Assembly: GCA_030272155.1 (NCBI GenBank) | Contig: CP126199.1 | Coordinates: 992,001-1,056,000 of the forward strand | Source: Tetradesmus obliquus | Lineage: Eukaryota > Chlorophyta > Chlorophyceae > Sphaeropleales > Scenedesmaceae | Direction of reading: 5' to 3' | Length of the DNA: 64,000 nucleotides | Shown: positions 1 through 64,000 of the stretch, piece after piece | How positions within the stretch are numbered: the first letter of the stretch is position 1 | How the letters are laid out: every line of letters starts with the position of its first letter | Translations under genes and position numbers: made by a program | The notes under the pieces: generated by a model | Database searches by the model: none | The model's input: only the letters and a program-made list of their open reading frames with translations | Told to the model about the DNA's origin: nothing

Positions 1-85
1 TCCTGACATCATCGCACATTTTGCACCCTTCCTGCACCCTTTCGAACCAAGCTGCACACTCCTTGCCTTCCTTTCCTCAATGATG

Positions 86-182
86 CGCGCAGTGAACCCG
101 CCCAACGAGCAGGAGGCCGCAGAGGCCGCAAAAGCAGCGCGGCTGCGCAAAGGGCAGCCGCTGCCGCTGGTGCAGCGCGTGG
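86..182 (+). repeat. AQR: Echo of AQR exon 353 start
   Basis: Diverged copy of the acceptor and first ~85 bases of the exon beginning at 353, including [20 protein letters not shown]. It diverges from the exon just after GTGCAGCGCGTGGG and lacks the rest of it. The pyrimidine-rich flank upstream is copied too, so the unit spans the intron end plus the exon start, about 265 bp apart. Confidence 0.85.
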
Positions 183-352
183 GTCCGCGCCGCTGCCATA
201 CAGCACTGATCATCCGCCCTCATGTTTGGCTGTGCTCCCCGCAGGCAAGCCGGCTGCTTACGAGCCCCATCCCTATCGTAATCGTGTATCTTGCTCCCTT
301 TATCAACACATCTGCACACCCCTTGTCTACCTTGTCTTATTCTTGCCTGCAG

Positions 353-3300
353 CGAACCCGCCCAATGAGCAGGAGGCCGCAGAGGCTGCGAAAGCAGCGC
401 GGCTGCGCAAAGGGCAGCCGCTGCCGCTGGTGCAGCGCGTGGGGCTTCTGGCGGTGCGTGGCGCTGAGGTGGTGGAGGTGCGGGACGAGGAGGGCGGCCT
501 GATGAATGACTTCACGGGCAGGGTGCGGCTGGACGAGCGCAAGCCACCCAAAGGTAAGGCAAATGACGTGAGGCAGATAGATGTGAGCAAGTAGCAGGGG
601 GCCACAGCAGGCGCTGAGCAGCCATGGTACTGGTTCATGGTATGCAGGATCACCAACGGCAGGCTGTGTTACATGAATCTGCTAAGTTGCGCCCGCCAGT
701 CACACCACCTGGGGGGATTCCCTCATCAAATGCTCATGAAATGCAGACAGCTACAACGGCATGGCCTGACATTACGTGAACATGTATCATTGGAGTCTTC
801 GTGCGCACATATGTGGTGGCGCTGCACGCTGCTCGATACCAGCTGGACGTGAACGCGACTGCATGGCTGACACATGAACCTAATTTTCCTCACTGCCGCA
901 GGCTTTGCGCGCACGTATGTGGTGGCGCTGGATGCGGCTCAATACCAGCTGGACGTGAACGCGACTGCATCGGGTGATGCGCCGGACGTGTACCCGGCGC
1001 TCAATGTGGTCATGCGGCGAGATGCCAAGGAGAACAACTTCAAGGTGCGGCTGCAGGGCTGGGAAGCGGCGATGCGTGCACAAGCAGAATAACAGCGCTG
1101 TGTGTGTTGCGCGCTGGCATGAATGCGATTGGGGTCCGGTTTTGTGCCGCAGCGGCATATTGCAAAACAGCTGTTGTGCATGTCATGTACGCCTATTTCG
1201 CTGCCTCTAGCACGTCAAATAGTAAGTAGGTCTGCGGCCAATCCTGCTGCTGTTGAAACCTGCTGCATGCTCTGCCACACAACATGTTCAACACCAGGCT
1301 GTGCTGGAGTCCATCCGTGACAGCCCCAACAGACAGCTGGTCACCTTGTGCTGCTGCTGTTCTCCCAGCATCGCCGTGGCATTGTCCGCGTTAGCATGTA
1401 GTCAACGAGCTGTACATGCACGCCTCATTTTCGTCGCTGCATTACTCTTCCTTTTAATTTGGCATGATATGTGGCTAACCTTGCTGCTGCCAAACTGTCA
1501 TGCGGCTGCCAAACTGTCGCAGGCCGTGCTGGAGTCCATCCGTGACAGCCTCAACGAGCAGCTGGTCATCCCTGAGTGGCTGGTGGACATCTTCCTGGGA
1601 TACGGGGACGCGGGGGCGGCACACTACAGCGCAATGCCGGGGCTGCTGCGCACAGTGGACTTCAAGGTGGGAGACCGTGAGACTGTCGCCGAGATATTGT
1701 ACTTGAAAAAATATAATTATAATTGAGTTACTCAAGGGAACAAAAGGTAGATTTCAACAAGAACAGCTAAGTTTACTGCTCTTAACAGCTGTTGAGTCAT
1801 GGGTGCTCAACAGAGTGCAGGTGTAGTACAGTGCGCATGCGATGTTTTGTTGTTGGGCGGAGCTGCTCAATGATGGCTGGAAGCGGATGCGTGTGTACGT
1901 GCTAGGGACGGTAGACTATGGCAGTACGCAGCATCATTGGCATGCGCCTTTGTTGAGTTCTGGCAGCTGTGGCTAACCATGCTCTACAGGCCGGGCCTGG
2001 CGTGTTGTTGTCTGGCTGCTATTGTTTTGCAGCAGCTGATGGCTGACCAGCGTGTTCTCTTTGTCGCTGCTGTCATTCGCAGGACACCTTCCTTGATGCG
2101 CAGCACCTGATCGACTGCTTTCCGCAATATGACGTCACATTCAGCAGCGGCAGCAGCAGCATCAGCACCGGCAGCGGCACATATGACGCAGCAACGCTGC
2201 CGCCGCCGCCTTACAAGGTCACTTTCCCCTCAGACCAGCAGCAGCTCAAGCCGGCACCGGGCAGCACCAAGCGCGGCGCAGACGCAAAAGCCACAACAGA
2301 TGTGGCAGCCGCCGCCGCGGCAGCAGATGGCAGCAGCAGCAGCAGTAGGCCGGTCCTGCTGGTGGAGCATTACAAGCCAATCAACATGGGGCCGTATCCG
2401 GAAGATAAGCCCAAGGGCAATGATGTGAGGTTCACATCGGTTCAGGTTGAGGCGGTGGCTGCGGGTGTGCAGCCTGGGCTGACGATGGTGGTGGGGCCGC
2501 CCGGCACTGGCAAGACAGACACAGCAGTACAGATCCTGCAGGTGAGAACCGCTTGTCCAGGTTATTTTGTTTTGCATGCAACCTTCCGTCAGGGTTAGGA
2601 TTTTAGGGTTTAGACTTAGTATTCCGACAGGGCGCATGCGGTGGTTCTGAAACAGGGCAGTAGTGAAAGCACCACCGCATGCGCCCTGTCATCGCATGCA
2701 CCTGCAGCCGCTCCTACTGCAGATTCTCTACATGGCAGATCTTCAGCTGATCGGCTGTCCTTAGTTGCTGCACCTCCTGTTCTGTGCTACGCGTTTCCTC
2801 TGTGGTTGCTAGGCTCAGCAGACCAGCTTTTGCAGCCTCGCCGTGCGTCGACACATTGTGGCTCCTGCCACGCGCGCCACACAGGCAGGGCCGCAACATT
2901 GCATGTACAGGCTCCCCTTACGCTTCTGCGCTGCTTTTCCGCCCGCCTTGCTTTATTTGTGCTGCAGGTGCTGTACCACAACTGCCCGGGGCAGCGCACG
3001 CTGCTCATCACGCACAGCAACCAAGCGCTGAACGATCTGTTCGAAAAGATGGTGGCGCGGGACATCCCCGCGCGCTACCTGCTGCGCTTGGGCATGGGCG
3101 AGCGGGACTTGAACGTTGATGATGACTTCTCGCGGGCGGGGCGCGTGAACAACATGCTTGCACGGCGCCTGACGCTGCTCGCAGAGGTGCGGATTGAGCA
3201 GCTTGCTGTGGTCTCTTTTGCTGTTGTGCGGCTTCTGGGTTGTGTCTTGGTATTGTGCTGCATTTCAGTCGTGGATGCTTTGAAGTGCAGGGTGCAACAG

Positions 3301-5880
3301 CATGCACATGTGTGGTGGTGAGTGCTGTGTGTATGGTCAGCAACATGGGCGATCAGGACTTGGATGTTGATGATGACTTTCGCTGGCAAGGCGCGTGAAC
3401 AACATGCTTGCGCGGCGCCTGACGCTGCTCGCGGAGGGAGGGATGAGCAGCTGTTTGTGGTTCTGTTACTTATGTTGTCATTCTTCTGCATCGGATGGAG
3501 GCACGTGCTGGCTATGGTATTCTGGTTCTGGGCTATGCATTGCTGTGGTGTGCCTATGCGCAACAAACGCTGCAGCATGCAGCAGTCCTGCCGTGCCTGC
3601 GATACGACCTGCAATGCTCTGTACAAGCCCTGTGCCCTGCGTTGCTGCCCTGCTGCCCTGCCTGGCTGGCGCCGTTGCTGCCATCGTTTCCCGCTTGCAC
3701 AGGTTGAGAAGCTGTCCAACCTGCTGGGGGTGCCACATGCTGAGTACACCTGCGAGACAGCCGGCTACTTTTGGCTGCTGCATGTGTTGAGCAGGTGCGC
3801 ATGGATTTGGTAGCAGCCAGGACTGCGGCTTGCATGATGCAGCAGCAGCAGGAGCGTTGTTAACACAGCGGAAGGGCAATGCTTGTACTGGTGACACCTA
3901 TCTTCATCTTATCCTTTAGGCGTTGTCATTGAAAGCAATGCTATTCGTGAACAGCCTATTGCGTTGCTGTATGGGGCCTGCGTTGTTTGCTACACCTTTG
4001 AGCACTTGTCGTCTTCAGCTGCTCTCCATGTGCTGCTCTGTCTTGTACTTCTTCACCAAGCACCGCATCAACCCTGGACTGAACATCTTGTACTTGACTG
4101 CCTCGTGTGTACGGCTGTTCTGCCGAAACCACCAAAATGAATCAATTGTGCAGGTGGGAGAAGTTCACTGCGGCTGTATCGTCACAGCAGCACAAGGGCG
4201 TGGCCGCGTCAGTGGGGGAGCTGTTCCCCTTCAAGGAGTTCTTTGCTGATGCGCCGCAGCCGCTGTTCAAGGGCAGCAGCTACGAGGAGGTGGGTCAACG
4301 GGCGTTTGACTGGATGTGTTATTTCTTGTGATGTTGTTTTGAATTCAAATGGTGCGCAAGCGAGCAATGGTGGTTGTTGGTATGGTCCGGAATCCTGCAG
4401 GACGGGCGTTGTACATGTCGCGCTGTCTGTTATTCGACCCTTGCAGGACATGGAGGCGGCGCAGGGCTGCTTCAGGCACCTACGGCTGCTGTCCGCCACC
4501 TGGGCTCATCTTCTCTGTGTCTGCCGCACGTTTGTGTCTCTTCCCCTTTCCGTTTCCCTTGCAGGACATGGAGGTGGCTCAGGGCTGCTTCAGGCACCTG
4601 CGGCTGCTGTTCCAGGAGCTGGAGGAGACGCGGCCTTTTGAGCTGCTCAAGGGCCAGGTGGGGGCCGGCTGAGACGCTGTTTGCAGTACTTTCAGATCAC
4701 ATGCGCTGAAGCAAGGGGGGGCACTTTCTCCACTGACAGCATCATCATCCCTTTTTAGCTGGCAACTTTAGAACATCTTATATACTATACAATTAAAATT
4801 ACTGCAAGTTTTCACAGGGGTTCTGAGGTGGTTTTGGGGTGGGGGGGGGGGGGGGGTGTCTGGGGCCCCACTAACTTTCCTGTCTTGGGCGTCCGAACTT
4901 TTTTGCCAGGAGCCCGATGAAGGCAAGAGTGGGCTCATATGAAAGCTTAGGTCATGTACTGTTTGTTGCACACGTTTTAGTATCCTGGCCATAAATACCA
5001 GAGGATAACAAGGTGGCAGACAGACGCCGAGACGCGCCCGGGGAGGCGGCAGTAACAGTACAGCAGATACATCAGATCGTTTGTGTGATGTTGCAATCAC
5101 GCCAAAGCACGGCTTTTAGGGTCCAGAAATGATATAATAGCTATTAAATAACATATATGTACTTCTGGGGCCTGACAGCGCACACTTCCGCAGTAGGGGG
5201 TGGGTGGGAGTCTAGGGCCCGTCAAGGTTTTTATGATGATGTCCTACACTTTCTTGCGTGCCTCCCCCCCCCCCCCCCCCCCCCGGCTGAAGTGAAAAGA
5301 ATGCGATTGTGGCCACGTGTGCCTGCTGAGTATGCTCTGTGCAACTGGCAAGGTTTTGGCAGCAGCCGCTCACCTTAGGTCAGTCAATCAACCACCCCAA
5401 CACTGATTCCGGTATACCTCTGCTAGGCACGCTATGCTGTTATGTGGCAACACGTGTGAGCTACCTGTGCAACAACTGAACCACGTGCCTACACTGACAC
5501 TGCGCAATGTGCTGTGCACCATATGCTGCTGCAGGCCGACCGCGTGAGCTACCTGTGCAACAAGCAAGCCAAGGTGGTTGCCATGACCTGCACGCATGCA
5601 GCGCTGAAGCGCCGTGAGTTCCTGAACCTGGGGCTCAAGTATGACAACATCGTCATGGAGGAGGCGGGCCAGGTGGGGTTTTGGAGGAGGTGTTTGACCA
5701 AGGGTTTGACCAGTAGTTTGACCAAGTAGTTTGACCAATGGGTTTGACTGGAGCTCTGTTGGTTCAGTTGGTAGTTTCTGTTGGTTGCATGTCATGCAGG
5801 CATGATGCAGCTGGGCTCACCAAATGCAACAAACCTACACAATAGCTTGCACCGCAATATGGCTGCTGCTGCTACTGACA

Positions 5881-5914
<34 letters not shown>

Positions 5915-6515
5915 GCCAGGTGCTGGAGGTGGAGACGTTCATCCCCATGGTGCTGCAGCGCCAGGAGGATGGCGTGGCTCGCCTGAAGCGCGTCATCCTC
6001 ATCGGTATGTCACAAGGCTGCCACAAACTGTTACAAACGCTTTTCGTAACACCATTGAATTGCTCGCTACGGGCGTGTAGCTTTCTCATCCTCGGCACAG
6101 CTGTTGCACCCACCGCAAGCCTTGCACTGAGCAACATGTCTTGCGCTGCCTGCTGCTGTTCCGCAGGTGACCACCACCAGCTGCCTCCTGTGGTGCAGAA
6201 CATGGCCTTCCAGAAGTACAGTCGGCTGGACCAGTCGCTGTTTGCACGCTTTATACGCCTGGGCACGCCCTACGTGGAGCTCAATGCACAGGTGGGGGAC
6301 TGCATTTATCTGCGCAGCTGTCTGGCTTTGAACACTGGATCATATGCCCAGGCGGGCAGGGAGGCTCCAGGTGGCATTAGCTTTAGCATCAGCGCAGCTG
6401 TGTAGGCGAGCAAGTCCACAGCTGTTTGAGCTGCGGCGCGTACAAAAGTGCTGCTGCTGTCAGGGGCTACACTGTCTGCTGCTCAGGTGTCTGCAGTGAC
6501 ATCAACATGACACCG

Positions 6516-6569
<54 letters not shown>

Positions 6570-9500
6570 GCCGTGCGCGCCCCAGCATCGCTGCGCTGTA
6601 CAACTGGAGGTATGGCGGGCTCAAAGACCTGCCCGCAGTCACACAGGTGAGAAAAAACTGCTTGCATTGCCCACTGCAGCGCAGTGAGATACCATGTAAC
6701 TCCTGGCAGTCAAGAACCCCAGTGCATGTGGTTCTCAGAACAGCAGGACCCTGCCAATACACAGCTGCTGGTGTTCATGCTGTACAGCAGTGACCCAGCA
6801 GCTCTTTGCAAGCGCTCCCTGGCTCTTCGCTTGTCCGCAGCCGCACTTTGCACAGTAGTAGCACGCACCTGATGTTTGATGTGGCCTCACCCCTTTCCTG
6901 CAAAACCTCTGTTTAAAACCTCAATTGTGCCAAACCTCCATGCTAAACCCCAACCCTTGTGTGCGCAGAACCCTGCCTTCCTGGCGGCAAACCCCGGGTT
7001 TGGCTTTGACTTCCAGCTGGTCAACGTGCCTGACTACAACGGCAAAGGGGAGAGCGAGCCGGCGCCCTACTACTACCAGAATCTGGGAGAAGCAGAGTAC
7101 ATCGTGGCAGTGTACAGGTGGGTTTGTGGTGTAGGTTTTACTTGTTTCTGGCAGGGCTGATTCTCCTCACTACTACCAGAACCTGGGGGAGGCGGAGTAC
7201 GTCGTTGTTGTGTGCAGGTGGGTGCACCATTGGCGTGCTCTGTTCTCTTGTTGTCTGCTGTTTTGTCGGCTGCTCTCTTTCAGCTTCAGCTTGCAAGACA
7301 GCTGTGCAGCGCCAGGCGATTTATGTGTCAAACGCTGCGAGCGGAGTAGCTTTTAACAGTTGTTGTCACGGTGCCTACCTACAAAGCCATGATTTACGCG
7401 CCGTTGATACTTAAAGTGCAAGGCAGCGAGCAGCGGCGCCACCACCAGACGTTTGTGGAGCTCCTTACGCGTGCCAAAACTTGACCTGGCATGCCAATCA
7501 CAAACACCATCTTCCGCTGCTGCTGCTGTCCACTCTCCCGAAATCTGTGCAGCTTCATGCGCCTGCTGGGCTACCCCGCCGGCAAGATCAGCATACATCT
7601 TACAAACATTTGGCGCTGCTGCTGCTGCTGCTTCTGCTGCTGTTTTTCAACTTGAATCACGTGCAGTTTCATGCGCCTGCTGGGCTACCCTGCGTCCAAG
7701 ATCAGCATCCTCACCACCTACAACGGCCAGAAGGACCTGCTGAGGGACGTGGTGGAGGCGCGCTGCGCAAACCACCCGCTCATCGGGCGGCCACACAAGG
7801 TGTGTTGCGGTGCCTGCAGGCTGCTTTGATTGTGTGCTCGTATGGCATGTGGGTGTGAATTGTGTTCTGGTGTGCAGCAGTGGTTGCACTTTGTCGGAGG
7901 GACGTGCGGTGGAGGCGCGCTGCGCACAGCATTCGCTCATCGTGCGGCCACACAAGGTATGATCTGTTGCATGGTTGCATCTGCATGGTACCCTCTCGCC
8001 ATACTGCCCCTTGCAAATCAACACCGTGGACAAGTAGCAGGGCCACAAGCCTGCAACTATGCATGCATGCCAACATGCGCAATCTACAAGTGATCACATT
8101 ATATAACAGGTTTTGAAGAAGTCTTTGAGCATTGTACCTCAACCTGTGCACACGTGGCTTCCGTTTAAACTGCCGCATATTACTACTGTGGACAAGTACT
8201 AGGGCCAGCAGAATGACTACGTGCTGCTGCCGCTGCAAATGCAACACCGACATGCGCATGTCGTTTGCCAAAACAGTCAAACACATGTGTGTACCTGCCC
8301 GCTACAGATCACTTCTGTGGAGAAGTACCAGGGCCAGCAGAACGACTACGTGCTGCCGTCTTTGCAAATTCAACACCAACATGCGCATGTATCACAAAAC
8401 AATCACGCATCCTGTGTACACCTGCCGCAGATCACGACTGTGGACAAGTACCAGGGCCAGCAGAACGACTACGTGCTGCTGTCGCTGGTGCGCAGCCGCA
8501 TCGTGGGCCACCTGCGAGACGTGCGGCGGCTGGTGGTGGCGCTGTCGCGTGCGCGGCTCGGGCTGTACGTGTTTGGGCGGCAGGAGCTGTTCGCAAACTG
8601 CTTTGAGCTGGCGCCTGCCTTTAGCAAGCTGCTGGAGCGACCCACACAGGTGGGTTCGGGTTATGCGAGCTGTGCTGACGCCAATACGGACGCTGTTATA
8701 GATGGACGCTGTTATAGATGGACGCTGTTATATGGGTCAGGTACAACCATTGCTGGTGTGTGTTGTGATGCTTGGGTTGCTGTTGTTTGTCAAGCTGCTG
8801 GAGCGGCCCACACAGGTAAGGCTGGCTGATGCGAGCTGTGCTGTCACGCGCTGTATCTCGTGTTGGGTGCACTGTCGCTGGTTTGTGTTGTGCTGCTTTG
8901 GTTGCTGGCATACAGCAAGCTGCTGGAGCGGCCCACACATTCTCATCTCATCTCATCACATCGCTGCTGCTGTGCTTGCAGCTGGCGCTGGTCAAGGGCG
9001 AGGCGTATGCCTCCTGCAAGCAGGCCCTCACAGACACGGCCCCACTGCAGCTGACTCATCACACATAACTCATCATTTGCTCGTTTCATTGCATTGCTGC
9101 GGCTGTGCTTGCAATCGCAGCTGGCGCTGGTCAAGGGCGAGGCCGCGCCTCCTGGTTGCAGCGTGAGACACCTGGTCAATGCTGACTGATCATGATTCTG
9201 ATCTCACCTCTCTGCTGCTGTCTTTGTTTGACCAGCTGGCGCTGGTCAGGGGCAAGGCCTATGCCTCCTGCACGCGGGCCCTCACAGACAAAACCCCGCT
9301 GCAGCTGACTTATGCATCACATCTGACTCATCATTTGCTCATTATGTGGCATTGCTGTTGTGCTTGCAACCGCAGCTGGCGCTGGTCAAGGGCGAGGCGT
9401 ATGCCTCCTGCAAGCGAGCCCTCACAGACAAGGCGCCCCTGCAGCTCATCGGCTCCCCGCAGGAGATGATGAGCCTCGTGGCAGCAGTCAGCAAGGAGCA

Positions 9501-9768
9501 GGCGGCAGCAGCAGCAGCGGCAGCAGTGCCGCCGCCGAGGCCGCCGCCGGGCACTCCGCCAGCAGCAGCAGCGGTGCCGGCGCCGCGGCCGCCGCCCGGT
9601 GCGCCAGCACCAGCAGCAGCAGCAGAGGGAGAGGATGTTGCTGCTGTGGCGGATGGGCAGGACGGTGCGGCAGCAGCAGCAGCAGGTGGGGCAGCGGAAG
9701 CGCCTGGGGATGCGGAGATGACAGATGCTGCTCCTGCAGCTGGCGATGCAGAGGCAAGCAAGCAGTGA
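353..9768 (+). CDS. AQR: Aquarius-type intron-binding spliceosomal RNA helicase (5' end outside window)
   Basis: SF1 helicase of the Upf1/Aquarius type, which binds the intron upstream of the branch site in the spliceosome. About 934 C-terminal residues are visible; the N-terminal half lies to the left. Exons: 353-553, 902-1044, 1523-1666, 2083-2541, 2968-3186, 3703-3794, 4154-4289, 4565-4657, 5535-5672, 5920-6004, 6167-6291, 6569-6646, 6969-7117, 7667-7799, 8431-8649, 9376-9768; all phases match. Motifs: Walker A GPPGTGKT (2494-2517), THSNQALN, motif II MEEAGQ (5655-5672), GDHHQLPP across the 6004/6167 junction, [17 protein letters not shown] and [10 protein letters not shown]. The order matches animal AQR throughout, including GCFRHLRLL and [11 protein letters not shown]. 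The C-terminal tail is Ala/Pro-rich low complexity. Introns hold many partial copies of adjacent exon edges (listed separately). Some echoes, such as the acceptor at 7551, could be used alternatively. Confidence 0.95.
797..864 (+). repeat. AQR: Echo of AQR exon 902 start
   Basis: Copy of the first ~70 bases of the exon at 902 ([18 protein letters not shown]), running into unrelated intron sequence. It lies about 105 bp upstream of the true exon. Confidence 0.8.
1293..1347 (+). repeat. AQR: Echo of AQR exon 1523 start
   Basis: Copy of the start of the exon at 1523 ([13 protein letters not shown]), about 225 bp upstream. The AG before it is preserved. Confidence 0.8.
3340..3440 (+). repeat. 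AQR: Echo of AQR exon 2968-3186 end
   Basis: Copy of the last ~90 bases of the preceding exon (around [23 protein letters not shown]) placed downstream in the intron. It carries small indels, so it is not in one open frame. Confidence 0.8.
4440..4492 (+). repeat. AQR: Echo of AQR exon 4565 start
   Basis: Copy of acceptor TTGCAG plus [15 protein letters not shown], 120 bp upstream of the real exon. It stays in frame and keeps its AG, so alternative acceptor use is conceivable. Confidence 0.8.
4787..5380. other. Intronic insert with G and C homopolymers
   Basis: The AQR intron 4658-5534 is unusually long and partly AT-rich. It holds a G run (about 4840-4858) and a C run (about 5263-5284) flanked by GGGGCC / GGGCCC, suggesting imperfect inverted symmetry around AT-rich DNA. 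No coding motif is seen. It may be a small unclassified element. Confidence 0.4.
5449..5475 (+). repeat. AQR: Short echo of AQR exon 5535 start
   Basis: About 25 bases matching the RVSYLCNN region of the exon at 5535, some 90 bp upstream. Confidence 0.6.
7167..7224 (+). repeat. AQR: Echo of AQR exon 6969-7117 end with donor
   Basis: Copy of the exon's 3' end ([12 protein letters not shown]) followed by the same CAG|GTGGGT donor, in the intron about 95 bp downstream of the genuine donor. Confidence 0.8.
7546..7595 (+). repeat. AQR: Echo of AQR exon 7667 start
   Basis: Copy of the acceptor GTGCAG and [13 protein letters not shown] about 116 bp upstream of the true exon. The AG and reading frame survive over this short stretch. 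Confidence 0.8.
7898..7960 (+). repeat. AQR: Echo of AQR exon 7667-7799 end with donor
   Basis: Copy of the exon end around VEARCA.H.LI.RPHK followed by GTATGA, about 155 bp downstream of the genuine donor. Exon 7667-7799 therefore has an echo on each side. Confidence 0.8.
8010..8365 (+). repeat. AQR: Three tandem echoes of the AQR motif-V exon start
   Basis: Copies at 8010-8050, 8171-8236 and 8295-8365 of the acceptor and start of exon 8431 ([17 protein letters not shown]). The two nearer copies also share about 60 bp of intron. Similarity rises toward the real exon; the two farther copies carry a stop in place of part of the YQGQ motif. Confidence 0.9.
8790..8938 (+). repeat. AQR: Two echoes of AQR exon 8431-8649 end
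   Basis: 8790-8820 repeats KLLERPTQ plus a GTAAGG donor. 8916-8938 repeats the same codons but has lost the donor. Confidence 0.8.
8975..9307 (+). repeat. AQR: Three echoes of the AQR last-exon start
   Basis: Copies at about 8975-9054, 9115-9146 and 9233-9307 of the acceptor and first ~70 bases of exon 9376 ([20 protein letters not shown]). Spacing is about 115-145 bp. Several keep a CAG acceptor and an open frame for more than 20 codons. Confidence 0.9.
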
Positions 9769-10747
9769 AGAGCAGCCTAGTTGAGTGAGCTGCATTTTGA
9801 GTGCTCGGGTTGCGGAGCAGCTGTGCAGAGATCAGGAGGAGGGGGTTGCATGGTGTGTTTATGCGGCGGCTGTGCATCTGCTGAGCATATGCTTTGGGAC
9901 GTTGTTGTGGGACTGTTACGGGAAGCTCATGGTGCAATTACGGCCATGGTTGCTTACAGGTATTGGGCCACACACAGTGTGCGTGTGGCTTTGGGAGATG
10001 TTGCAGCAGGATCTGCCACTGACCCTGACGCAAGTTTGTCAGCAGTTGCAAGTTCTTGGCAGCTCAGTTCAGCTGCTGCATTCAAGAGCGCATTGAGGGG
10101 CACGGCGGACTGGTTGGCAGGAAGCTTGGTGAGCTTTTGCTGCAACCTATGTATGAATCTATACATTCAATTGGCTACCGCGGGGCCATTGGTTAAGCAT
10201 GCGCTGGCGCGCTATTGAGGCAGCAGCTTTGAAGTGCGTGTTCATCACAAGTGACCTCGATTTGCTGTTGGTAACACTTTCAACTAGACACTCAGTGCAT
10301 ATTCGTGGCTCACTGGTGAGGTTGTGATGGCTGCAAGGCAGGATCGAGTGTTGAGCTTGTAAGCAGGATACACCACCCTTCAGTCCATTGGTGTCATTGG
10401 TTGCTGTGCTTGTGCACCTTTGCAGGATTGATCAGGGGCCGCCATTGCCGCTTGTTCATCGTCGGCAGCGGCAAATTACTACCCCATTCCTAATATTAAT
10501 CTTGTGTGAATGGGTAGCCGTGGAAAGGTGGCACTGCAAGCCCCAAAACCATTTGTGACACAAACTGGCCACATGACAAACCCTAATGCTAAAATGGCGA
10601 GCCGGGTATTGCTTGAACACCACAATCTGTCGTACTTAACATTAGTTCAACCGTTTGTACACTGACGCACATCTCATCGCCGGGTGACAGCACTTAATTT
10701 AGCTCGATGGCTATCGCTGCAGCAGCAGTCCATGTCCCGTTGCAGCC
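9769..10747. other. AQR 3' UTR and intergenic DNA
   Basis: No gene recognised. It includes the probable AQR 3' UTR to about 10380 and, beyond that, the promoter side of the next gene. Short open frames are mutually incompatible and show no known motif. Confidence 0.5.
10358..10362 (+). terminator. AQR: Possible TGTAA polyadenylation signal (AQR)
   Basis: TGTAA is the usual green-algal polyadenylation signal. This one lies about 590 nt after the AQR stop; no closer one was noticed. Confidence 0.4.
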
Positions 10748-12500
10748 ATGACTGCCGCGAACAGCTTGCCCCAGATAGTATTTGAACTTATCTCTCAGCA
10801 TCTGACCGCCGAGGACCTCCCCAGCGTGCGCCTTACTTGCAGATTTTTTGCTGAAGCAGCAGCTGTCACAAGCAGCATCAAAGCCATTCGTGTAGATACA
10901 TGGGCGCCACTTCACCGTAATCGTACGTCCCAAAGGCTGGCAAACGTGCAGCACATGCACGCAGAGATCAGCAGCACAGGGGACTGGAGCAGCATGCAGC
11001 TGGTGGCGCAGCAGCTGCCTCAACTGCGCAGTCTGCACTGCAGCGGCCGACGCAGCTGGTACAGGATGACAGGCAGCATTACAGCCACACATGTTGGTGA
11101 CTCTGTTTCTTCGTCGACAGGAGTAGGAGCAGCAGTGGCAGCAGCACAAGAGGGACAAGTTCCTGCAGGCGTACTGCCCTCTCTACAGGCAGCTGTGTTT
11201 GAAGGAACAGTGCGGGGACTGGATGACATAGCAGCACTGGCTCCAAACGTGCAGGAGCTCTACTGCAGCAAACTCATGCTGCCTAGGAGGCAGCAGCAGC
11301 AGCAGCAAGACCTGAACTCAGCAAGTCAGCTGCTGCAAAAGCTGCCACAGCTGACACATTTTGGCAGTGAGTCTGTGCATGTGGAAGCTGAAGATGCAGC
11401 AGACGCAGCAGCAGCGTTCGCAGCAGGGTTTCCAGCACTGCAGGTGCTGTTCCGCACACCAGAGTTTGGCAGGAACCTCACACTGAGTGATCACATCCAC
11501 AAGACCAAGGTGGGCATGGGCATTGCTCTTGATCTGTCTGTGATGGGCAGCAGCTGTAGCAGCGGCAGCCGCATGTCAAAAGCAGCTCAGCTGCCCATGC
11601 GCTTGCTGTAGATGCTGCTGACTTGATTTGAGCTGTTTTGAGCTCCCATGCTGCAGCCAGGAGCAGCGAACAGTGTTGAGCTATAACGTGCTGACTGTGC
11701 AACATGGTCAGCTGGCAGATGCAGCTTGCGTGTTCTGAAGCTGTGCTGTTGTCCTGCAACTTACGCTGCTGCAGGTGCCGCTGCGCGAGGTGCTCAGCAG
11801 GTGCACTGCGCTGCACTCCCTGCGCGTCTTTGGCAGCACGACAGACATGTGTGGCGTCATTGCACAGCAACTCTCCGGCCTGCAGCACATCAAGAAACTC
11901 ATTGTGTATGGCATTGGCCCTGCAGTAGAGCTCAAAGGGCTGCGGCAGCTGACTCAGCTGCAGCAGCTGCAGCTCACATTCGAGCTTCCTGCAAAGCGGG
12001 CAGCACTGCAACTCTTGCAGGAGCTGCTGCAGCTGCAGCAGCTGCAGATGCTAGCGCTGCCTGCCAAGCTACTGTGCCGGCAGTGCTGCCCTGGGCTCTG
12101 GGAGCATGTGGATGAGCTAGCTGGCCAGTGCAGCAGCAGGGGCTGCAAGCTTGTGTTTCAGAAGCGGCAGCAGAGGCCCGGTCCTCAGGCGGTACAGGCA
12201 GGCGACTTCTGCAGGCATCCGCTGCTACTGGCCGGGGGCTTCCGTCTTCAAATGACAAAGTCAACATTAGCAGCAGGACATGTGGTGCAGACTCCTGAGC
12301 TTCCAGCAGTTGCAATGCTAGACAGGCAGGTAGATGCTGCAGGCAATGCAGATGAGGCTGCCAGCCCACCAGCACAGCAGCTGCAGCTGCGAGACATGCA
12401 GCAGCAGGAAGAGCCGCAGCTGCCGGAGCACCTGCTGAGGGAGGGTGGCCGCGAGAGTGTCTGGGGGCTGCTAGGACCAGCAGAGGACTGGTGGCAGTGA
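10748..12500 (+). CDS. F-box-like, leucine-rich protein
   Basis: Two exons, 10748-11509 and 11775-12500, give 495 aa in continuous phase with donor AAG|GTGGGC and acceptor CTGCAG. Residues ~6-45 (LPQIVFELISQHL..EDLPSVRLTCRFFAEAA) have the pattern of an F-box. The remainder holds irregular leucine-rich segments such as LPQLRSLHC, LHSLRVFG, LQHIKKLIVYG and LRQLTQLQQLQL, plus Q-rich loops. F-box/LRR proteins are substrate adaptors of SCF ubiquitin ligases; that role is inferred from family and the F-box is not certain. No echo copies were seen in its single intron. Confidence 0.75.
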
Positions 12501-12775
12501 CGTGGCCAAACACGAAGCTGGCGAGTTTGCGCTTCCACCTTTCAGCAAAGTTATAGGCTTGGTTGCGTGGCTACCACCTCACTTGTTGCATTCGATGGGA
12601 CTCGGTTTGACTGCCACTCCCAGTGAGCTAGTGAGCCACGCTGTGCTGGCACCTTCGTCCACGCATTGTCACGCAGTGCTGTGCCGTGTGAGCCGGATGC
12701 AGTTCAAATAGTTGCAGCTGCATGAAGGCCACTGCCTAACCTTTTGATCTGGTACTGTAGTTCTGGTGTGTTTGG

Positions 12776-12780
12776 TGTAA
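12776..12780 (+). terminator. TGTAA polyadenylation signal (LRR gene)
   Basis: TGTAA about 275 nt after the stop at 12500, a plausible 3' UTR length for a green alga. Confidence 0.5.
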
Positions 12781-13085
12781 GGAAAATGATGACGTCGGCG
12801 CTCACCTATGTGCAGGCCGCAGCTGCAGCAGCCTGACTAAGCAAACATCAACAGCTGTTGCTTGGAGGGAGGTAGTTACAAAGGTAGTTACACGTGACAG
12901 CTGTAGCTTTGTTGGTACCATGGTTTAGTTGATGAGCTTCAACAGTTCTTAGGCAGAATCGAGGGTTTTAAACAAGCTGTGGCTGTAAGCGGACTCCTGC
13001 TCGGAGTAGCGGCTCACTGGGCTAGTGCATGAGGCCAGGGTCAGTTTTGACAACGTTACTGCTTCGCCTAGCTAGGCTGTGACGG

Positions 13086-13090
13086 TTACA
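13086..13090 (-). terminator. TGTAA polyadenylation signal (USP gene)
   Basis: TTACA on +, i.e. TGTAA in the sense of the USP gene, about 176 nt past its stop. Confidence 0.5.
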
Positions 13091-13265
13091 GCCACAGCTG
13101 CTAGCAGCTGCACATATCGGAACTATTACATCAGTGCCATCTCACAAAGTACAACTGGCCCTGGCAGCCTGCAACCATGCATGGTACCATCCAAATAGAA
13201 GCCAGCTGCAAAGGCACTCGGCAGCAGAACTCAGCGCACTGCGTGACGTTGTCGAGCCAGCAAGC

Positions 13266-15826
13266 TCACACAGCAAACGTGACACCCTGGCGCAGCGACT
13301 CAGCTGCCGCAGCTGCTGCGGCATCTGCAAGCGCCGCACTAGCTGAGCCCAGCGCCCCGGCTGCTGCCGCCACTGCCGCGGCAGACGGCTCCGCCTTGAT
13401 CTTGTAGATCAGGATGCTGCTGCGTGTGCTGCTGAGCAGGTCGGTGATGCTCTCAGGTAGCTCCTTGCACTCAGGAGCCTGCACTGCCAGGATGTCAATG
13501 GCATCCGCCTCAACAGCCTGCGTGCAACGCAGTAAGATACAAAAAAGTAAACACGCGGCAGGCAGTAAGTGGCAGCCGCAGAGAAGTGTCAGAAGACATC
13601 CCACTGACTTTCTGCAGGTGGCGCGCATGCTGCAGGTACTTGGCGCGCTGCAGTTCATACTGTGTTGCACACAAAAACCTATGTTTCTTAACAAGTTGAT
13701 CCCAGATGTTCAAGCTGATACGGTCGGCACTTGCACAGCCTGCTGCAGGCCTGCTATCTGGTCAACATGTGAGCACCACACACCTGCGGCAGGGCCTGGC
13801 TGGCTGCCTCCTTGTACACGCGCTGCGCGGTGTAGAACTCGTTCACCAAGGCCTGCACCTTGAAGTTGTTCAGCATGCGCGTGGCAGTCTCCTTCACCTG
13901 GCAGGCAGAGCCAGCAGAGCATGGCCCGGTGCAGCAGGTGCATCATGATATTTTGCCATGTGGCACAGCTGTCATAGCTGTGATGCAACCAGGTATCGAC
14001 AAAGTCCAATCAGCCACAGGCATTCCGTGATGCGTCTGATGCGAAGTTCCTCTGGCAGCAGATGCCGGCTGTTCCAGCACAGCGGGCTGGCATGGACACG
14101 CTGCTGAGCACTGACATGACGGCAGCGCTGACATGCTGCTGCTGCTGCTGCTGCCGCTGCGTCTAATGCGGCTGCATTACTGATGCACACGCACCTGGCC
14201 CGTGCCGCTGTCCCGTGCGCGCAGCACTGCCAGGAACAGGCCATCAGTGTCTGGGTTCATCTTGTCCATCAGCCACGCCAGCATGTGGCGGCTGTGCGGC
14301 TGGCACTCCACCATCACCTTGAGCCCTGCAGCAGAGCAAATCAAACACATCCGTTGTGACAATCTGCTGGGCATCGAGGTGCTGATGCTGGCCTGCTTAC
14401 ACAGCATAAGCTCTTTTCAGCAGTCAAGAATGCAAGCATCCTGTTTCAGGGCGCTGCAAATACCACTGCTGCCAAGATTCATTCAGTAAGCAGCAGCAGC
14501 AGCAGCAGTGGCAGCGGCAGCCTGCTCACCCATGGCGCCATTGTCGCTGCGCAGGTAGGGCCCCCTGCTGTTGGCCTTGACCACCAGCACGGGGCAGCAC
14601 TGCAGCGCCTTGACCAGCTTCTTGGCAAAGCTGCCAGTGGCTGGCAGCGGGTCGTCACGCGTGCCTGCAGCAGCAGCAGCAGCAGCAGCAGCGATGGAGC
14701 ACAGACACATGACACTGCTGCCAGCGCAGCTATCAACGAGGGCTGCTAGCGATTGCTGTTGCTTCTGTTGCAGCTGTTTGAAGAACAGCGTGTGGACCAG
14801 AGGGCTGCTGCTGCTGCAGCTGCAGCTGCCTTCACAGTGGCGACGTTATCTACCTGCATTGCAGGCCCCGGTTGCTGTTGCCAGCCGATGCTGCTGCTGC
14901 TGTTGCTGCATGTGCACTGGCTGCTTGCGCACCTGCTGCGCACAGGTTGTGTGAGCCCATCACAAGCAGGTCAGCTGATGTTGATGACACATGCTGCGCA
15001 ATGGCCTCGTCCAGGCGCAAGTCGCCCTTCACAAGCACCTGCAGGCACAAGAACATGTCACATGCATATGAAACTGCTGCTGCATGTGTCCAGAGGAGCA
15101 GCGCGCAGTGCATGCTACTGCTGGTGCTGCTCTACATGAGGCGTTCATGTGCCTGTTGCTGGCATATCATGCAGCGGTCCTTGCACAATGAGAGACATGG
15201 CCAGGCTGGCACTGCTGTGACATAGGTAGTGCACATGGCGGCTTACCACTAGGGTGACAACATTGTCACAAGGCTCCTGCTCATACTGCTCCAGTAACCG
15301 CTTGCCATATGCCACTGCCTCCTCGCTGGCTACAACAGTAACCAGCTGCAGCTCATCGCGCGGGCGCAGCAGCGCCCGTGCCATGCGGTATGCCAGCTTG
15401 GTGGCATGGTTATCAGCTATCAGTGTCACAACTACCGAACCTGCGAGTGATGCCAGTAGTCCCGTCAGGGAAAAGACCAGGTGCAGAGTCAGGCTAGGTG
15501 TGTACTGCTGCTGTACTGTGCGATTGTAGAGTAGGTCAAGCTGGGCAGCATACCACGCCTGGATATGCTCTGTCTTATGCTCGTAGTCTTGCGAAAGCTA
15601 CTCGTTTGCTTGACGCTGCTTTCGCTGTGACGCAGCTGACGGTCCATCTCGAGTGCTCATGTGCTGTTGTCTCTGGGCAGCTGAATGTGTGTTCGGTAGT
15701 CAACCACATCATAACCTGATCAATAGACAACAATTTATGAAACCTGACATCAAAAAATGGTTCGTTGAGCACATCCACGTGGAAGGGCTTTTGTGCCACA
15801 CCACAGCTCCCTGAACTTCTGTCCAT
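13266..15826 (-). CDS. Tandem universal stress protein (two USP domains)
   Basis: Exons in transcript order: 15802-15826 (tentative), 15247-15440, 14933-15038, 14530-14664, 14195-14325, 13784-13897, 13609-13659, 13266-13517; 335 aa, all phases match. Domain 1: SVVVTLIADNHATKLAYRMA, ADLLVMGSHN, then GSFAKKLVKALQCCPVLVVK, the typical C-terminal nucleotide-loop segment of UspA folds. Domain 2: LKVMVECQPHSRHMLAWLMD through AVEADAIDILAVQAPE to SSTRSSILIYK, a diverged second UspA fold. An Ala-rich tail follows. USPs bind ATP or act in stress tolerance; the substrate is unknown. The short first exon was chosen because it is the only nearby ATG segment whose donor phase fits. The donor after 13609 (GTCAGT) is weak. 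It is divergently arranged with the FKBP18-like gene. Confidence 0.85.
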
Positions 15827-15951
15827 ACCGTCTCTTGCGTGTCAGCCGATCAAGCGACGGTGCGTGATAATACTTCGACTTACACACCATTTGACGTAAC
15901 TTTGACCAATAAGTAGGGTGTGGTGCTTTAGATTCTTTTCGATTCACCGAA
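15827..15951. promoter_or_regulatory. Putative bidirectional promoter, USP / FKBP18
   Basis: Only 125 bp separate the two proposed start codons. The interval contains TGACGTAA (from 15892), a bZIP/CRE-like core, followed by TTGACCAAT (from 15902) with a CCAAT-type core. Direct sequence evidence is limited to these short words, and the left boundary depends on the tentative USP first exon. Confidence 0.5.
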
Positions 15952-18241
15952 ATGCAGTCTCTGGCTCAGAAGCACGCAGCATGCTTCGGCACTGTTCAGC
16001 CACGTCTAACCACACAAAGACATAAACTAGTATGCCAATGTAGCGCAGCAGCAGGCGGGAGTACACAGACAACCCGCAGGGAGGCACTGCTGCTGGGCAT
16101 CACAGCAGCAGCTGCTGCTCCAGCACTGCTACCCCTGCCAGCCCAAGCAGGGTGAGTTACCTCTATCTCCTGCAGTTGCTGGTTTGACGCGTATCTCAAT
16201 GCATGACGCGACTGCCCATAGCAAGAGCGTTTGCAAAACAGCAACCTGCCACAGGGTCACTGGCCTATGAACACACTGCAGCACTTCACCACAAATCCTG
16301 CCATGTACCTTTTTGAACCTGCTGCGAGACAGGTTCAAAAAGCAGCTGAAGAAGAAGAAAGTGCCGCTGGAGGATTATACTGTATCAGGTGCGCACAGTG
16401 TTGCTCTGCACAGTGTGCCGCAGGATCCCAGGCATGCTGCCAATATCGAGTGGTGTGACAGCACTCGCACCTCAGCACGTGCTGAACACGCTGCACGTTA
16501 CATGTTGGCAGAATAGTTTGCTGTTAGTCATGGTCAAATATAAGTGTGGAGCCTGCTGGCGCACACGAACCAACCACCCATGCAACTCGACACACAAACA
16601 CCACCAGCAACGGACTAATCCCTTCCGCTGCTGCCACCTGCTTGCCTGCTGGTGCATGACGGCCTGCTGACTCACTGCCAATGGTCAAACCTTTTTAGAG
16701 TTTGACGGCCTGAGGTTCTATGACAAAGAGGAGGGAAGGGGCAAGCAGGTCCAGACAGGAGACAAAGTAGTGGTGAGTCAGCACATGGCAGCTGCACAGC
16801 AGCAGCAGCAGCACCAGGCAGCAGCGGCTGGTGTACCCTGCGACTAGTTGTTGCCATAGTATCCTGACTGTCAGATACCAGGGGTTTGAGCAACTTTCCT
16901 TGGTTAAGATTATACAACAGGCGCAGCTGCAGCAACACATCACAGCTTGAGGCCTTGCGTGGCTTGCAGGAAAACACCCGGCTGTGACACCAGACTGCTT
17001 GGTTGCCAGTATCCTTGCACAGTGCGTCAGTGCAATGTGTGGTCATACTTCTGATGCCGTTCTTGCCACAACCCAACTGTCATGCATGCATTGTTGCTGC
17101 TGCTGCTGCTGCTGCTGCTGCCTTTTCATAGGTGCACTTTGACTGCAAGTTCAAGGGCATCGATGCAGTGTCCAGCAGATACGCCCGCACGCTGGGTGGC
17201 AACCGCACTATTGCTGAGGTGCGCGTCAAGCAGCTGCACCAGCATCAGCAATAGCACTCCCATTGGGTTTGCGCATGTAGTAGAGAGCACTATGCAGCAG
17301 CACGGGCCACAGCGTTGATTGCAGCAGTGTGTGTTAGCACCCAGCAGCTTTGTCTGTGCTGACTCCTGCCATATGAGGGGTAATCGCCACTATTGACAGA
17401 GAGTGTGCTAAGACAAGGCTGTGTGCTGTGTTTGACAGCAGCTGTGCTTGTGCATGGGGCTTCAGCAGGCTGCATGAGCCACCATTTGAGATGCACCCAG
17501 TGCCATGTACTCATCCTAGTGCTCTGCCACCAGCATAGTATGATCCATCACAGCCTCACCACCTCTGCATGTCGCCGCTGTGCGTCATTTCTGCTGCTGC
17601 TGCCGCAGCCGTTTGAGTTCACTGCTGGCGAGCGTATCTTAGTCTCCTCCAAGGTGGCGGGCGACACGGCTGGCGGGCTGTTTGCAGGAGGCTCGGGACC
17701 TAGGCCACCCCCGGCCCTCTCCACGGCAGTGCTTGGTATGAAGCCAGGCGGCAAGGTGCGGCAGCAGTGCTGCATTGTGTGTGTGCTTTGCCACCGCCGG
17801 CTGTTGTTTGTGTCTGGAATTGATTTAACATGGGAGGGCAGATTGGTGTTCACAGGGGTGCTGTGGTGTGTGCATGGATGGTACATGGGCGGCACAACTG
17901 CTGCCTGTCCTGTGCTGGATATTCCTTTGGCTGCAGCAGCATCCACAAGATCAAGCTCTTGCTGCATTGTGTGGAGTGTTGTACATAGTTGCACGTCAAG
18001 CCACAAGCAGCATGATGCTGCCACAGCCTCCTATTGCGGCATTACGCAAACAGCTCTTGTTGCCAACGCACCACTACAGCCTTACTTTTCCGTCTACCAT
18101 TTGCTGCTGCTGCTGCTGCTGCTGTTGCTGCAGCGCACTGTGTACATTGACAAGCCCGAGCTAGGCTATGTGAAGGGCAACCAGGAGATCCCTGCAGGAG
18201 CTGCTTTTGACCTAGAAATCGAGGTGCTGTCAGTGCTGTGA
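15952..18241 (+). CDS. FKBP18: Thylakoid-lumen FKBP-type immunophilin, FKBP18-like
   Basis: Exons 15952-16151, 16282-16388, 16699-16772, 17132-17218, 17609-17755, 18134-18241; 240 aa, all phases match. The N-terminus is a chloroplast-type transit region, then a twin-arginine-like segment (TTRREALLLGITAAAA) ending LPAQAG, as in lumen proteins exported by the Tat route. The FKBP body matches plant FKBP18 in order: FDGLRFYDKEEGRGKQVQ, VHFDCKFKGIDAVSSR, NRTIAE, GGLFAGG..PRPPPAL, GMKPGGKRTVYI and IPAGAAFDLEIEVL. The substrate is unknown. Several aromatic pocket residues of FKBP12, including the tryptophan, are not evident, so prolyl isomerase activity is uncertain, as for many lumenal FKBPs. Acceptors of exons 4-6 follow CTG arrays. 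Confidence 0.92.
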
Positions 18242-18616
18242 GCCCTCTTCAGTCGCTGGCGGCTGCTTAGGATTGGCGCTTGCGCTGAATGGCCAACCCT
18301 TTGCAGAAGGGATAGGCTGTACAGCAAGCGGGTGTTGTGAGCTTGCAAGAATGGGGTTTACTAGGCTACCGTGTTTTCCAGAGCACGGAGTGTTAGCTAT
18401 GTTGACATCTGAGCATGGCATGCACAAGCGCTGCCACAAGGAGATGATATGTTTGAAGCCGAGCTATTATCTATTCTTTATCGTACCCAGCGCTGCTTTG
18501 CTTGGAGTAGCCTGAGGCTCACATATAATCAAGCAGCCGTCATGCTGACGCAGATACGTCATGCTGTTATTTCTGTGATGTGATTGACTACCTCGGACAA
18601 GTTCCCGTCAATGCTC

Positions 18617-18621
18617 TGTAA
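18617..18621 (+). terminator. FKBP18: TGTAA polyadenylation signal (FKBP18)
   Basis: TGTAA about 376 nt after the stop at 18241; another occurs near 18765. Confidence 0.45.
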
Positions 18622-19708
18622 GCACTTGCACTTGCAGTCGTTTTTGTCGGAGTTGAATGACCGGCAAGCTTGCACATATGCTGATCAGGCTCGGCGGTTT
18701 GTCAGCAGATCTGCGCATGCTTTGCCGCAGCAGTCATTGCCAGAAGTTGCTGCCAGCCCGTTGTGTAACAAGAGTTTGTACCGGAAAGGCTGTAGCCAGC
18801 ATGTACGTGTGATGCTGTTGACATCTCAGATGGCAAGCCCCCCCCCCCTCCCTTCCCTGTTCAACACCTGCAGCAGGCCATGCTGTAGCAGTGTTACCAA
18901 AGAAGCCCAGCCATAGCAATGCCACGGCAGGTCCCCATGAGCAAGCCATGCAGCATATGATGGCACGGCTGACACCCTGCAACTGCAGCAGGACTTCAAA
19001 CTCTGAAGTATGATGCTTGGACCGTTCAACGGTCGGACAGAGGGCCTATAAAGAGAGCTCCCATATGCACGCCATGCACACGGTAGGGCCTACCCTTTTC
19101 GTCTGCTGCAGTCTGCTGCGTGACTGCTTGGGAAGCACCAATGTTATCTGAACGCACACGCACATACAGGACAGATTAACACTCGGACAGTACTATCACT
19201 CCAACGCGCTCATCCACAGGGCAGCTCTGATTCTTGCCTGCCCTACAGCTGCATGTGCGAGTGCTGTACACAGATTGTGCCCAAGCAGCTGCCAGTGTGC
19301 TGTCAACAGGTGCATGGGCACACAGAGACAGGAGCTTACTAACAAGAGGCAGGATGTTCTGTCATGCAGTGCAGCAGCTTTGCAGCTGAAAGTAAAGTGA
19401 CACTTGATTGAGTTTGCAAACTCTGGAACGCTGGGACGGATGACTGTACTTTTGGCATGCCTGACCCCTTGCAGTGACACCACCCGCTAGAAATGCATGC
19501 AGCTGACCCGCACCTGCAGCAATGTCCCCGAGCACGCACCTAGATAGGCAGCACAGTAGCACGCACTGCTGCAGCACACTCACATTGCATAGCTGGCTAT
19601 GCATCGCTGCACGGCTATGGCATGCATGCACACCCTTGGATGCAAGGACCTCACAGCCCCACACAATATGGTTTAAAAGTGCACTACTTTGAACAGGGTG
19701 ACATAAGC

Positions 19709-19936
19709 AGTTGAAATTACAAGCACTGCCGGGCACCCGCGCTGGCAGGCATAGGCTTTAATATAATACCCCTAGCACTTGCATGCAATGCGCATGACTG
19801 CATGCACACACCAAACACAAGCAGTTGAAATAACAAGCACTGCAAGGCTGCCGGGCACCCGCGCTGGCAGGCATAGGCTTAGTACAATACCCCTAGCGCT
19901 TGCATGCAATGCGCATGGTTGCATGCACACACCAAA
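19709..19936. repeat. Two-copy tandem duplication, ~110-120 bp
   Basis: Unit includes GCAGTTGAAAT.ACAAGCACTG, CCGGGCACCCGCGCTGGCAG, TACCCCTAGC.CTTGCATG and CATGCACACACCAAAC. The two copies differ by a few substitutions and one short indel. Confidence 0.85.
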
Positions 19937-21512
19937 CTTTATTGGTCACAGGGCATCCCCGGTCCCAGAGAGAAGCAGGAAGCCAGCTAGCCACAGGATA
20001 TCCTGTCACATCGATGTGATGTGTGTGCACACAATATGCAACGAGCAGCGCCTGCAAGCCTGCTTGGGACAGCTAGCTGCAGCTGAGGCAGCTGTGGCTG
20101 CTATTCATGCATGCGGTTGCAAACCAAGGCGTGTATTGCCTCACAAGCGGACAGGACAGATGTGGGGCAGCAGAATGCCTCCCAGGAAAATGATACTGCA
20201 AGCAGCTGCAGACAGGCCCAAACTACTAAAGCCGTGTGCCCGCACATAGGCTGCCGCAACAGTACAAGTGCAGGCACACAAAGGACCTTGCAAGCACCAC
20301 CAATGCTTGCAGGAAGCAGTAAGGTATCTAAGGCATTCAGCAGGCTAATCAAGCCTGGATCAGAAAGCTGTGGTGTAGCAACCCCACTCACTCTGCGGGC
20401 GCACAGCTGCTGACACTGACAAGAGGCCAGGCGTAACCACTTGCGCGCTGTCAACCACTACCGTCTTGCAATACACAATTGGCGCTGCGTTGGGGGCACA
20501 CATGCCACTGGGAGCACACAGCTGAGCTCCCTGTGCATGCATGCAGTGCTGAGTGCCATTAATGTGAATAATCACATCAATGCATGCATGCAGGGAAATC
20601 AAAACAGCGCGCACCGGCTAACGCAGCGGCCCTGGAGTGCGAGATCAGTAAATACAAGCTCAAGCCTGCCCACACCTGCTGCAAGTGAAGTTGAGTGGCA
20701 ACAGAGTAAAGTGTGCTGACTGCGCGGTGCACATGGCAGCTTTGCGAGCCTGAAAGGCAACAGGTAAAGGCAACAGGTAAAGACAACAATAGCCACGGCC
20801 TTGTGATGCGGCCATTGTGGCCAAAGGCCGTGCCTGGACATATATACCCCAGCGGTGCCAGCAACATATGCCTGCAGCCCTGCAAGCAACGACTTGTGAC
20901 TGTCACAGCAAATTAAGTATCACTACAGAACGCAATGTGCATAATGCGGAGCTCAGGCACACAAGCAAGTGTAGGCAGGAGTTGCGCAAGCACAGGCGCC
21001 CGCGCTTTTGTGGCATACATGCTCTAAGAAGAATGTGGGGAGCAGGTATGCTGCTGCCCCTTGTCTTTGGCAATGCTGGCTCACCCCACAGGCATCACTC
21101 ATTACCGCAAGTACTTGCACAAGCAGCAATGCAGTCGACAGCCGATCCTACGCGCATCTAGAGTAGCAAGCAATGCATCTGCCACCAGACGGGCCGCTGT
21201 CTTAAACACTCTGCAAACACTGGTGACATTGGAGGGCCGTGTACGTCAACATGCATACAACTCTTGGCCCCGCATTGTGGTACACCATGCACGTCTTACG
21301 GCAAACAAGGCTTCACACAGCAACCTCTTTACTGCGCATGCCACCTCGGCACATTAACCAAGCAGCTGGCGAATGCCAGAAGGCAGCCATCTAATCAAGA
21401 ACCTCAAGAATCTCTTCCAAAGATATCACAGGAGCTGCTGTGTCAGCAGGCCTGCAGTGGCAGGCTATTCCAACTCTCTGCAGCACCTGCCAGGCCGCAT
21501 CTACGGCGGCGC

Positions 21513-21554
<42 letters not shown>

Positions 21555-21572
21555 GGCGGCGGCGGCGGCGGC
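21513..21572. repeat. CTG then CGG triplet array
   Basis: Roughly 13 CTG/GCT units followed by several GGC/CGG units, in non-genic DNA. Confidence 0.9.
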
Positions 21573-22568
21573 ACCCGCAGCGCAAGGCAACAAATACATA
21601 CACTTTGAGGGGTGCGTACGCACCCCACAACTGTCCACAGAGCAGGAACATGACAAGGGCACCTAGCATACACTGTGCCAGCCTGAAACGCGATGCATCA
21701 GCTGTACCTGCTCACAGTGCACGTGCACAGCTGGGTAACTGCTGGAAAATGCGCAGGCGCACAGCTCTGCAGCCAACCCACACTCTAACTCATAACTTTC
21801 AACTTGAAACACGACCGGGTTGGCCTTGCTGTGTGCCCTTCTAAGCATTGCACCACAACAGGCGGCGCACAGGCTGGCACAAGCATAGCAGCAGCCTGCT
21901 GCGCAGGGCAGGAACTCGAACAACACCAGACAGGACCGCACAGTGGGCTAAGAAGCCACAGCAACGAATGAGCCACAACAGATCAACAACGCTTCTGCAA
22001 ATATCAACAGCAGACTTGCAATGCCTGCCGGCAGCAAGCTACCTGCCCTCACATGGCACCTGGACAACCATGCTGTTGCTGTACCACTGCAGAATGCATG
22101 CAACAGGGCCCTGGAACACAAGACATCAACGCTCATGCACATGCGCAGCAACCGCAGCTGCACTAAGAATTGCCGCATGCCGGCCGAACCCCTCGCCACC
22201 GCTGCAAGTCTCACGCTGCAGCTTGTCGCACACTGTGGCACAGTATCATGCACATTGTTGCTGTGGCAACGCATTGGCTTATTCGGCAGCAGTGCTGCCA
22301 CAGCATGCCACAGGAACCATCCAAGCTTTGATTCGCATATATACGTGCCCCAGATCGGGCGTCACACCAATCCAAGTTAAAGTAAAAAATCAGCAAGTCG
22401 CAGATACTCCAGCACAAATCAACCACCCCTCACAAAGAGTGACTTACCGATCACTTGCCAATTGGCATCACACTATCAACCACTTGACCAGCTGCAGTGC
22501 TATCTGCACTCTGCCGCCTGCCGATGAGTACTAGCACCACTGTGCAGCTCCGCCAGGGACTGCAGAAC

Positions 22569-22624
22569 TAGCAGCAGCCGCAGCCGCCGCAGCCGCCGCA
22601 GCCGCCGCAGCCGCCGCAGCCGTT
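22569..22624. repeat. Nine-base CAGCCGCCG array
   Basis: About six imperfect copies of a 9-bp unit, about 165 bp beyond the stop of the M11 protease gene, probably in its 3' UTR. Confidence 0.8.
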
Positions 22625-22788
22625 GCTGCTGCTGTCTGCTGCTGCTTTACGTGCTACTTGGTGCTTATCTCGGCATGCCGCACCTGCTGCGCAGCGCATC
22701 AGCAGTGCTGGCTTGACGCCCTGCAGCTACATACCAGCTGTTGCTGGCCCAGCTGCTCTCAACTTGAAGGCTTGAAGCCCGCAAGTCT

Positions 22789-24261
22789 TCAGGAAAGCAG
22801 CTTCCTGGATGTGGTGGTGCGTGCTTGGCAGTCGCTGTCTTCCTCATCTATGAACCCATCACAGTCGTCATCGCGGCCATCTGAGCAGCTGATTTCGTGG
22901 TCGCTCAGAGGCCGGCACAAGTTGACACTCATGCCTTCAGCGGACTCGCTGCCAACCCATATCGCAAGATGAGAGCCGATGCGGCTCTCATGTGATATTT
23001 GGTTCTGGCCCACCGCAACCTCCAATGTTGTGAAGGGCATGGAGTCGCCGACAGGCGTGCTGTAGAGCGTCACCTTGTCACGGACAGAGGGGAGCAGGCC
23101 CGCGTCGTATGACGCAGCTTTCCTGCAAGGCAGCACGGGAAGGCGTTTCCATGCTCATTTGGATCATTTTTGCGTAAAGCACGCTGGGGATGTTGTCAAC
23201 AGAACAGTGTGTGAATAGTGCCAACATGCCACACTGCTGGCGCGCTCGTCTAGTGTCCCAGACACGTCTGTCCAATGTTTGCCATGCCCATCGCAGATGC
23301 ATCAGCAATGGCACTTTCGCCAGGCATCACCTTCTTATAGGCACTAATTGGACTAAGCATCAACACCACCTTCTTGTAGGCACTGATTGGACTAAGCATC
23401 AACACCACCTTCTTATAAGCACTAATTGGACTAAGCATCAACACCACCTTCTTATAAGCACTAATTGGACTAAGCATCAACACCACCTTCTTATAAGCAC
23501 TAATTGGACTAAGCATCAACACCACCTTCTTATAAGCACTAATTGGACTAAGCATCAACACCAGACTATTCTGTGTCACACCTGTACTCCAGGAAGAAGT
23601 TGTAGGCAGCTGCAGGTCCGTCCCAATCCGGTGACACTCGTATTAAGTTGACGTCTTTGCTGCTGGGGCCAACACGGGGCGGCAGCACATAACTGCGCCA
23701 CTCCCCTGCAATGACAGAGAGAATGGAACATGTCAGTTGCACACTAAATAATGAACTTCTGAGGTGCGCTTACAGGTTGCTTGCTTTGAGGTGTAGGGCT
23801 GGTGGCTGACAAATCAAGTAAGGCAAGTGCAGCAGCATGCACGCTTGCGTGTGGAGTCCAGTGCCATCATGGTCAAGGCATGTAATATAAAAAGACTTAC
23901 AGCTGCAGCTTGCGGTGCGGGTGACACTGTACAGCGCGCACATAACACTGCAACTCAAGCGCACATGCACACTGCCCCTGACACATCCCCGCATGCAAAA
24001 GCTGTGGCAGAAGACCTCAGCCACACACACACCTGCAGCGAAGTTGCCTTTGCTGAGCGAGTCCAGTGCCTTTGACCAACCCAGCTGGAATGAGTGCGGT
24101 GCATTGAAGCAGCGTGTGGAGCAGCAGTGGCCCATTGCGCCGCTGTCATCCTTGTACGCAATGTACTGGCTGTTGCCGCCAGAGCTCAGTGGCTGAAAGC
24201 TGCCTGCGTGGTTAAGGTACAGGTTGTGGCCCAGCTCATGCATCCAGGTGGTGGGGAACTG

Positions 24262-24304
<43 letters not shown>

Positions 24305-25650
24305 GCGGCGGCAGCAGTTGATGCTGTGGTGAGGGACGAGGTACCGCCAGAAAGCAGCAGCAGGCAAAGGCAGTACGCCACCTAGTATGATGATCATTGC
24401 AAGGGCACTTCAGTTGCGAAGGGCGTCACTCAGGTTGCGCTAAGCCCCCATCATACATATCAGATTTGCCTCGCACGTTGTCGCTGAACAAACAGCATCA
24501 TTTTTGCACCTAACCCATCCACGCACCATCCACAGGTCTCCTGAGATCCATGCCCTGCAGTCGCTCTTGCAGCCCACCCAGCCCATGCCTCCCCATGAGC
24601 ACAGCTCCCCTGGGGGCACCACATACACCTTGTACTTGAAGTCCTCCCAGTTGATGCCCAGCACGTGCTTCACATAGTCGTTAGCCACGTCGCTCCACTC
24701 TGCATGGCGGCAGCACGTGACAGATATTTTTGATTACAAGTTTGCACGGGAACATTGCATGCCCAGCACGTGCTTCACATAGTCGGCCACATCGCTCCAT
24801 TCTGCACGGCGGCGCAGTGTTTGCATGCATAGTGTATGTCAGCAACATTGGAGCACTCTCACATCCAGCACGTGGTTTGCATAGTCGTTGGCCACGTCGC
24901 TCCATTCTGCAGGAAGGAATGCATAGTGTTTGTCAGCAGCAATAAACATTAACCTAGCCAGCATGTGCTTCACAGTGTCGTTGGCCACATCGCTCCACTC
25001 TGCAGGAAGGATTGCATAGTGTTTGTCAGCAGGAACGAGACATTTTCATATCCAGCACGTGCTACACATAGTCGTTAGCCACATCGCTCCACTCTGCACG
25101 GCGGCAGACAACACAGCGGCAGACAAGCATGTGAGCTTGGACAACAATGACCTCAAATTCAAATGGCAGCATTAGAAACAGGCAAGTTCTCTCAGTGTGG
25201 CACCCTACCTGACGCACGATCCCAGCGGGGCGCTACTGTGCTGCACACCCAGGGGGCAATGCGCGCAACAGCAGGCAGCACTCTATGCAACTGCAAGCTG
25301 CCAGCCTGCCCCGCCAGCACCGCCAATTTTCATATGACCAAGCCTATAAATGGCCAGGTTGTTGCACACAGACATGGACAGCAGGCTGACGCGGCCCGAG
25401 GCTCACCTGTATAGGGGCACGTCAAGCTGTCAAAAGGAGCTCCCCAAGGCGTCTTGCCCGAGCAGTCGATCGGCACTGTCGCAGACACAACCTCACAGCC
25501 TGCTGATCGGCTGAAATCTGCATTGCCGTAGGAACAGGAGCTGAACATGCCTTGTAGGGTTTCAGGCTGGCTGTCTGCCTCGCCTTCAAACAGCGCAGCA
25601 GCAAGCTTTTCCGGGGTGGTGGCGGGGCCCTGCCCACACACCTGCGTGAT

Positions 25651-25719
<69 letters not shown>

Positions 25720-26441
25720 TGTATGCAGCAGCAGTGTGTATGCAGCAGCAGCAGCAGCAGCGTGTATGCAGCAGCAGCAGCAGCAGCAGCAGCAGTACTG
25801 TGTATCAGTGGTTGAGTGCCAAAGGCAAGAGGTTAACAGCTGGAGGCCCAGTACAGCACGAAACTTCGGCAGTGCCCACCAGCAACTGCCCTGGTATCGG
25901 GCCCCTGCTGCTGTGTGGGCTGTTGCTGCAGGCAGGCAGAATGCACATGCAGGCTCGTCAAGGGACTTGTTATGCTGTGTGCAGCATGCTGTGGCTGCTG
26001 CACACACGCTGCTACTGCTGCTGCTGCTGCTGCTGCATCCTGGATGGGTGTTTCCGCCTTCTGCGGTCTTCTGCGGTCTTCTGTAACGGCAGCTGCTCAG
26101 ATTTCTGGACGCCAAAGGCGGCCCACATTGCTGCTGCTGCTCTTGCTGCTGCTACTGCTGCCCCTGGACTCCCTCCCAACCCACCTGCAGCTGTATGACC
26201 AGGGTTTTCAGCGTGACCTGACCCCGCGGCTGCCCAGCAACAACAGAGTCACGTGCAGCGCCTGCAGCGCAGCAGCATGCATGCATACATGAAGCAGCAG
26301 GAGCAGAGGCAGCAGGTTTACCATGTGTGCTGTGCATGGGTGCTGCGCAGAGTGGTTTGCAGAACAAATGCGGGGGGGAGTTTTGTGCTGCTGTTTGTGC
26401 ATTTAGCTGGCTGCCACTACTACTGCCCTTCTTTACTCAAG

Positions 26442-26512
<71 letters not shown>

Positions 26513-26831
26513 ACATTTGTAAATGCTTGTACTGCTGGTGCCACTGATGCTGCTGCATCTGCTGCTACTGCTGCTGTTGCTGCTTGATGGGCAAGCCTGT
26601 GATTACTCCTGTGCCCCTACGAAAAACAGCACCAACATTGCTGCTGCCATTGTACCACGCTGCTTGTCGGACTGACTTGAGTGCTGTACCACTTTCTTAC
26701 CTTCCTGAGCTAAGATGCTGCCAACGCACATTGCGCTGCTGTTGCGGGCTGCGCTGTGGCTGCAACGCTGCTGTGACAGCGTCCGCACCATGACCCAGCT
26801 ACCAGAGCGTGGCAGCTGCAGAACCACCAGC

Positions 26832-26915
<84 letters not shown>

Positions 26916-27854
26916 GTGTTTTGCACGTCATCACAAACAGAACAAGAGGGGCGGTTAAGCGTATGTCTCAGTTACTAACTCCATTTGCTGCCTCATTATA
27001 TCACCAGACAATGAGCATGTGTGACCAACTTCACAGGAATCTGTTGTTGTACATGCAAACATGCAGCATAACGTGCGCCTGTCTTCCTCAAAGCCAAAAT
27101 GCGGCATGCTGGTGCCCTGGTGGCGTGCTGTTGTTATGTCCATTAAAATGACGTCATCCTGGTTGCTGCAGGCATGCGTGCACTGCAGCGACACACAACA
27201 TATTCAGCTGCTGTTGCTGCTCCTGCTGCTGCATGACTTGCGGCACTGCTTAGCCCTGCAGCAGCAGGGGCAGCTGGTGTTGCTGCTGCTGCTGCTGCTA
27301 AGGTGTGCTTCTGCTCATTGTCATGATTCCTTGGCGCGACACACGTGCTGCTTCTGCACCCGTGCAGGGTTGCTGTTGATCCTCACCACTGCTGGTTCCC
27401 TGGGAAACAGCATTCGCCGCAGCTCCCCTGTTTTTAGCCGCAGGTGATGATGCTGTGTATGCACGTGTACTGCATCATGGTTTTTGCGTGATGTGCTGAA
27501 GCTGCTCTCCTTGCCGTGAACTGCTGTCTCTTGGATTTGTCCTGCAAGTAGTGCACACATGGTCACGGCGTGACATGTGTTACTAACATGTCAGGTGGCC
27601 CAGGCGCTGATGTGAGTCATGGCTGCTGACAGCAGGGCCATAAGTGAATGACATGATGCCAAACAATGCTTCACAGCTATGCACAGATGGCAGCAGCTAT
27701 TGGCAAAATATGGACGTGTGTTTCAGCTGGCGCTGCCTAGCCCATCATCTATTGGCTTGGCTAACTCACCCACAAACACTTCATTTGCCATGACGCTGCG
27801 CACAGCAGCCAGCGCTAACAATACCCACAGCAGGCGCTGCAGGGCTGGCTGCAT
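22789..27854 (-). CDS. Secreted M11 (gametolysin-type) metalloprotease
   Basis: Exons: 27770-27854, 27387-27541, 26701-26815, 26185-26261, 25407-25641, 24527-24699, 24033-24258, 23582-23705, 22789-23122; 507 aa, every phase matches. Exon 1 encodes a signal peptide (MQPALQRLLWVLLALAAVRS). The catalytic helix is HELGHNLYLNHAG (about 24202-24240), a zinc site of HExxHxxxxxH form, with a downstream Met-turn-like GAMGHCC. Peptidase M11 enzymes degrade glycoprotein cell walls or extracellular matrix in volvocalean algae. The C-terminus ends in CSDGRDDDCDGFIDEEDSDC, a MopE-like Asp-rich metal-binding motif found in some M11 proteins. The metzincin glycine at position 8 of the zinc motif is Tyr here. 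Introns contain a 39-bp minisatellite and four copies of the 24699 exon edge. Confidence 0.9.
23327..23563. repeat. 39-bp intronic minisatellite, six copies
   Basis: Six head-to-tail copies of a 39-bp unit (CACCTTCTTATAAGCACTAA then TTGGACTAAGCATCAACAC), nearly identical. It lies in the last intron of the M11 gene, between exons ending 23582 and starting 23122. The unit is 13 codons and open on the minus strand (KKVVLMLSPISAY). The splice phase of the flanking exons places it in the intron. Confidence 0.9.
24264..24302. repeat. CAG array before an M11 acceptor
   Basis: About 13 CAG units; in the gene's sense this is a CTG tract ending directly at the acceptor of the catalytic exon (24258). 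Confidence 0.95.
24761..25104 (-). repeat. Four echoes of M11 exon 24699 start
   Basis: Copies at 24761-24813, 24863-24913, 24957-25006 and 25051-25104 repeat the acceptor and first ~45 bases of the exon starting at 24699 (EWSDVANDYVKHVLG). They lie upstream in the same intron at roughly 100-bp spacing. Each is diverged and most keep a CAG acceptor. Confidence 0.9.
25652..25718. repeat. CAG array before M11 exon 25641
   Basis: About 22 CAG units; CTG in the gene's sense, ending 10 bp before the acceptor. Smaller interrupted CAG clusters continue to about 25795. Confidence 0.95.
26447..26511. repeat. CTG array in M11 intron
   Basis: About 21 CTG units on +, hence CAG in the gene's sense. An exception to the usual polarity; it is not next to an acceptor. 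Confidence 0.95.
26828..26914. repeat. CAG array before M11 exon 26815
   Basis: About 28 units with one interruption, the longest in the window; CTG in the gene's sense, ending at the acceptor region. Confidence 0.95.
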
Positions 27855-29260
27855 GATGTGCAGCTAGCCCTGCAACGAACTGAGAACTGTATGTGCTCTT
27901 CCTTCTGGCTAGATACGTACATGAATGATTGACCAGCCTGCACAGCAGCGTTAGTGGCAGTGGGTTTGTACTCAGCATGTTCAGCGCTGCGAGGTCACAT
28001 ACGTCGAAATGTGCGTTTTTGAGGTTATCTCTGCAGCTTGAGCAACAGGCATAGACGCTGAGAAAGCAGAAAGGCCGCGCCCACCTCCTGCTGTCTTCCC
28101 GCCAACTCGGCCCAGCTTTCGCAAACTAAACACACTGCAGGTTAATCACCTATTACAATAGTTATACTAAATTAATTTTTGAAACCTGCAATGAAAGACG
28201 AATGTGCCTCACAGGCAGAGCTATAAAAATCAGCTTAAGCCTGCTACGCGTAGAAGGATGCAAGGTACGCAAGGTATGAATTAGATGAAGCATATGCGAA
28301 TAAATCGTTTCGGCAGTCCGCAGCAGAAGTGAGCTGTGTCTGTCAAACCCTAGCCTGCTGCTGACTCGGCACCTAACGTAGAAGCTGTACTTCAGCTGCC
28401 GGTGACAGCCCGAAGCCCGCCTCGTTCATCCGCTAGAAAAACGTCGAGTGTTCCGAGCACTGGCCCTGGACAAGCACCACTGGCTGCCAGTATTGGCCTC
28501 AGTCAAGCTGCTACAGTCATTGCAAGTGAGGCTGAGCTAGTGTGGCTGACTGACAAACCATGTCCACCCTGGATGGCCACAGACTGTGGAGGGCTCCATT
28601 CGTGCAGTACATGTGATATCTTCCTTACATGTCACGCAAAAGGTGTACTGGCCCAGTGAATGGCCTGCGTTGGCGTGACTGCATTGGGCAGCACGTGCTG
28701 CTGCACACACGCAGCAGACGCAACTGCAGTAGGCGCCATCTATAGGTAGCTACCTGCTGTCCTAGCCGAAGCAGCTACTCCTCAGCAGTCAACAGCTTTC
28801 CAAGCAGCAGATTCAGATATGATATAGAATAATGCTGACCTGTGTCGCACAGGCGGCTTTTTGCCCCATTGGGTCCACAGACGCAAGCGCGATCTGCTGC
28901 TTCACTGCTTGACAACAACAACATGTTGTCAACATGATGTCGACAAGAGAGACCACATTTGGACACATCAGTCCGACCCTCAGCTGCCAGGGCAACAACT
29001 ATAACACGGAAGTCAACAAGATAGCCCACAGTCGAATGTAAACAGAGCAATCACAGCTGGACACGTGAGCCCAACCCTCAGCTGCCACAGCATCAACAGT
29101 CTACAGGAGCAGTGCTCCCTCCTGATGCCGCTCCAGTGGGGCGCGGGGCGGCTGGTGTTGATGCTATGGCTTGATATGCAACACAAACAGTCTACAGGAG
29201 TCGATGCATCTCATGATCTATGCGACTCAGGGGCCAGCTGGCACCCAAAGCTTACTAGTT
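27855..29260. other. Intergenic: M11 promoter side and TBC 3' side
   Basis: No gene recognised. CTATAAAAAT at about 28222-28231 resembles a TATA box but is oriented on +, away from both flanking genes. Confidence 0.45.
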
Positions 29261-29774
29261 TCACAGTGGCGCTGCCCCGCTGCCCGACTCGGGCATGCTG
29301 CCTAAGCTCTGCTGCCTATACACTGACTGCCCTAGCCCATGCTGCTGCTGCTGCCCCCTGCCTGCCACAGGCATGCCGCCCAAGCTCTGCTGCCTGTACA
29401 CCGGCTGCCCCAATCCCAGCCCCAGCTGCTGCTGCTGCTGCTGCTGTGGCCGCGGGGGCTTTGGAGACAGCGGGATATGCACCTGGTAGTTCTTAGGCAG
29501 GCTGTAGTGCTTCTGCAGCACCTGCTGCTGCCTGCTGAGCTGCTCCAGCAGCTCCAGCCGAGCCCCCTGCTGCTGCACAAACCGCGTGCCCTGCTGCTGC
29601 TGCTGGCTTGGCTGGCTGAATGACAGCTCATCCAGCTGGCTGCGAAGCCCCTGCAATGTGAGCTTGCTGCCGGGCTGCACCAGCTGCTGCTGCTGCTGCT
29701 GATTTGCTGCTGCTGCTGGGCTGCCCAGTTGAGGGGCGCTGTCGTCCCTGCTGCTGCGGCTATTGTCTACTGCA

Positions 29775-29808
<34 letters not shown>

Positions 29809-30622
29809 ATGATGTTGATAGAGCGGTGGGCGGGGCTGGTGGGTTGGTTTCTACAGCAGCAGCAGGCGGTGCAAACGGGTCCCATACAGAATCCCCAGCC
29901 GGCTGCCCTGCTGCTGCTGCTGCTGCTGCCGCCTCTGCTGATACTGGGCTAATGCAGCCTGACATCGACCTTGGTGATGACAGGTCAATCATGTTACTGC
30001 TGCCCCTGACAAATCCACCGGCAGCACCAGCCGCCGCGCTGCTGCTGCAGCTGCCTGCAGCTGCTGCTGCTACACCAGGCAGGCTGTGCAGCGAATCACG
30101 ATTAGAGCCGGCATCAGATCCACCTACAGAAGGAGGAGTAGACAAAGGCCGCTTTGGTGAAGGTGGCGGCCCCAGTGCGCCGCTGCTAAGACTCACTCGA
30201 ATGCCTGCAGGCGCAGCGACAGTAGGAATGCCATCTTCACCCCGCGTGCCGCGCCTAATGCTGCTGCTGGCGCCGCCTGGCGCATCGGCAGGGAGGGGAC
30301 TGCCAGCCCGCCAGGCGGGTGCATTGCTGGCATCTGCAGCTGCTGCTGTTGGGGAGGCGGTGCTGCTGCTGTCTGACACACGCGCCTCCCGCCTGCCTAT
30401 GGTCATAACATTGCGCGGCGCTGCTGCTGCATCACCGCCGCCGGCTGCTGCCGCTGCTGCTGCTGCTGTTGCGCTGTTGGTAGCGTGGACCCGGTGCATT
30501 GCCTCTGCCACTGACTCTGCACCCTCGACGGAGCTCAGCAACAGCAGCTGCTGCGCTGTCCAAGGTTTGCCGAAGGCCTCTGTCAGCACGTCATGCAGCA
30601 CAGCGTCCTCCCACGCTGCAGC

Positions 30623-30669
<47 letters not shown>

Positions 30670-31552
30670 AGAAAAGGTCGAAAACAACGTAAGCAATGAA
30701 ACCTTCGTGTCATGCCATCCTCTACTCAGTACTGCGCAGGATTGAGCTCTAGGCGTATGCAGATCTAATGGTGGCCCTAAAAATTTGACCAGCCCTAGAA
30801 CGCCCCAACCTGGTGGGGACCATGCAGCGGCAGGTCCATCCAACAGGAATTGGAGATGCAGGTGGGCCCCAACTGAAAAAGTCAACAATACAGCAAGTTT
30901 AATGTTTGACCAAGCGTATCTAACAGCTGCCCTGTTGGCATTCGGTTTTGACAAGCCAGGCCAGGTCAGGCTGGGGCATTACACATGCTGTCATTTTTTC
31001 CTTAATTCTGGTAAGGGGATCCTGAGATCCTAGCACCCCATAGGTCCAACTAGCCAGCCCCGGGGTTTAACACCACAGCTGCCCTAAACCCTAGGGCCCG
31101 CTGTACGGGCGTCTTTTGACTTGGTGTTTCCACCCCAGCCCCTGTCCACCCAAGTTGGGTGGCAGGTGTGCCCAAACCATACCCCCCAATAATTACGTAT
31201 GCATGACCTTAAAACTGTGCAACGCTTCCAGCAAAACTTGATCCTCACAACACGTCAGCAACCCCGCTTTGCGTTCACACGGTGCCTCGCTCTTCAGCAG
31301 CGCCAGGCAGTCCTCCATCCTGCTGCTGCACTGCACTGCAGGTTCAACTCAACACGCACATACACACACATCATCAACTGCCTCGCCTGCCTGTGCACAC
31401 TCACAGGGAGCCTCGCTCTTGAGCAGTGCTAGGCAGTCCTCCATCTCGTTTGAGGCCAGCAGCTGCCCCTCCAGCCGCACCAGCACAGCCACAGCAGCCT
31501 TGAGCAGGGCCTGGTCCATCATCCAGCCATGCAGGATCACGTCCATCACCCT

Positions 31553-31594
<42 letters not shown>

Positions 31595-32758
31595 GCTGTG
31601 TTGACGTCCATCACACTACAGCAGCGGCAGCGCTCGACAGTGCACACCAGAACAGCTGCACTGCTACTAAAAGCCATTATGTATTATGAAACAGCAGCCA
31701 GAGCACCCCAGGCCTCACCACGCGCTGAAGCTCAAAGGGAAGTCTGCGCTGAAGTATGTCACACAGCAAAGCAGAATGAAGAAACCACAGTACAGCTTAG
31801 CAGCCAGAGCACTCCCAGCAGGCCTCACCGCGCGCTGAAGCTCGCAGGGAAGTCTGCGCTGAAGCATGGCCTGAGCCAGCTGGCGCCGTACAGCAGCGGA
31901 AGCACAGCACAAAACAGCCAACCACAGGCAGCAGACAACGCCCCGCCTCACCGTGCGCTGAAGCTGGCAGGGAAGTCTGCGCTGAAGCAGGTCATGAGCC
32001 AGCTGGCGCCGTGCAGCAACCACCACAACAGCAACGTCAGCCCTACCCCCGCCTCACCGCGCGCTGAAGCTGGCGGGGAGTCTGTGATGAAGCATTTCAC
32101 ACAGCGCAGCACAACACAGGAACCACAGCACAGCACAGCGCAGCGCAGCACAGCACAGCACAGCAACCACAGCCCCAGCCGAACCTCACCGCGCGCTGAA
32201 GCTTGCAAGAAAGTCTGCGCTGAAGCATATCACACAGCACAGCACGATGCAGCACCACAGCACAGCACAACCATGATAAGGCCTCACCGTGCGCTGAAGC
32301 TGGCAGGGAAGTCTGCGCTGAAGCACGTCATGAGCCAGCTGGCGCCGTACAGCAGCGGCAGCACGCCGTGGCTCTCCAGGTGCGCGTTGAGCCGCGGCGG
32401 GATGAGCCGCCCCAGCTGCCACAAGTGCGTCTGCGGCGATCGTGGCAGCAGCAGCAGCAGCAGCAGTATGGTCATGATTGTGATGAATATTGTCACTACA
32501 CGATACAGCTTCAACAGGGCCATGCAGGACGGCAGGTGTGCACAAAACAAAACACACCGGGAGGGAAGGTCACAACCAGGTCACAACCACACAATAAAGC
32601 CACCCACACTGCATTTACAACACCCACCTGCAGCAGCGACATGTCTGTGCTGTAGTAGCGGCGCAGCCCCCTGTCCTGCATCAGCACCACAAGCCCGCCA
32701 AACGCATGCCGCTCCGGCAGGTACATCAGCAGCAGGCCAGCCACAACTGCAGCAGCAT

Positions 32759-32799
<41 letters not shown>

Positions 32800-34627
32800 T
32801 TGCATGCAGCAGGCACAGCTGTAAGCAGTGCCAGAGCAGCTGTGCAGTCCTTGCCGCCGAACAGCTGCACCAATACAGGCAAGCAATTGCGCAATGGCAA
32901 GGCAGCGCGGCCTTAGCTGCAACCCCACACACGACTTCCTGCTGCCTTTGGACGCGATGGTGGTGCTGCTGCTGCTGCTGCTACAGCTGGCTACACAAAC
33001 CGTCACACTCACAGTTCATGCCCTGGCAGTAGCCAACCTGCAAGCAGTTGGCGGGCGGGTGGCGGGGATGCACAGATTGACTTTGTGAACTTAGATGCAT
33101 ATAGTGGCAGTGGTGCTACAGCTTGGTGGCAACATGGCAACATCGTGTCGCCTGCTGGCACATGTGTGGCTTGTGCTTGCGGTATACCACATACCCAGCA
33201 GAACCATGTGACACGAAATGTTATCACACATTCAAAAAACTTCAAACTGACATCTGACAGCTTACCTCCGGGTCGTATGCCGCGTAGGCGTGCAGCACGC
33301 GCCGCAGCGCCTGCTGACCCTCTGCTGTTGTGAAGCGGCGAGTAGCGGGGAAGGTGCGCGCGATGTCCTTTTCAATATCGTTGACTGCCTCATCGCTCAC
33401 AGGCTGCAGGAAACACAAGTGATGAAACACAGCAGCAACAGGCAAAGAGTTTTTGCGCATTGTTCCTGTAGTTGAGGCCAGTGCGATGTGCTTCTTAAAA
33501 CCAATGGCTGCTGGCGGCTCACAGGCTGCAGGAAATGCAGCCACACAGCAAGCCAGCAGCAGCCAAACAGTTGTTGTGCCGAGTGCTACTACTTGGTGTA
33601 AGTAGGAGCTGCAGCGTGACGATGTTGCGCACCGTGAGCAGCATGTACTTCGTATTTTGCTGCCGCGGCCATGCCCACGCTGCGCCGCTACAGCGAGCTC
33701 ATCCACAGCTCCAACCACAGGGTGCATGATGCTGGGGAGCCAGTGCCTTGAACGCGCGCTGCGCCTGTTGCCATCATTACACTTGCTGCCCCGCCCAGAG
33801 CTAGCACCCACTGCTGACGCCCCTCCCAAACACTATCACGCATATGCCTAAACTTCAACAACCAGCAACGCACCGTGAGCAGCATGTCTTCAAACTTTGC
33901 TGCCGCAGCCACGCCCACGCCGCGCCGCTGCAGCGAGCTCATCCACAGCTCCACACGCATCTGGCGAGGCGCCTGGTCCCACACGGTCTTGCCCACCTGC
34001 AGCGTGACCATCTCATCATCTTCCTGCAAGCGGTATGCATGTTTGATAATGCAGCAGCAGCAGCAGTATGCGTTATGGTAGGGTTACAGCTGCTTGGTGC
34101 GCAACTCTGAGCTGTTGGTGTGCGGCAAGCAGAGCCGTGCGGTGTTGGGAGAGGGCTTGCTGCTGCCAGCATGTCCTGCAACTTGCAGGAACGTGTGCCT
34201 GCCCAGCCAGGCAGCAAGGCTTGCCCCCGGCCGAGCTGCTGCCTTGCTCACACGACGTAACTATGCTGCGGATGAAGCCAGATGGCAAGCACCTGGGAGG
34301 GTCCACACCTGCTGATGGTTTCAAAATATGATGTGCATGCTCGCAGTGTGCAACACGCGCGCTCAGCTGCTGTGGCTGTGCATGCACTGCCCACACGCAC
34401 TGCCAAAAGCATTGCTATGTGATTAAGCTTGATATCTAGCAGTTGTGACTGCGTAGGCGTCGCTGTTTGTTGCTATGGTAGCTGTAGGCGCTGCTACTGC
34501 TGCTCAGCAGAAGCTGCATGTGTATGAGCCAGCTGCTGCACCCGATGTTGAGTGCTCCACGCACCAGCAGCTTAACAGCATTCCTCTGATTGTTGAAGAG
34601 GCCTTTCAGGCCTCCAAATCTCCGCAT
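29261..34627 (-). CDS. TBC-domain Rab GTPase-activating protein
   Basis: Exons: 34565-34627 (tentative first), 33874-34023, 33266-33403, 33013-33037, 32628-32746, 32288-32430, 31405-31550, 29261-30615; 712 aa, phases all match. TBC proteins accelerate GTP hydrolysis by Rabs in membrane traffic. Both catalytic fingers are present: IEKDIARTFP (arginine finger, exon 33266) and GYCQGMN (glutamine finger, on the 25-nt microexon 33013-33037). Then LLLMYLPERHAFGGLVVLM, YYSTDMSLLQ, LNAHLESHGVLPLLYGASWL and FSARVMDVILHGW, standard TBC order. The 450-residue last exon is Ala/Gln/Ser-rich and probably disordered. Exon 1 (MRRFGGLKGLFNNQRNAVKL) was selected on donor phase and the lack of stops; another start is possible. 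Introns carry many splice-edge echoes. Confidence 0.88.
30617..30667. repeat. CAG array before TBC last exon
   Basis: Interrupted CAG run; CTG in the gene's sense, abutting the acceptor of exon 30615. Confidence 0.9.
30700..31260. other. Intronic stretch without exons
   Basis: Part of the long TBC intron 30616-31404. Different base texture, with CCCC/GGGG-rich words and little triplet repeat; no motif or terminal repeats found. Possibly an old insertion. Confidence 0.3.
31270..31322 (-). repeat. Echo of TBC exon 31405-31550 end
   Basis: In the gene's sense it repeats MEDCLALLKSEAP and then a GTGTGA donor-like word, about 130 bp past the genuine donor. Confidence 0.8.
31553..31625 (-). repeat. 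CAG array and echo of TBC exon 31550 start
   Basis: A CAG array (CTG in sense) adjoins the acceptor of exon 31550. Immediately upstream, 31603-31625 repeats the acceptor plus VMDV codons of that exon. Confidence 0.75.
31710..32230 (-). repeat. Five echoes of TBC exon 32288-32430 end
   Basis: Copies at 31710-31760, 31820-31906, 31945-32016, 32050-32095 and 32182-32230 repeat the exon's 3' end (LMTCFSADFPASFSAR and, in two, LYGASW upstream) with a following GTGAGG donor. All lie downstream of the true donor in the same intron, spaced about 100-130 bp. Several keep donor and frame. Confidence 0.92.
32766..32798. repeat. CAG array before TBC exon 32746
   Basis: About 11 CAG units, CTG in the gene's sense, about 20 bp upstream of the acceptor. 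Confidence 0.9.
33600..33722 (-). repeat. Long echo of TBC exon 33874-34023 end
   Basis: Copies about 100 bases of the exon (LELWMSSL, then RR.VG.AAAAK) and the GTGCGC donor region, about 240 bp downstream. It contains an in-frame stop and a shift, so it is not a functional alternative exon. Confidence 0.85.
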
Positions 34628-36034
34628 CGTTGATCCTTTGCTAACCCCTTGCACCAGTCAGGGAACTAAGGCCAATACAGCCCAGGGGAGTCTATGGTTC
34701 AATCACACGCTTGTACATACCAGCTTGTACACGTTATTAATGTTGAGTCGCACAAACAGGCCGTGCTGCGGGTTGGTTTTTGAGTTCCGGTGGTAAGGAA
34801 GCGATTCCGAGTGCTGCTTTGCCTACAAGCGCATGTATGCCGGGCCTTGTGCAGTCAATGGCAGAGCTGTACTGCAAGAACAAGTTTGTGGACCTGCAGC
34901 TACTTGTGTTTTGGCGATCCTTCCTGTCCACGGTGGGTGCACATGCATGACAGATGTCATAGTGAGACAGTGCCTGCCTGGATGCCAGCTGCTTATCATC
35001 CAGTTCTGCGAAGACATAGGCTTTTTGACGTCCAGATAGCTTATCTGTACGCGCTCTTTTCCACTGTGCAACTGGTAAGGCCGAGCTTGCTGAACCTCAG
35101 CACTGCTGCTGGGCACATGCATTGTTGAGGTGCGTCTGCTCTGGAAGAAACGGATCAACAGGCATGTCAGCTGGCTAGCCAGATGCCATTGTGGTTTAAT
35201 CATCAGGTGTGCAGCACTGCACCAGCCAGAGGCCACTGCAATGCCATAATGGATGTGTGAGATGGCGGCGTCATGGCGTCAACCTTTCCCTGCATGTATG
35301 ACTGTCTGTAGGCCGTGCGGAGGCGGCTGATGACTGGCGCGACCTATAACTAGCTTACACATCGTTTTTAAACGTGTTTCAGCCAGTCGACGAGGTGTGT
35401 TGAGCAGCAGTAATGCGTGCTGGCTGCTGGCTAAATGATTAGGAAAACTTGCCCCTCCATGAGATCTGCTGGCGAAATCGTTAATCAAGACACAATGAAG
35501 CATTTTTTAGAGTCTTGCTCGCAGAAAACACCCTCCAAAAGCGCCGAGTGACACACCACACCTACGCTGGTGACTGGACAGTGAGTTCTCGACCTGTCAT
35601 GTCAATCATCCCCCATATTCAATTTACCCTAAGGTTCAAGGATGCGGATGTGTCATCAACAGTGTCTCACGTGCCTGTCTTTCCAGAGAACCCTTTCCAG
35701 ACTAGCGCAGTGAGTACCCAGAGTGAGTCGTGTGACAGAGAGTACTTGGCAACATGTTCGCTTCTTGACGTTGTCCGTGAGGGAGTTTCGGCGTCTAGCA
35801 ACCCTGGCAAACGTCTCACAACGGTTGCATGTCCAAAGCGTACTAGGGTGTGATCCCTACAACAGGCAGGAGATGCATAGCACACAACAGTGCCTGAAAT
35901 TTACATATCAGAGCTGTCTTAGCGCCACTGGTGCCCGTATTGGCCTTCAGAGGACGTTGACTGAACTTTGAACAGGGTCGACCTGACGCACAGCTCAGCC
36001 TACCTGCGCCTTTAATGCTGCAACAAAAAGGTGC
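34628..36034. other. Divergent intergenic region, TBC / XB3
   Basis: Shared promoter side of two divergent genes. Apart from the candidate exon at 34855-34932 nothing coding was recognised. Confidence 0.45.
34855..34932 (+). other. Isolated coding-like exon
   Basis: 26 codons between a TGTGCAG acceptor and an ACG|GTGGGT donor, phase 0 at both ends, containing MAELYCKNKFVDLQLLVFW. The codon choice and sequence look protein-like. No matching neighbours were found, so it may be a relic or part of an unrecognised small gene. Confidence 0.3.
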
Positions 36035-39000
36035 ATGGGACAAACTACGTCGTCAGCACTCCTGTCGCCGGACGATTGGGGCAGCTTCTACGCTGGAGGG
36101 GGAGGTTCCAGGGTGCTGCAGCAGGCTAGCAAAGGACGCTTGGACCTGAGGGAACTCCACCCTCTGCTGCTGCTGTACACCTCGCACAGTGGTCATAGTA
36201 TCGTTCACGTCTTGGCACGAGAGGGGCATGCAGATCTACTGCAGGAGTTTGTGGAGCTGTTGCAGCAGCATGCAGCAGAGCTGGCAGAGGCAGTCAGCAG
36301 CAGGCTGCAAGAGGAAGATGCCAAACAAGCAGTGTCCTGGTAAGGGCAGTGACAAGCTTATACATTTTTCAATAACTGATTCTTCCTCGTGACATGTTGG
36401 TAGCTGCGAATGCCATAAAAAGTGCAATTACTTGCTGACACCCTGTCCCCTGTGTGAACTGGACACCAACCCCGCACCCCAAGTGGGGTAGCTGCCTGCC
36501 TTGCAGGATACCAGCTGTCATGGTACAACCGCATCACAACCTGCATGATGCAAGGCTTCACAGCAGCACCGGTGAAGCAATACGCTCATTGTGCCTTAGC
36601 ACAGGTGTCCAGCAGTGAGTCGCACCTTCCCTGCAAGCTCAACAGCGCCAACAGAGCACCGAACCACCTGCTGCTACTGCTGCACTCTGCCTGAACAACA
36701 GGTGGAAGCCCTCACAGGTGCTGCCGTGGCCGCGTGGCCCAGGGGACCAGGTGCAGCAGCTGCAGCAGCCCTCCCTGTTGGTGCCCACGCTGCTGAGCTG
36801 GCAGAACAGCAAGGGCGTCACACCCCTCATGCTGGCCTGCAGGGCAGGGCATGCTGCCTGCGTGGCAGCGCTGCTGGACCATGGAGCAGACCCGCTACTG
36901 CTATGTAAGGCCACGCGCAGGTGAGATAGATAGGTACTAATCTTCCTTCTGGTTTGGGGGCGAGGGATGTGGGCCATTGCAGGCAGCACCTGCTGTACCG
37001 CTGCTGGTTAAGGTTACCTGCAGGTGAGGAGCTGCAGGCGCTGCAGCGCTAAAATAAGCGCTTGCGTGGTAAAGGTGCACTTTTAGCCAGGGCAGGCTTG
37101 CGCACCAGCCAGCAATGTTCTTTCCTGCAAGCTGCAGCTGCATGCAGTACAGTGAGGTCTGGAATCTGCATAAGTTTTGAGCACATCTGCACATTTGTAG
37201 CTGCACTGCCAACTACAAGCTTATGTGTATGTGTGCTGCACTGCTGTCCTGTAGGTCGTGCCTGCACTATGCAGCTGCAGCAGGCCACGTGTCCTGTGTG
37301 AACGTGCTGCTGAACGAGTTCAGGACGCTGCGCGTGCAGCAGAGCAACGGCAGCAGCAGCCTGGTGCCTCTGCAGGCAGCCAGAGTGAGGGACGGAGTGG
37401 AGGGCTACACAAAGTGAGCAGCGGAGCGGCTGCAAGATCCTGCAAGCAGCAGATATAGCAGACAGAGGCAGCAGCAGCAGCAGCAGCAGGCCAGTGGGTA
37501 ACGGACAGGAACTGGCAGCAGCTCCTGCAAGCAGCAGAGATAGCCAGCGGATAGGCAGCAGCAGCAGCGGGCCAGTGGATACTGAATAATGGACAGGAAC
37601 TGGCAGCAGCTCTTGCAAGCAGCAGAGGTAGACACCATAGAGGAGCAGCAGGCCGGTGGATTGTGATTAAGTGCTGACATCAGCTCCTGCAAGCAGCAAA
37701 CATTGAGGCAGCAATAGCAGCTGTAGCATTCCAGCTCCTAGCTAATGCTGCTGTTGCAAATGCTGGTGCCTCATGCAGTAGGTTGTCAGCCCCTCCGCTG
37801 TTCAGTGATACCCAAGCTAACAAACACCTGCCACTTGACCTGTATGTTTGCGTTTGCATGCAGGTTTGTGGACCTGCGCACCACCACCGGCTTTTCAGCG
37901 CTGCACTACACGGCCTTCTGGGGCCATACAGCTGTGGTGCGGGCGCTGCTCACTGGCGGGGCCAGCGTGATGCTGCAGACTGCCAACGGGGGCAGGGGCA
38001 GCACCGAGCTGCTGGTGGATGGCGGCAGCAACGCGCTGCACCTGTGTGCGGAGAACGGGCACGTCATGGTGGCTGCCACGCTGCTCATGGCACATGTGAG
38101 TGCTAATGCGGCTATGTGCATGTGCAGTGCGTTTTTGTGTGCGCGGCTCTGCGCTTGCGAGCTGTGTGTAGTCAAGTGCTTGCCTGGTGGTGTTGTTTCT
38201 ATGTTGCAAAGCTGCTGCGCAGTGCCCATCACTTGCTCTGCTCCGTCCACATGAACAGCCGCACTGCAAACCATGTCGAGTGCATCGCTGAAAAGCGTGC
38301 TGCTTGCACCTGCTGTTGGCTGCCAACGCCTGCAGGCTGAGGCCATGGCGCAGCGCTATGCAGCCCCTCTACAGCAACAGCAGCAGCAGAGGCAGCAGCA
38401 GCAGCAGCCATGGGAGGGCAGGGGCCGGCAGGACCCCCGTGCTGCATGCAACAGCACCGGGCGCACGCCTGGAGCGCTGGCGCTGGCTGCTCGGCGGTCC
38501 AAGGCGCTGCTGCTGCTGCTGGATCCTGCGCTGCCGCTGTCGTGGGTGCTGACATCAGCTGGGCTCATGGGCAGTGGCTTGTTTGGGGCACCAAAGCTGG
38601 CGGTGAGTGCTTGCGTCTTGTCTTACAGCAGTGGTGACAGCAGCAGCACCAGGGTGTACATGAACACAGGGCTGGTGCAGCCTGCTGCTGCGCAGGAAAC
38701 CTGGCATCAAGTATATATAGTTGCCGCAGCTGCTTTGGGAGGAGTGTGGGCACTATATTGCAGTGTATCATGTGCTGTGCTCATGCACTGTTGCAGGAGG
38801 TTTGCAGATTAGAAGCTTGCTCTGCAATAATTTGTTTTTGGGTTGCAATGCAACGGTGAAATAACACTGGCGCATTCTGCATGCGCGTGGCTCCGCAGGT
38901 GCTTGCTAAGGCGGCTCTTGACAAGCACCTGGTCAGCTGCCTTGACCGGCTCGAGTGCCTAGAGCAGCAGAAGGCACATGAGCATGCAGCAGAGCAGCTT

Positions 39001-39708
39001 GCAGCACCTGGCATTGCTGCTGCCGCTGCCATATGCTCAGCAGCTGCTGTGGCTGCCGCTGAGCATAACTCGGGTGCAGAGATTTCAGCAGATTGCGGCA
39101 GCGGCGAGGTTGAAGTTGCCAGCATGCATGCTGTGACCTCTAGCTCAAGCCTGTCAGGGTTGGCAAGTGATGCGGGGGCAGCAGGCGACAAGGCTGAAGC
39201 ACTTGCTGCTGCACAGGACAAGGCAGGAGACCTGTTGGTCTGCAGAGGCACCAGCCATGAGGAGGAGCCAGCAGGCGATGATGCCAGCTGCAATGCCGCT
39301 GCTTGCTGCAGCAGCGCAGCAGAAGCAGCTGCTGATGCCGGTACTGCCAGCAGCGGCTGCTGTGTTTGCTCGCTAGGCAGGACCAGCTCTCAGGTCAGCA
39401 TTGCAAGCAGCTGCGGGGTGGCTAGCTGGCCATGCAGCAGCAGCAGCACCTGTGACAGCAGCAGCAACAGCAGTCGCGCGGATGTGCATCAGGCAGCTTT
39501 GGAAAGCAGCACGTCTGATGCTGCTAGCAGCTGCTGTGAGGTGACGTGCAACATCTGCTTTGACGCTGCAAGCACTGCCATGGTGGCAGGCTGCCGGCAC
39601 TGCATGTGTGTCGGATGTGCGCGGTCAATCGTGGCAACCACAACAACTATCAAGCCTGCTGCATGCCCCTTCTGCAGGCAAGGTGTAGCTGGCTTCCTGC
39701 CTGTTTGA
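36035..39708 (+). CDS. Ankyrin-repeat RING E3 ubiquitin ligase (XB3/XBAT-like)
   Basis: Exons 36035-36339, 36702-36920, 37255-37413, 37864-38095, 38336-38602, 38899-39708; 663 aa, phases match. The protein starts MGQTTSSA, an N-myristoylation pattern common to plant XB3/XBAT proteins, suggesting membrane attachment. Ankyrin units: GHSIVHVLAREGHADLLQ, KGVTPLMLACRAGHAACVAA, RSCLHYAAAAGHVSCVNVLL, GFSALHYTAFWGHTAVVRAL and SNALHLCAENGHVMVAATLL. The C-terminal C3HC4 RING runs CNICF, CRHCMCVGC and CPFC, just before the end. A long Ala/Ser/Cys-rich linker separates the two. The XB3 family ubiquitinates signalling targets; the substrate here is unknown. Intron 37414-37863 contains tandem Q-rich repeat units. 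Confidence 0.92.
37430..37725. repeat. Intronic tandem repeat, ~90 bp unit
   Basis: Three to four imperfect units with CTCCTGCAAGCAGCAGA, GGCAGCAGCAGCAG, GGCCAGTGG and ATGGACAGGAACTGGCAGCA in the XB3-like gene intron. Each has CCTGCAAGCAGCAG, resembling an acceptor context. Confidence 0.75.
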
Positions 39709-40614
39709 TGGCGATGGTTGATCGTTGCTGCCTGCCTGCACACACTGGCCCATGGGTGTAGCTGCTGGTTCGTTGCACGAGGGAAGAGTTGCTGGAGGGT
39801 GACTAGACTTGCTGTTTGACTTGTTGTTTGACTTGCTGGATGTTGCTTATCCGACACTTGTTGACTATGTTTGACCAGCGCACCTGCATGGGAGCTTCTG
39901 GCGATTGGCAGCTGCCTACACCTCTGCTTGCTGCATGGTTTCAGCTCAGACTTGGGAGTATCAATGCCTGATGCTGCTGCATGTGCATCTGGGCGCAAGC
40001 AGCTATCAGCAGGGTCGCTGACGTGTCAGTGCTTATGCAGCCAGCTGCTGTGGTGATTGTGCATGTGCTAGTGAAGAATGAATCATGAACCCCAAATGCC
40101 AGCGAGTACTGCTGTGGGAGGAGCAGATAACAAACGCTAATCAGCGCTACACCTGGCTGCATTGCATTGCATTGCATTGCATGTCTTTGTTTGGGGATGG
40201 TGCCAGTAAGAGAGTCCTGCTGCAGCAGTATGCAGCCGCCCGTCCCTTGTGTGCATCCATGCATGTGCATCATGTGCATAATGTGCACTGCTGTTTGTGT
40301 GCACTTCACATACTGTAGACCAGCTTACGTATGGGCTTTTGGGCCACCTGTACTGCAGAAATTTGGGAATCGTCTTGGTTGTACTTTTGAAGAGTGACTG
40401 CTTTCACTCGCTCGCAGGTTGTACTGCTTCATTTGCACTAGCATTTGAGTTGAATGTGTTGGTGCCTGGCATACCATACCATACCATCAGCTGCTGCTGT
40501 GCTGTACCGCATGCATTGCATTCATGTTGCACATGTGGTTTTACTTCAGGCTCTGCACTCGCATCCACTGGCATTTGCATCAAGTGTGCTGGTGCTGCGG
40601 CAAACCCCTGCTTG

Positions 40615-41048
40615 CTGCCTGCCAGCCTGTACCATTTGATGACAGGAGACAGTGTTATGCAAGCTAGCTGCCTGCCAGCCTGTACCATTTGATGACAGGA
40701 GACAGTGTCACGGCTAGCTTGCTGCCGCCAGCCTGTACCATTTGATAACAGGAACGCAGCATCATGGCAAGCTTGCTGCCGCCAGCCTGTACCATTTGAT
40801 GACAGGAACGCAGCATCATGGCAAGCTTGCTGCCTGCCAGCCTGTACCATTTGATGACAGGAGGCAGTGTCAAGGCAAGCTTGCTCCCTGCCAGCCTGTA
40901 CCATTTGACGACAGGAACGCAGCATTATGCAAGCTTGCTGCCTGCTAGCCTGGTACCATTTGATGACTAGAAAACAGCGTTATGCAAGCTTGCTGCCTGC
41001 CAGCCTGTACCATTTGATGACAGGAGACAGCATCTTGGCGACCTTGCC
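40615..41048. repeat. 54-bp minisatellite, eight copies
   Basis: Eight adjoining copies of a ~54-bp unit containing CTGCCTGCCAGCCTGTACCA and TTTGATGACAGGA, differing mainly in the last 20 bases. Two sub-variants exist (GAGACAGTGT and GAACGCAGCA) and partly alternate. 54 bp is 18 codons, which produces artefactual long frames on the minus strand. Confidence 0.92.
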
Positions 41049-42968
41049 TGCTGCTAGTGCTGCTGCCAGCTGTCTGGTGCGTGCTTGGTGCTTCAGCGCT
41101 GCTGGTGTGTTGTTGCATGCAGCGTTGCTGATGGTGCGCCAACATTGGGCGACTGTGTGTTTGGTCCATGGCTTAACACCAGAAACCACTGCAACATCAC
41201 AACAGCCACTGGCAGATGCGTGGGCCAGTGTGACTGCATGGTTTGAAGCTCCTGGCACCTCGCATTCAATTGGCGGCTGTGCTTTTGAGGCAGCCACTGC
41301 TGCAAGGCGCTCAGGTGCTGTATGTTGTTGTTGCTGGCTGCGCCTGTCAGTGGCAAACGGCGGCAAACAGCCTGCTTCTTTTCGGCTGGCGTGATGCTGT
41401 TGAAGACAGTCTACTTCGGCGGCATTTTCATTTGACTAGTTTGTTATGTGTGTGAGCAATGAGAGTGAATACCTGGTTGCGTGTGGGGAGAGGGGAGGCG
41501 AGTCTCAGCAAACCCTACGGCCCCACTTGTCATTCGGTGTCATAATTTTCTATGGATGCACTTGCATGCCTCACTGCCAGCACTGTAGAGAGCACGATTG
41601 GGCTGCACCTCACATAGGCTGCCCTGATCCTGTGCGCAGCAGCCCAGTTTGAGTAGTTGTGTCTCACTTTTGACCAGCTTTGTGTACCTTTGTTAGTACC
41701 CTGCATGCAGGCTAATCAAATTGGCCTGCACATTGATCAGACATCGCATTTCATCTTATGGTTGGCCAACCGCGCTGCTGGTGGTGGCATGGTGGCTGCT
41801 TGGCAGCACGCCTGCATGCTCTGGTTGCAGAACTTGGCGGTTGTCGGTGTGTGTGAGGAGTGTGTGGGGTTGGGTGGGGTGCGGGTGCAACTTGTGGCGG
41901 AGCCACTGGCTAATGGTCGGTTGGCTTGCATGGTGGCGGTTTGACGGGTCGTTCACGTACATGGCATGGTAATGGTGGCGGCAGCATTCATACGCACACA
42001 CTACAGGCATGGGCACCTGCAGTGGGCTACGGAGAACTTCGACCATAATAAAGCATACTAGAATGCCAAGGTTGTGTTTGTCGCTTGCTGTTGACAAAAA
42101 TTTTTCATGCTGTGGGTTCCTTGCCAGATACTTGTGTGGCTGCTGCAGGAAAATCTGCAGCCGTTGCATGCATGCAACTTGAACTGCGCCACATGACTGC
42201 AGACATGCACGTGGTGTGGCGCAGGGAATACATCAGGTGCTCGTCACAGCCCCTGGTCTAGACCAAGTGCAGATCTGCACTTGAAGCGCAAGATTTACAT
42301 GTACACATACATGTGCAACCCCTTGTGCTTGTTTTTTTCACGCCAGGAAGTCACCTCCTCATTGTCAGCTGGCCCTGCCACTGCCAGTAATGCCATTACC
42401 GCACGGTGCGGATTATCCAGGCCAGGACGAACATCGCTAGTCCTGGCCCCACTCGATGCTGCTGGGTTTCCAGGCAGACAGTGCTCGTTGAACAGCTGTC
42501 GTGTTGTGTGGGCTGAAGCAGGCAATTGCAATGCCAGCACACAGCTTGACGCAAGGCTAGCAGTTCTGCAGCGGCAGCCACATGCAGCCTAGCTACCAGC
42601 AGCCCTGCTTGCAGGCATGTAGCTAGGCCTGTTGCCACAGTTTTTGTTGTGCGCACCACAGAAGGCTGTTCTGCAGCATTGTCGGACCATGGGTCCCAGC
42701 CGTGCAGCTTTATGTCAGGCAGACTAGCAGGGCTAATAAGCCCCAGAACAAAGCCCTGCAGCCGTCTCTGTGAGCCAGCCGGCTCTGCAGACGTGCTTGG
42801 GGGCCTCATTGATTGGCACTCAGGCAATAACTTTGAGAGAGTAACAAAGTTCCACCCAGTTCACACAGCACTGCGGCTGGTTCGCGCACACCACGCCCGG
42901 ATGACCCTGTCACTTGGACACAGGACCAGCGTCCTTCGGGATCCTGGCTTTGTCTAGAATTCGTCTCT

Positions 42969-42973
42969 TTACA
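42969..42973 (-). terminator. APC2: TGTAA polyadenylation signal (APC2)
   Basis: TTACA on +, TGTAA in sense, about 116 nt past the APC2 stop. Confidence 0.5.
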
Positions 42974-43088
42974 AAGGACCGACCAATTCAGGTCAATGCA
43001 GCATGCTTTCGCCCAACAGCCGCCACCAGCTAGCATACAGACCAGGAGCAAACCCAGCCACAAGTTGCAACCCCCAGCGCTCAAACTA

Positions 43089-45777
43089 TTACCCCTGCTG
43101 CTGCTTGGGCCTGCTGTACACGCCATTGTGCGCCTCTATCTTGCCCTGCCCTGCCATAATCTGCAAAAACGCCCCCAGCTGCTCTTGGCTGCGGCCTTCA
43201 TACTTAGGCTCCCCAACCACAAACACGCGCAGCATGTTGTGCAGGCGGTCCAGCGGCAGGCTGCCGCAGTTGGTGAGCAGGCCAATGATGTAGTTCTCGA
43301 AGGGACCCATTTCTGCTGCAATGCGGTCGTCGGCGCTGGCGGCAGCTGCGGTGTCGTCTGCCCAGCTGGCGTCTGTCACCTCCCGGCTCACTGCGGCGGT
43401 GGAAAGTTGACAAAGGGAGGAGGGTTCAGAGAGGGACACAGACAGAACAGTGGCAGAGAAAGTCAGAGTCGTGATGAGCCAAAACAGCCGGCCAGAAACA
43501 GGCATGCAATCATCAAAGCCAATCATAGTGGCAGGCATGGGGCGGCGTTATCAGGCGCCCGCATATGCCCTGCAGGCTGCATATACTGCTGGCAGACTAA
43601 AACCACTGCCAATCGCCTGCTCACCTATCCGGCTGGGGTCGATGCTGTTGGCTCTGCTGTACGCAATCTCCCCTGCCTTGCCCCGCTGCTCCAACAGCAC
43701 CCCGGCAGCCACCCAGAACATCGCCTTGCGCCGCACCACAGGCACAGGCACCTTCAGCGCCGCCGACAGCTGCCCGGCACTCAACACAACACCTGACCCT
43801 CCTCCTGCTGTTGCTGCTGCTGCTGCTGCACTGCCAGCGCTTGCCGAAGCTGCAGCTGCTGCAGCGGCAGCAGGGCTGTCGTCGGAGAACTGCAGCAGCA
43901 GCGCTGCGTGAGCAGGGGTGACTCGGAAATCCAGGGGCTCTGCATCTCCTATGGTGAGGGTGAGCTCCACCAGGCCGAGGCTGGGCCGCCACTCGAGCTT
44001 GCGGGGCGCCTTCAAATGCCGGAAGCGCTCCGCATACACCTGCGCACGGTGTGTGTGATCGTTAGCCGGCGTGTACTCATTATAAGGTGTGGCAGAAGAA
44101 TTGTTGAATCAGTGCAGCATGTGGCAGGGCGATCAAGAGCGCATGCTAAGAGGGAGACAGGCGAGCAGCAGCACTTTACACACAGTCCATCTGCGCATGC
44201 AGCAAGTGGTTCAAAAGGAGCACTATTGCTTAATGCCAGCGGCAGCTTCCAGCCCAATGCTGCTGCACGTAACCTGTGCTGCAGCAGCTGCCAGCATACA
44301 AGGGCCACTCACGTCTAGTGCAGTCTGCAGGTCAGCCGGCAGCTGTAGCTCATGCTCCGGAAGCTCCGGCCAAAACAGGTAGGAGCAGATCGTGGCGCGC
44401 AGGCGAGTCAGCGCGGCAGCGACGCCCTCCGGAAGCGCCTGCTGCTGCTGCTGCTGCTGCTGGGGGAGTGCCCGCACGTTTGCATCCAGGCGCTTGGAGT
44501 CTGCCAGGTCTTTGAGCATGACCTCGCAGGGCAGCAGCCCCGCCTCGCCAAACCTGCAGAAAAGTTTAAATGTTGTTACAATCAGAAGTAAAACCTGAGA
44601 TGGCAAGACTGTGCCGCATGTCTTGCGGGCGGGAGTGGCATCCATTCAGGGGTGCTCGCTCCAGCACGCACACGCACGCATGCACGCACGCACGCAGCCA
44701 TACAGCTACAAACATACAGCGCAAACAAACGATGATACACAGCACACTGCAGCCCACCTGATTTTAAGCAGCTCCAGCGTCATGATTTCTCTCTGGCAGT
44801 CATAGCCATCCTTGGCAAGCAGCCGCTCTCCAAGCATACCGCGGTACTGCTCCATGAACAGCAGTGGGCCGCCATAAATCCCAATCAGCATCGACACAAC
44901 ATCAGAAGCAACACGGCCGCCACACAGCAGCGCCGGCGAGCCAGCAGCAGCAGCAGCAGAGTGCGCCTGCGGGAGGCCTAGCAGACCCGCGGCTTGCTTC
45001 ACCTCCGATGCTGCTGCTGCAGGTGCTGGTGCTGGTGCTGCTGCTGCATCAGGCGCTGCTGCCTGTAGTGCCTCGAGCAGCCGAAGAGCAGCATCGTCTC
45101 CTTCTGCCTCGCTCACGCACCAGTTAAACAGTACCCTAGCACCAGCCTTGCCATTCCCCGCATTCGAAAGCGCCGCAACCGCGCTCGGAGGCACCACAGC
45201 AGCAGCCAAACCTGCGCCGCCGGCTGCACCCCCAAACCCTGTGCCGCTGCTGCCGCCGGCGGCGCCGGACCCTGCACCACCATGCTGCTGCTGCTGCTGT
45301 TGTGCTTGCAGCTCTTGCAGAAGGCTACTGCCTGAGCCTCCATTGGCGCTGCTGTCATCTTCTGTTAGCATTGATACAATGCAGCGGATGGTGTCGGGCC
45401 TACTGCGCAGGTATGCGCGAATGGGCTCACTGACAATATCCAGCAGCAGGCCTGAGGCAGACACAGCATGCAGCACCAAAGACACACATGATGGGTTGAT
45501 GCACACATGAGGGCTTGGTAGGATGGGTTGAGGGCTCACTGACAATGTCCAGCAACATGCCTGAGACAGACACAACATGCAGCATTATATGCACACATGA
45601 AGGGTTACCACACCCATGAGGGTTAAACAGAATAGAGAGAGAATGGGTTGTGCCGGGTAGCGGCTTGCTTGTCATAGCACGCTGCTGCAGCAGCATCTGC
45701 AAGTGCATAAAAGAATGGCATCATCAACATCCTGCATGAAGCCCTGCCCATTCCAGCTGACGGCAACAACTGCAGCA

Positions 45778-45816
<39 letters not shown>

Positions 45817-48502
45817 GCGGCTGCTCTCACCACTCCTGCTCCAGAGCCGTAGGCGTTTGCTGCATCACAACGTGAAGCCGGGCTGTCGCTGCTAATTGTT
45901 GCAGACCAAAAGCAGCAGCAGCAGCATCGGCTGCACTCACCGCTCCTGCCCAGCTGGCGCATGGCGCGGATGGTGGAGACGTATGTGTGGATGATGTCCG
46001 AGGTTGCAGCGCCGGCATGCAGCAGCCGCTGCTGCAGGGATGACTTGAAGGTGGCAGCAAACTGGCAGCAGCAGGGCAGCAAGGGCAGCAGGGCAGCAAT
46101 GGCAGCAGGGCAGCAATGGCAGCAGGGCAGCAATGGCAGCAGGGCAGCAGAGCCGCTTGAGTGTGCGAGCAGGTTATCAGCGGCGATAACAAGCTCACTT
46201 ATAGCTTGATGTTTCCGTGTGTGCTGAGCGGGTCTGGGACCAGGGTTGTGCTTTACACAGGCCGTCTTATCAGTGTTGTGGCGGTACTCCCCGTGTCCTT
46301 TCACCAAGCAACGCTGCACGCTACCATCAATCGTATTGTCGTGTTGGCGTCAGCACCAGCAGCACGCTTGCCAACACACAAAAAACCAGTTACAAAGCTG
46401 CACAAAACAACATTCCGGCTCACCTGCGCAGCCATGTTGGTGTGTGCCAGGCACAGCGCTAGGTCTTGCAGTGCAGGGGCGCTGTCGGGGTACTCGATGA
46501 CGATGTCAAACATGTCGGAGGCCCGCAGCGCGCCCAGCGTCTCCAGCATGAGGTAGGTCAGGCGCAGCTGCCACTCCTGCAAGAGACAGGCAGGCACACA
46601 AATCAGCGAAATATATTTGATAAAACGGTGACACCGACGCCTGCAAGCAGCGTCGCAGACACGACGGGTACACTTGATGAGCATGCATGCATTTGCGCGG
46701 CGTTTCTGAGCATGAGGTAGGTCAGCCGCAGCTGCCACTCCTGCAAGCAGCATCGCAGGCACAGGGGTGCACATGATGCACATTTCATACGGTGTACACA
46801 CGGGTACACATGATGAGCATGCAGCAGCGCGCCCAGCGTCTCCAGCATGAGGTGGGTCAGCCGCAGCTGCCACTCCTGCAACCAGCATCGCAGGCACACG
46901 GATTGTGCAGGGGTGCACACAGGCATGAGCAAGCATGCATCCGCGCACCCAGCGTCTCAGCATGAAGTAGGTGAGCCGCAGCTGCCACTCCTGCAGGCAG
47001 CATTGCAGGCACAGGGGTGCACATGGGTTAAAGAAGCCTGCTGCAGCGGCCCCGCCAGGTGTAAGCATAAAGTGAGCATGCTGCACTGCCCTCAGCGCCT
47101 TTGAGCATGAGGTAGGTCAGCCGCAGCTGCCACTCCTGCAAGCAACATCGCAGGCACAGGGGGTTCACATGATGAACATTGCACACGGTAAACACACGGG
47201 TGCACTTTATGAGTATGCACCAGCGCGCCTAGCGTCTCGAGCCATGAGGTAGGTCAGCCGCAACTGCCACTCCTGCAAGCATCACCGCAAGAAAACGGAT
47301 GTGCATGATGGGCATGCAGCAGCGCCTCCTGCATCTCTAAGCATGAGGTGGGTCAGTCGCAGCTGCATCTCCTGCAAGCAGCGTTGCAGGCACAGGGGTG
47401 CACATGATGAGCAAGCATGCATCTGCGCGCCCAGCGTCTCCAGCATGAATCGCATCTCTGCCGGCTAAAGGACGAGTTCTGCACTTGCAAACAGATCCGG
47501 CAGCAGGGACTGCCACCCACGCGCAGACATGCTGTTACTGCCGATGCTGCTGCTAGTGCACCTGGACCAACAGCTTGATCAAACATGATGCACCTGAAGT
47601 TGGACCAGCGTGCTTTGACCCTGCCCCAGCAGCACTTGCAGGAACGCCAGAGGCCCAGCACAGACCAGCTGCTGCTAGTGCACCTGGACCAACAGCCCGG
47701 TCAAACATGACGCACCTGTAGTTTGACCAGCGTGCTTTGGCCCTGCCCCAGCAGCACTTGCAGGAATGCCAGAGGGCCAGCACACACCAGCTGCTGTGCG
47801 CGTGGCAGCACTGAGCTCGCTAGCTCACCAGTGGCCAGTGTGCGCAGCTGCTGCAGCACATAGCTGCACACACACCAGCAAAATGTACACAGCAGTTGAG
47901 GGGCACAGAGCAGGCAGGCATGCAGGCAGCACTAGTATGGCGGCAATGCTGCGCAGCATGTGTTGTGCAGACGAGTGGATGCCAGCAGTGCAGCGCTGCT
48001 GCGTTGATGTCGGCTGGCATGCATGTAAGCTGCGGCACATCTGTGGGCGGCATGCAGCGCAGACACGAGGTTTGCTCAATAATGTGCAGCAGCGGCACCA
48101 GTCCTGCACACATACCTGTTGATGACAGCCGTGTATGCTTCCTCTGATGCTGCCGCCAAGCCCAAGTCCTCCAGGCATGCAGCAGTTGCAGCCACAGCAG
48201 CACACCACTCAGCACCCAGCAGGGCCTGCGGGTCCGGCAGCTGCGCTGCTGCTGCTGCTGCGCCAGCGCCCTGCCTGCACACACACACGCGTGCATAACA
48301 ATAGCAGCAGCAGTAGGAGCAGTAGCAGCAGGGCTGCAGGGGTGAGGGGTGAAAGTGCAAATACATCATGGGAACAAATGCACTTGCTGCCTGCGCACAC
48401 TGTAGGCGGGATGGCTTGTTGACAGCACAGCACATGCCGCTGCAACAATCTCTTTCCTATGCTCCAAATGCAGCGCTGCCACCACCATCAGCCAACAGCA
48501 AT

Positions 48503-48536
<34 letters not shown>

Positions 48537-49301
48537 CACGCAGTAAAATCACAACACCCACCTGGCACCATGTGCTGCGCCTGGCAGCCTGTCAGGACTG
48601 CTGCCAGCAGCAGAGCCAGGCGAGTGCAGCTCGGGGCTCCCCAAGCCCTCACTCATGGCATCATCACTACCCTCGCTGCTGCTGCTGCCGGCTGCAGCCT
48701 GCTGCTGCTGTATGGCCTCGCACAGCTGCAGCAGCTGCTGGCGGTAGTAGCGCTGCAGCATACCTGCGCAGTCAAGGAAGACAGTAAAAGCAGCAGAAGC
48801 AGCAGAAGCAGCAGCAGCAAGGTGGGCAGGGGTCATGGAGCATGCTGCGGACTGCTGATGCGGATCGGCAAGGTTTGGGGCCGCCCAGAGGCTGTAAACT
48901 AGCAGAGCTTGGCAAGAGTTTTCACCAAATAGAAGCAAAATTATGTGGCCATCCTTTGCCGTGGGAGCATATGTATGCATAGGCACCCCTCTAGACCACC
49001 GATGCCTACAGTACATGTCACTCTGCAGCGGATGCTATGGTGCAGCTTACTTGCAGGAAGCTCTGCATCACACCATCAAGCACATTACAGCGCATGCTCA
49101 TGTCATTCAAAACACTGCTACACGTGCTCACTGGGAAGGCTCAAGGGCGCTGTCGCCATGAGGATGGATGCTACTGCTGTGCGGTGCTTGAGGCAGAGTC
49201 CGGCCAGCAGCGCCACAGTGCTTGCAGGAACAGCCTCCTGCCAGCTGTCCTTGGTATGGCCTGGCTCTGCTGCTGCTGCTGCTGCTGCTGCTGCATTCGC
49301 G

Positions 49302-49355
<54 letters not shown>

Positions 49356-50289
49356 GCTTGTTGCACCACCCCCAGCAGTTGCTGCTGCGCAAATGAGGAG
49401 AGCTGCTGGGACTGCTGCCGCACAGCTGCTGCCAAGCCCTGCGACGGCACAAATGTGGGTGCACCAGTACTAGAGTAACAACAATGAGATGCATATGTTG
49501 AGAAGCGAGTGTAGGTTCCTCGGAGCTTGCTGAAAGCCAACGTGAGCTATAACACTGAACCATGGCAAACAGAGCCAAATGATCAGCTTCAAATAGCTAG
49601 GTATGTAAGCTGCTGCTGCTGCTGCTGCTGCTGACAGTGTTGCACACTATCAGTTGTTCTACATCTGGAGTATGCAGCGGGAACCCTGATTGCTGCTCTG
49701 TTATGTTGCTTGTGTTGCTTGCTTTCAAACTCGTACCTGCAGTGCTGGCAGCAGCACCCTGAGCAGACCGCCTTGCTGCTGCTGGGCAGACACCAGCTGC
49801 TGCCAGAACGCTTTCACGTGCACCGACTGCAGTTGCTCCTGCAGCAGCAGCAGCAGCATTGCTGGCAGAGGTCATGCCAGCCAAATGATCTTTGATCAGC
49901 AGTGAACATGCATGGTGCGTCTCAAACATTTAAGCGTTTGCTGTTTGCAGTGCGCCCTTGTCGCTGCCATTACATGCCATGTGTGGCGCTGTTGTTGCTG
50001 GGTATTGTAGTGCTGAGCAAGCCTCTTTACCTCGAGCTGCTCATACATCAGCGTTGCCAGCACCTCCACAAGTCCGCTGCTGCACAGCGCAGCTGTCTCT
50101 GCTTGTGTGGGCACTTCCTGCCGGTTGAGCAGCACACACAGCAGCAGTTAGTGGGTTCAGCGTGCATGCAGGATCTTGCTGTTGTAAGCTCTGCCTTCAG
50201 TTGCTGCAGTTTTGACGGATGCAACTCACCCCACACTTCAATCTGCTGATGCATGAGGTCCAAGCCCCTTCTAGACACGCCTCTGCCAT
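43089..50289 (-). CDS. APC2: Anaphase-promoting complex subunit 2 (cullin-like)
   Basis: Cullin-type scaffold of the APC/C ubiquitin ligase. Exons: 50230-50289, 50031-50117, 49737-49838, ~49132-49438 (polyQ), 49051-49130 (tentative), 48562-48752 or -48763, 48116-48274, 47716-47863, 46424-46576, 45941-46061, 44758-45451, 44313-44553, 43625-44039, 43089-43390; about 1,000 aa. Matches across APC2: SSGLVEVLATLMYEQL/FWQQL (N-terminus), MFDIVIEYPDSAPALQDL, SEPIRAYLRSRPDTIRCIV, SMLIGIYGGPLLFMEQYR, FGEAGLLPCEVMLKDLADSK, LEWRPSLGLVELTL, and the winged-helix end IIGLLTNCGSLPLDRLHNML. Phases fit except around 49051-49438, where the donor at 49131 fits the 48763 acceptor but not the 49130 one. An Ala/Gly/Gln insert fills exon 44758-45451. 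Divergent from the cyclin gene. Confidence 0.9.
45532..45590 (-). repeat. APC2: Echo of APC2 exon 45451 start
   Basis: Repeats the acceptor and the LLLDIVSE codons of exon 45451 (GGCTCACTGACAATGTCCAG on +), about 105 bp upstream in the gene's sense. Confidence 0.8.
46060..46150. repeat. GGCAGCAGGGCAGCAAT tandem array
   Basis: About five copies of a 15-18-bp unit in the APC2 intron next to exon 46061. Confidence 0.8.
46706..47455 (-). repeat. APC2: Six to seven echoes of APC2 exon 46576 start
   Basis: Copies ending near 46748, 46882, 47000, 47145, 47280, 47378 and a fragment at 47424-47455. Each repeats the TGCAG acceptor and EWQLRLTYLML; some extend to ETLGA. They lie upstream in the same intron with about 110-140 bp spacing that includes a shared intron word (GGTGCACATGATG). 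Diverged; several keep an AG plus an open frame. Confidence 0.93.
47570..47655 (-). repeat. APC2: Echo of APC2 exon 47716-47863 end
   Basis: Copy of LAFLQVLLGQGQSTLV.LQ with following GTGCATCATG, about 140 bp past the genuine donor. It remains open and keeps GT. Confidence 0.85.
49263..49352. repeat. APC2: CTG arrays, coding polyAla/polyQ on minus strand
   Basis: Two CTG runs; in APC2 sense these read GCA and CAG and would encode Ala and Gln tracts in the N-terminal exon. Confidence 0.85.
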
Positions 50290-51845
50290 GTGTGCTGCTG
50301 TGCCTGCTGTAGCTGATGCTGTCGTGCCTGCAGCTCTGCACTTCCGTGGTGATCACGTCGGGGAGTGCGTCGAATTGTTTAATGTTTTAATCATCTTTCA
50401 GTCTCCAGGCACCTTGCCCAGAAAAACTCAAGAAAGGAAGTTCTCGGCTTGGAGTGCGAAAGAGTACACTTCTGCTGTGCAGCAAGCTACCCCAGCACGT
50501 ATCAATGCGGCTGTTGGCGTCGTATATTCATATCAGTGTGCAAATCGTGTTGCCTGTTGAGGTGGGAGCGATGAAACATTATGGCGGTTTGAATCGTGTC
50601 GAGCAGCATGACACACTGACAGATGACTGAGGGCAACCGAGATGTTTTAGGGCTCTCTTGAAATCGCCGCACGTATACTTCAAGTATGTGTTCGCGGCAA
50701 TCTGTCGTGTGATCGGCGTCAGGCTCAGCCAACAAGCGCAGAGTGCTTGGGCACCACTGCCGACCAGCATGGCTTTGACCCATGTCCCTGCAGCACGCGT
50801 GCTGCTGCATTGAACGGCACTTTAGCAAATTCTGGTAGCTTAAACCACCGCTATGCAATAAACAAATCAGGCTGGATGGCTGCACATGCGCTGCAGCTGA
50901 CAGTCACGGCACTCAGTACCGTACTGCGCTGTGACAGCGCTGTGACAGCGCAGCGCAGGCACCCCACTGTTTTGATTTGCTGCGCAGCCTTCGGTAAGTT
51001 ATACCAAAAGCACGCTGTGCTGGCCGATAGTTTAACATGTTAGCTTAAATTGCATGGTTGCGCAATGCCGACTCCACCTGATGTGGTGCACGGCTACAGC
51101 CATGTGATCATGACAGGCAGCTACATGCTTTGACATGGGTATGGCATCAGAATAATACACAAATACATTTGATACATTCAATGTAATTTTCCCCATTTTA
51201 TGCCGAGTGTCAGCAGACTGTTGCAAAGGGGGCTGTGTATTTTGTCAGGCTGCAGTGCCACCTGTTGTAAAAATAGAAGCATATTGCGTTGTGCATAAAG
51301 CGCTCCGGTACTAGTATGATGTTGATTGGTTATTGTTTTTTTGTGCTCTTACGTGGGACTACATGCCGTGCACACCGAATGGTTTTCAACAACGATTGTA
51401 GGACAGCAACAAGAACCAATGCAGCAACCATGTGCCGGTGATCGACCCCATTGGCGCGCAGATGTACATAAAACTATCGTGTTACGTCGTTAGGTTGCGC
51501 AACACTCGACCGGAGCCGCTATACATGCGGGGACAGGTGGTAACAATGGATTGACTTGACTCAACACTGCAGAGCCCTGTTTCGCGCCATAACATCTTCG
51601 TTTGGACGCCCGCCGCAACCTTCAAGTATCAAAACCGTGCTTGCCTGCCGCATATGTCTTACAATGTTGAGTAAAGGCCTAGCTTGAGGAGTGTGTTCCT
51701 CTTCCTCTTTCACAGCCTTGAACTCGCCGGTGCAGATCAGCCGCGCAGCCCTTAGTGCTGCTGCCTGCGCCTCTGCTGATGCTGTAAAAGCATTCGAGCA
51801 CTTCAGCTCACCTGATCCGACCAGCAGCGATTACAGGAGGCAGAT
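50290..51845. other. Divergent APC2 / cyclin intergenic region
   Basis: About 1.56 kb between the two start codons. GCTGTGACAGCGCTGTGACA and flanks form a short direct repeat near 50930-50955. It includes the coding-like segment at 51716-51849. No TATA box stands out. Confidence 0.45.
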
Positions 51846-51849
51846 ATGA
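51716..51849 (+). other. Coding-like segment ending at the cyclin start codon
   Basis: After a strong acceptor (TTCCTCTTTCACAG) there is an open stretch with PVQISRAALSAAACASADAV, then a 10-residue link, and SSDYRRQI before TGA. That TGA overlaps the proposed cyclin ATG in the word ATGA. It reads like protein. It could be the last exon of another gene, a translated upstream frame in the cyclin 5' UTR, or an alternative exon. No upstream exons were recognised. Confidence 0.35.
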
Positions 51850-54071
51850 CTTGTGCAGTGCTCCCTACTCACCCTGTGGCGCCCACCGGGCTCTTCAGCC
51901 AGCAGGAGATGCAGCTAAAGCGCAAGGAGGCATCAAGTTTCAATGAGGTGAGGAGGCTGAGGCCATACAGGCTGCGATCAGCAGAAGCCAAGGCGCAAAA
52001 CAAACACCTCCGCTGACCGGGCCCTTCCTGCCTTGCAGATCGGCAACCTGCCCTTCCAAATGCAGCAGGCCGTGCAGAAGCGCACCCGGCTGGAGCCCAT
52101 GCCCCGGCTGGGCCAGCAGGTGGGCTCTTGTTTAAGCAGACTCAAACAGGAGTGGCGCGCATCTCCAGCAGCTGTGCTGGTGGCCCAGCAGCCGCAGCAA
52201 ACATATATTTCATCTTTAAGTATGTCAGTAATGTCCTCTGAGTGGCGATGTACCTTGCTGGCAGTCGCAGCTCGCGGGTAACTTGCTGCCTTCCTCACTT
52301 TCGCCGCTCGAAAGCAGCGAACCTGCTCGGCTGATCTCCAGCTTGTCACAGTGACATACACTGTTTTCAACCTGCAGATCTTCGGCGCCAACCAGGCCTT
52401 GACGGGCCCATGTGGCTACCCGCAGCTAAGTCAGCAGTCGGCAGGTGAGTCGCGAGGCAAAAGCAGCAGGCTAGTGAGCACTGCCTGTAATGCAGCCGCT
52501 TACACTGTGTTTCGTGATCGCAGGCTCCGACATCGGACAGGCGTTTTACCTGCTGTCGGATTGCGAGCAGGACTACCTTAAAGAACAGCTGGCAAAGGAG
52601 GTGGGCAGCAGCAGCAGCAGCAGCAGTGACAGAGCAGCAGTGCAACATGTTTGCTGGGCTCGCCTGCTGCTTTTACATACACATAGACGCTCACCTGATG
52701 ATGTTGTACATGACTTTAAGCAGCGATCAGCACAGCAGCACTTTGCCTTACTACGCCAACAGCAGCAGCCACAGATTCACCGTGGGTCACGCGTGGCTGC
52801 CAGCATGATCGCCGACCACGCACACATCGCCACTCCTGCAGCCATCGCTTTCACAATGCACCTTTACTCCTTTTCACTCACTTCTTCCTGCCGTATCTAC
52901 TCCTACCACCTTCCCGCCTGCCCACAGACCAAGTCGCAGCCTAACCACCTGTACCTGCACCACACGCAGCAGGAGGTGGATGCACACAAGCGCCTGGTGC
53001 TGGTCGACTGGCTCATTGAAGTGGTCGATGAGTTTGTGCTGAGCCAGGAGTCACTGTACCTGGCAATCAGCCTGCTTGATCGCTTCCTCAGTATGCAGGC
53101 AGTGCCGCGATGCCAGCTGCAGCTGCTGGGTGTGACCTGCCTGTGGGTGGCCTCAAAGTATGAGGAGGTGCTGCCTCCCGCACTGCAGGTGTGTAGCACA
53201 GGGAGAACAGGCAGCAGCAGCAGCACCAGCGGCAGGAATCAGGGTGATGGCAGCAGCAGGAATGGCAACAACAGCAAGCAGCAGTGCAGCAGCAGTGCCA
53301 GGGCATATGCCACATCAACTTGAAGCAGCACAAGCAAAAGAGCAGCAGCGGCTGCAGTATCTGATGCCATTTTGGCATGGTAACTACAGAGAGTAGGTCG
53401 TTTGTGCAGCAGCAGCAACTGCGCCAGCTTGCTCTCAAACAAAAGCAGCAGCGCAGAACACATGCACCCACCTTGCCCTGTGACCCAACCGCTGCCGATC
53501 CTGCTGCTACCGCACCTCCTGCTGCTTGCAGGACTTTGTGGAGATCACAGACAACAGCTACGAGGCAGCAGACCTCATCCGCATGGAGAGCCTGCTGCTG
53601 CGGCAGCTGCACTACGAGCTGGCAGTGCCCACCCCGCTGCACTTCCTGCATCAGCTGCTCAGCCATGCACAGGCCGAGGAATTTGGAGGGGCATCCCCTA
53701 GGGGCCCCTGCCAGCCAGCTAACCCTGAGCAGGCTCAGCTGCAGCACCTGGCAGAGTATCTGCTCGAGCTCGCGCTGCTAACCCCTGAGACGCTGCGCTA
53801 CCGGCCGAGCGTTGTGGCAGCATCTGCGCTGCAGCTGGCGTGCAACTTGCTCGCGCACTGCGCCGCGCCGTGCAGCCGCGCCGCGTGCGGCAAGCTCTGC
53901 CGCGCGATAAGTGCGGAGGCAGCAGTGGGGCTTGAGGGCTGTATGGCAGAGCTGCAGCGCATGCTGCGCTGGGCAGGAAGTGCGCAGCAGGCGCCGTGTG
54001 TGCGGGACAAGTACAGCGATGCGCGGCGCAGCTGCGTGGCGCTCATGGGCACGTTTGCGGCGGCTTGGTGA
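51846..54071 (+). CDS. Mitotic-type cyclin (A/B-like)
   Basis: Exons 51846-51947, 52039-52119, 52378-52444, 52524-52600, 52928-53188, 53532-54071; 375 aa, phases all match. The cyclin box begins HKRLVLVDWLIEVVDEF, continues LYLAISLLDRFLSMQAVPR, LQLLGVTCLWVASKYEEVLP and DFVEITDNSYEAADLIRMES, with the C-terminal cyclin fold after PTPLHFLHQLL. These are the conserved A/B-cyclin elements that bind CDK1. The N-terminal 160 residues are short for this class; RTRL and RLGQQ lie there, but no perfect RxxLxxxxN destruction box is evident. Subfamily A, B or divergent is undecided. It sits head-to-head with APC2, whose complex degrades such cyclins. The start was chosen at the first ATG whose exon matches downstream phase. 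Confidence 0.9.
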
Positions 54072-57000
54072 ACGCAGCGGCGGCTGGATGGGCTATTCTG
54101 CAAAAGGGTTGTGATCATGAAGGAAGGTAGCATACGGCTGCGCAGTTGTGCAACGCGGTGATGCGCAGCAAGTGCGTTGACGCAGCCACTAGTCGGGAAC
54201 AGCAGCAGCGATAGGCAGTCGGCTGAGATGAGACACATGTTTCAGCGCTTGAGTTTTGGCCAACGGTTCTGCCATTGCAGCAGGCTGCTATCAGCAGGAT
54301 GCAGCGCGAGCAGGCAGAAGAGAGGCAGGGAGAGGGGCAGCGGGTGCCAGCTACAGCAGCCGCATGGCAGCTGTAGCTTCTCGGCAACCCAACTGCTGCT
54401 GCAGACACGGCAGCAGCAGCAGCAGCAGCCTCACAGTTGTGGGGCAGGTGCGGTGTGTGGCGCGGCAGTTTCAGCGCTACTTTTCTTATCGTGTGTTGGG
54501 GCGTTGCGCAACACGCGGCGCTTGGCGAGTGCTCCTTTTTATGCGCGCAGCTGTTTGTGCTACGTTGTGTGGCTGGTTGTGCAGTTTGCTCAACAGCTCA
54601 GCTGCGCAGCTTTTGAATTAGAATCTGTTTGTTTTTTGCGCGCTGGGACGCTCGCGGGAGATGGCAGAAGAACAGCATCGTCTGCGCCTGAGAGCATCAG
54701 TCAGCGATCAGGGGTAGCCCACTTGCTTAGCTCTTAGCTGGTAGCTCGTGTCTGCGTGGCGGGGGAGGTGCTCTGTGGACAGGCACTGTACTGCTGTCTT
54801 GCTTGTTTGGCCCGACAGGCTAGCACATACTTTGGCACTGCTTGGTAGACAGTTGTAGTTTCCAGGCGTCTGTGCGAGTGTGCGTGCTTAGAAGTGCGTC
54901 AGGTGCCTTTGCAGTGACCCCCTGCTGGCTGTTGATTGTGATCCACATAGTATTGCTGCTGTTTTATCAGAGTGCACAGTTCTGCATTGTAGCTGTGACT
55001 GCAACACACACACACACAACTTGGTTGATTCACACAGAAGGAGGTTTTGTACTGGGACACCGCTGCTGGCGACACACCTGGTGTGCTGCGTGCAGCGGCG
55101 AGGCAGTTGCACATAGCAGTTGGTCTGTGATCTTGTTGCATATGGCCCGTGATCTTGCACGTACATCTTTCTTTCCACACAGCTTGCATTGCATCAGGTG
55201 GATCAAGCGCCTTGCAGTGCAAGGCGCTTTGTGCAGTTCTGGTTATGATTCTGCCAAGTTAGGAAAGCGGTGCGGTTGGTAGGCACAGTTGGCACGCAGG
55301 GCTGTTGGCATGTCTGCCTCGCCGCCTATGCGGACATCACCTGCTACTGTGCTGGCTCGAAGAAAGGATGCTTGCTGTCACCATATCGTGCATCACCTTG
55401 CATGTTTGCTCTCTGCTTGGGGTAGCTTTGTGCCGTTGCTTGCACTGCAGAATCCTCCGTTCTCAGTGTGCTGAGTCGCTGCACAGGCCGCATCGTCTGC
55501 AGTACAGGCTGAAACAGTGCAAGCGAGTGTGCTCGAGATGTCTTGGACATGTTTGCTGCACCTAGAGATATCACCACCGTCTCTGTGAACAATGTCAAGA
55601 GGTTGTAGCCACATGTAGAGACTGCTGCAGGACAGTGGACGATGAATCCACTGGCCTTCGGGACAGCATCGCTGCATGTGTGCTTTCTGCGGGCTTTTGC
55701 TGCTGTACTGACACAGCTAAAACATGATGTTGGCTGTTGCGCACAAGCACCTCTTTTTGCTATGCATGCCTGCATGCGCCTGGTGCAAGCAGTGCGGCTG
55801 CATTTTGCAAGGTTGCCAGTGCTGTGGGGGTGCCGGGTGCCAGCTACAGCTGCTGCATCTGCTGGTGTTATATGTTTGGCTGCAGGATGCCAGCCTTCCG
55901 CTGCTCTTTTGGCTGCATGTTGTGGACTGCATGCTGTAGTGAGACAGCAGCGCAGCCTGGTGGACTTACCTGCCAGATGCTGCACCAGGTCATATGGTGC
56001 AGGGTCAACTGCAGGCTGTTGCATATGCTGTGTTCGTCCGGGGTATCGGTCCTGAGCATGTGCAACCGGCTGGTGCAGTATATGCCGTTGTATGTTATGT
56101 TGCTGTTGCTGTGTGCGTGGCTGCGATGCAATCCAGTTGCCGGAGACGGGAGTTGGATACCAGTTGCTGTTGTGACGTTGTCATGTGGCTGTGTGCTGCA
56201 TTGCAATCTCTTGATTAGCGCCTGTGGCTGGGCTTGATCTCTGAATCCTTGGTAGATTTGCGTTGCGTTGTGTGCTCCGTGGTTCTGGTTTGCAGTTGTC
56301 AATGCAGCCTATGTTCCAGCAGCTGCAGTTGGTTACCCCTTCAACACACAGTTGTTTAGTCTGTTGACTGGAACTGCTAATCACTGCTGATCACTGCGTA
56401 CATGCAGGCTGTGTGCTGCGTGTGTTTGGTGTGTGCACTAGAAGATCGCTGCCATTCTCTGTGGCTGCTGGATTTCAAACAGACACACACAAGCAGCCAG
56501 CAGCTTCCAGTGCCTGGCGAAGGGATGAGCCTCAGGCAAGTGGTTTGCTGCGGGTCCCAGTTTGGCAGCAGCAGAGCAGACAGGCTGAGGCGCCTCAGCT
56601 GACTCCTGTATACACACTGTACTTACCGTGCAAGCTGCGGATGAGCTCTGCAGCTGCTTCATTGTGTATGCAGCTCTGCTGTCCTGCAGCACGGCAAGCA
56701 TGAGCTCCTGTGTATGCAAGAGCATGCCTGTGTTGTGAGTCAGGTTGAGGGCGGGCCGCTGCAGCTGCTCCGGCAAGCTGTAGCGCCTGCCGGGTGCTGC
56801 GGCTGTTCCTGCAAGCTGTAGCACCTGCCAGGTGCTGCGGGTGTTCCTGCAAGCTGTAGCGCTTGCTAGGCGTGATGCTGTTGGACGGCCAGTGGCAGGC
56901 AAGCATTCATGCTGCTGCCACTGGCGCTGTTGTGGTGGCCAGGGTTTGCTCTCTGCACAAAGACGCCGGGCGTCATGCTGTGCAAACCCTGTATTCTGAA

Positions 57001-59587
57001 CCGATGTGGGTTGTGCAGCCCTCCACTGCCTGCTGTGCTTGGCCTGGAGACAGCTGCTGCTCTGTTGGGATGTACTGCTGTGGTTCTTTCCCCATGTGCC
57101 CCTGCGCCACATCTGGTGGTGCTCCTTTTCCAGTTTTTGGTCCATCACTGCTGGCCCATGCCTCTTCCATCCATACGCTAACTTGTGTAGGGTAGCACAC
57201 AGGAAGGCCGATAGCTGCTTGTAGTCAGTTGTCTGGGCAGTACTAGCGCCACGAGTAGGTTGGAAGTGCACTGCTAGGTTGGCGGGCGCTGATGTGTAGC
57301 AGTGAGTGTCAGTGCACGTCCACAGGCAGCTTGTGTTGCACAGGCTGGAACTAGGCCTGCTTTTGTTTTCACGCAGCACATGATGCAGTGTTTGTGTGCT
57401 GCAGCTTGGGCGTTGCCCATGCTTCTCAGTGTTCAGGTGTCACAGGTGGTGTAGGTAGGTCTGCATAGGTCCAGGGTATTTAGCACGCGTAGGCGGTGTA
57501 CGAAAAGCAAAAACCCACAAAAAAAAAATTATGCAAAGTCTAGTGTTGTGTGTGCGATGTACGGTGCGCACCGGCATTGTGCATTCTGCAGCAGCAGAAG
57601 TTGTCACAGGCTGCAGTTATTGTTGTTCCTTAGCTACGAAGCTGCCATACCATTGCTTATTTCAACAACTTTGACCAACAATAACCTTGACAGCAAGTTA
57701 ACATGTGGCTGGCGTTGACACACTGTACTCTTGCATACTGCTCTTGCTTTACTAAACTTCAACTACGACCTGGTGTGTGCTTGCTGGCGATGGTCTGTTC
57801 TTTTCTATGACAGCAGGACACACACAACAGCCATGCAGCGCTGCCGCAACATGCAGCACAGTTGTTTGGAGCAATGTGCTTGCATGTTGTGCAGCCACAG
57901 GTTGCTGGCACATGTGCAGCTGCATGCTTTGCTGCATGCTTGGCTGCACGCTTTGCTGCATGCTGCGCCATGTGCGGCATGACGTGCAGCTGCTGCTCAG
58001 TGAGGTGATGCATGCACACAGTGCTGCTCTGACAGTCATTTAAGGTGTGGCGTGACGCTGCAGCCTGTCCCTGCTCCGAAGCCCCTGTGGGTGGTTTGGA
58101 ACGGGGTTTTGACCAGAAACCCTGGCTGCGTTTTTGACCTGCGCGAAAGCTGCGCGCTTCATCGATTGCGATATGTGTCCCCGGAAACGTCCGGATGTGT
58201 TGTGGCAGGGTAGTTGGGTCTTGGCAATGCACTGAGCACTGCACATGGTTGCAGCGTTGCGTGGTTTCAGTTGGCAGAAGTACCTCTTACAAGAGCAAGC
58301 AGCGTTGCGGGTCTGGCATCTGCCAAATGCTGCAGGCAGCCGTGCTGCATTTGCATGGCTTGGAGGGGGTTGTTGCACTTGCGCAGGTGTTGCTCAACAG
58401 TGGGGGTGCAGGGGAAGGGTTGTGTCGCTTGTATGTCGCTTCCAAAACATCCTTTGGAGCAGACGCTCGCACATGCCTATGCCTTGGAGGCTTGCCTGTG
58501 TTGCATATGGAGGCCCTTTTGTAAGTGCTGAGCTCAAGAGTTGTGAAACAGTGCAATTGCAGCCACCAAGGGGCATGCAGGGTCCCGTGTGCTTGGCGAT
58601 ATGAGCCTGGCACCCAAGGCAGGGATGTGCTTGCTTCTGTAACCTGCAAATAGCAATTTCAAAAGGGGTTGAGGCTTGCGGCACCTCCTTGACGACGGCC
58701 TAGCCACACTCGCTTCAATAGGACTTCAGGACTGTGACAATAATGTTTGACTTCCAAACAGTTGCCAGCCGGTCAAAGTAACATGACATCCTGATGTTGC
58801 CATGGTTCTGACATACAAAACCAGTCTATAGCCTGCTATTGGACGCCCAAGTGCACTTGCAGGATGAGTCATAAAATGATGTCTTGTATGCGCTAACGAG
58901 AATGTATGCAGCGCGCGCATTGCAAGCCAGTGCAGAGTCTGTGTACAGCACCTGGCAACCATCAACGTGCATTGCCCACTCTCCCCACCCCACATACATG
59001 AGAAATCGCTGCTGGCAGATGTGCACGAAGCATGTAGGCTGAATCACAACACTATGTATTCCCTGCAAAAGAAAGCGGAACACGCAAGCCGTTGATTGCC
59101 ACCCAGCTTGAGTGCACATCTTGGCCACAGTAAAAACGGGTGTACACCACCATGCATCAAGTGTGTCAAATCACAGCATATGCTCAGGCATGAACCACAT
59201 GCAGATGTGCACATGCCACTTTATACAGGGCCACCAGATGGCAGCAGAACTGCTGCAAACACAAGTTGGCCACCTGGTGGGAGGTGTGCTACAACAGCAC
59301 GCATCCTGGCTGCACGCCTGCTGCGGCACAGCACTGCCGGTCTGACTGCGCTGCACTGCTGCAGCTCCACCGCTGTGCCTGTTGCTGCCTTGTTGCTGCA
59401 GCAATGACAGGATGCTAGGTAGCCTTCTTGCTCTGCTCTGCTCTCCGGCTGCTGGGGTGACTGCTGCAGGCTTGCAATGGAGCTGCTGCAAAAAGCTTAG
59501 ATCAGGCAATATGCAACAATGATACAAAAACGCAACGGCACTGTCGGCAGCACAAGGGTGGTCTCACAGCCCACCGCCAACATGTGG
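54072..59587. other. 5.5-kb region without a recognised gene
   Basis: Between the 3' ends of the cyclin and UBC9 genes. It contains an ACACAC run (about 55005-55017), a ~48-bp three-copy tandem repeat (56765-56872), an A-run near 57522, and a 313-codon minus-strand frame (56438-57379) judged fortuitous. No exon chain or family motif. Confidence 0.45.
56765..56872. repeat. ~48-bp tandem repeat, two to three copies
   Basis: Units of GCAAGCTGTAGC.CCTGCC, GGGTGCTGCGG and TGTTCCT, imperfect, in non-genic DNA. Confidence 0.75.
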
Positions 59588-59735
59588 CTAATCCAAAGGA
59601 GGGTACTGCGCTGCCTGCTTGCGTACCAGCTGCGTGTACTCTGCCCGCTTGGTTTTGTAGCACTGGTATGCGGGCATCTGCGCTGGGCTCTGGATGTTGG
59701 GCGTGTCCAGCAGCTCCTACAGGCAACACAACACA

Positions 59736-59771
<36 letters not shown>

Positions 59772-59874
59772 GCAGCGTAATGACATCAAATAGGCAAGGT
59801 GGAAGTGACGTTGTGCGTCGGGTGTGTCTAACAGCTCCTGCCAGCAGCACACGGGTGTGTGACACAACAGACAG

Positions 59875-59930
<56 letters not shown>

Positions 59931-61483
59931 CTGGCGGCGGCGGCGGCAGCAGCGTAGTGACAGGGTGCAGGCAAGTATTAGTGTTGCTGTGCAGTTGTGG
60001 CATGGGTGGTGTTGATGGTGGTCCATGTCATCAGCTCAAACAGAGGACCACATAGAGCATCATATCAAAGACAAGTGCTCAGCAAGCTGCATATGAATCA
60101 CAACCAAGAGCTGTCAACTGCTCCAGCCGCAACTGCCGGCTGGGTGTTGGTTAGTGCTTGCAGCCCCTGCCGTAACTTGCGCGGATGGTGAGTAAAAACA
60201 CACCTCGTAGCTCGTTCATTCATTCATGCAGCATCCCACCTGCATGCCGACCAGGATCTGCGCTAGCGTGATGGACGGCTTCCAGCTGCCAATCTGCACA
60301 GGGGCAGCAGCAGCAGTAGAGTGGCGGCCAGGGAAGCGTGTTTAATAGCGCTTGGCCACTACTACCAGCCTACTGCCAGTGCAGTGTGTGCACTAGGTAC
60401 TGTAACTCTCTACTAGGTGCTGCAGCGGCACCTGAATGACTTGGATCTGGCAGATGGCCCGGCATTGCGCCTGCATGCGAGTCCTGCATGTGTTGGACAT
60501 GAGCTGCAGCTGACAACGTGGCTGCTAGGGTTTGACTCAGCATTATGCTTGACCAGTTTGACCGACAGTCGTTTCAAATGTGCTCACCGGCTGCGGGTTG
60601 ACTATGCTGAGGCACACTTTGCCTGTGCCGTAAACGTTGGGGTGGAAAAAGCCTGCAGGGAAGTAGCACTGCAGCACACACAGGCACGGGGCAGGGTGCA
60701 GAAGCCAGCGCAGACATATTAGTAGTGCAAAGACAGCATGGCGCATGCATGCAGTGGTGGGGACAGCGGCCAGCTACAGACAGCAGAGCGCGTGTTGCCG
60801 CGAGCGCCCCAGTGCAGACCTGTCGGCCAGCGACATGCCTGTGCCTTCGACAACTCTGCAGCGCCCGCAACGCTCCAGGCTCTGCTTTCACTGCCTTTAA
60901 ACTGTGCATGCTGACTGTATGCTGCTGCCAATTGGGGCCCAGCTGCCGAGCGGCTCCTGCATGCTGAAGCTGCGCTGCCTATACGTGTAAGTCAGCATGC
61001 CTGCGTCTGCGACTGTCCTGCACATGCAGGCGCATCTGCCGCTACCTCACTGCTGCCAAGCTTTGCATGATGGCTGCATGCTTTTGTTACAACTGTGGCC
61101 TAGCTCCAAAGTGGTTTCCTGCAAGCTGCAGCTGCATATATATATATATATATGTGCACACACCTCTGGAGGTGTGTCTGGGTATGAGTCAGCAAAGCGA
61201 AGCTCCAGAGGGTACAGTCCACCCTCCCATGGAGTGCCTGCCTTGCCAGGTATGTAACACTTCCATTTCTTTATGTTCGTGGCCCTGCAGCATGCGGCGA
61301 TGGATCCTCATGTACTGCTGCATCGAAAAGCCAGCACATGCAATGTGGCACATGCAGTGCTGTGGGTGTTGCTGCATCTGCGCACCCATCAGGCTGCTGC
61401 TCTGGCTTGGCAATGAAGCCGAACGGCTTGTCTTTCCGCCAAGCTTTCCGTTCCTGGGCTAATCTGGCTGCAGCTAGGGACAT
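59588..61483 (-). CDS. UBC9: SUMO-conjugating enzyme E2 (UBC9/SCE1)
   Basis: Exons 61386-61483, 61164-61284, 60588-60668, 60240-60293, 59588-59716; 160 aa, the usual UBC9 length, phases match. It transfers SUMO from the SAE1/SAE2 E1 to lysines on nuclear proteins. Conserved runs: [19 protein letters not shown] (N-terminal SUMO/E1-binding helix), [27 protein letters not shown], the catalytic [15 protein letters not shown] with HPN and active-site Cys, [16 protein letters not shown], and [16 protein letters not shown]. The extreme C-terminus is slightly altered (QAAQYPPLD). The start Met precedes the UBC9-typical [11 protein letters not shown] partial copy of exon 5's start lies in intron 4. 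The upstream side carries a minisatellite and Helitron-like elements. Confidence 0.95.
59747..59768. repeat. CAG array before UBC9 exon 5
   Basis: Seven to eight CAG units; CTG in the gene's sense, about 30 bp upstream of the exon 5 acceptor at 59716. Confidence 0.9.
59804..59852 (-). repeat. UBC9: Echo of UBC9 exon 5 start
   Basis: In sense it reads GGCAG|GAGCTGTTAGACACAC, matching the start of exon 5 (ELLDTP). It then diverges. It lies about 125 bp upstream and is followed further upstream by its own CAG array (59876-59930). Confidence 0.8.
59876..59930. repeat. CAG array in UBC9 intron 4
   Basis: About 18 CAG units, then CGG units. It stands to the exon-5 echo as the array at 59747 stands to the real exon 5, so the array plus exon edge look duplicated together. 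Confidence 0.9.
61138..61153. repeat. AT dinucleotide microsatellite
   Basis: About eight TA units in UBC9 intron 2, directly downstream of the exon 2 donor in the gene's sense. Confidence 0.9.
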
Positions 61484-61825
61484 TCGCTACTGCTGAACCC
61501 CTGGGGGGTCCCTGTGCTGCTGCTGCTGTTCACCGCAACTGCTACTGGACTACTATGAAGCAGGTGCCTGTCAGCCGAATACGATCGATGACAACGTGGA
61601 AGTGGTGGCGCGATTTAGAGAGCTTTGGGACACGTGCTGCGTGCGTTGTTGCTGTCGAAATTTTGAACAGCAGTGATTTGAATGGCGTTGAGTTAACGAT
61701 GTAGCTGGTCGACGCAGTGCAAGAAAGCTCCAAATTAAACACAATTGGCAGCGGATATCAAGATAACAACATGGAGAGCAGGTGTAGCTTGTCCTCTCCT
61801 GGGTGTCACTGCTGCCAAAACACAC

Positions 61826-62012
61826 ACGTGAAAACACAACCAGGGTTGTGAAAACACAACCAGGGTTGTGTCAAGGTTGGCAGGCCACGTGAAAACACAA
61901 CCAGGGTTGTGTCAGGGTTGGCAGGCCCTGCCTGACATCAGACACGTCATCATCTGACACGTGAAAACACAACCAGGGTTGTGTCAGGGTTGGCAGGCCC
62001 TGCCTGACATCG
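61826..62012. repeat. Minisatellite upstream of UBC9
   Basis: Three to four copies of a unit starting ACGTGAAAACACAACCAGGG and continuing TTGTGTCAGGGTTGGCAGGC, variable in length because of internal deletions. CACAACC..GGTTGTG inside each unit is a small palindrome. Confidence 0.88.
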
Positions 62013-62050
62013 AAGGCAGATGGGCAAAGTAGTGCTTGTACAGGAGGCCA

Positions 62051-62442
62051 CTAGCAGTTTCCCGTGACTACGTCACTCCTATCTAGTAAGGATAGGCGGC
62101 ACCCTTGCTTGGTGGTGCTGTCCTCAAGGCAACAACTGCAACACCTGCAATTAAAAGCCACCCATGATCATCCCTACCCCGTGCGCCTTTCGCTTAATGT
62201 ATTCGCCTCTTTCATCGCTTGTTAGATTATTGTTGCTTCACTGCCTGCTGTTCCTGCTGTAGCCCGTGATGTTGGCAGTAGCACCCCGCAACAGAACACC
62301 GCTGCACCCAGCCCACGGCCTCGATTTCAAGTGCCCAACCTATATTTTTCTGTTGCTATCGCGCCTTCGTTGCGTCCTCTGCACTTTCGAATCGCCCTGG
62401 GGTTCAACGGCCAGGCCCTAAGCCAGGCTTCTGACTGACTGA
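62051..62442 (-). mobile_element. Non-autonomous Helitron-like element, copy 1
   Basis: About 0.39 kb, on the minus strand starting TCAGTCAG (near 62442) and ending GGGAAACTGCTAG at 62051, followed by T. A GTGACGTAGTCAC hairpin lies 9 nt before the terminal CTAG. TC start, hairpin and CTAG|T end are the structural marks of Helitrons. No coding capacity. Confidence 0.65.
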
Positions 62443-62675
62443 CCTTCTTGCAGGAACAGCAGGCAGTGAAGCAAACTATTTGAAAAGCGATGGCTTGAGA
62501 CGATTACTTTAAGCGAAAGGCGCCCGGGGTAGGGATGATCATGGGTGGCTTCTAAAATTGCAGGTGTTGCAGTTGCTGCCTTGAGGACAGCACCAGCAAG
62601 CACGGGTGCCCCCCATCCTTACTTGGGCCTCCCATCCTTACTAGATACAAGTGACGTAGTCACGGGAAACTGCTA
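62443..62675 (+). mobile_element. 5'-truncated Helitron-like copy 2
   Basis: Matches the 3' 230 bp of the family, ending GTGACGTAGTCAC..CTAG then T. It directly abuts copy 1 in opposite orientation, so the pair forms a palindrome. Confidence 0.6.
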
Positions 62676-62694
62676 GTCCATTACTAAAAAGCCA

Positions 62695-62961
62695 GTCTGT
62701 TGCGGGGTGCTACTGCAAAGCATCACGGGCAACAGCAGGGATGACTGGCAGTGAAGCAAAGATCCAAAAGGAAACTCGATTGAGTCTGATTCCAGCAGTA
62801 ATGCACACGTAGCACGGGTTACGGGATGCCTGCGTGGCTCAGGTTGTACACAGGTGCAGGTGGTTGAAGTGCTGCTCAAGGCCTAGGATAGCACCAGCAA
62901 GCACAGGTGCATTGCCATCCTTAGTTGATAGAAGTGGCGTAGCCACGGGAAACTGCTAGTA
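62695..62961 (+). mobile_element. 5'-truncated Helitron-like copy 3, diverged
   Basis: The most diverged member. Its terminal hairpin is GTGGCGTAGCCAC, a paired change in both arms relative to GTGACGTAGTCAC. It ends CTAG followed by T. Confidence 0.6.
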
Positions 62962-62969
62962 CGGTCCGT

Positions 62970-62976
<7 letters not shown>

Positions 62977-63001
<25 letters not shown>

Positions 63002-63396
63002 CAGAAGCCTGGCTTAGGACCTGGCCGTTGAACCCCAGGGCGATTGGATAATGTGCAGAGGAAGCAAACGAGAGTGCGAGAGCAACAGATAAAAGTTAGT
63101 GTAGACATGTGAAGTCGTTTCGAAGCCGTGGGCTGGGTGCAGCGGTGTTCTGTTGCGGGGTGCTACTGCAAAACATCACGGGCTACAGCAGGAACAGCAG
63201 GCTGTGAAGCAACGATATCTGGGAAGCGATGGCGTGAGAATATTACTTTCAGCGAAAGGCGAACGGGATAGGGATGATCATGGGTGGCTGCTAAGATTGC
63301 AGGTGTTGCAGTTGCTGCCTTGAGGACAGCACCAGCAAGCACGGGTGCCTCCCATCATTACTAGATAGGAGTGACGTAGTCACGGGAAACCGCTAG
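62977..63396 (+). mobile_element. Non-autonomous Helitron-like element, copy 4
   Basis: About 0.4 kb, opening in a TCAG array (62977-63004) then AAGCCTGGCTTAGGACC, ending GTGACGTAGTCACGGGAAAC then CGCTAG and T. It is full-length relative to copy 1, of which it is an inverted copy. Confidence 0.65.
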
Positions 63397-64000
63397 TTTC
63401 TTTTTAGTAATAGTAATGGATGGATAGGCTCAACCGCTGAGGCGCAGGCTGCCTACCACGTGGTTGCGTGCACGCAACTCTGCTTGCATCATAGCAGGCA
63501 CTGTACATGTTGGCAACTCTGCTTGCAGTGGGCCCAATTCGACACTGCACAAGCCCAAGACCGGGGGCCATCACCCATCTAAAGCAGACCAGTGACACAA
63601 ACATTTTGCTCAGCTGCTGTTGGAAAGGCATCAGATCGTTAGTATGACTTTGCTGGCAGGTCAGGGCTGCTATCTGTGCAAGTGGCGCAAGTGCCGCCGC
63701 AGGCAGATCGCATGCTCTTGCGCACCAGCAGGCGCCAGCATACCGTTGTCACAGCTAGCTGTACGGTTCAGCTCAGAGGACGTGTAAATCCGTTCTTATA
63801 CAGCATGCCGGCAGTCGAGTTGCTGCCGGCTGCCCTACACTGCAGGCCCTCTACAGGCCCAGCATGCTCAAGCAACAGGTAGAACACAGCAACGCCTCAT
63901 AGAGTTCCTGAGCAGAGTTTGCACAGCAGCATTCTGGTCGACTGGTGCCTACACCTTAGGCCTGTTGACCAGCTGACCAGCTGACCCGCTGCATGCAGGG
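63397..64000. other. Right edge, no gene recognised
   Basis: About 600 bp with short open frames on both strands and no family motif. It may be the edge of a further gene outside the window. Confidence 0.4.

Follow-up and report, generated by a model that had tools for sequence, protein, structure and literature searches.

Local tandem copies of exon edges in introns of the green alga Tetradesmus obliquus, with intron lengthening and strong predicted decoy splice sites

We found that introns of Tetradesmus obliquus carry partial copies of the edges of their own neighbouring exons, and confirmed that these copies, which we term “echoes” (intronic copies of a neighbouring exon's edge including its splice site), are real and extend beyond the 64-kb stretch of DNA, hereafter the window, in which they had been noticed. 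As read from the genomic sequence, dense local tandem duplication at exon edges lengthens introns and plants strong predicted decoy splice sites. Echoes are present on 6 of the 9 contigs sampled, without counting two doubtful ones in block C, and 64 of the 585 splice edges examined bear copies.

These edges come from three blocks of 84-90 kb each (A, B and C) and six small stretches. Block C is almost echo-free, with 2 of 204 edges flagged, both within one repeat of 68% identity (Fisher test against block C, p = 1e-9 for B and 1e-8 for A); its two single echoes have high z (12.0 and 10.8) and are counted among the 33 single echoes. Gene models came from the strict version of our own gene finder, seeded with hand-made AQR exons. 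Of the 365 exons predicted, 29 duplicate part of a longer, better-scoring exon and were by rule treated as echoes; this rule is supported by protein homology for AQR, TBC, Clp protease, kinase and DUF726 and assumed elsewhere. From the remaining 336, 266 exons were kept (score of at least 5), and the six small stretches contributed 48 exons with a score of at least 8. Because some predicted genes are fused, and the UBC9 exons and some of those of APC2 went unpredicted, the intron-only counts for block A are probably overestimates.

Comparing the window with itself yielded 76 repeat pairs; 65 are local (<4 kb), and 62 of these local pairs are direct. The automatic count found 33 echo copies at 16 splice edges, two of them just left of the window, and omits AQR 5453-5475, 8013-8045 and 8914-8939, APC2 45532-45622 and 45801-45844, and UBC9 ~59812-59837. 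With these added, the “more than 30” segments of the preliminary description therefore stand, and echoes occur in all five genes that it named (AQR, the M11 protease, TBC, APC2 and UBC9). The 16 hand-fixed exons of AQR form one open frame, the product of which matches known Aquarius proteins, and Pfam confirms the TBC name through the exon chain without its echo exons, the Peptidase_M11 and ANAPC2 names through gene pieces other than the echo-bearing exons, and the UBC9 name through its UQ_con exons. The features are as follows.

about -439 and -177 (left of window), plus strand: AQR, other two head echoes of exon 353-553
93..183, plus strand: AQR, third of three head echoes of exon 353-553; ~260-bp tandem array, intron part shared
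353..553, plus strand: AQR, real exon, first in the window part; hand-fixed, protein homology
796..864, plus strand: AQR, head echo of exon 902-1044; period 106
1298..1343, plus strand: AQR, head echo of exon 1523-1666; period 225
3344..3470, plus strand: AQR, tail echo of exon 2968-3186; period about 251
4438..4492, plus strand: AQR, head echo of exon 4565-4657; period 118; intron side shares splice consensus only
5453..5475, plus strand: AQR, weak head echo of only 23 nt, from exon 5535-5672
7169..7223, plus strand: AQR, tail echo of exon 6969-7117; period 100
7547..7594, plus strand: AQR, head echo of exon 7667-7799; period 114
7897..7961, plus strand: AQR, tail echo of exon 7667-7799; period 155
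8013..8045, plus strand: AQR, decayed head echo of exon 8431-8649
8170..8360, plus strand: AQR, two head echoes of exon 8431-8649; period 129; in-frame TAG in one
8791..8939, plus strand: AQR, two tail echoes of exon 8431-8649 (8791-8843, 8914-8939)
8965..9306, plus strand: AQR, three head echoes of exon 9376-9768 (edges 8982, 9121, 9236)
24756..25107, minus strand: Peptidase M11, four head echoes of exon 24527-24699 (edges 25093, 24999, 24906, 24801); period about 95; name from neighbouring exon
31275..31319, minus strand: TBC, tail echo of exon 31405-31550
31691..32227, minus strand: TBC, five tail echoes of exon 32288-32415
33628..33713, minus strand: TBC, tail echo of exon 33874-34011
45532..45622, minus strand: APC2, head echo of exon head 45423-45513; ~60 nt intron and 31 nt exon shared
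45801..45844, minus strand: APC2, tail echo near exon 45941-46031
46640..47449, minus strand: APC2, array of six head echoes of exon 46424-46576
59812..59837, minus strand: UBC9-like gene, short copy of the head of the last exon (head itself at 59691-59716); by eye

The geometry of the copies follows a strict rule. Outside block C, the repeat relations between a trusted exon and a non-exonic stretch number 121, a class that depends partly on the echo rule (without it, some copies would become small whole exons); they comprise 61 exon heads copied upstream, 59 exon tails copied downstream and 1 interior, with no whole-exon or wrong-side copy among them. This bears out the claims that copies never contain a whole exon and lie on the side of the edge that they copy, and interiors are not copied as often as edges (1 versus 120). 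One whole-exon relation was found, but with another exonic stretch, and block C holds 8 interior relations, every one between exonic stretches. Successive copies are spaced at a median of 126 bp (n = 137, quartiles 115-145, 5-95% range 100-243), which makes the 100-140 bp first described roughly right, with a true range slightly wider. The 63 edges bear one (31), two (15), three (6), four (5), five (3), six (2) or eleven (1) copies; as in minisatellites, these form head-to-tail arrays of similar units, with at least two echoes at 32 of the 63 edges and several arrays reported by TRF. In the Clp protease array the spacers are identical across four units, which supports the proposed local tandem duplication with exchange, arrays growing by the latter.

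The excess of edges was compared with a chance model in which the same units were placed randomly in gene bodies, arrays were collapsed, and edge-spanning arrays were taken as a share of edge plus intron-only arrays. Arrays outside gene models (7/39 in A, 0/33 in B, 1/8 in C) and one whole-exon array in B were excluded. Edge arrays account for 31 of 32 in block B versus 33% expected (p = 2e-14) and for 25 of 32 in block A versus 41% expected (p = 2e-5). Edges would also be enriched if tandem duplications arose at random and then underwent only purifying selection and ordinary decay, without refreshing or targeting, because edge copies would remain visible longer when one copy is conserved. We consider this account unlikely, although it explains the side rule and the absence of whole-exon and interior copies. 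It fits block A at threefold detectability of edge copies (p 0.14; at double detectability the share is mildly unusual, p 0.015), and the few full-length two-copy units among the matches listed are, informally and by eye, about evenly edge and non-edge. It does not fit block B, the edge share of which is still far off when edge copies are doubly (p 6e-9) or even fourfold (p 3e-5) detectable; the excess at doubled detectability suggests that echo birth itself may be edge-biased. Random duplication is also at odds with the intron-side homology and the paralogue echoes described below.

We compared the intron part of each outermost copy with that of its neighbour, and found z >= 5 at 10 of the 63 edges, z < 3 at 39 and intermediate values at 14. 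A duplication unit spanning the exon-intron boundary, as the preliminary description had it, is thus plain at the 10 edges that clearly share intron but not at the 39, where no homology is detectable past the splice-site consensus. Complete tandem units including intron are found at those 10 edges (for example block B 41132), in the AQR exon 353 array and at APC2 45423. Other units have exon parts 94-100% identical next to intron parts that are unrelated or almost so, a pattern that decay alone does not account for, and the exon and intron parts of one unit differ in age. Anchored at the junction and without gaps, identity is 0.84 in the exon and 0.76-0.80 at intron positions 1-6 (unrelated-edge control 0.64-0.79), falls to 0.49-0.51 at positions 7-10 and 0.36-0.40 at 11-20, and is then near control; the mean exon identity of copies is 0.88-0.91. 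Two weak effects are that the nearest echo is more exon-like than the farthest at 19 of 30 edges, with the opposite at 9 (p 0.04), and that differences are mildly clustered within echoes (z 2.9). A staggered-break “copy-filler-copy” model predicts random intron-side ends; the observed ends lie at the splice consensus, and this model was therefore ranked low.

The reading that we favour, with about even confidence, is that echoes are old exon-edge tandem duplications in which the intron part decays and the conserved exon serves to refresh the exon part. Under this hypothesis, local tandem duplications of ~100-160 bp would reach from inside an exon into the adjacent intron, or the reverse. Survival would require that one exon and its splice site remain intact, so that survivors copy exactly one edge, on its intron side, and would be tolerated because the frame is kept. 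Selection would hold the real exon, and unequal exchange or gene conversion with an exon would occasionally refresh the exon part of the echo; such refreshing would be limited to the exon part because only the exon and the splice consensus still pair. The intron part of the echo would decay to nothing, and intron-only duplications, without an exon anchor, would fade, which would yield the edge bias.

A family of three paralogous genes bears on this hypothesis. All three carry echo 1 at a matching position, followed by introns that match among them (z 4.7-6.1), and two carry echo 2 (z 2.8); two members of the family form a close pair, with introns 42/48 alike. Echo 1 of one paralogue resembles its own exon at 38 of 41 positions and the orthologous echoes at 34-35 of 41, the pattern of a refreshed exon part and one that tells against random duplication with plain decay. 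For the A8 gene right of the window and the DUF726 gene of block B, the paralogue search returned their own locus only. Several observations count against the favoured reading: the signature of refreshing comes from this one three-gene family with its close pair, the clustering and near-far effects are weak, differences at codon position 3 exceed the neutral estimate, the edge excess of block B may reflect biased birth, and the scarcity of echoes in block C (2 of 204 edges) is left unaccounted for.

Position 3 differs 2.4-2.8 times (3.3 times in a first count) as often as positions 1-2, compared with ~1.7-2 estimated for a neutral echo beside a constrained exon, and diverged alleles may have served as templates. 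A possible, if rather doubtful, alternative is that birth is targeted to edges: repair of an exon break would use a sister, allele or paralogue as template, synthesis would continue out into the template's intron, and the end would then be joined rather than annealed. With a diverged template, exons would pair and introns would not, so that the copy would from the outset have an exon part with silent differences, a good splice site and an intron unrelated to the original. Such repair would account for edge bias even among similar copies, for the position-3 excess in all classes and for unrelated introns beside 94-100% identical exon parts, and it fits one echo in the paralogue family whose exon head is, by eye, nearer to those of the two sister genes than to its own. 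Precedents, as given in the cited sections, are tandem duplications in C. elegans from aborted homologous repair followed by polymerase-theta joining (PMC8654963) and, in mouse cells, small duplications where breaks are staggered (PMC8355091). However, the shared-intron class has the same position-3 excess (2.70 vs 2.78), so that the excess is no marker of diverged templates, and the route needs alleles with near-identical exons but wholly different introns.

An origin from mobile introner-like elements or from misassembly might be suggested by the many introns hit at once and by decoys that resemble introner splice sites, and is extremely improbable. Seven spacers, searched as one joint query against the whole assembly with simple repeats skipped, match their own loci and one paralogous gene only, and in the local blocks the spacer look-up gave microsatellite-like and short chance matches among the matches listed. 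Unlike assembly duplications, the copies are diverged (0.88-0.91) and common to paralogues.

Next, we examined what the echoes offer to splicing. Echo acceptors have a median score of 6.3 versus a mean of 6.5 for real ones (random AG 0.1), and echo donors 5.2 versus 5.9 (random GT 0.6). The AG or GT is intact in 56 of the 63 outermost copies (27/30 AG and 29/33 GT, counted by eye), about equal to the expectation from 5-8% neutral decay; neither targeted loss nor targeted keeping of echo splice sites is seen. If used, the nearest echo site would shift the frame at 42 of the 63 edges and be in frame and open at just 10. The suggestion that echoes could be a standing source of alternative splice sites is thus not fully supported, despite the predicted strength of the sites. 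Translated echoes were ruled out, as echo sites do not preserve frame. A selected function as alternative half-exons or regulated decoy splice sites would agree with the near-real scores and the silent-site excess, and is nonetheless very unlikely given that spacings are a multiple of three in only 48 of 137 cases, that so few nearest sites are in frame and open, that echoes contain stops and indels, and that GT/AG is retained at the neutral level only. Exon definition, in which the acceptor and donor nearest across the exon win, would likely be why such strong decoys are tolerated.

Introns are usually thought to lengthen through transposons or random insertions. Here edge arrays supply 22% of intron base pairs in block A, 16% in block B and 2% in block C, that is 16-22% in two of three 84-90 kb blocks, in line with the intron growth first proposed. 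Among five green algae compared in the cited section, Tetradesmus obliquus has the longest mean introns (462 bp; PMC5966456). Echoes provide natural sets of decoys that nearly match one another in strength, and splice choice among them could therefore be read directly from RNA; edge bias and echo renewal could be tested in population data. Tentatively, the conserved exon could be a lasting local template, exon breaks being copied outward from a sister, allele or paralogue and mis-joined, with introns growing from exon edges and echoes being renewed. If true, intron growth would be directional and exon-anchored, and dozens of near-equal decoys adjoining the used site would form a natural test of exon definition.

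In tandem exon duplication and mutually exclusive exons, whole exons are repeated in a neighbouring intron. The alga likewise has exon sequence in introns, but as edges only, a distinction that depends partly on the echo rule. Intron gain by exonic AGGT duplication (PMC3443670, PMC2891723) is alike in that a local tandem duplication of exon sequence is tolerated through splicing; as described in the cited sections, however, the duplicate lies within the exon and creates an intron, whereas in the alga exon-interior copies are 1 of 121 and existing introns lengthen. Introners, which build introns, have splice-site-like ends and count green algae among their hosts, form dispersed families according to the cited section (PMC9860276), in contrast to the seven spacers tested here, which are unique to a locus or gene family. 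Small tandem duplications from break repair (PMC8355091, PMC8654963) are a plausible source of ~100-bp units, and the cited sections do not mention an exon-edge preference. The closest likeness is potato RdRp, where an intron was gained via tandem duplication across an intron-exon boundary (PMC4974935). The preliminary description knew of no named description of such a pattern at this density; this one related case is published, and no report of echoes at comparable density was found in the open-access library searched. The potato case, in the cited section, concerns one gene and one event that made a new intron; the alga's echoes are close to it but far denser, affecting 64 of 585 edges, heads and tails alike, with the exon unchanged and mostly no intron homology past the consensus.

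We found that intronic copies of exon sequence in Tetradesmus obliquus almost always reproduce an exon edge and lie on the side of that edge. Repeat pairs spaced 60-500 bp apart and scoring 45 bits or more were set against trusted exons. With block C left out, this gave 121 relations, which are not independent events, between an exon and non-exonic DNA: in 61 the exon start is copied with its acceptor and the copy lies upstream (head echoes), in 59 the exon end is copied with its donor and the copy lies downstream (tail echoes), and in one an exon interior is copied. None of the 121 is a whole-exon copy or lies on the wrong side, and four additional relations outside block C join exons to other exonic stretches. 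Allowing larger distances and leaving block C out, a second count gave 137 echo copies at 63 edges (30 head, 33 tail). Neighbouring copies are spaced by a median of 126 bp (quartiles 115-145), and the exon part copied has a median length of 57 nt.

The DNA read amounts to 324 kb, about 0.3% of the 104.66-Mb, 17-contig assembly, and copies were found at 64 of 585 edges across the nine blocks and stretches sampled.

Edges (splice junctions of trusted exons) with copies, by block or 10-kb stretch
Block A, contig 9, the window at 992001-1056000 plus 20 kb of flank (84 kb): 24 of 137
Block B, contig 1 (90 kb): 29 of 155
Block C, contig 2 (90 kb, 1000001-1090000): 2 of 204
Stretch D, contig 3: 1 of 18
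Stretch E, contig 5: 1 of 7
Stretch F, contig 7: 0 of 5
Stretch H, contig 11: 5 of 20
Stretch I, contig 13: 2 of 24
Stretch J, contig 16: 0 of 15

Block C is nearly echo-free (p = 1e-9 compared with block B), and its two flagged edges belong to one old repeat. Its GC content is 0.60 and its introns are shorter (median 267 bp versus 362 and 449 bp). A GC content near 57% and long introns are similar to the values for this species in a published table (PMC5966456).

All gene models come from the present analysis, using a home-made gene finder seeded with hand-set AQR exons, and the counting set holds 314 trusted exons with their 585 splice edges. In blocks A-C, 29 of 365 predicted exons copy part of a longer exon and were classed as echoes, a rule that partly fixes the meaning of "non-exonic". 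The 16 hand-set AQR exons give one open frame that aligns along the Aquarius of solved spliceosomes and, as far as exon 14, with P0001, a transcript-derived protein of a relative, the echo peptides being absent throughout. Protein identity is 83% to P0001 and 68% to the green alga Monoraphidium minutum. Exon chains minus their echo exons match TBC, UQ_con, Clp protease, kinase and DUF726 domains, and pieces of two further genes match Peptidase M11 and ANAPC2 outside their echo-bearing exons. P0001 tracks AQR until exon 14 ends (IGRPHK), beyond which it departs, as if the intron were read through; this edge bears a tail echo in the present genome. CTG/CAG runs, which mislead repeat searches and self-trained gene finders, lie directly 5′ of several acceptors or echo acceptors (window 6517-6565, 5862-5913, 59737-59776 and 59872-59930).

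The edge bias was examined against a chance model in which units of the observed lengths, with arrays collapsed beforehand, were placed randomly in gene bodies. Among cases involving an edge or intron alone, 41% (block A) and 33% (block B) are expected to span an edge, versus 25/32 (p = 2e-5) and 31/32 (p = 2e-14) observed. Granting edge copies a twofold detectability leaves p = 6e-9 in block B and 0.015 in block A; at threefold, block B remains at p = 1e-6 and block A ceases to stand out (p = 0.14). Some "intron-only" arrays of block A adjoin exons absent from the gene models, e.g. APC2 45423.

The homology ends sharply at the junction. In ungapped, junction-anchored profiles of the outermost echo against the real edge, identity is 0.84 across 30 exon bases, 0.76-0.80 at intron bases 1-6 (unrelated edges 0.64-0.79), 0.49-0.51 at bases 7-10, 0.36-0.40 at 11-20 and, close to the background of 0.25-0.27, 0.27-0.35 at 21-40. 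When outermost copies were aligned with gaps to their neighbours, intron sequence, scored as z, was clearly shared (z >= 5) at 10 of the 63 edges and not shared (z < 3) at 39; where exon identity reached 0.88 or more (31 edges), intron was shared at 7 and unshared at 18. Single echoes (n = 33, two from block C) have a mean z of 5.1 with p <= 0.05 in 55%, indicating that weak intron kinship is common. Both copies have well-formed splice sites, despite little or no shared intron, at the block B 86613 tail (exon part 25/25 nt; intron z 3.4 or 1.6 in two alignments), the block B 19247 head (exon part 43/44 nt) and the AQR 4565 head (exon part near-identical).

Tandem duplication plus reading-frame selection accounts for the side rule and explains why copies of whole exons and of interiors are lacking; alone, it explains neither the edge bias nor how sharply homology stops at the junction. 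As the main rival we consider edge-targeted birth, in which copying would start in the exon and be followed by mis-joining, and passages of PMC8355091 and PMC8654963 describe related repair products. We prefer old tandem duplications in which the exon would then serve as an anchor for later exchange.

Across all classes, echo and exon disagree at about 4-8% of first and second codon positions and at 16-21% of third positions, a position-3 excess beyond simple expectation. Because some hold stops or indels and only 48/137 copy spacings are multiples of three, echoes were taken as non-coding. In a three-gene family on contig 13, echo 1 is present in 3/3 genes and echo 2 in 2/3. Between genes, the introns match at echo 1 (z 4.7-6.1), at the real edge (z 2.5-14) and weakly at echo 2 (z 2.8); within a gene, the intron after the exon does not match that after echo 1 (z 0.2-1.0) and weakly matches that after echo 2 (z 2.3, 3.2). 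In intron likeness the first two genes are close (42/48) and the third is far (28 of 45-46, real edge). In the third gene, echo 1 agrees with its own exon at 38/41 versus 34-35/41 for the orthologous echoes, its breakpoints differ from theirs, and its longer exon part is, by eye, similar to the exon in the two sister genes. Hence this paralogue comparison suggests that echo positions are old and exon parts younger. Weaker support for renewal comes from nearest echoes being more exon-like than farthest ones (19 versus 9 of 30, p = 0.04) and from a mild clustering of differences within echoes. One Clp protease array has spacers identical through four units and silent differences in its exon parts. 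A cluster on contig 11 (2463597-2509192) holds at least five more partial matches to the contig-13 family; no clear echo was found in the one member examined.

Echo acceptors and donors score near real sites and much higher than AG or GT taken at random, and the best echo site equals or exceeds the real one at 17/30 heads and 18/33 tails. If used, the nearest echo site would shift the frame at 42/63 edges, bring in a stop at 36/63 and stay in frame and open at 10/63. In the gene models the site used is the one nearest the exon's other end, from which we infer that exon definition may underlie splice-site choice. In an array of 120-bp units with 60-nt exon parts (block B 44782-45221; contig 1:1044782-1045221), the gene finder called the exon parts in-frame mini-exons, and these echoes might be spliced in.

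Other repeats were also seen in the window. A repeat family at 62050-63397, with members of about 100-400 bp in both direct and inverted orientation that are 70-86% alike, resembles a small cluster of transposons or MITEs. One minisatellite (39 bp x six copies, 97% alike; 23325-23563) lies close to Peptidase M11 exons, and another (54 bp x eight copies; 40610-41047) in DNA that shows no clear coding signal. The seven spacers tested are unique sequence, one paralogue aside, which speaks against introners as a source of echoes.

Exonic tandem duplication is described as an accepted route of intron gain (PMC3443670, PMC2891723). In searches of an open-access library, which lacks most subscription papers, we found no report matching the present density, sidedness and junction. 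The potato account (PMC4974935) describes a single duplication spanning an intron-exon boundary, whereas such copies are far denser in the present genome.
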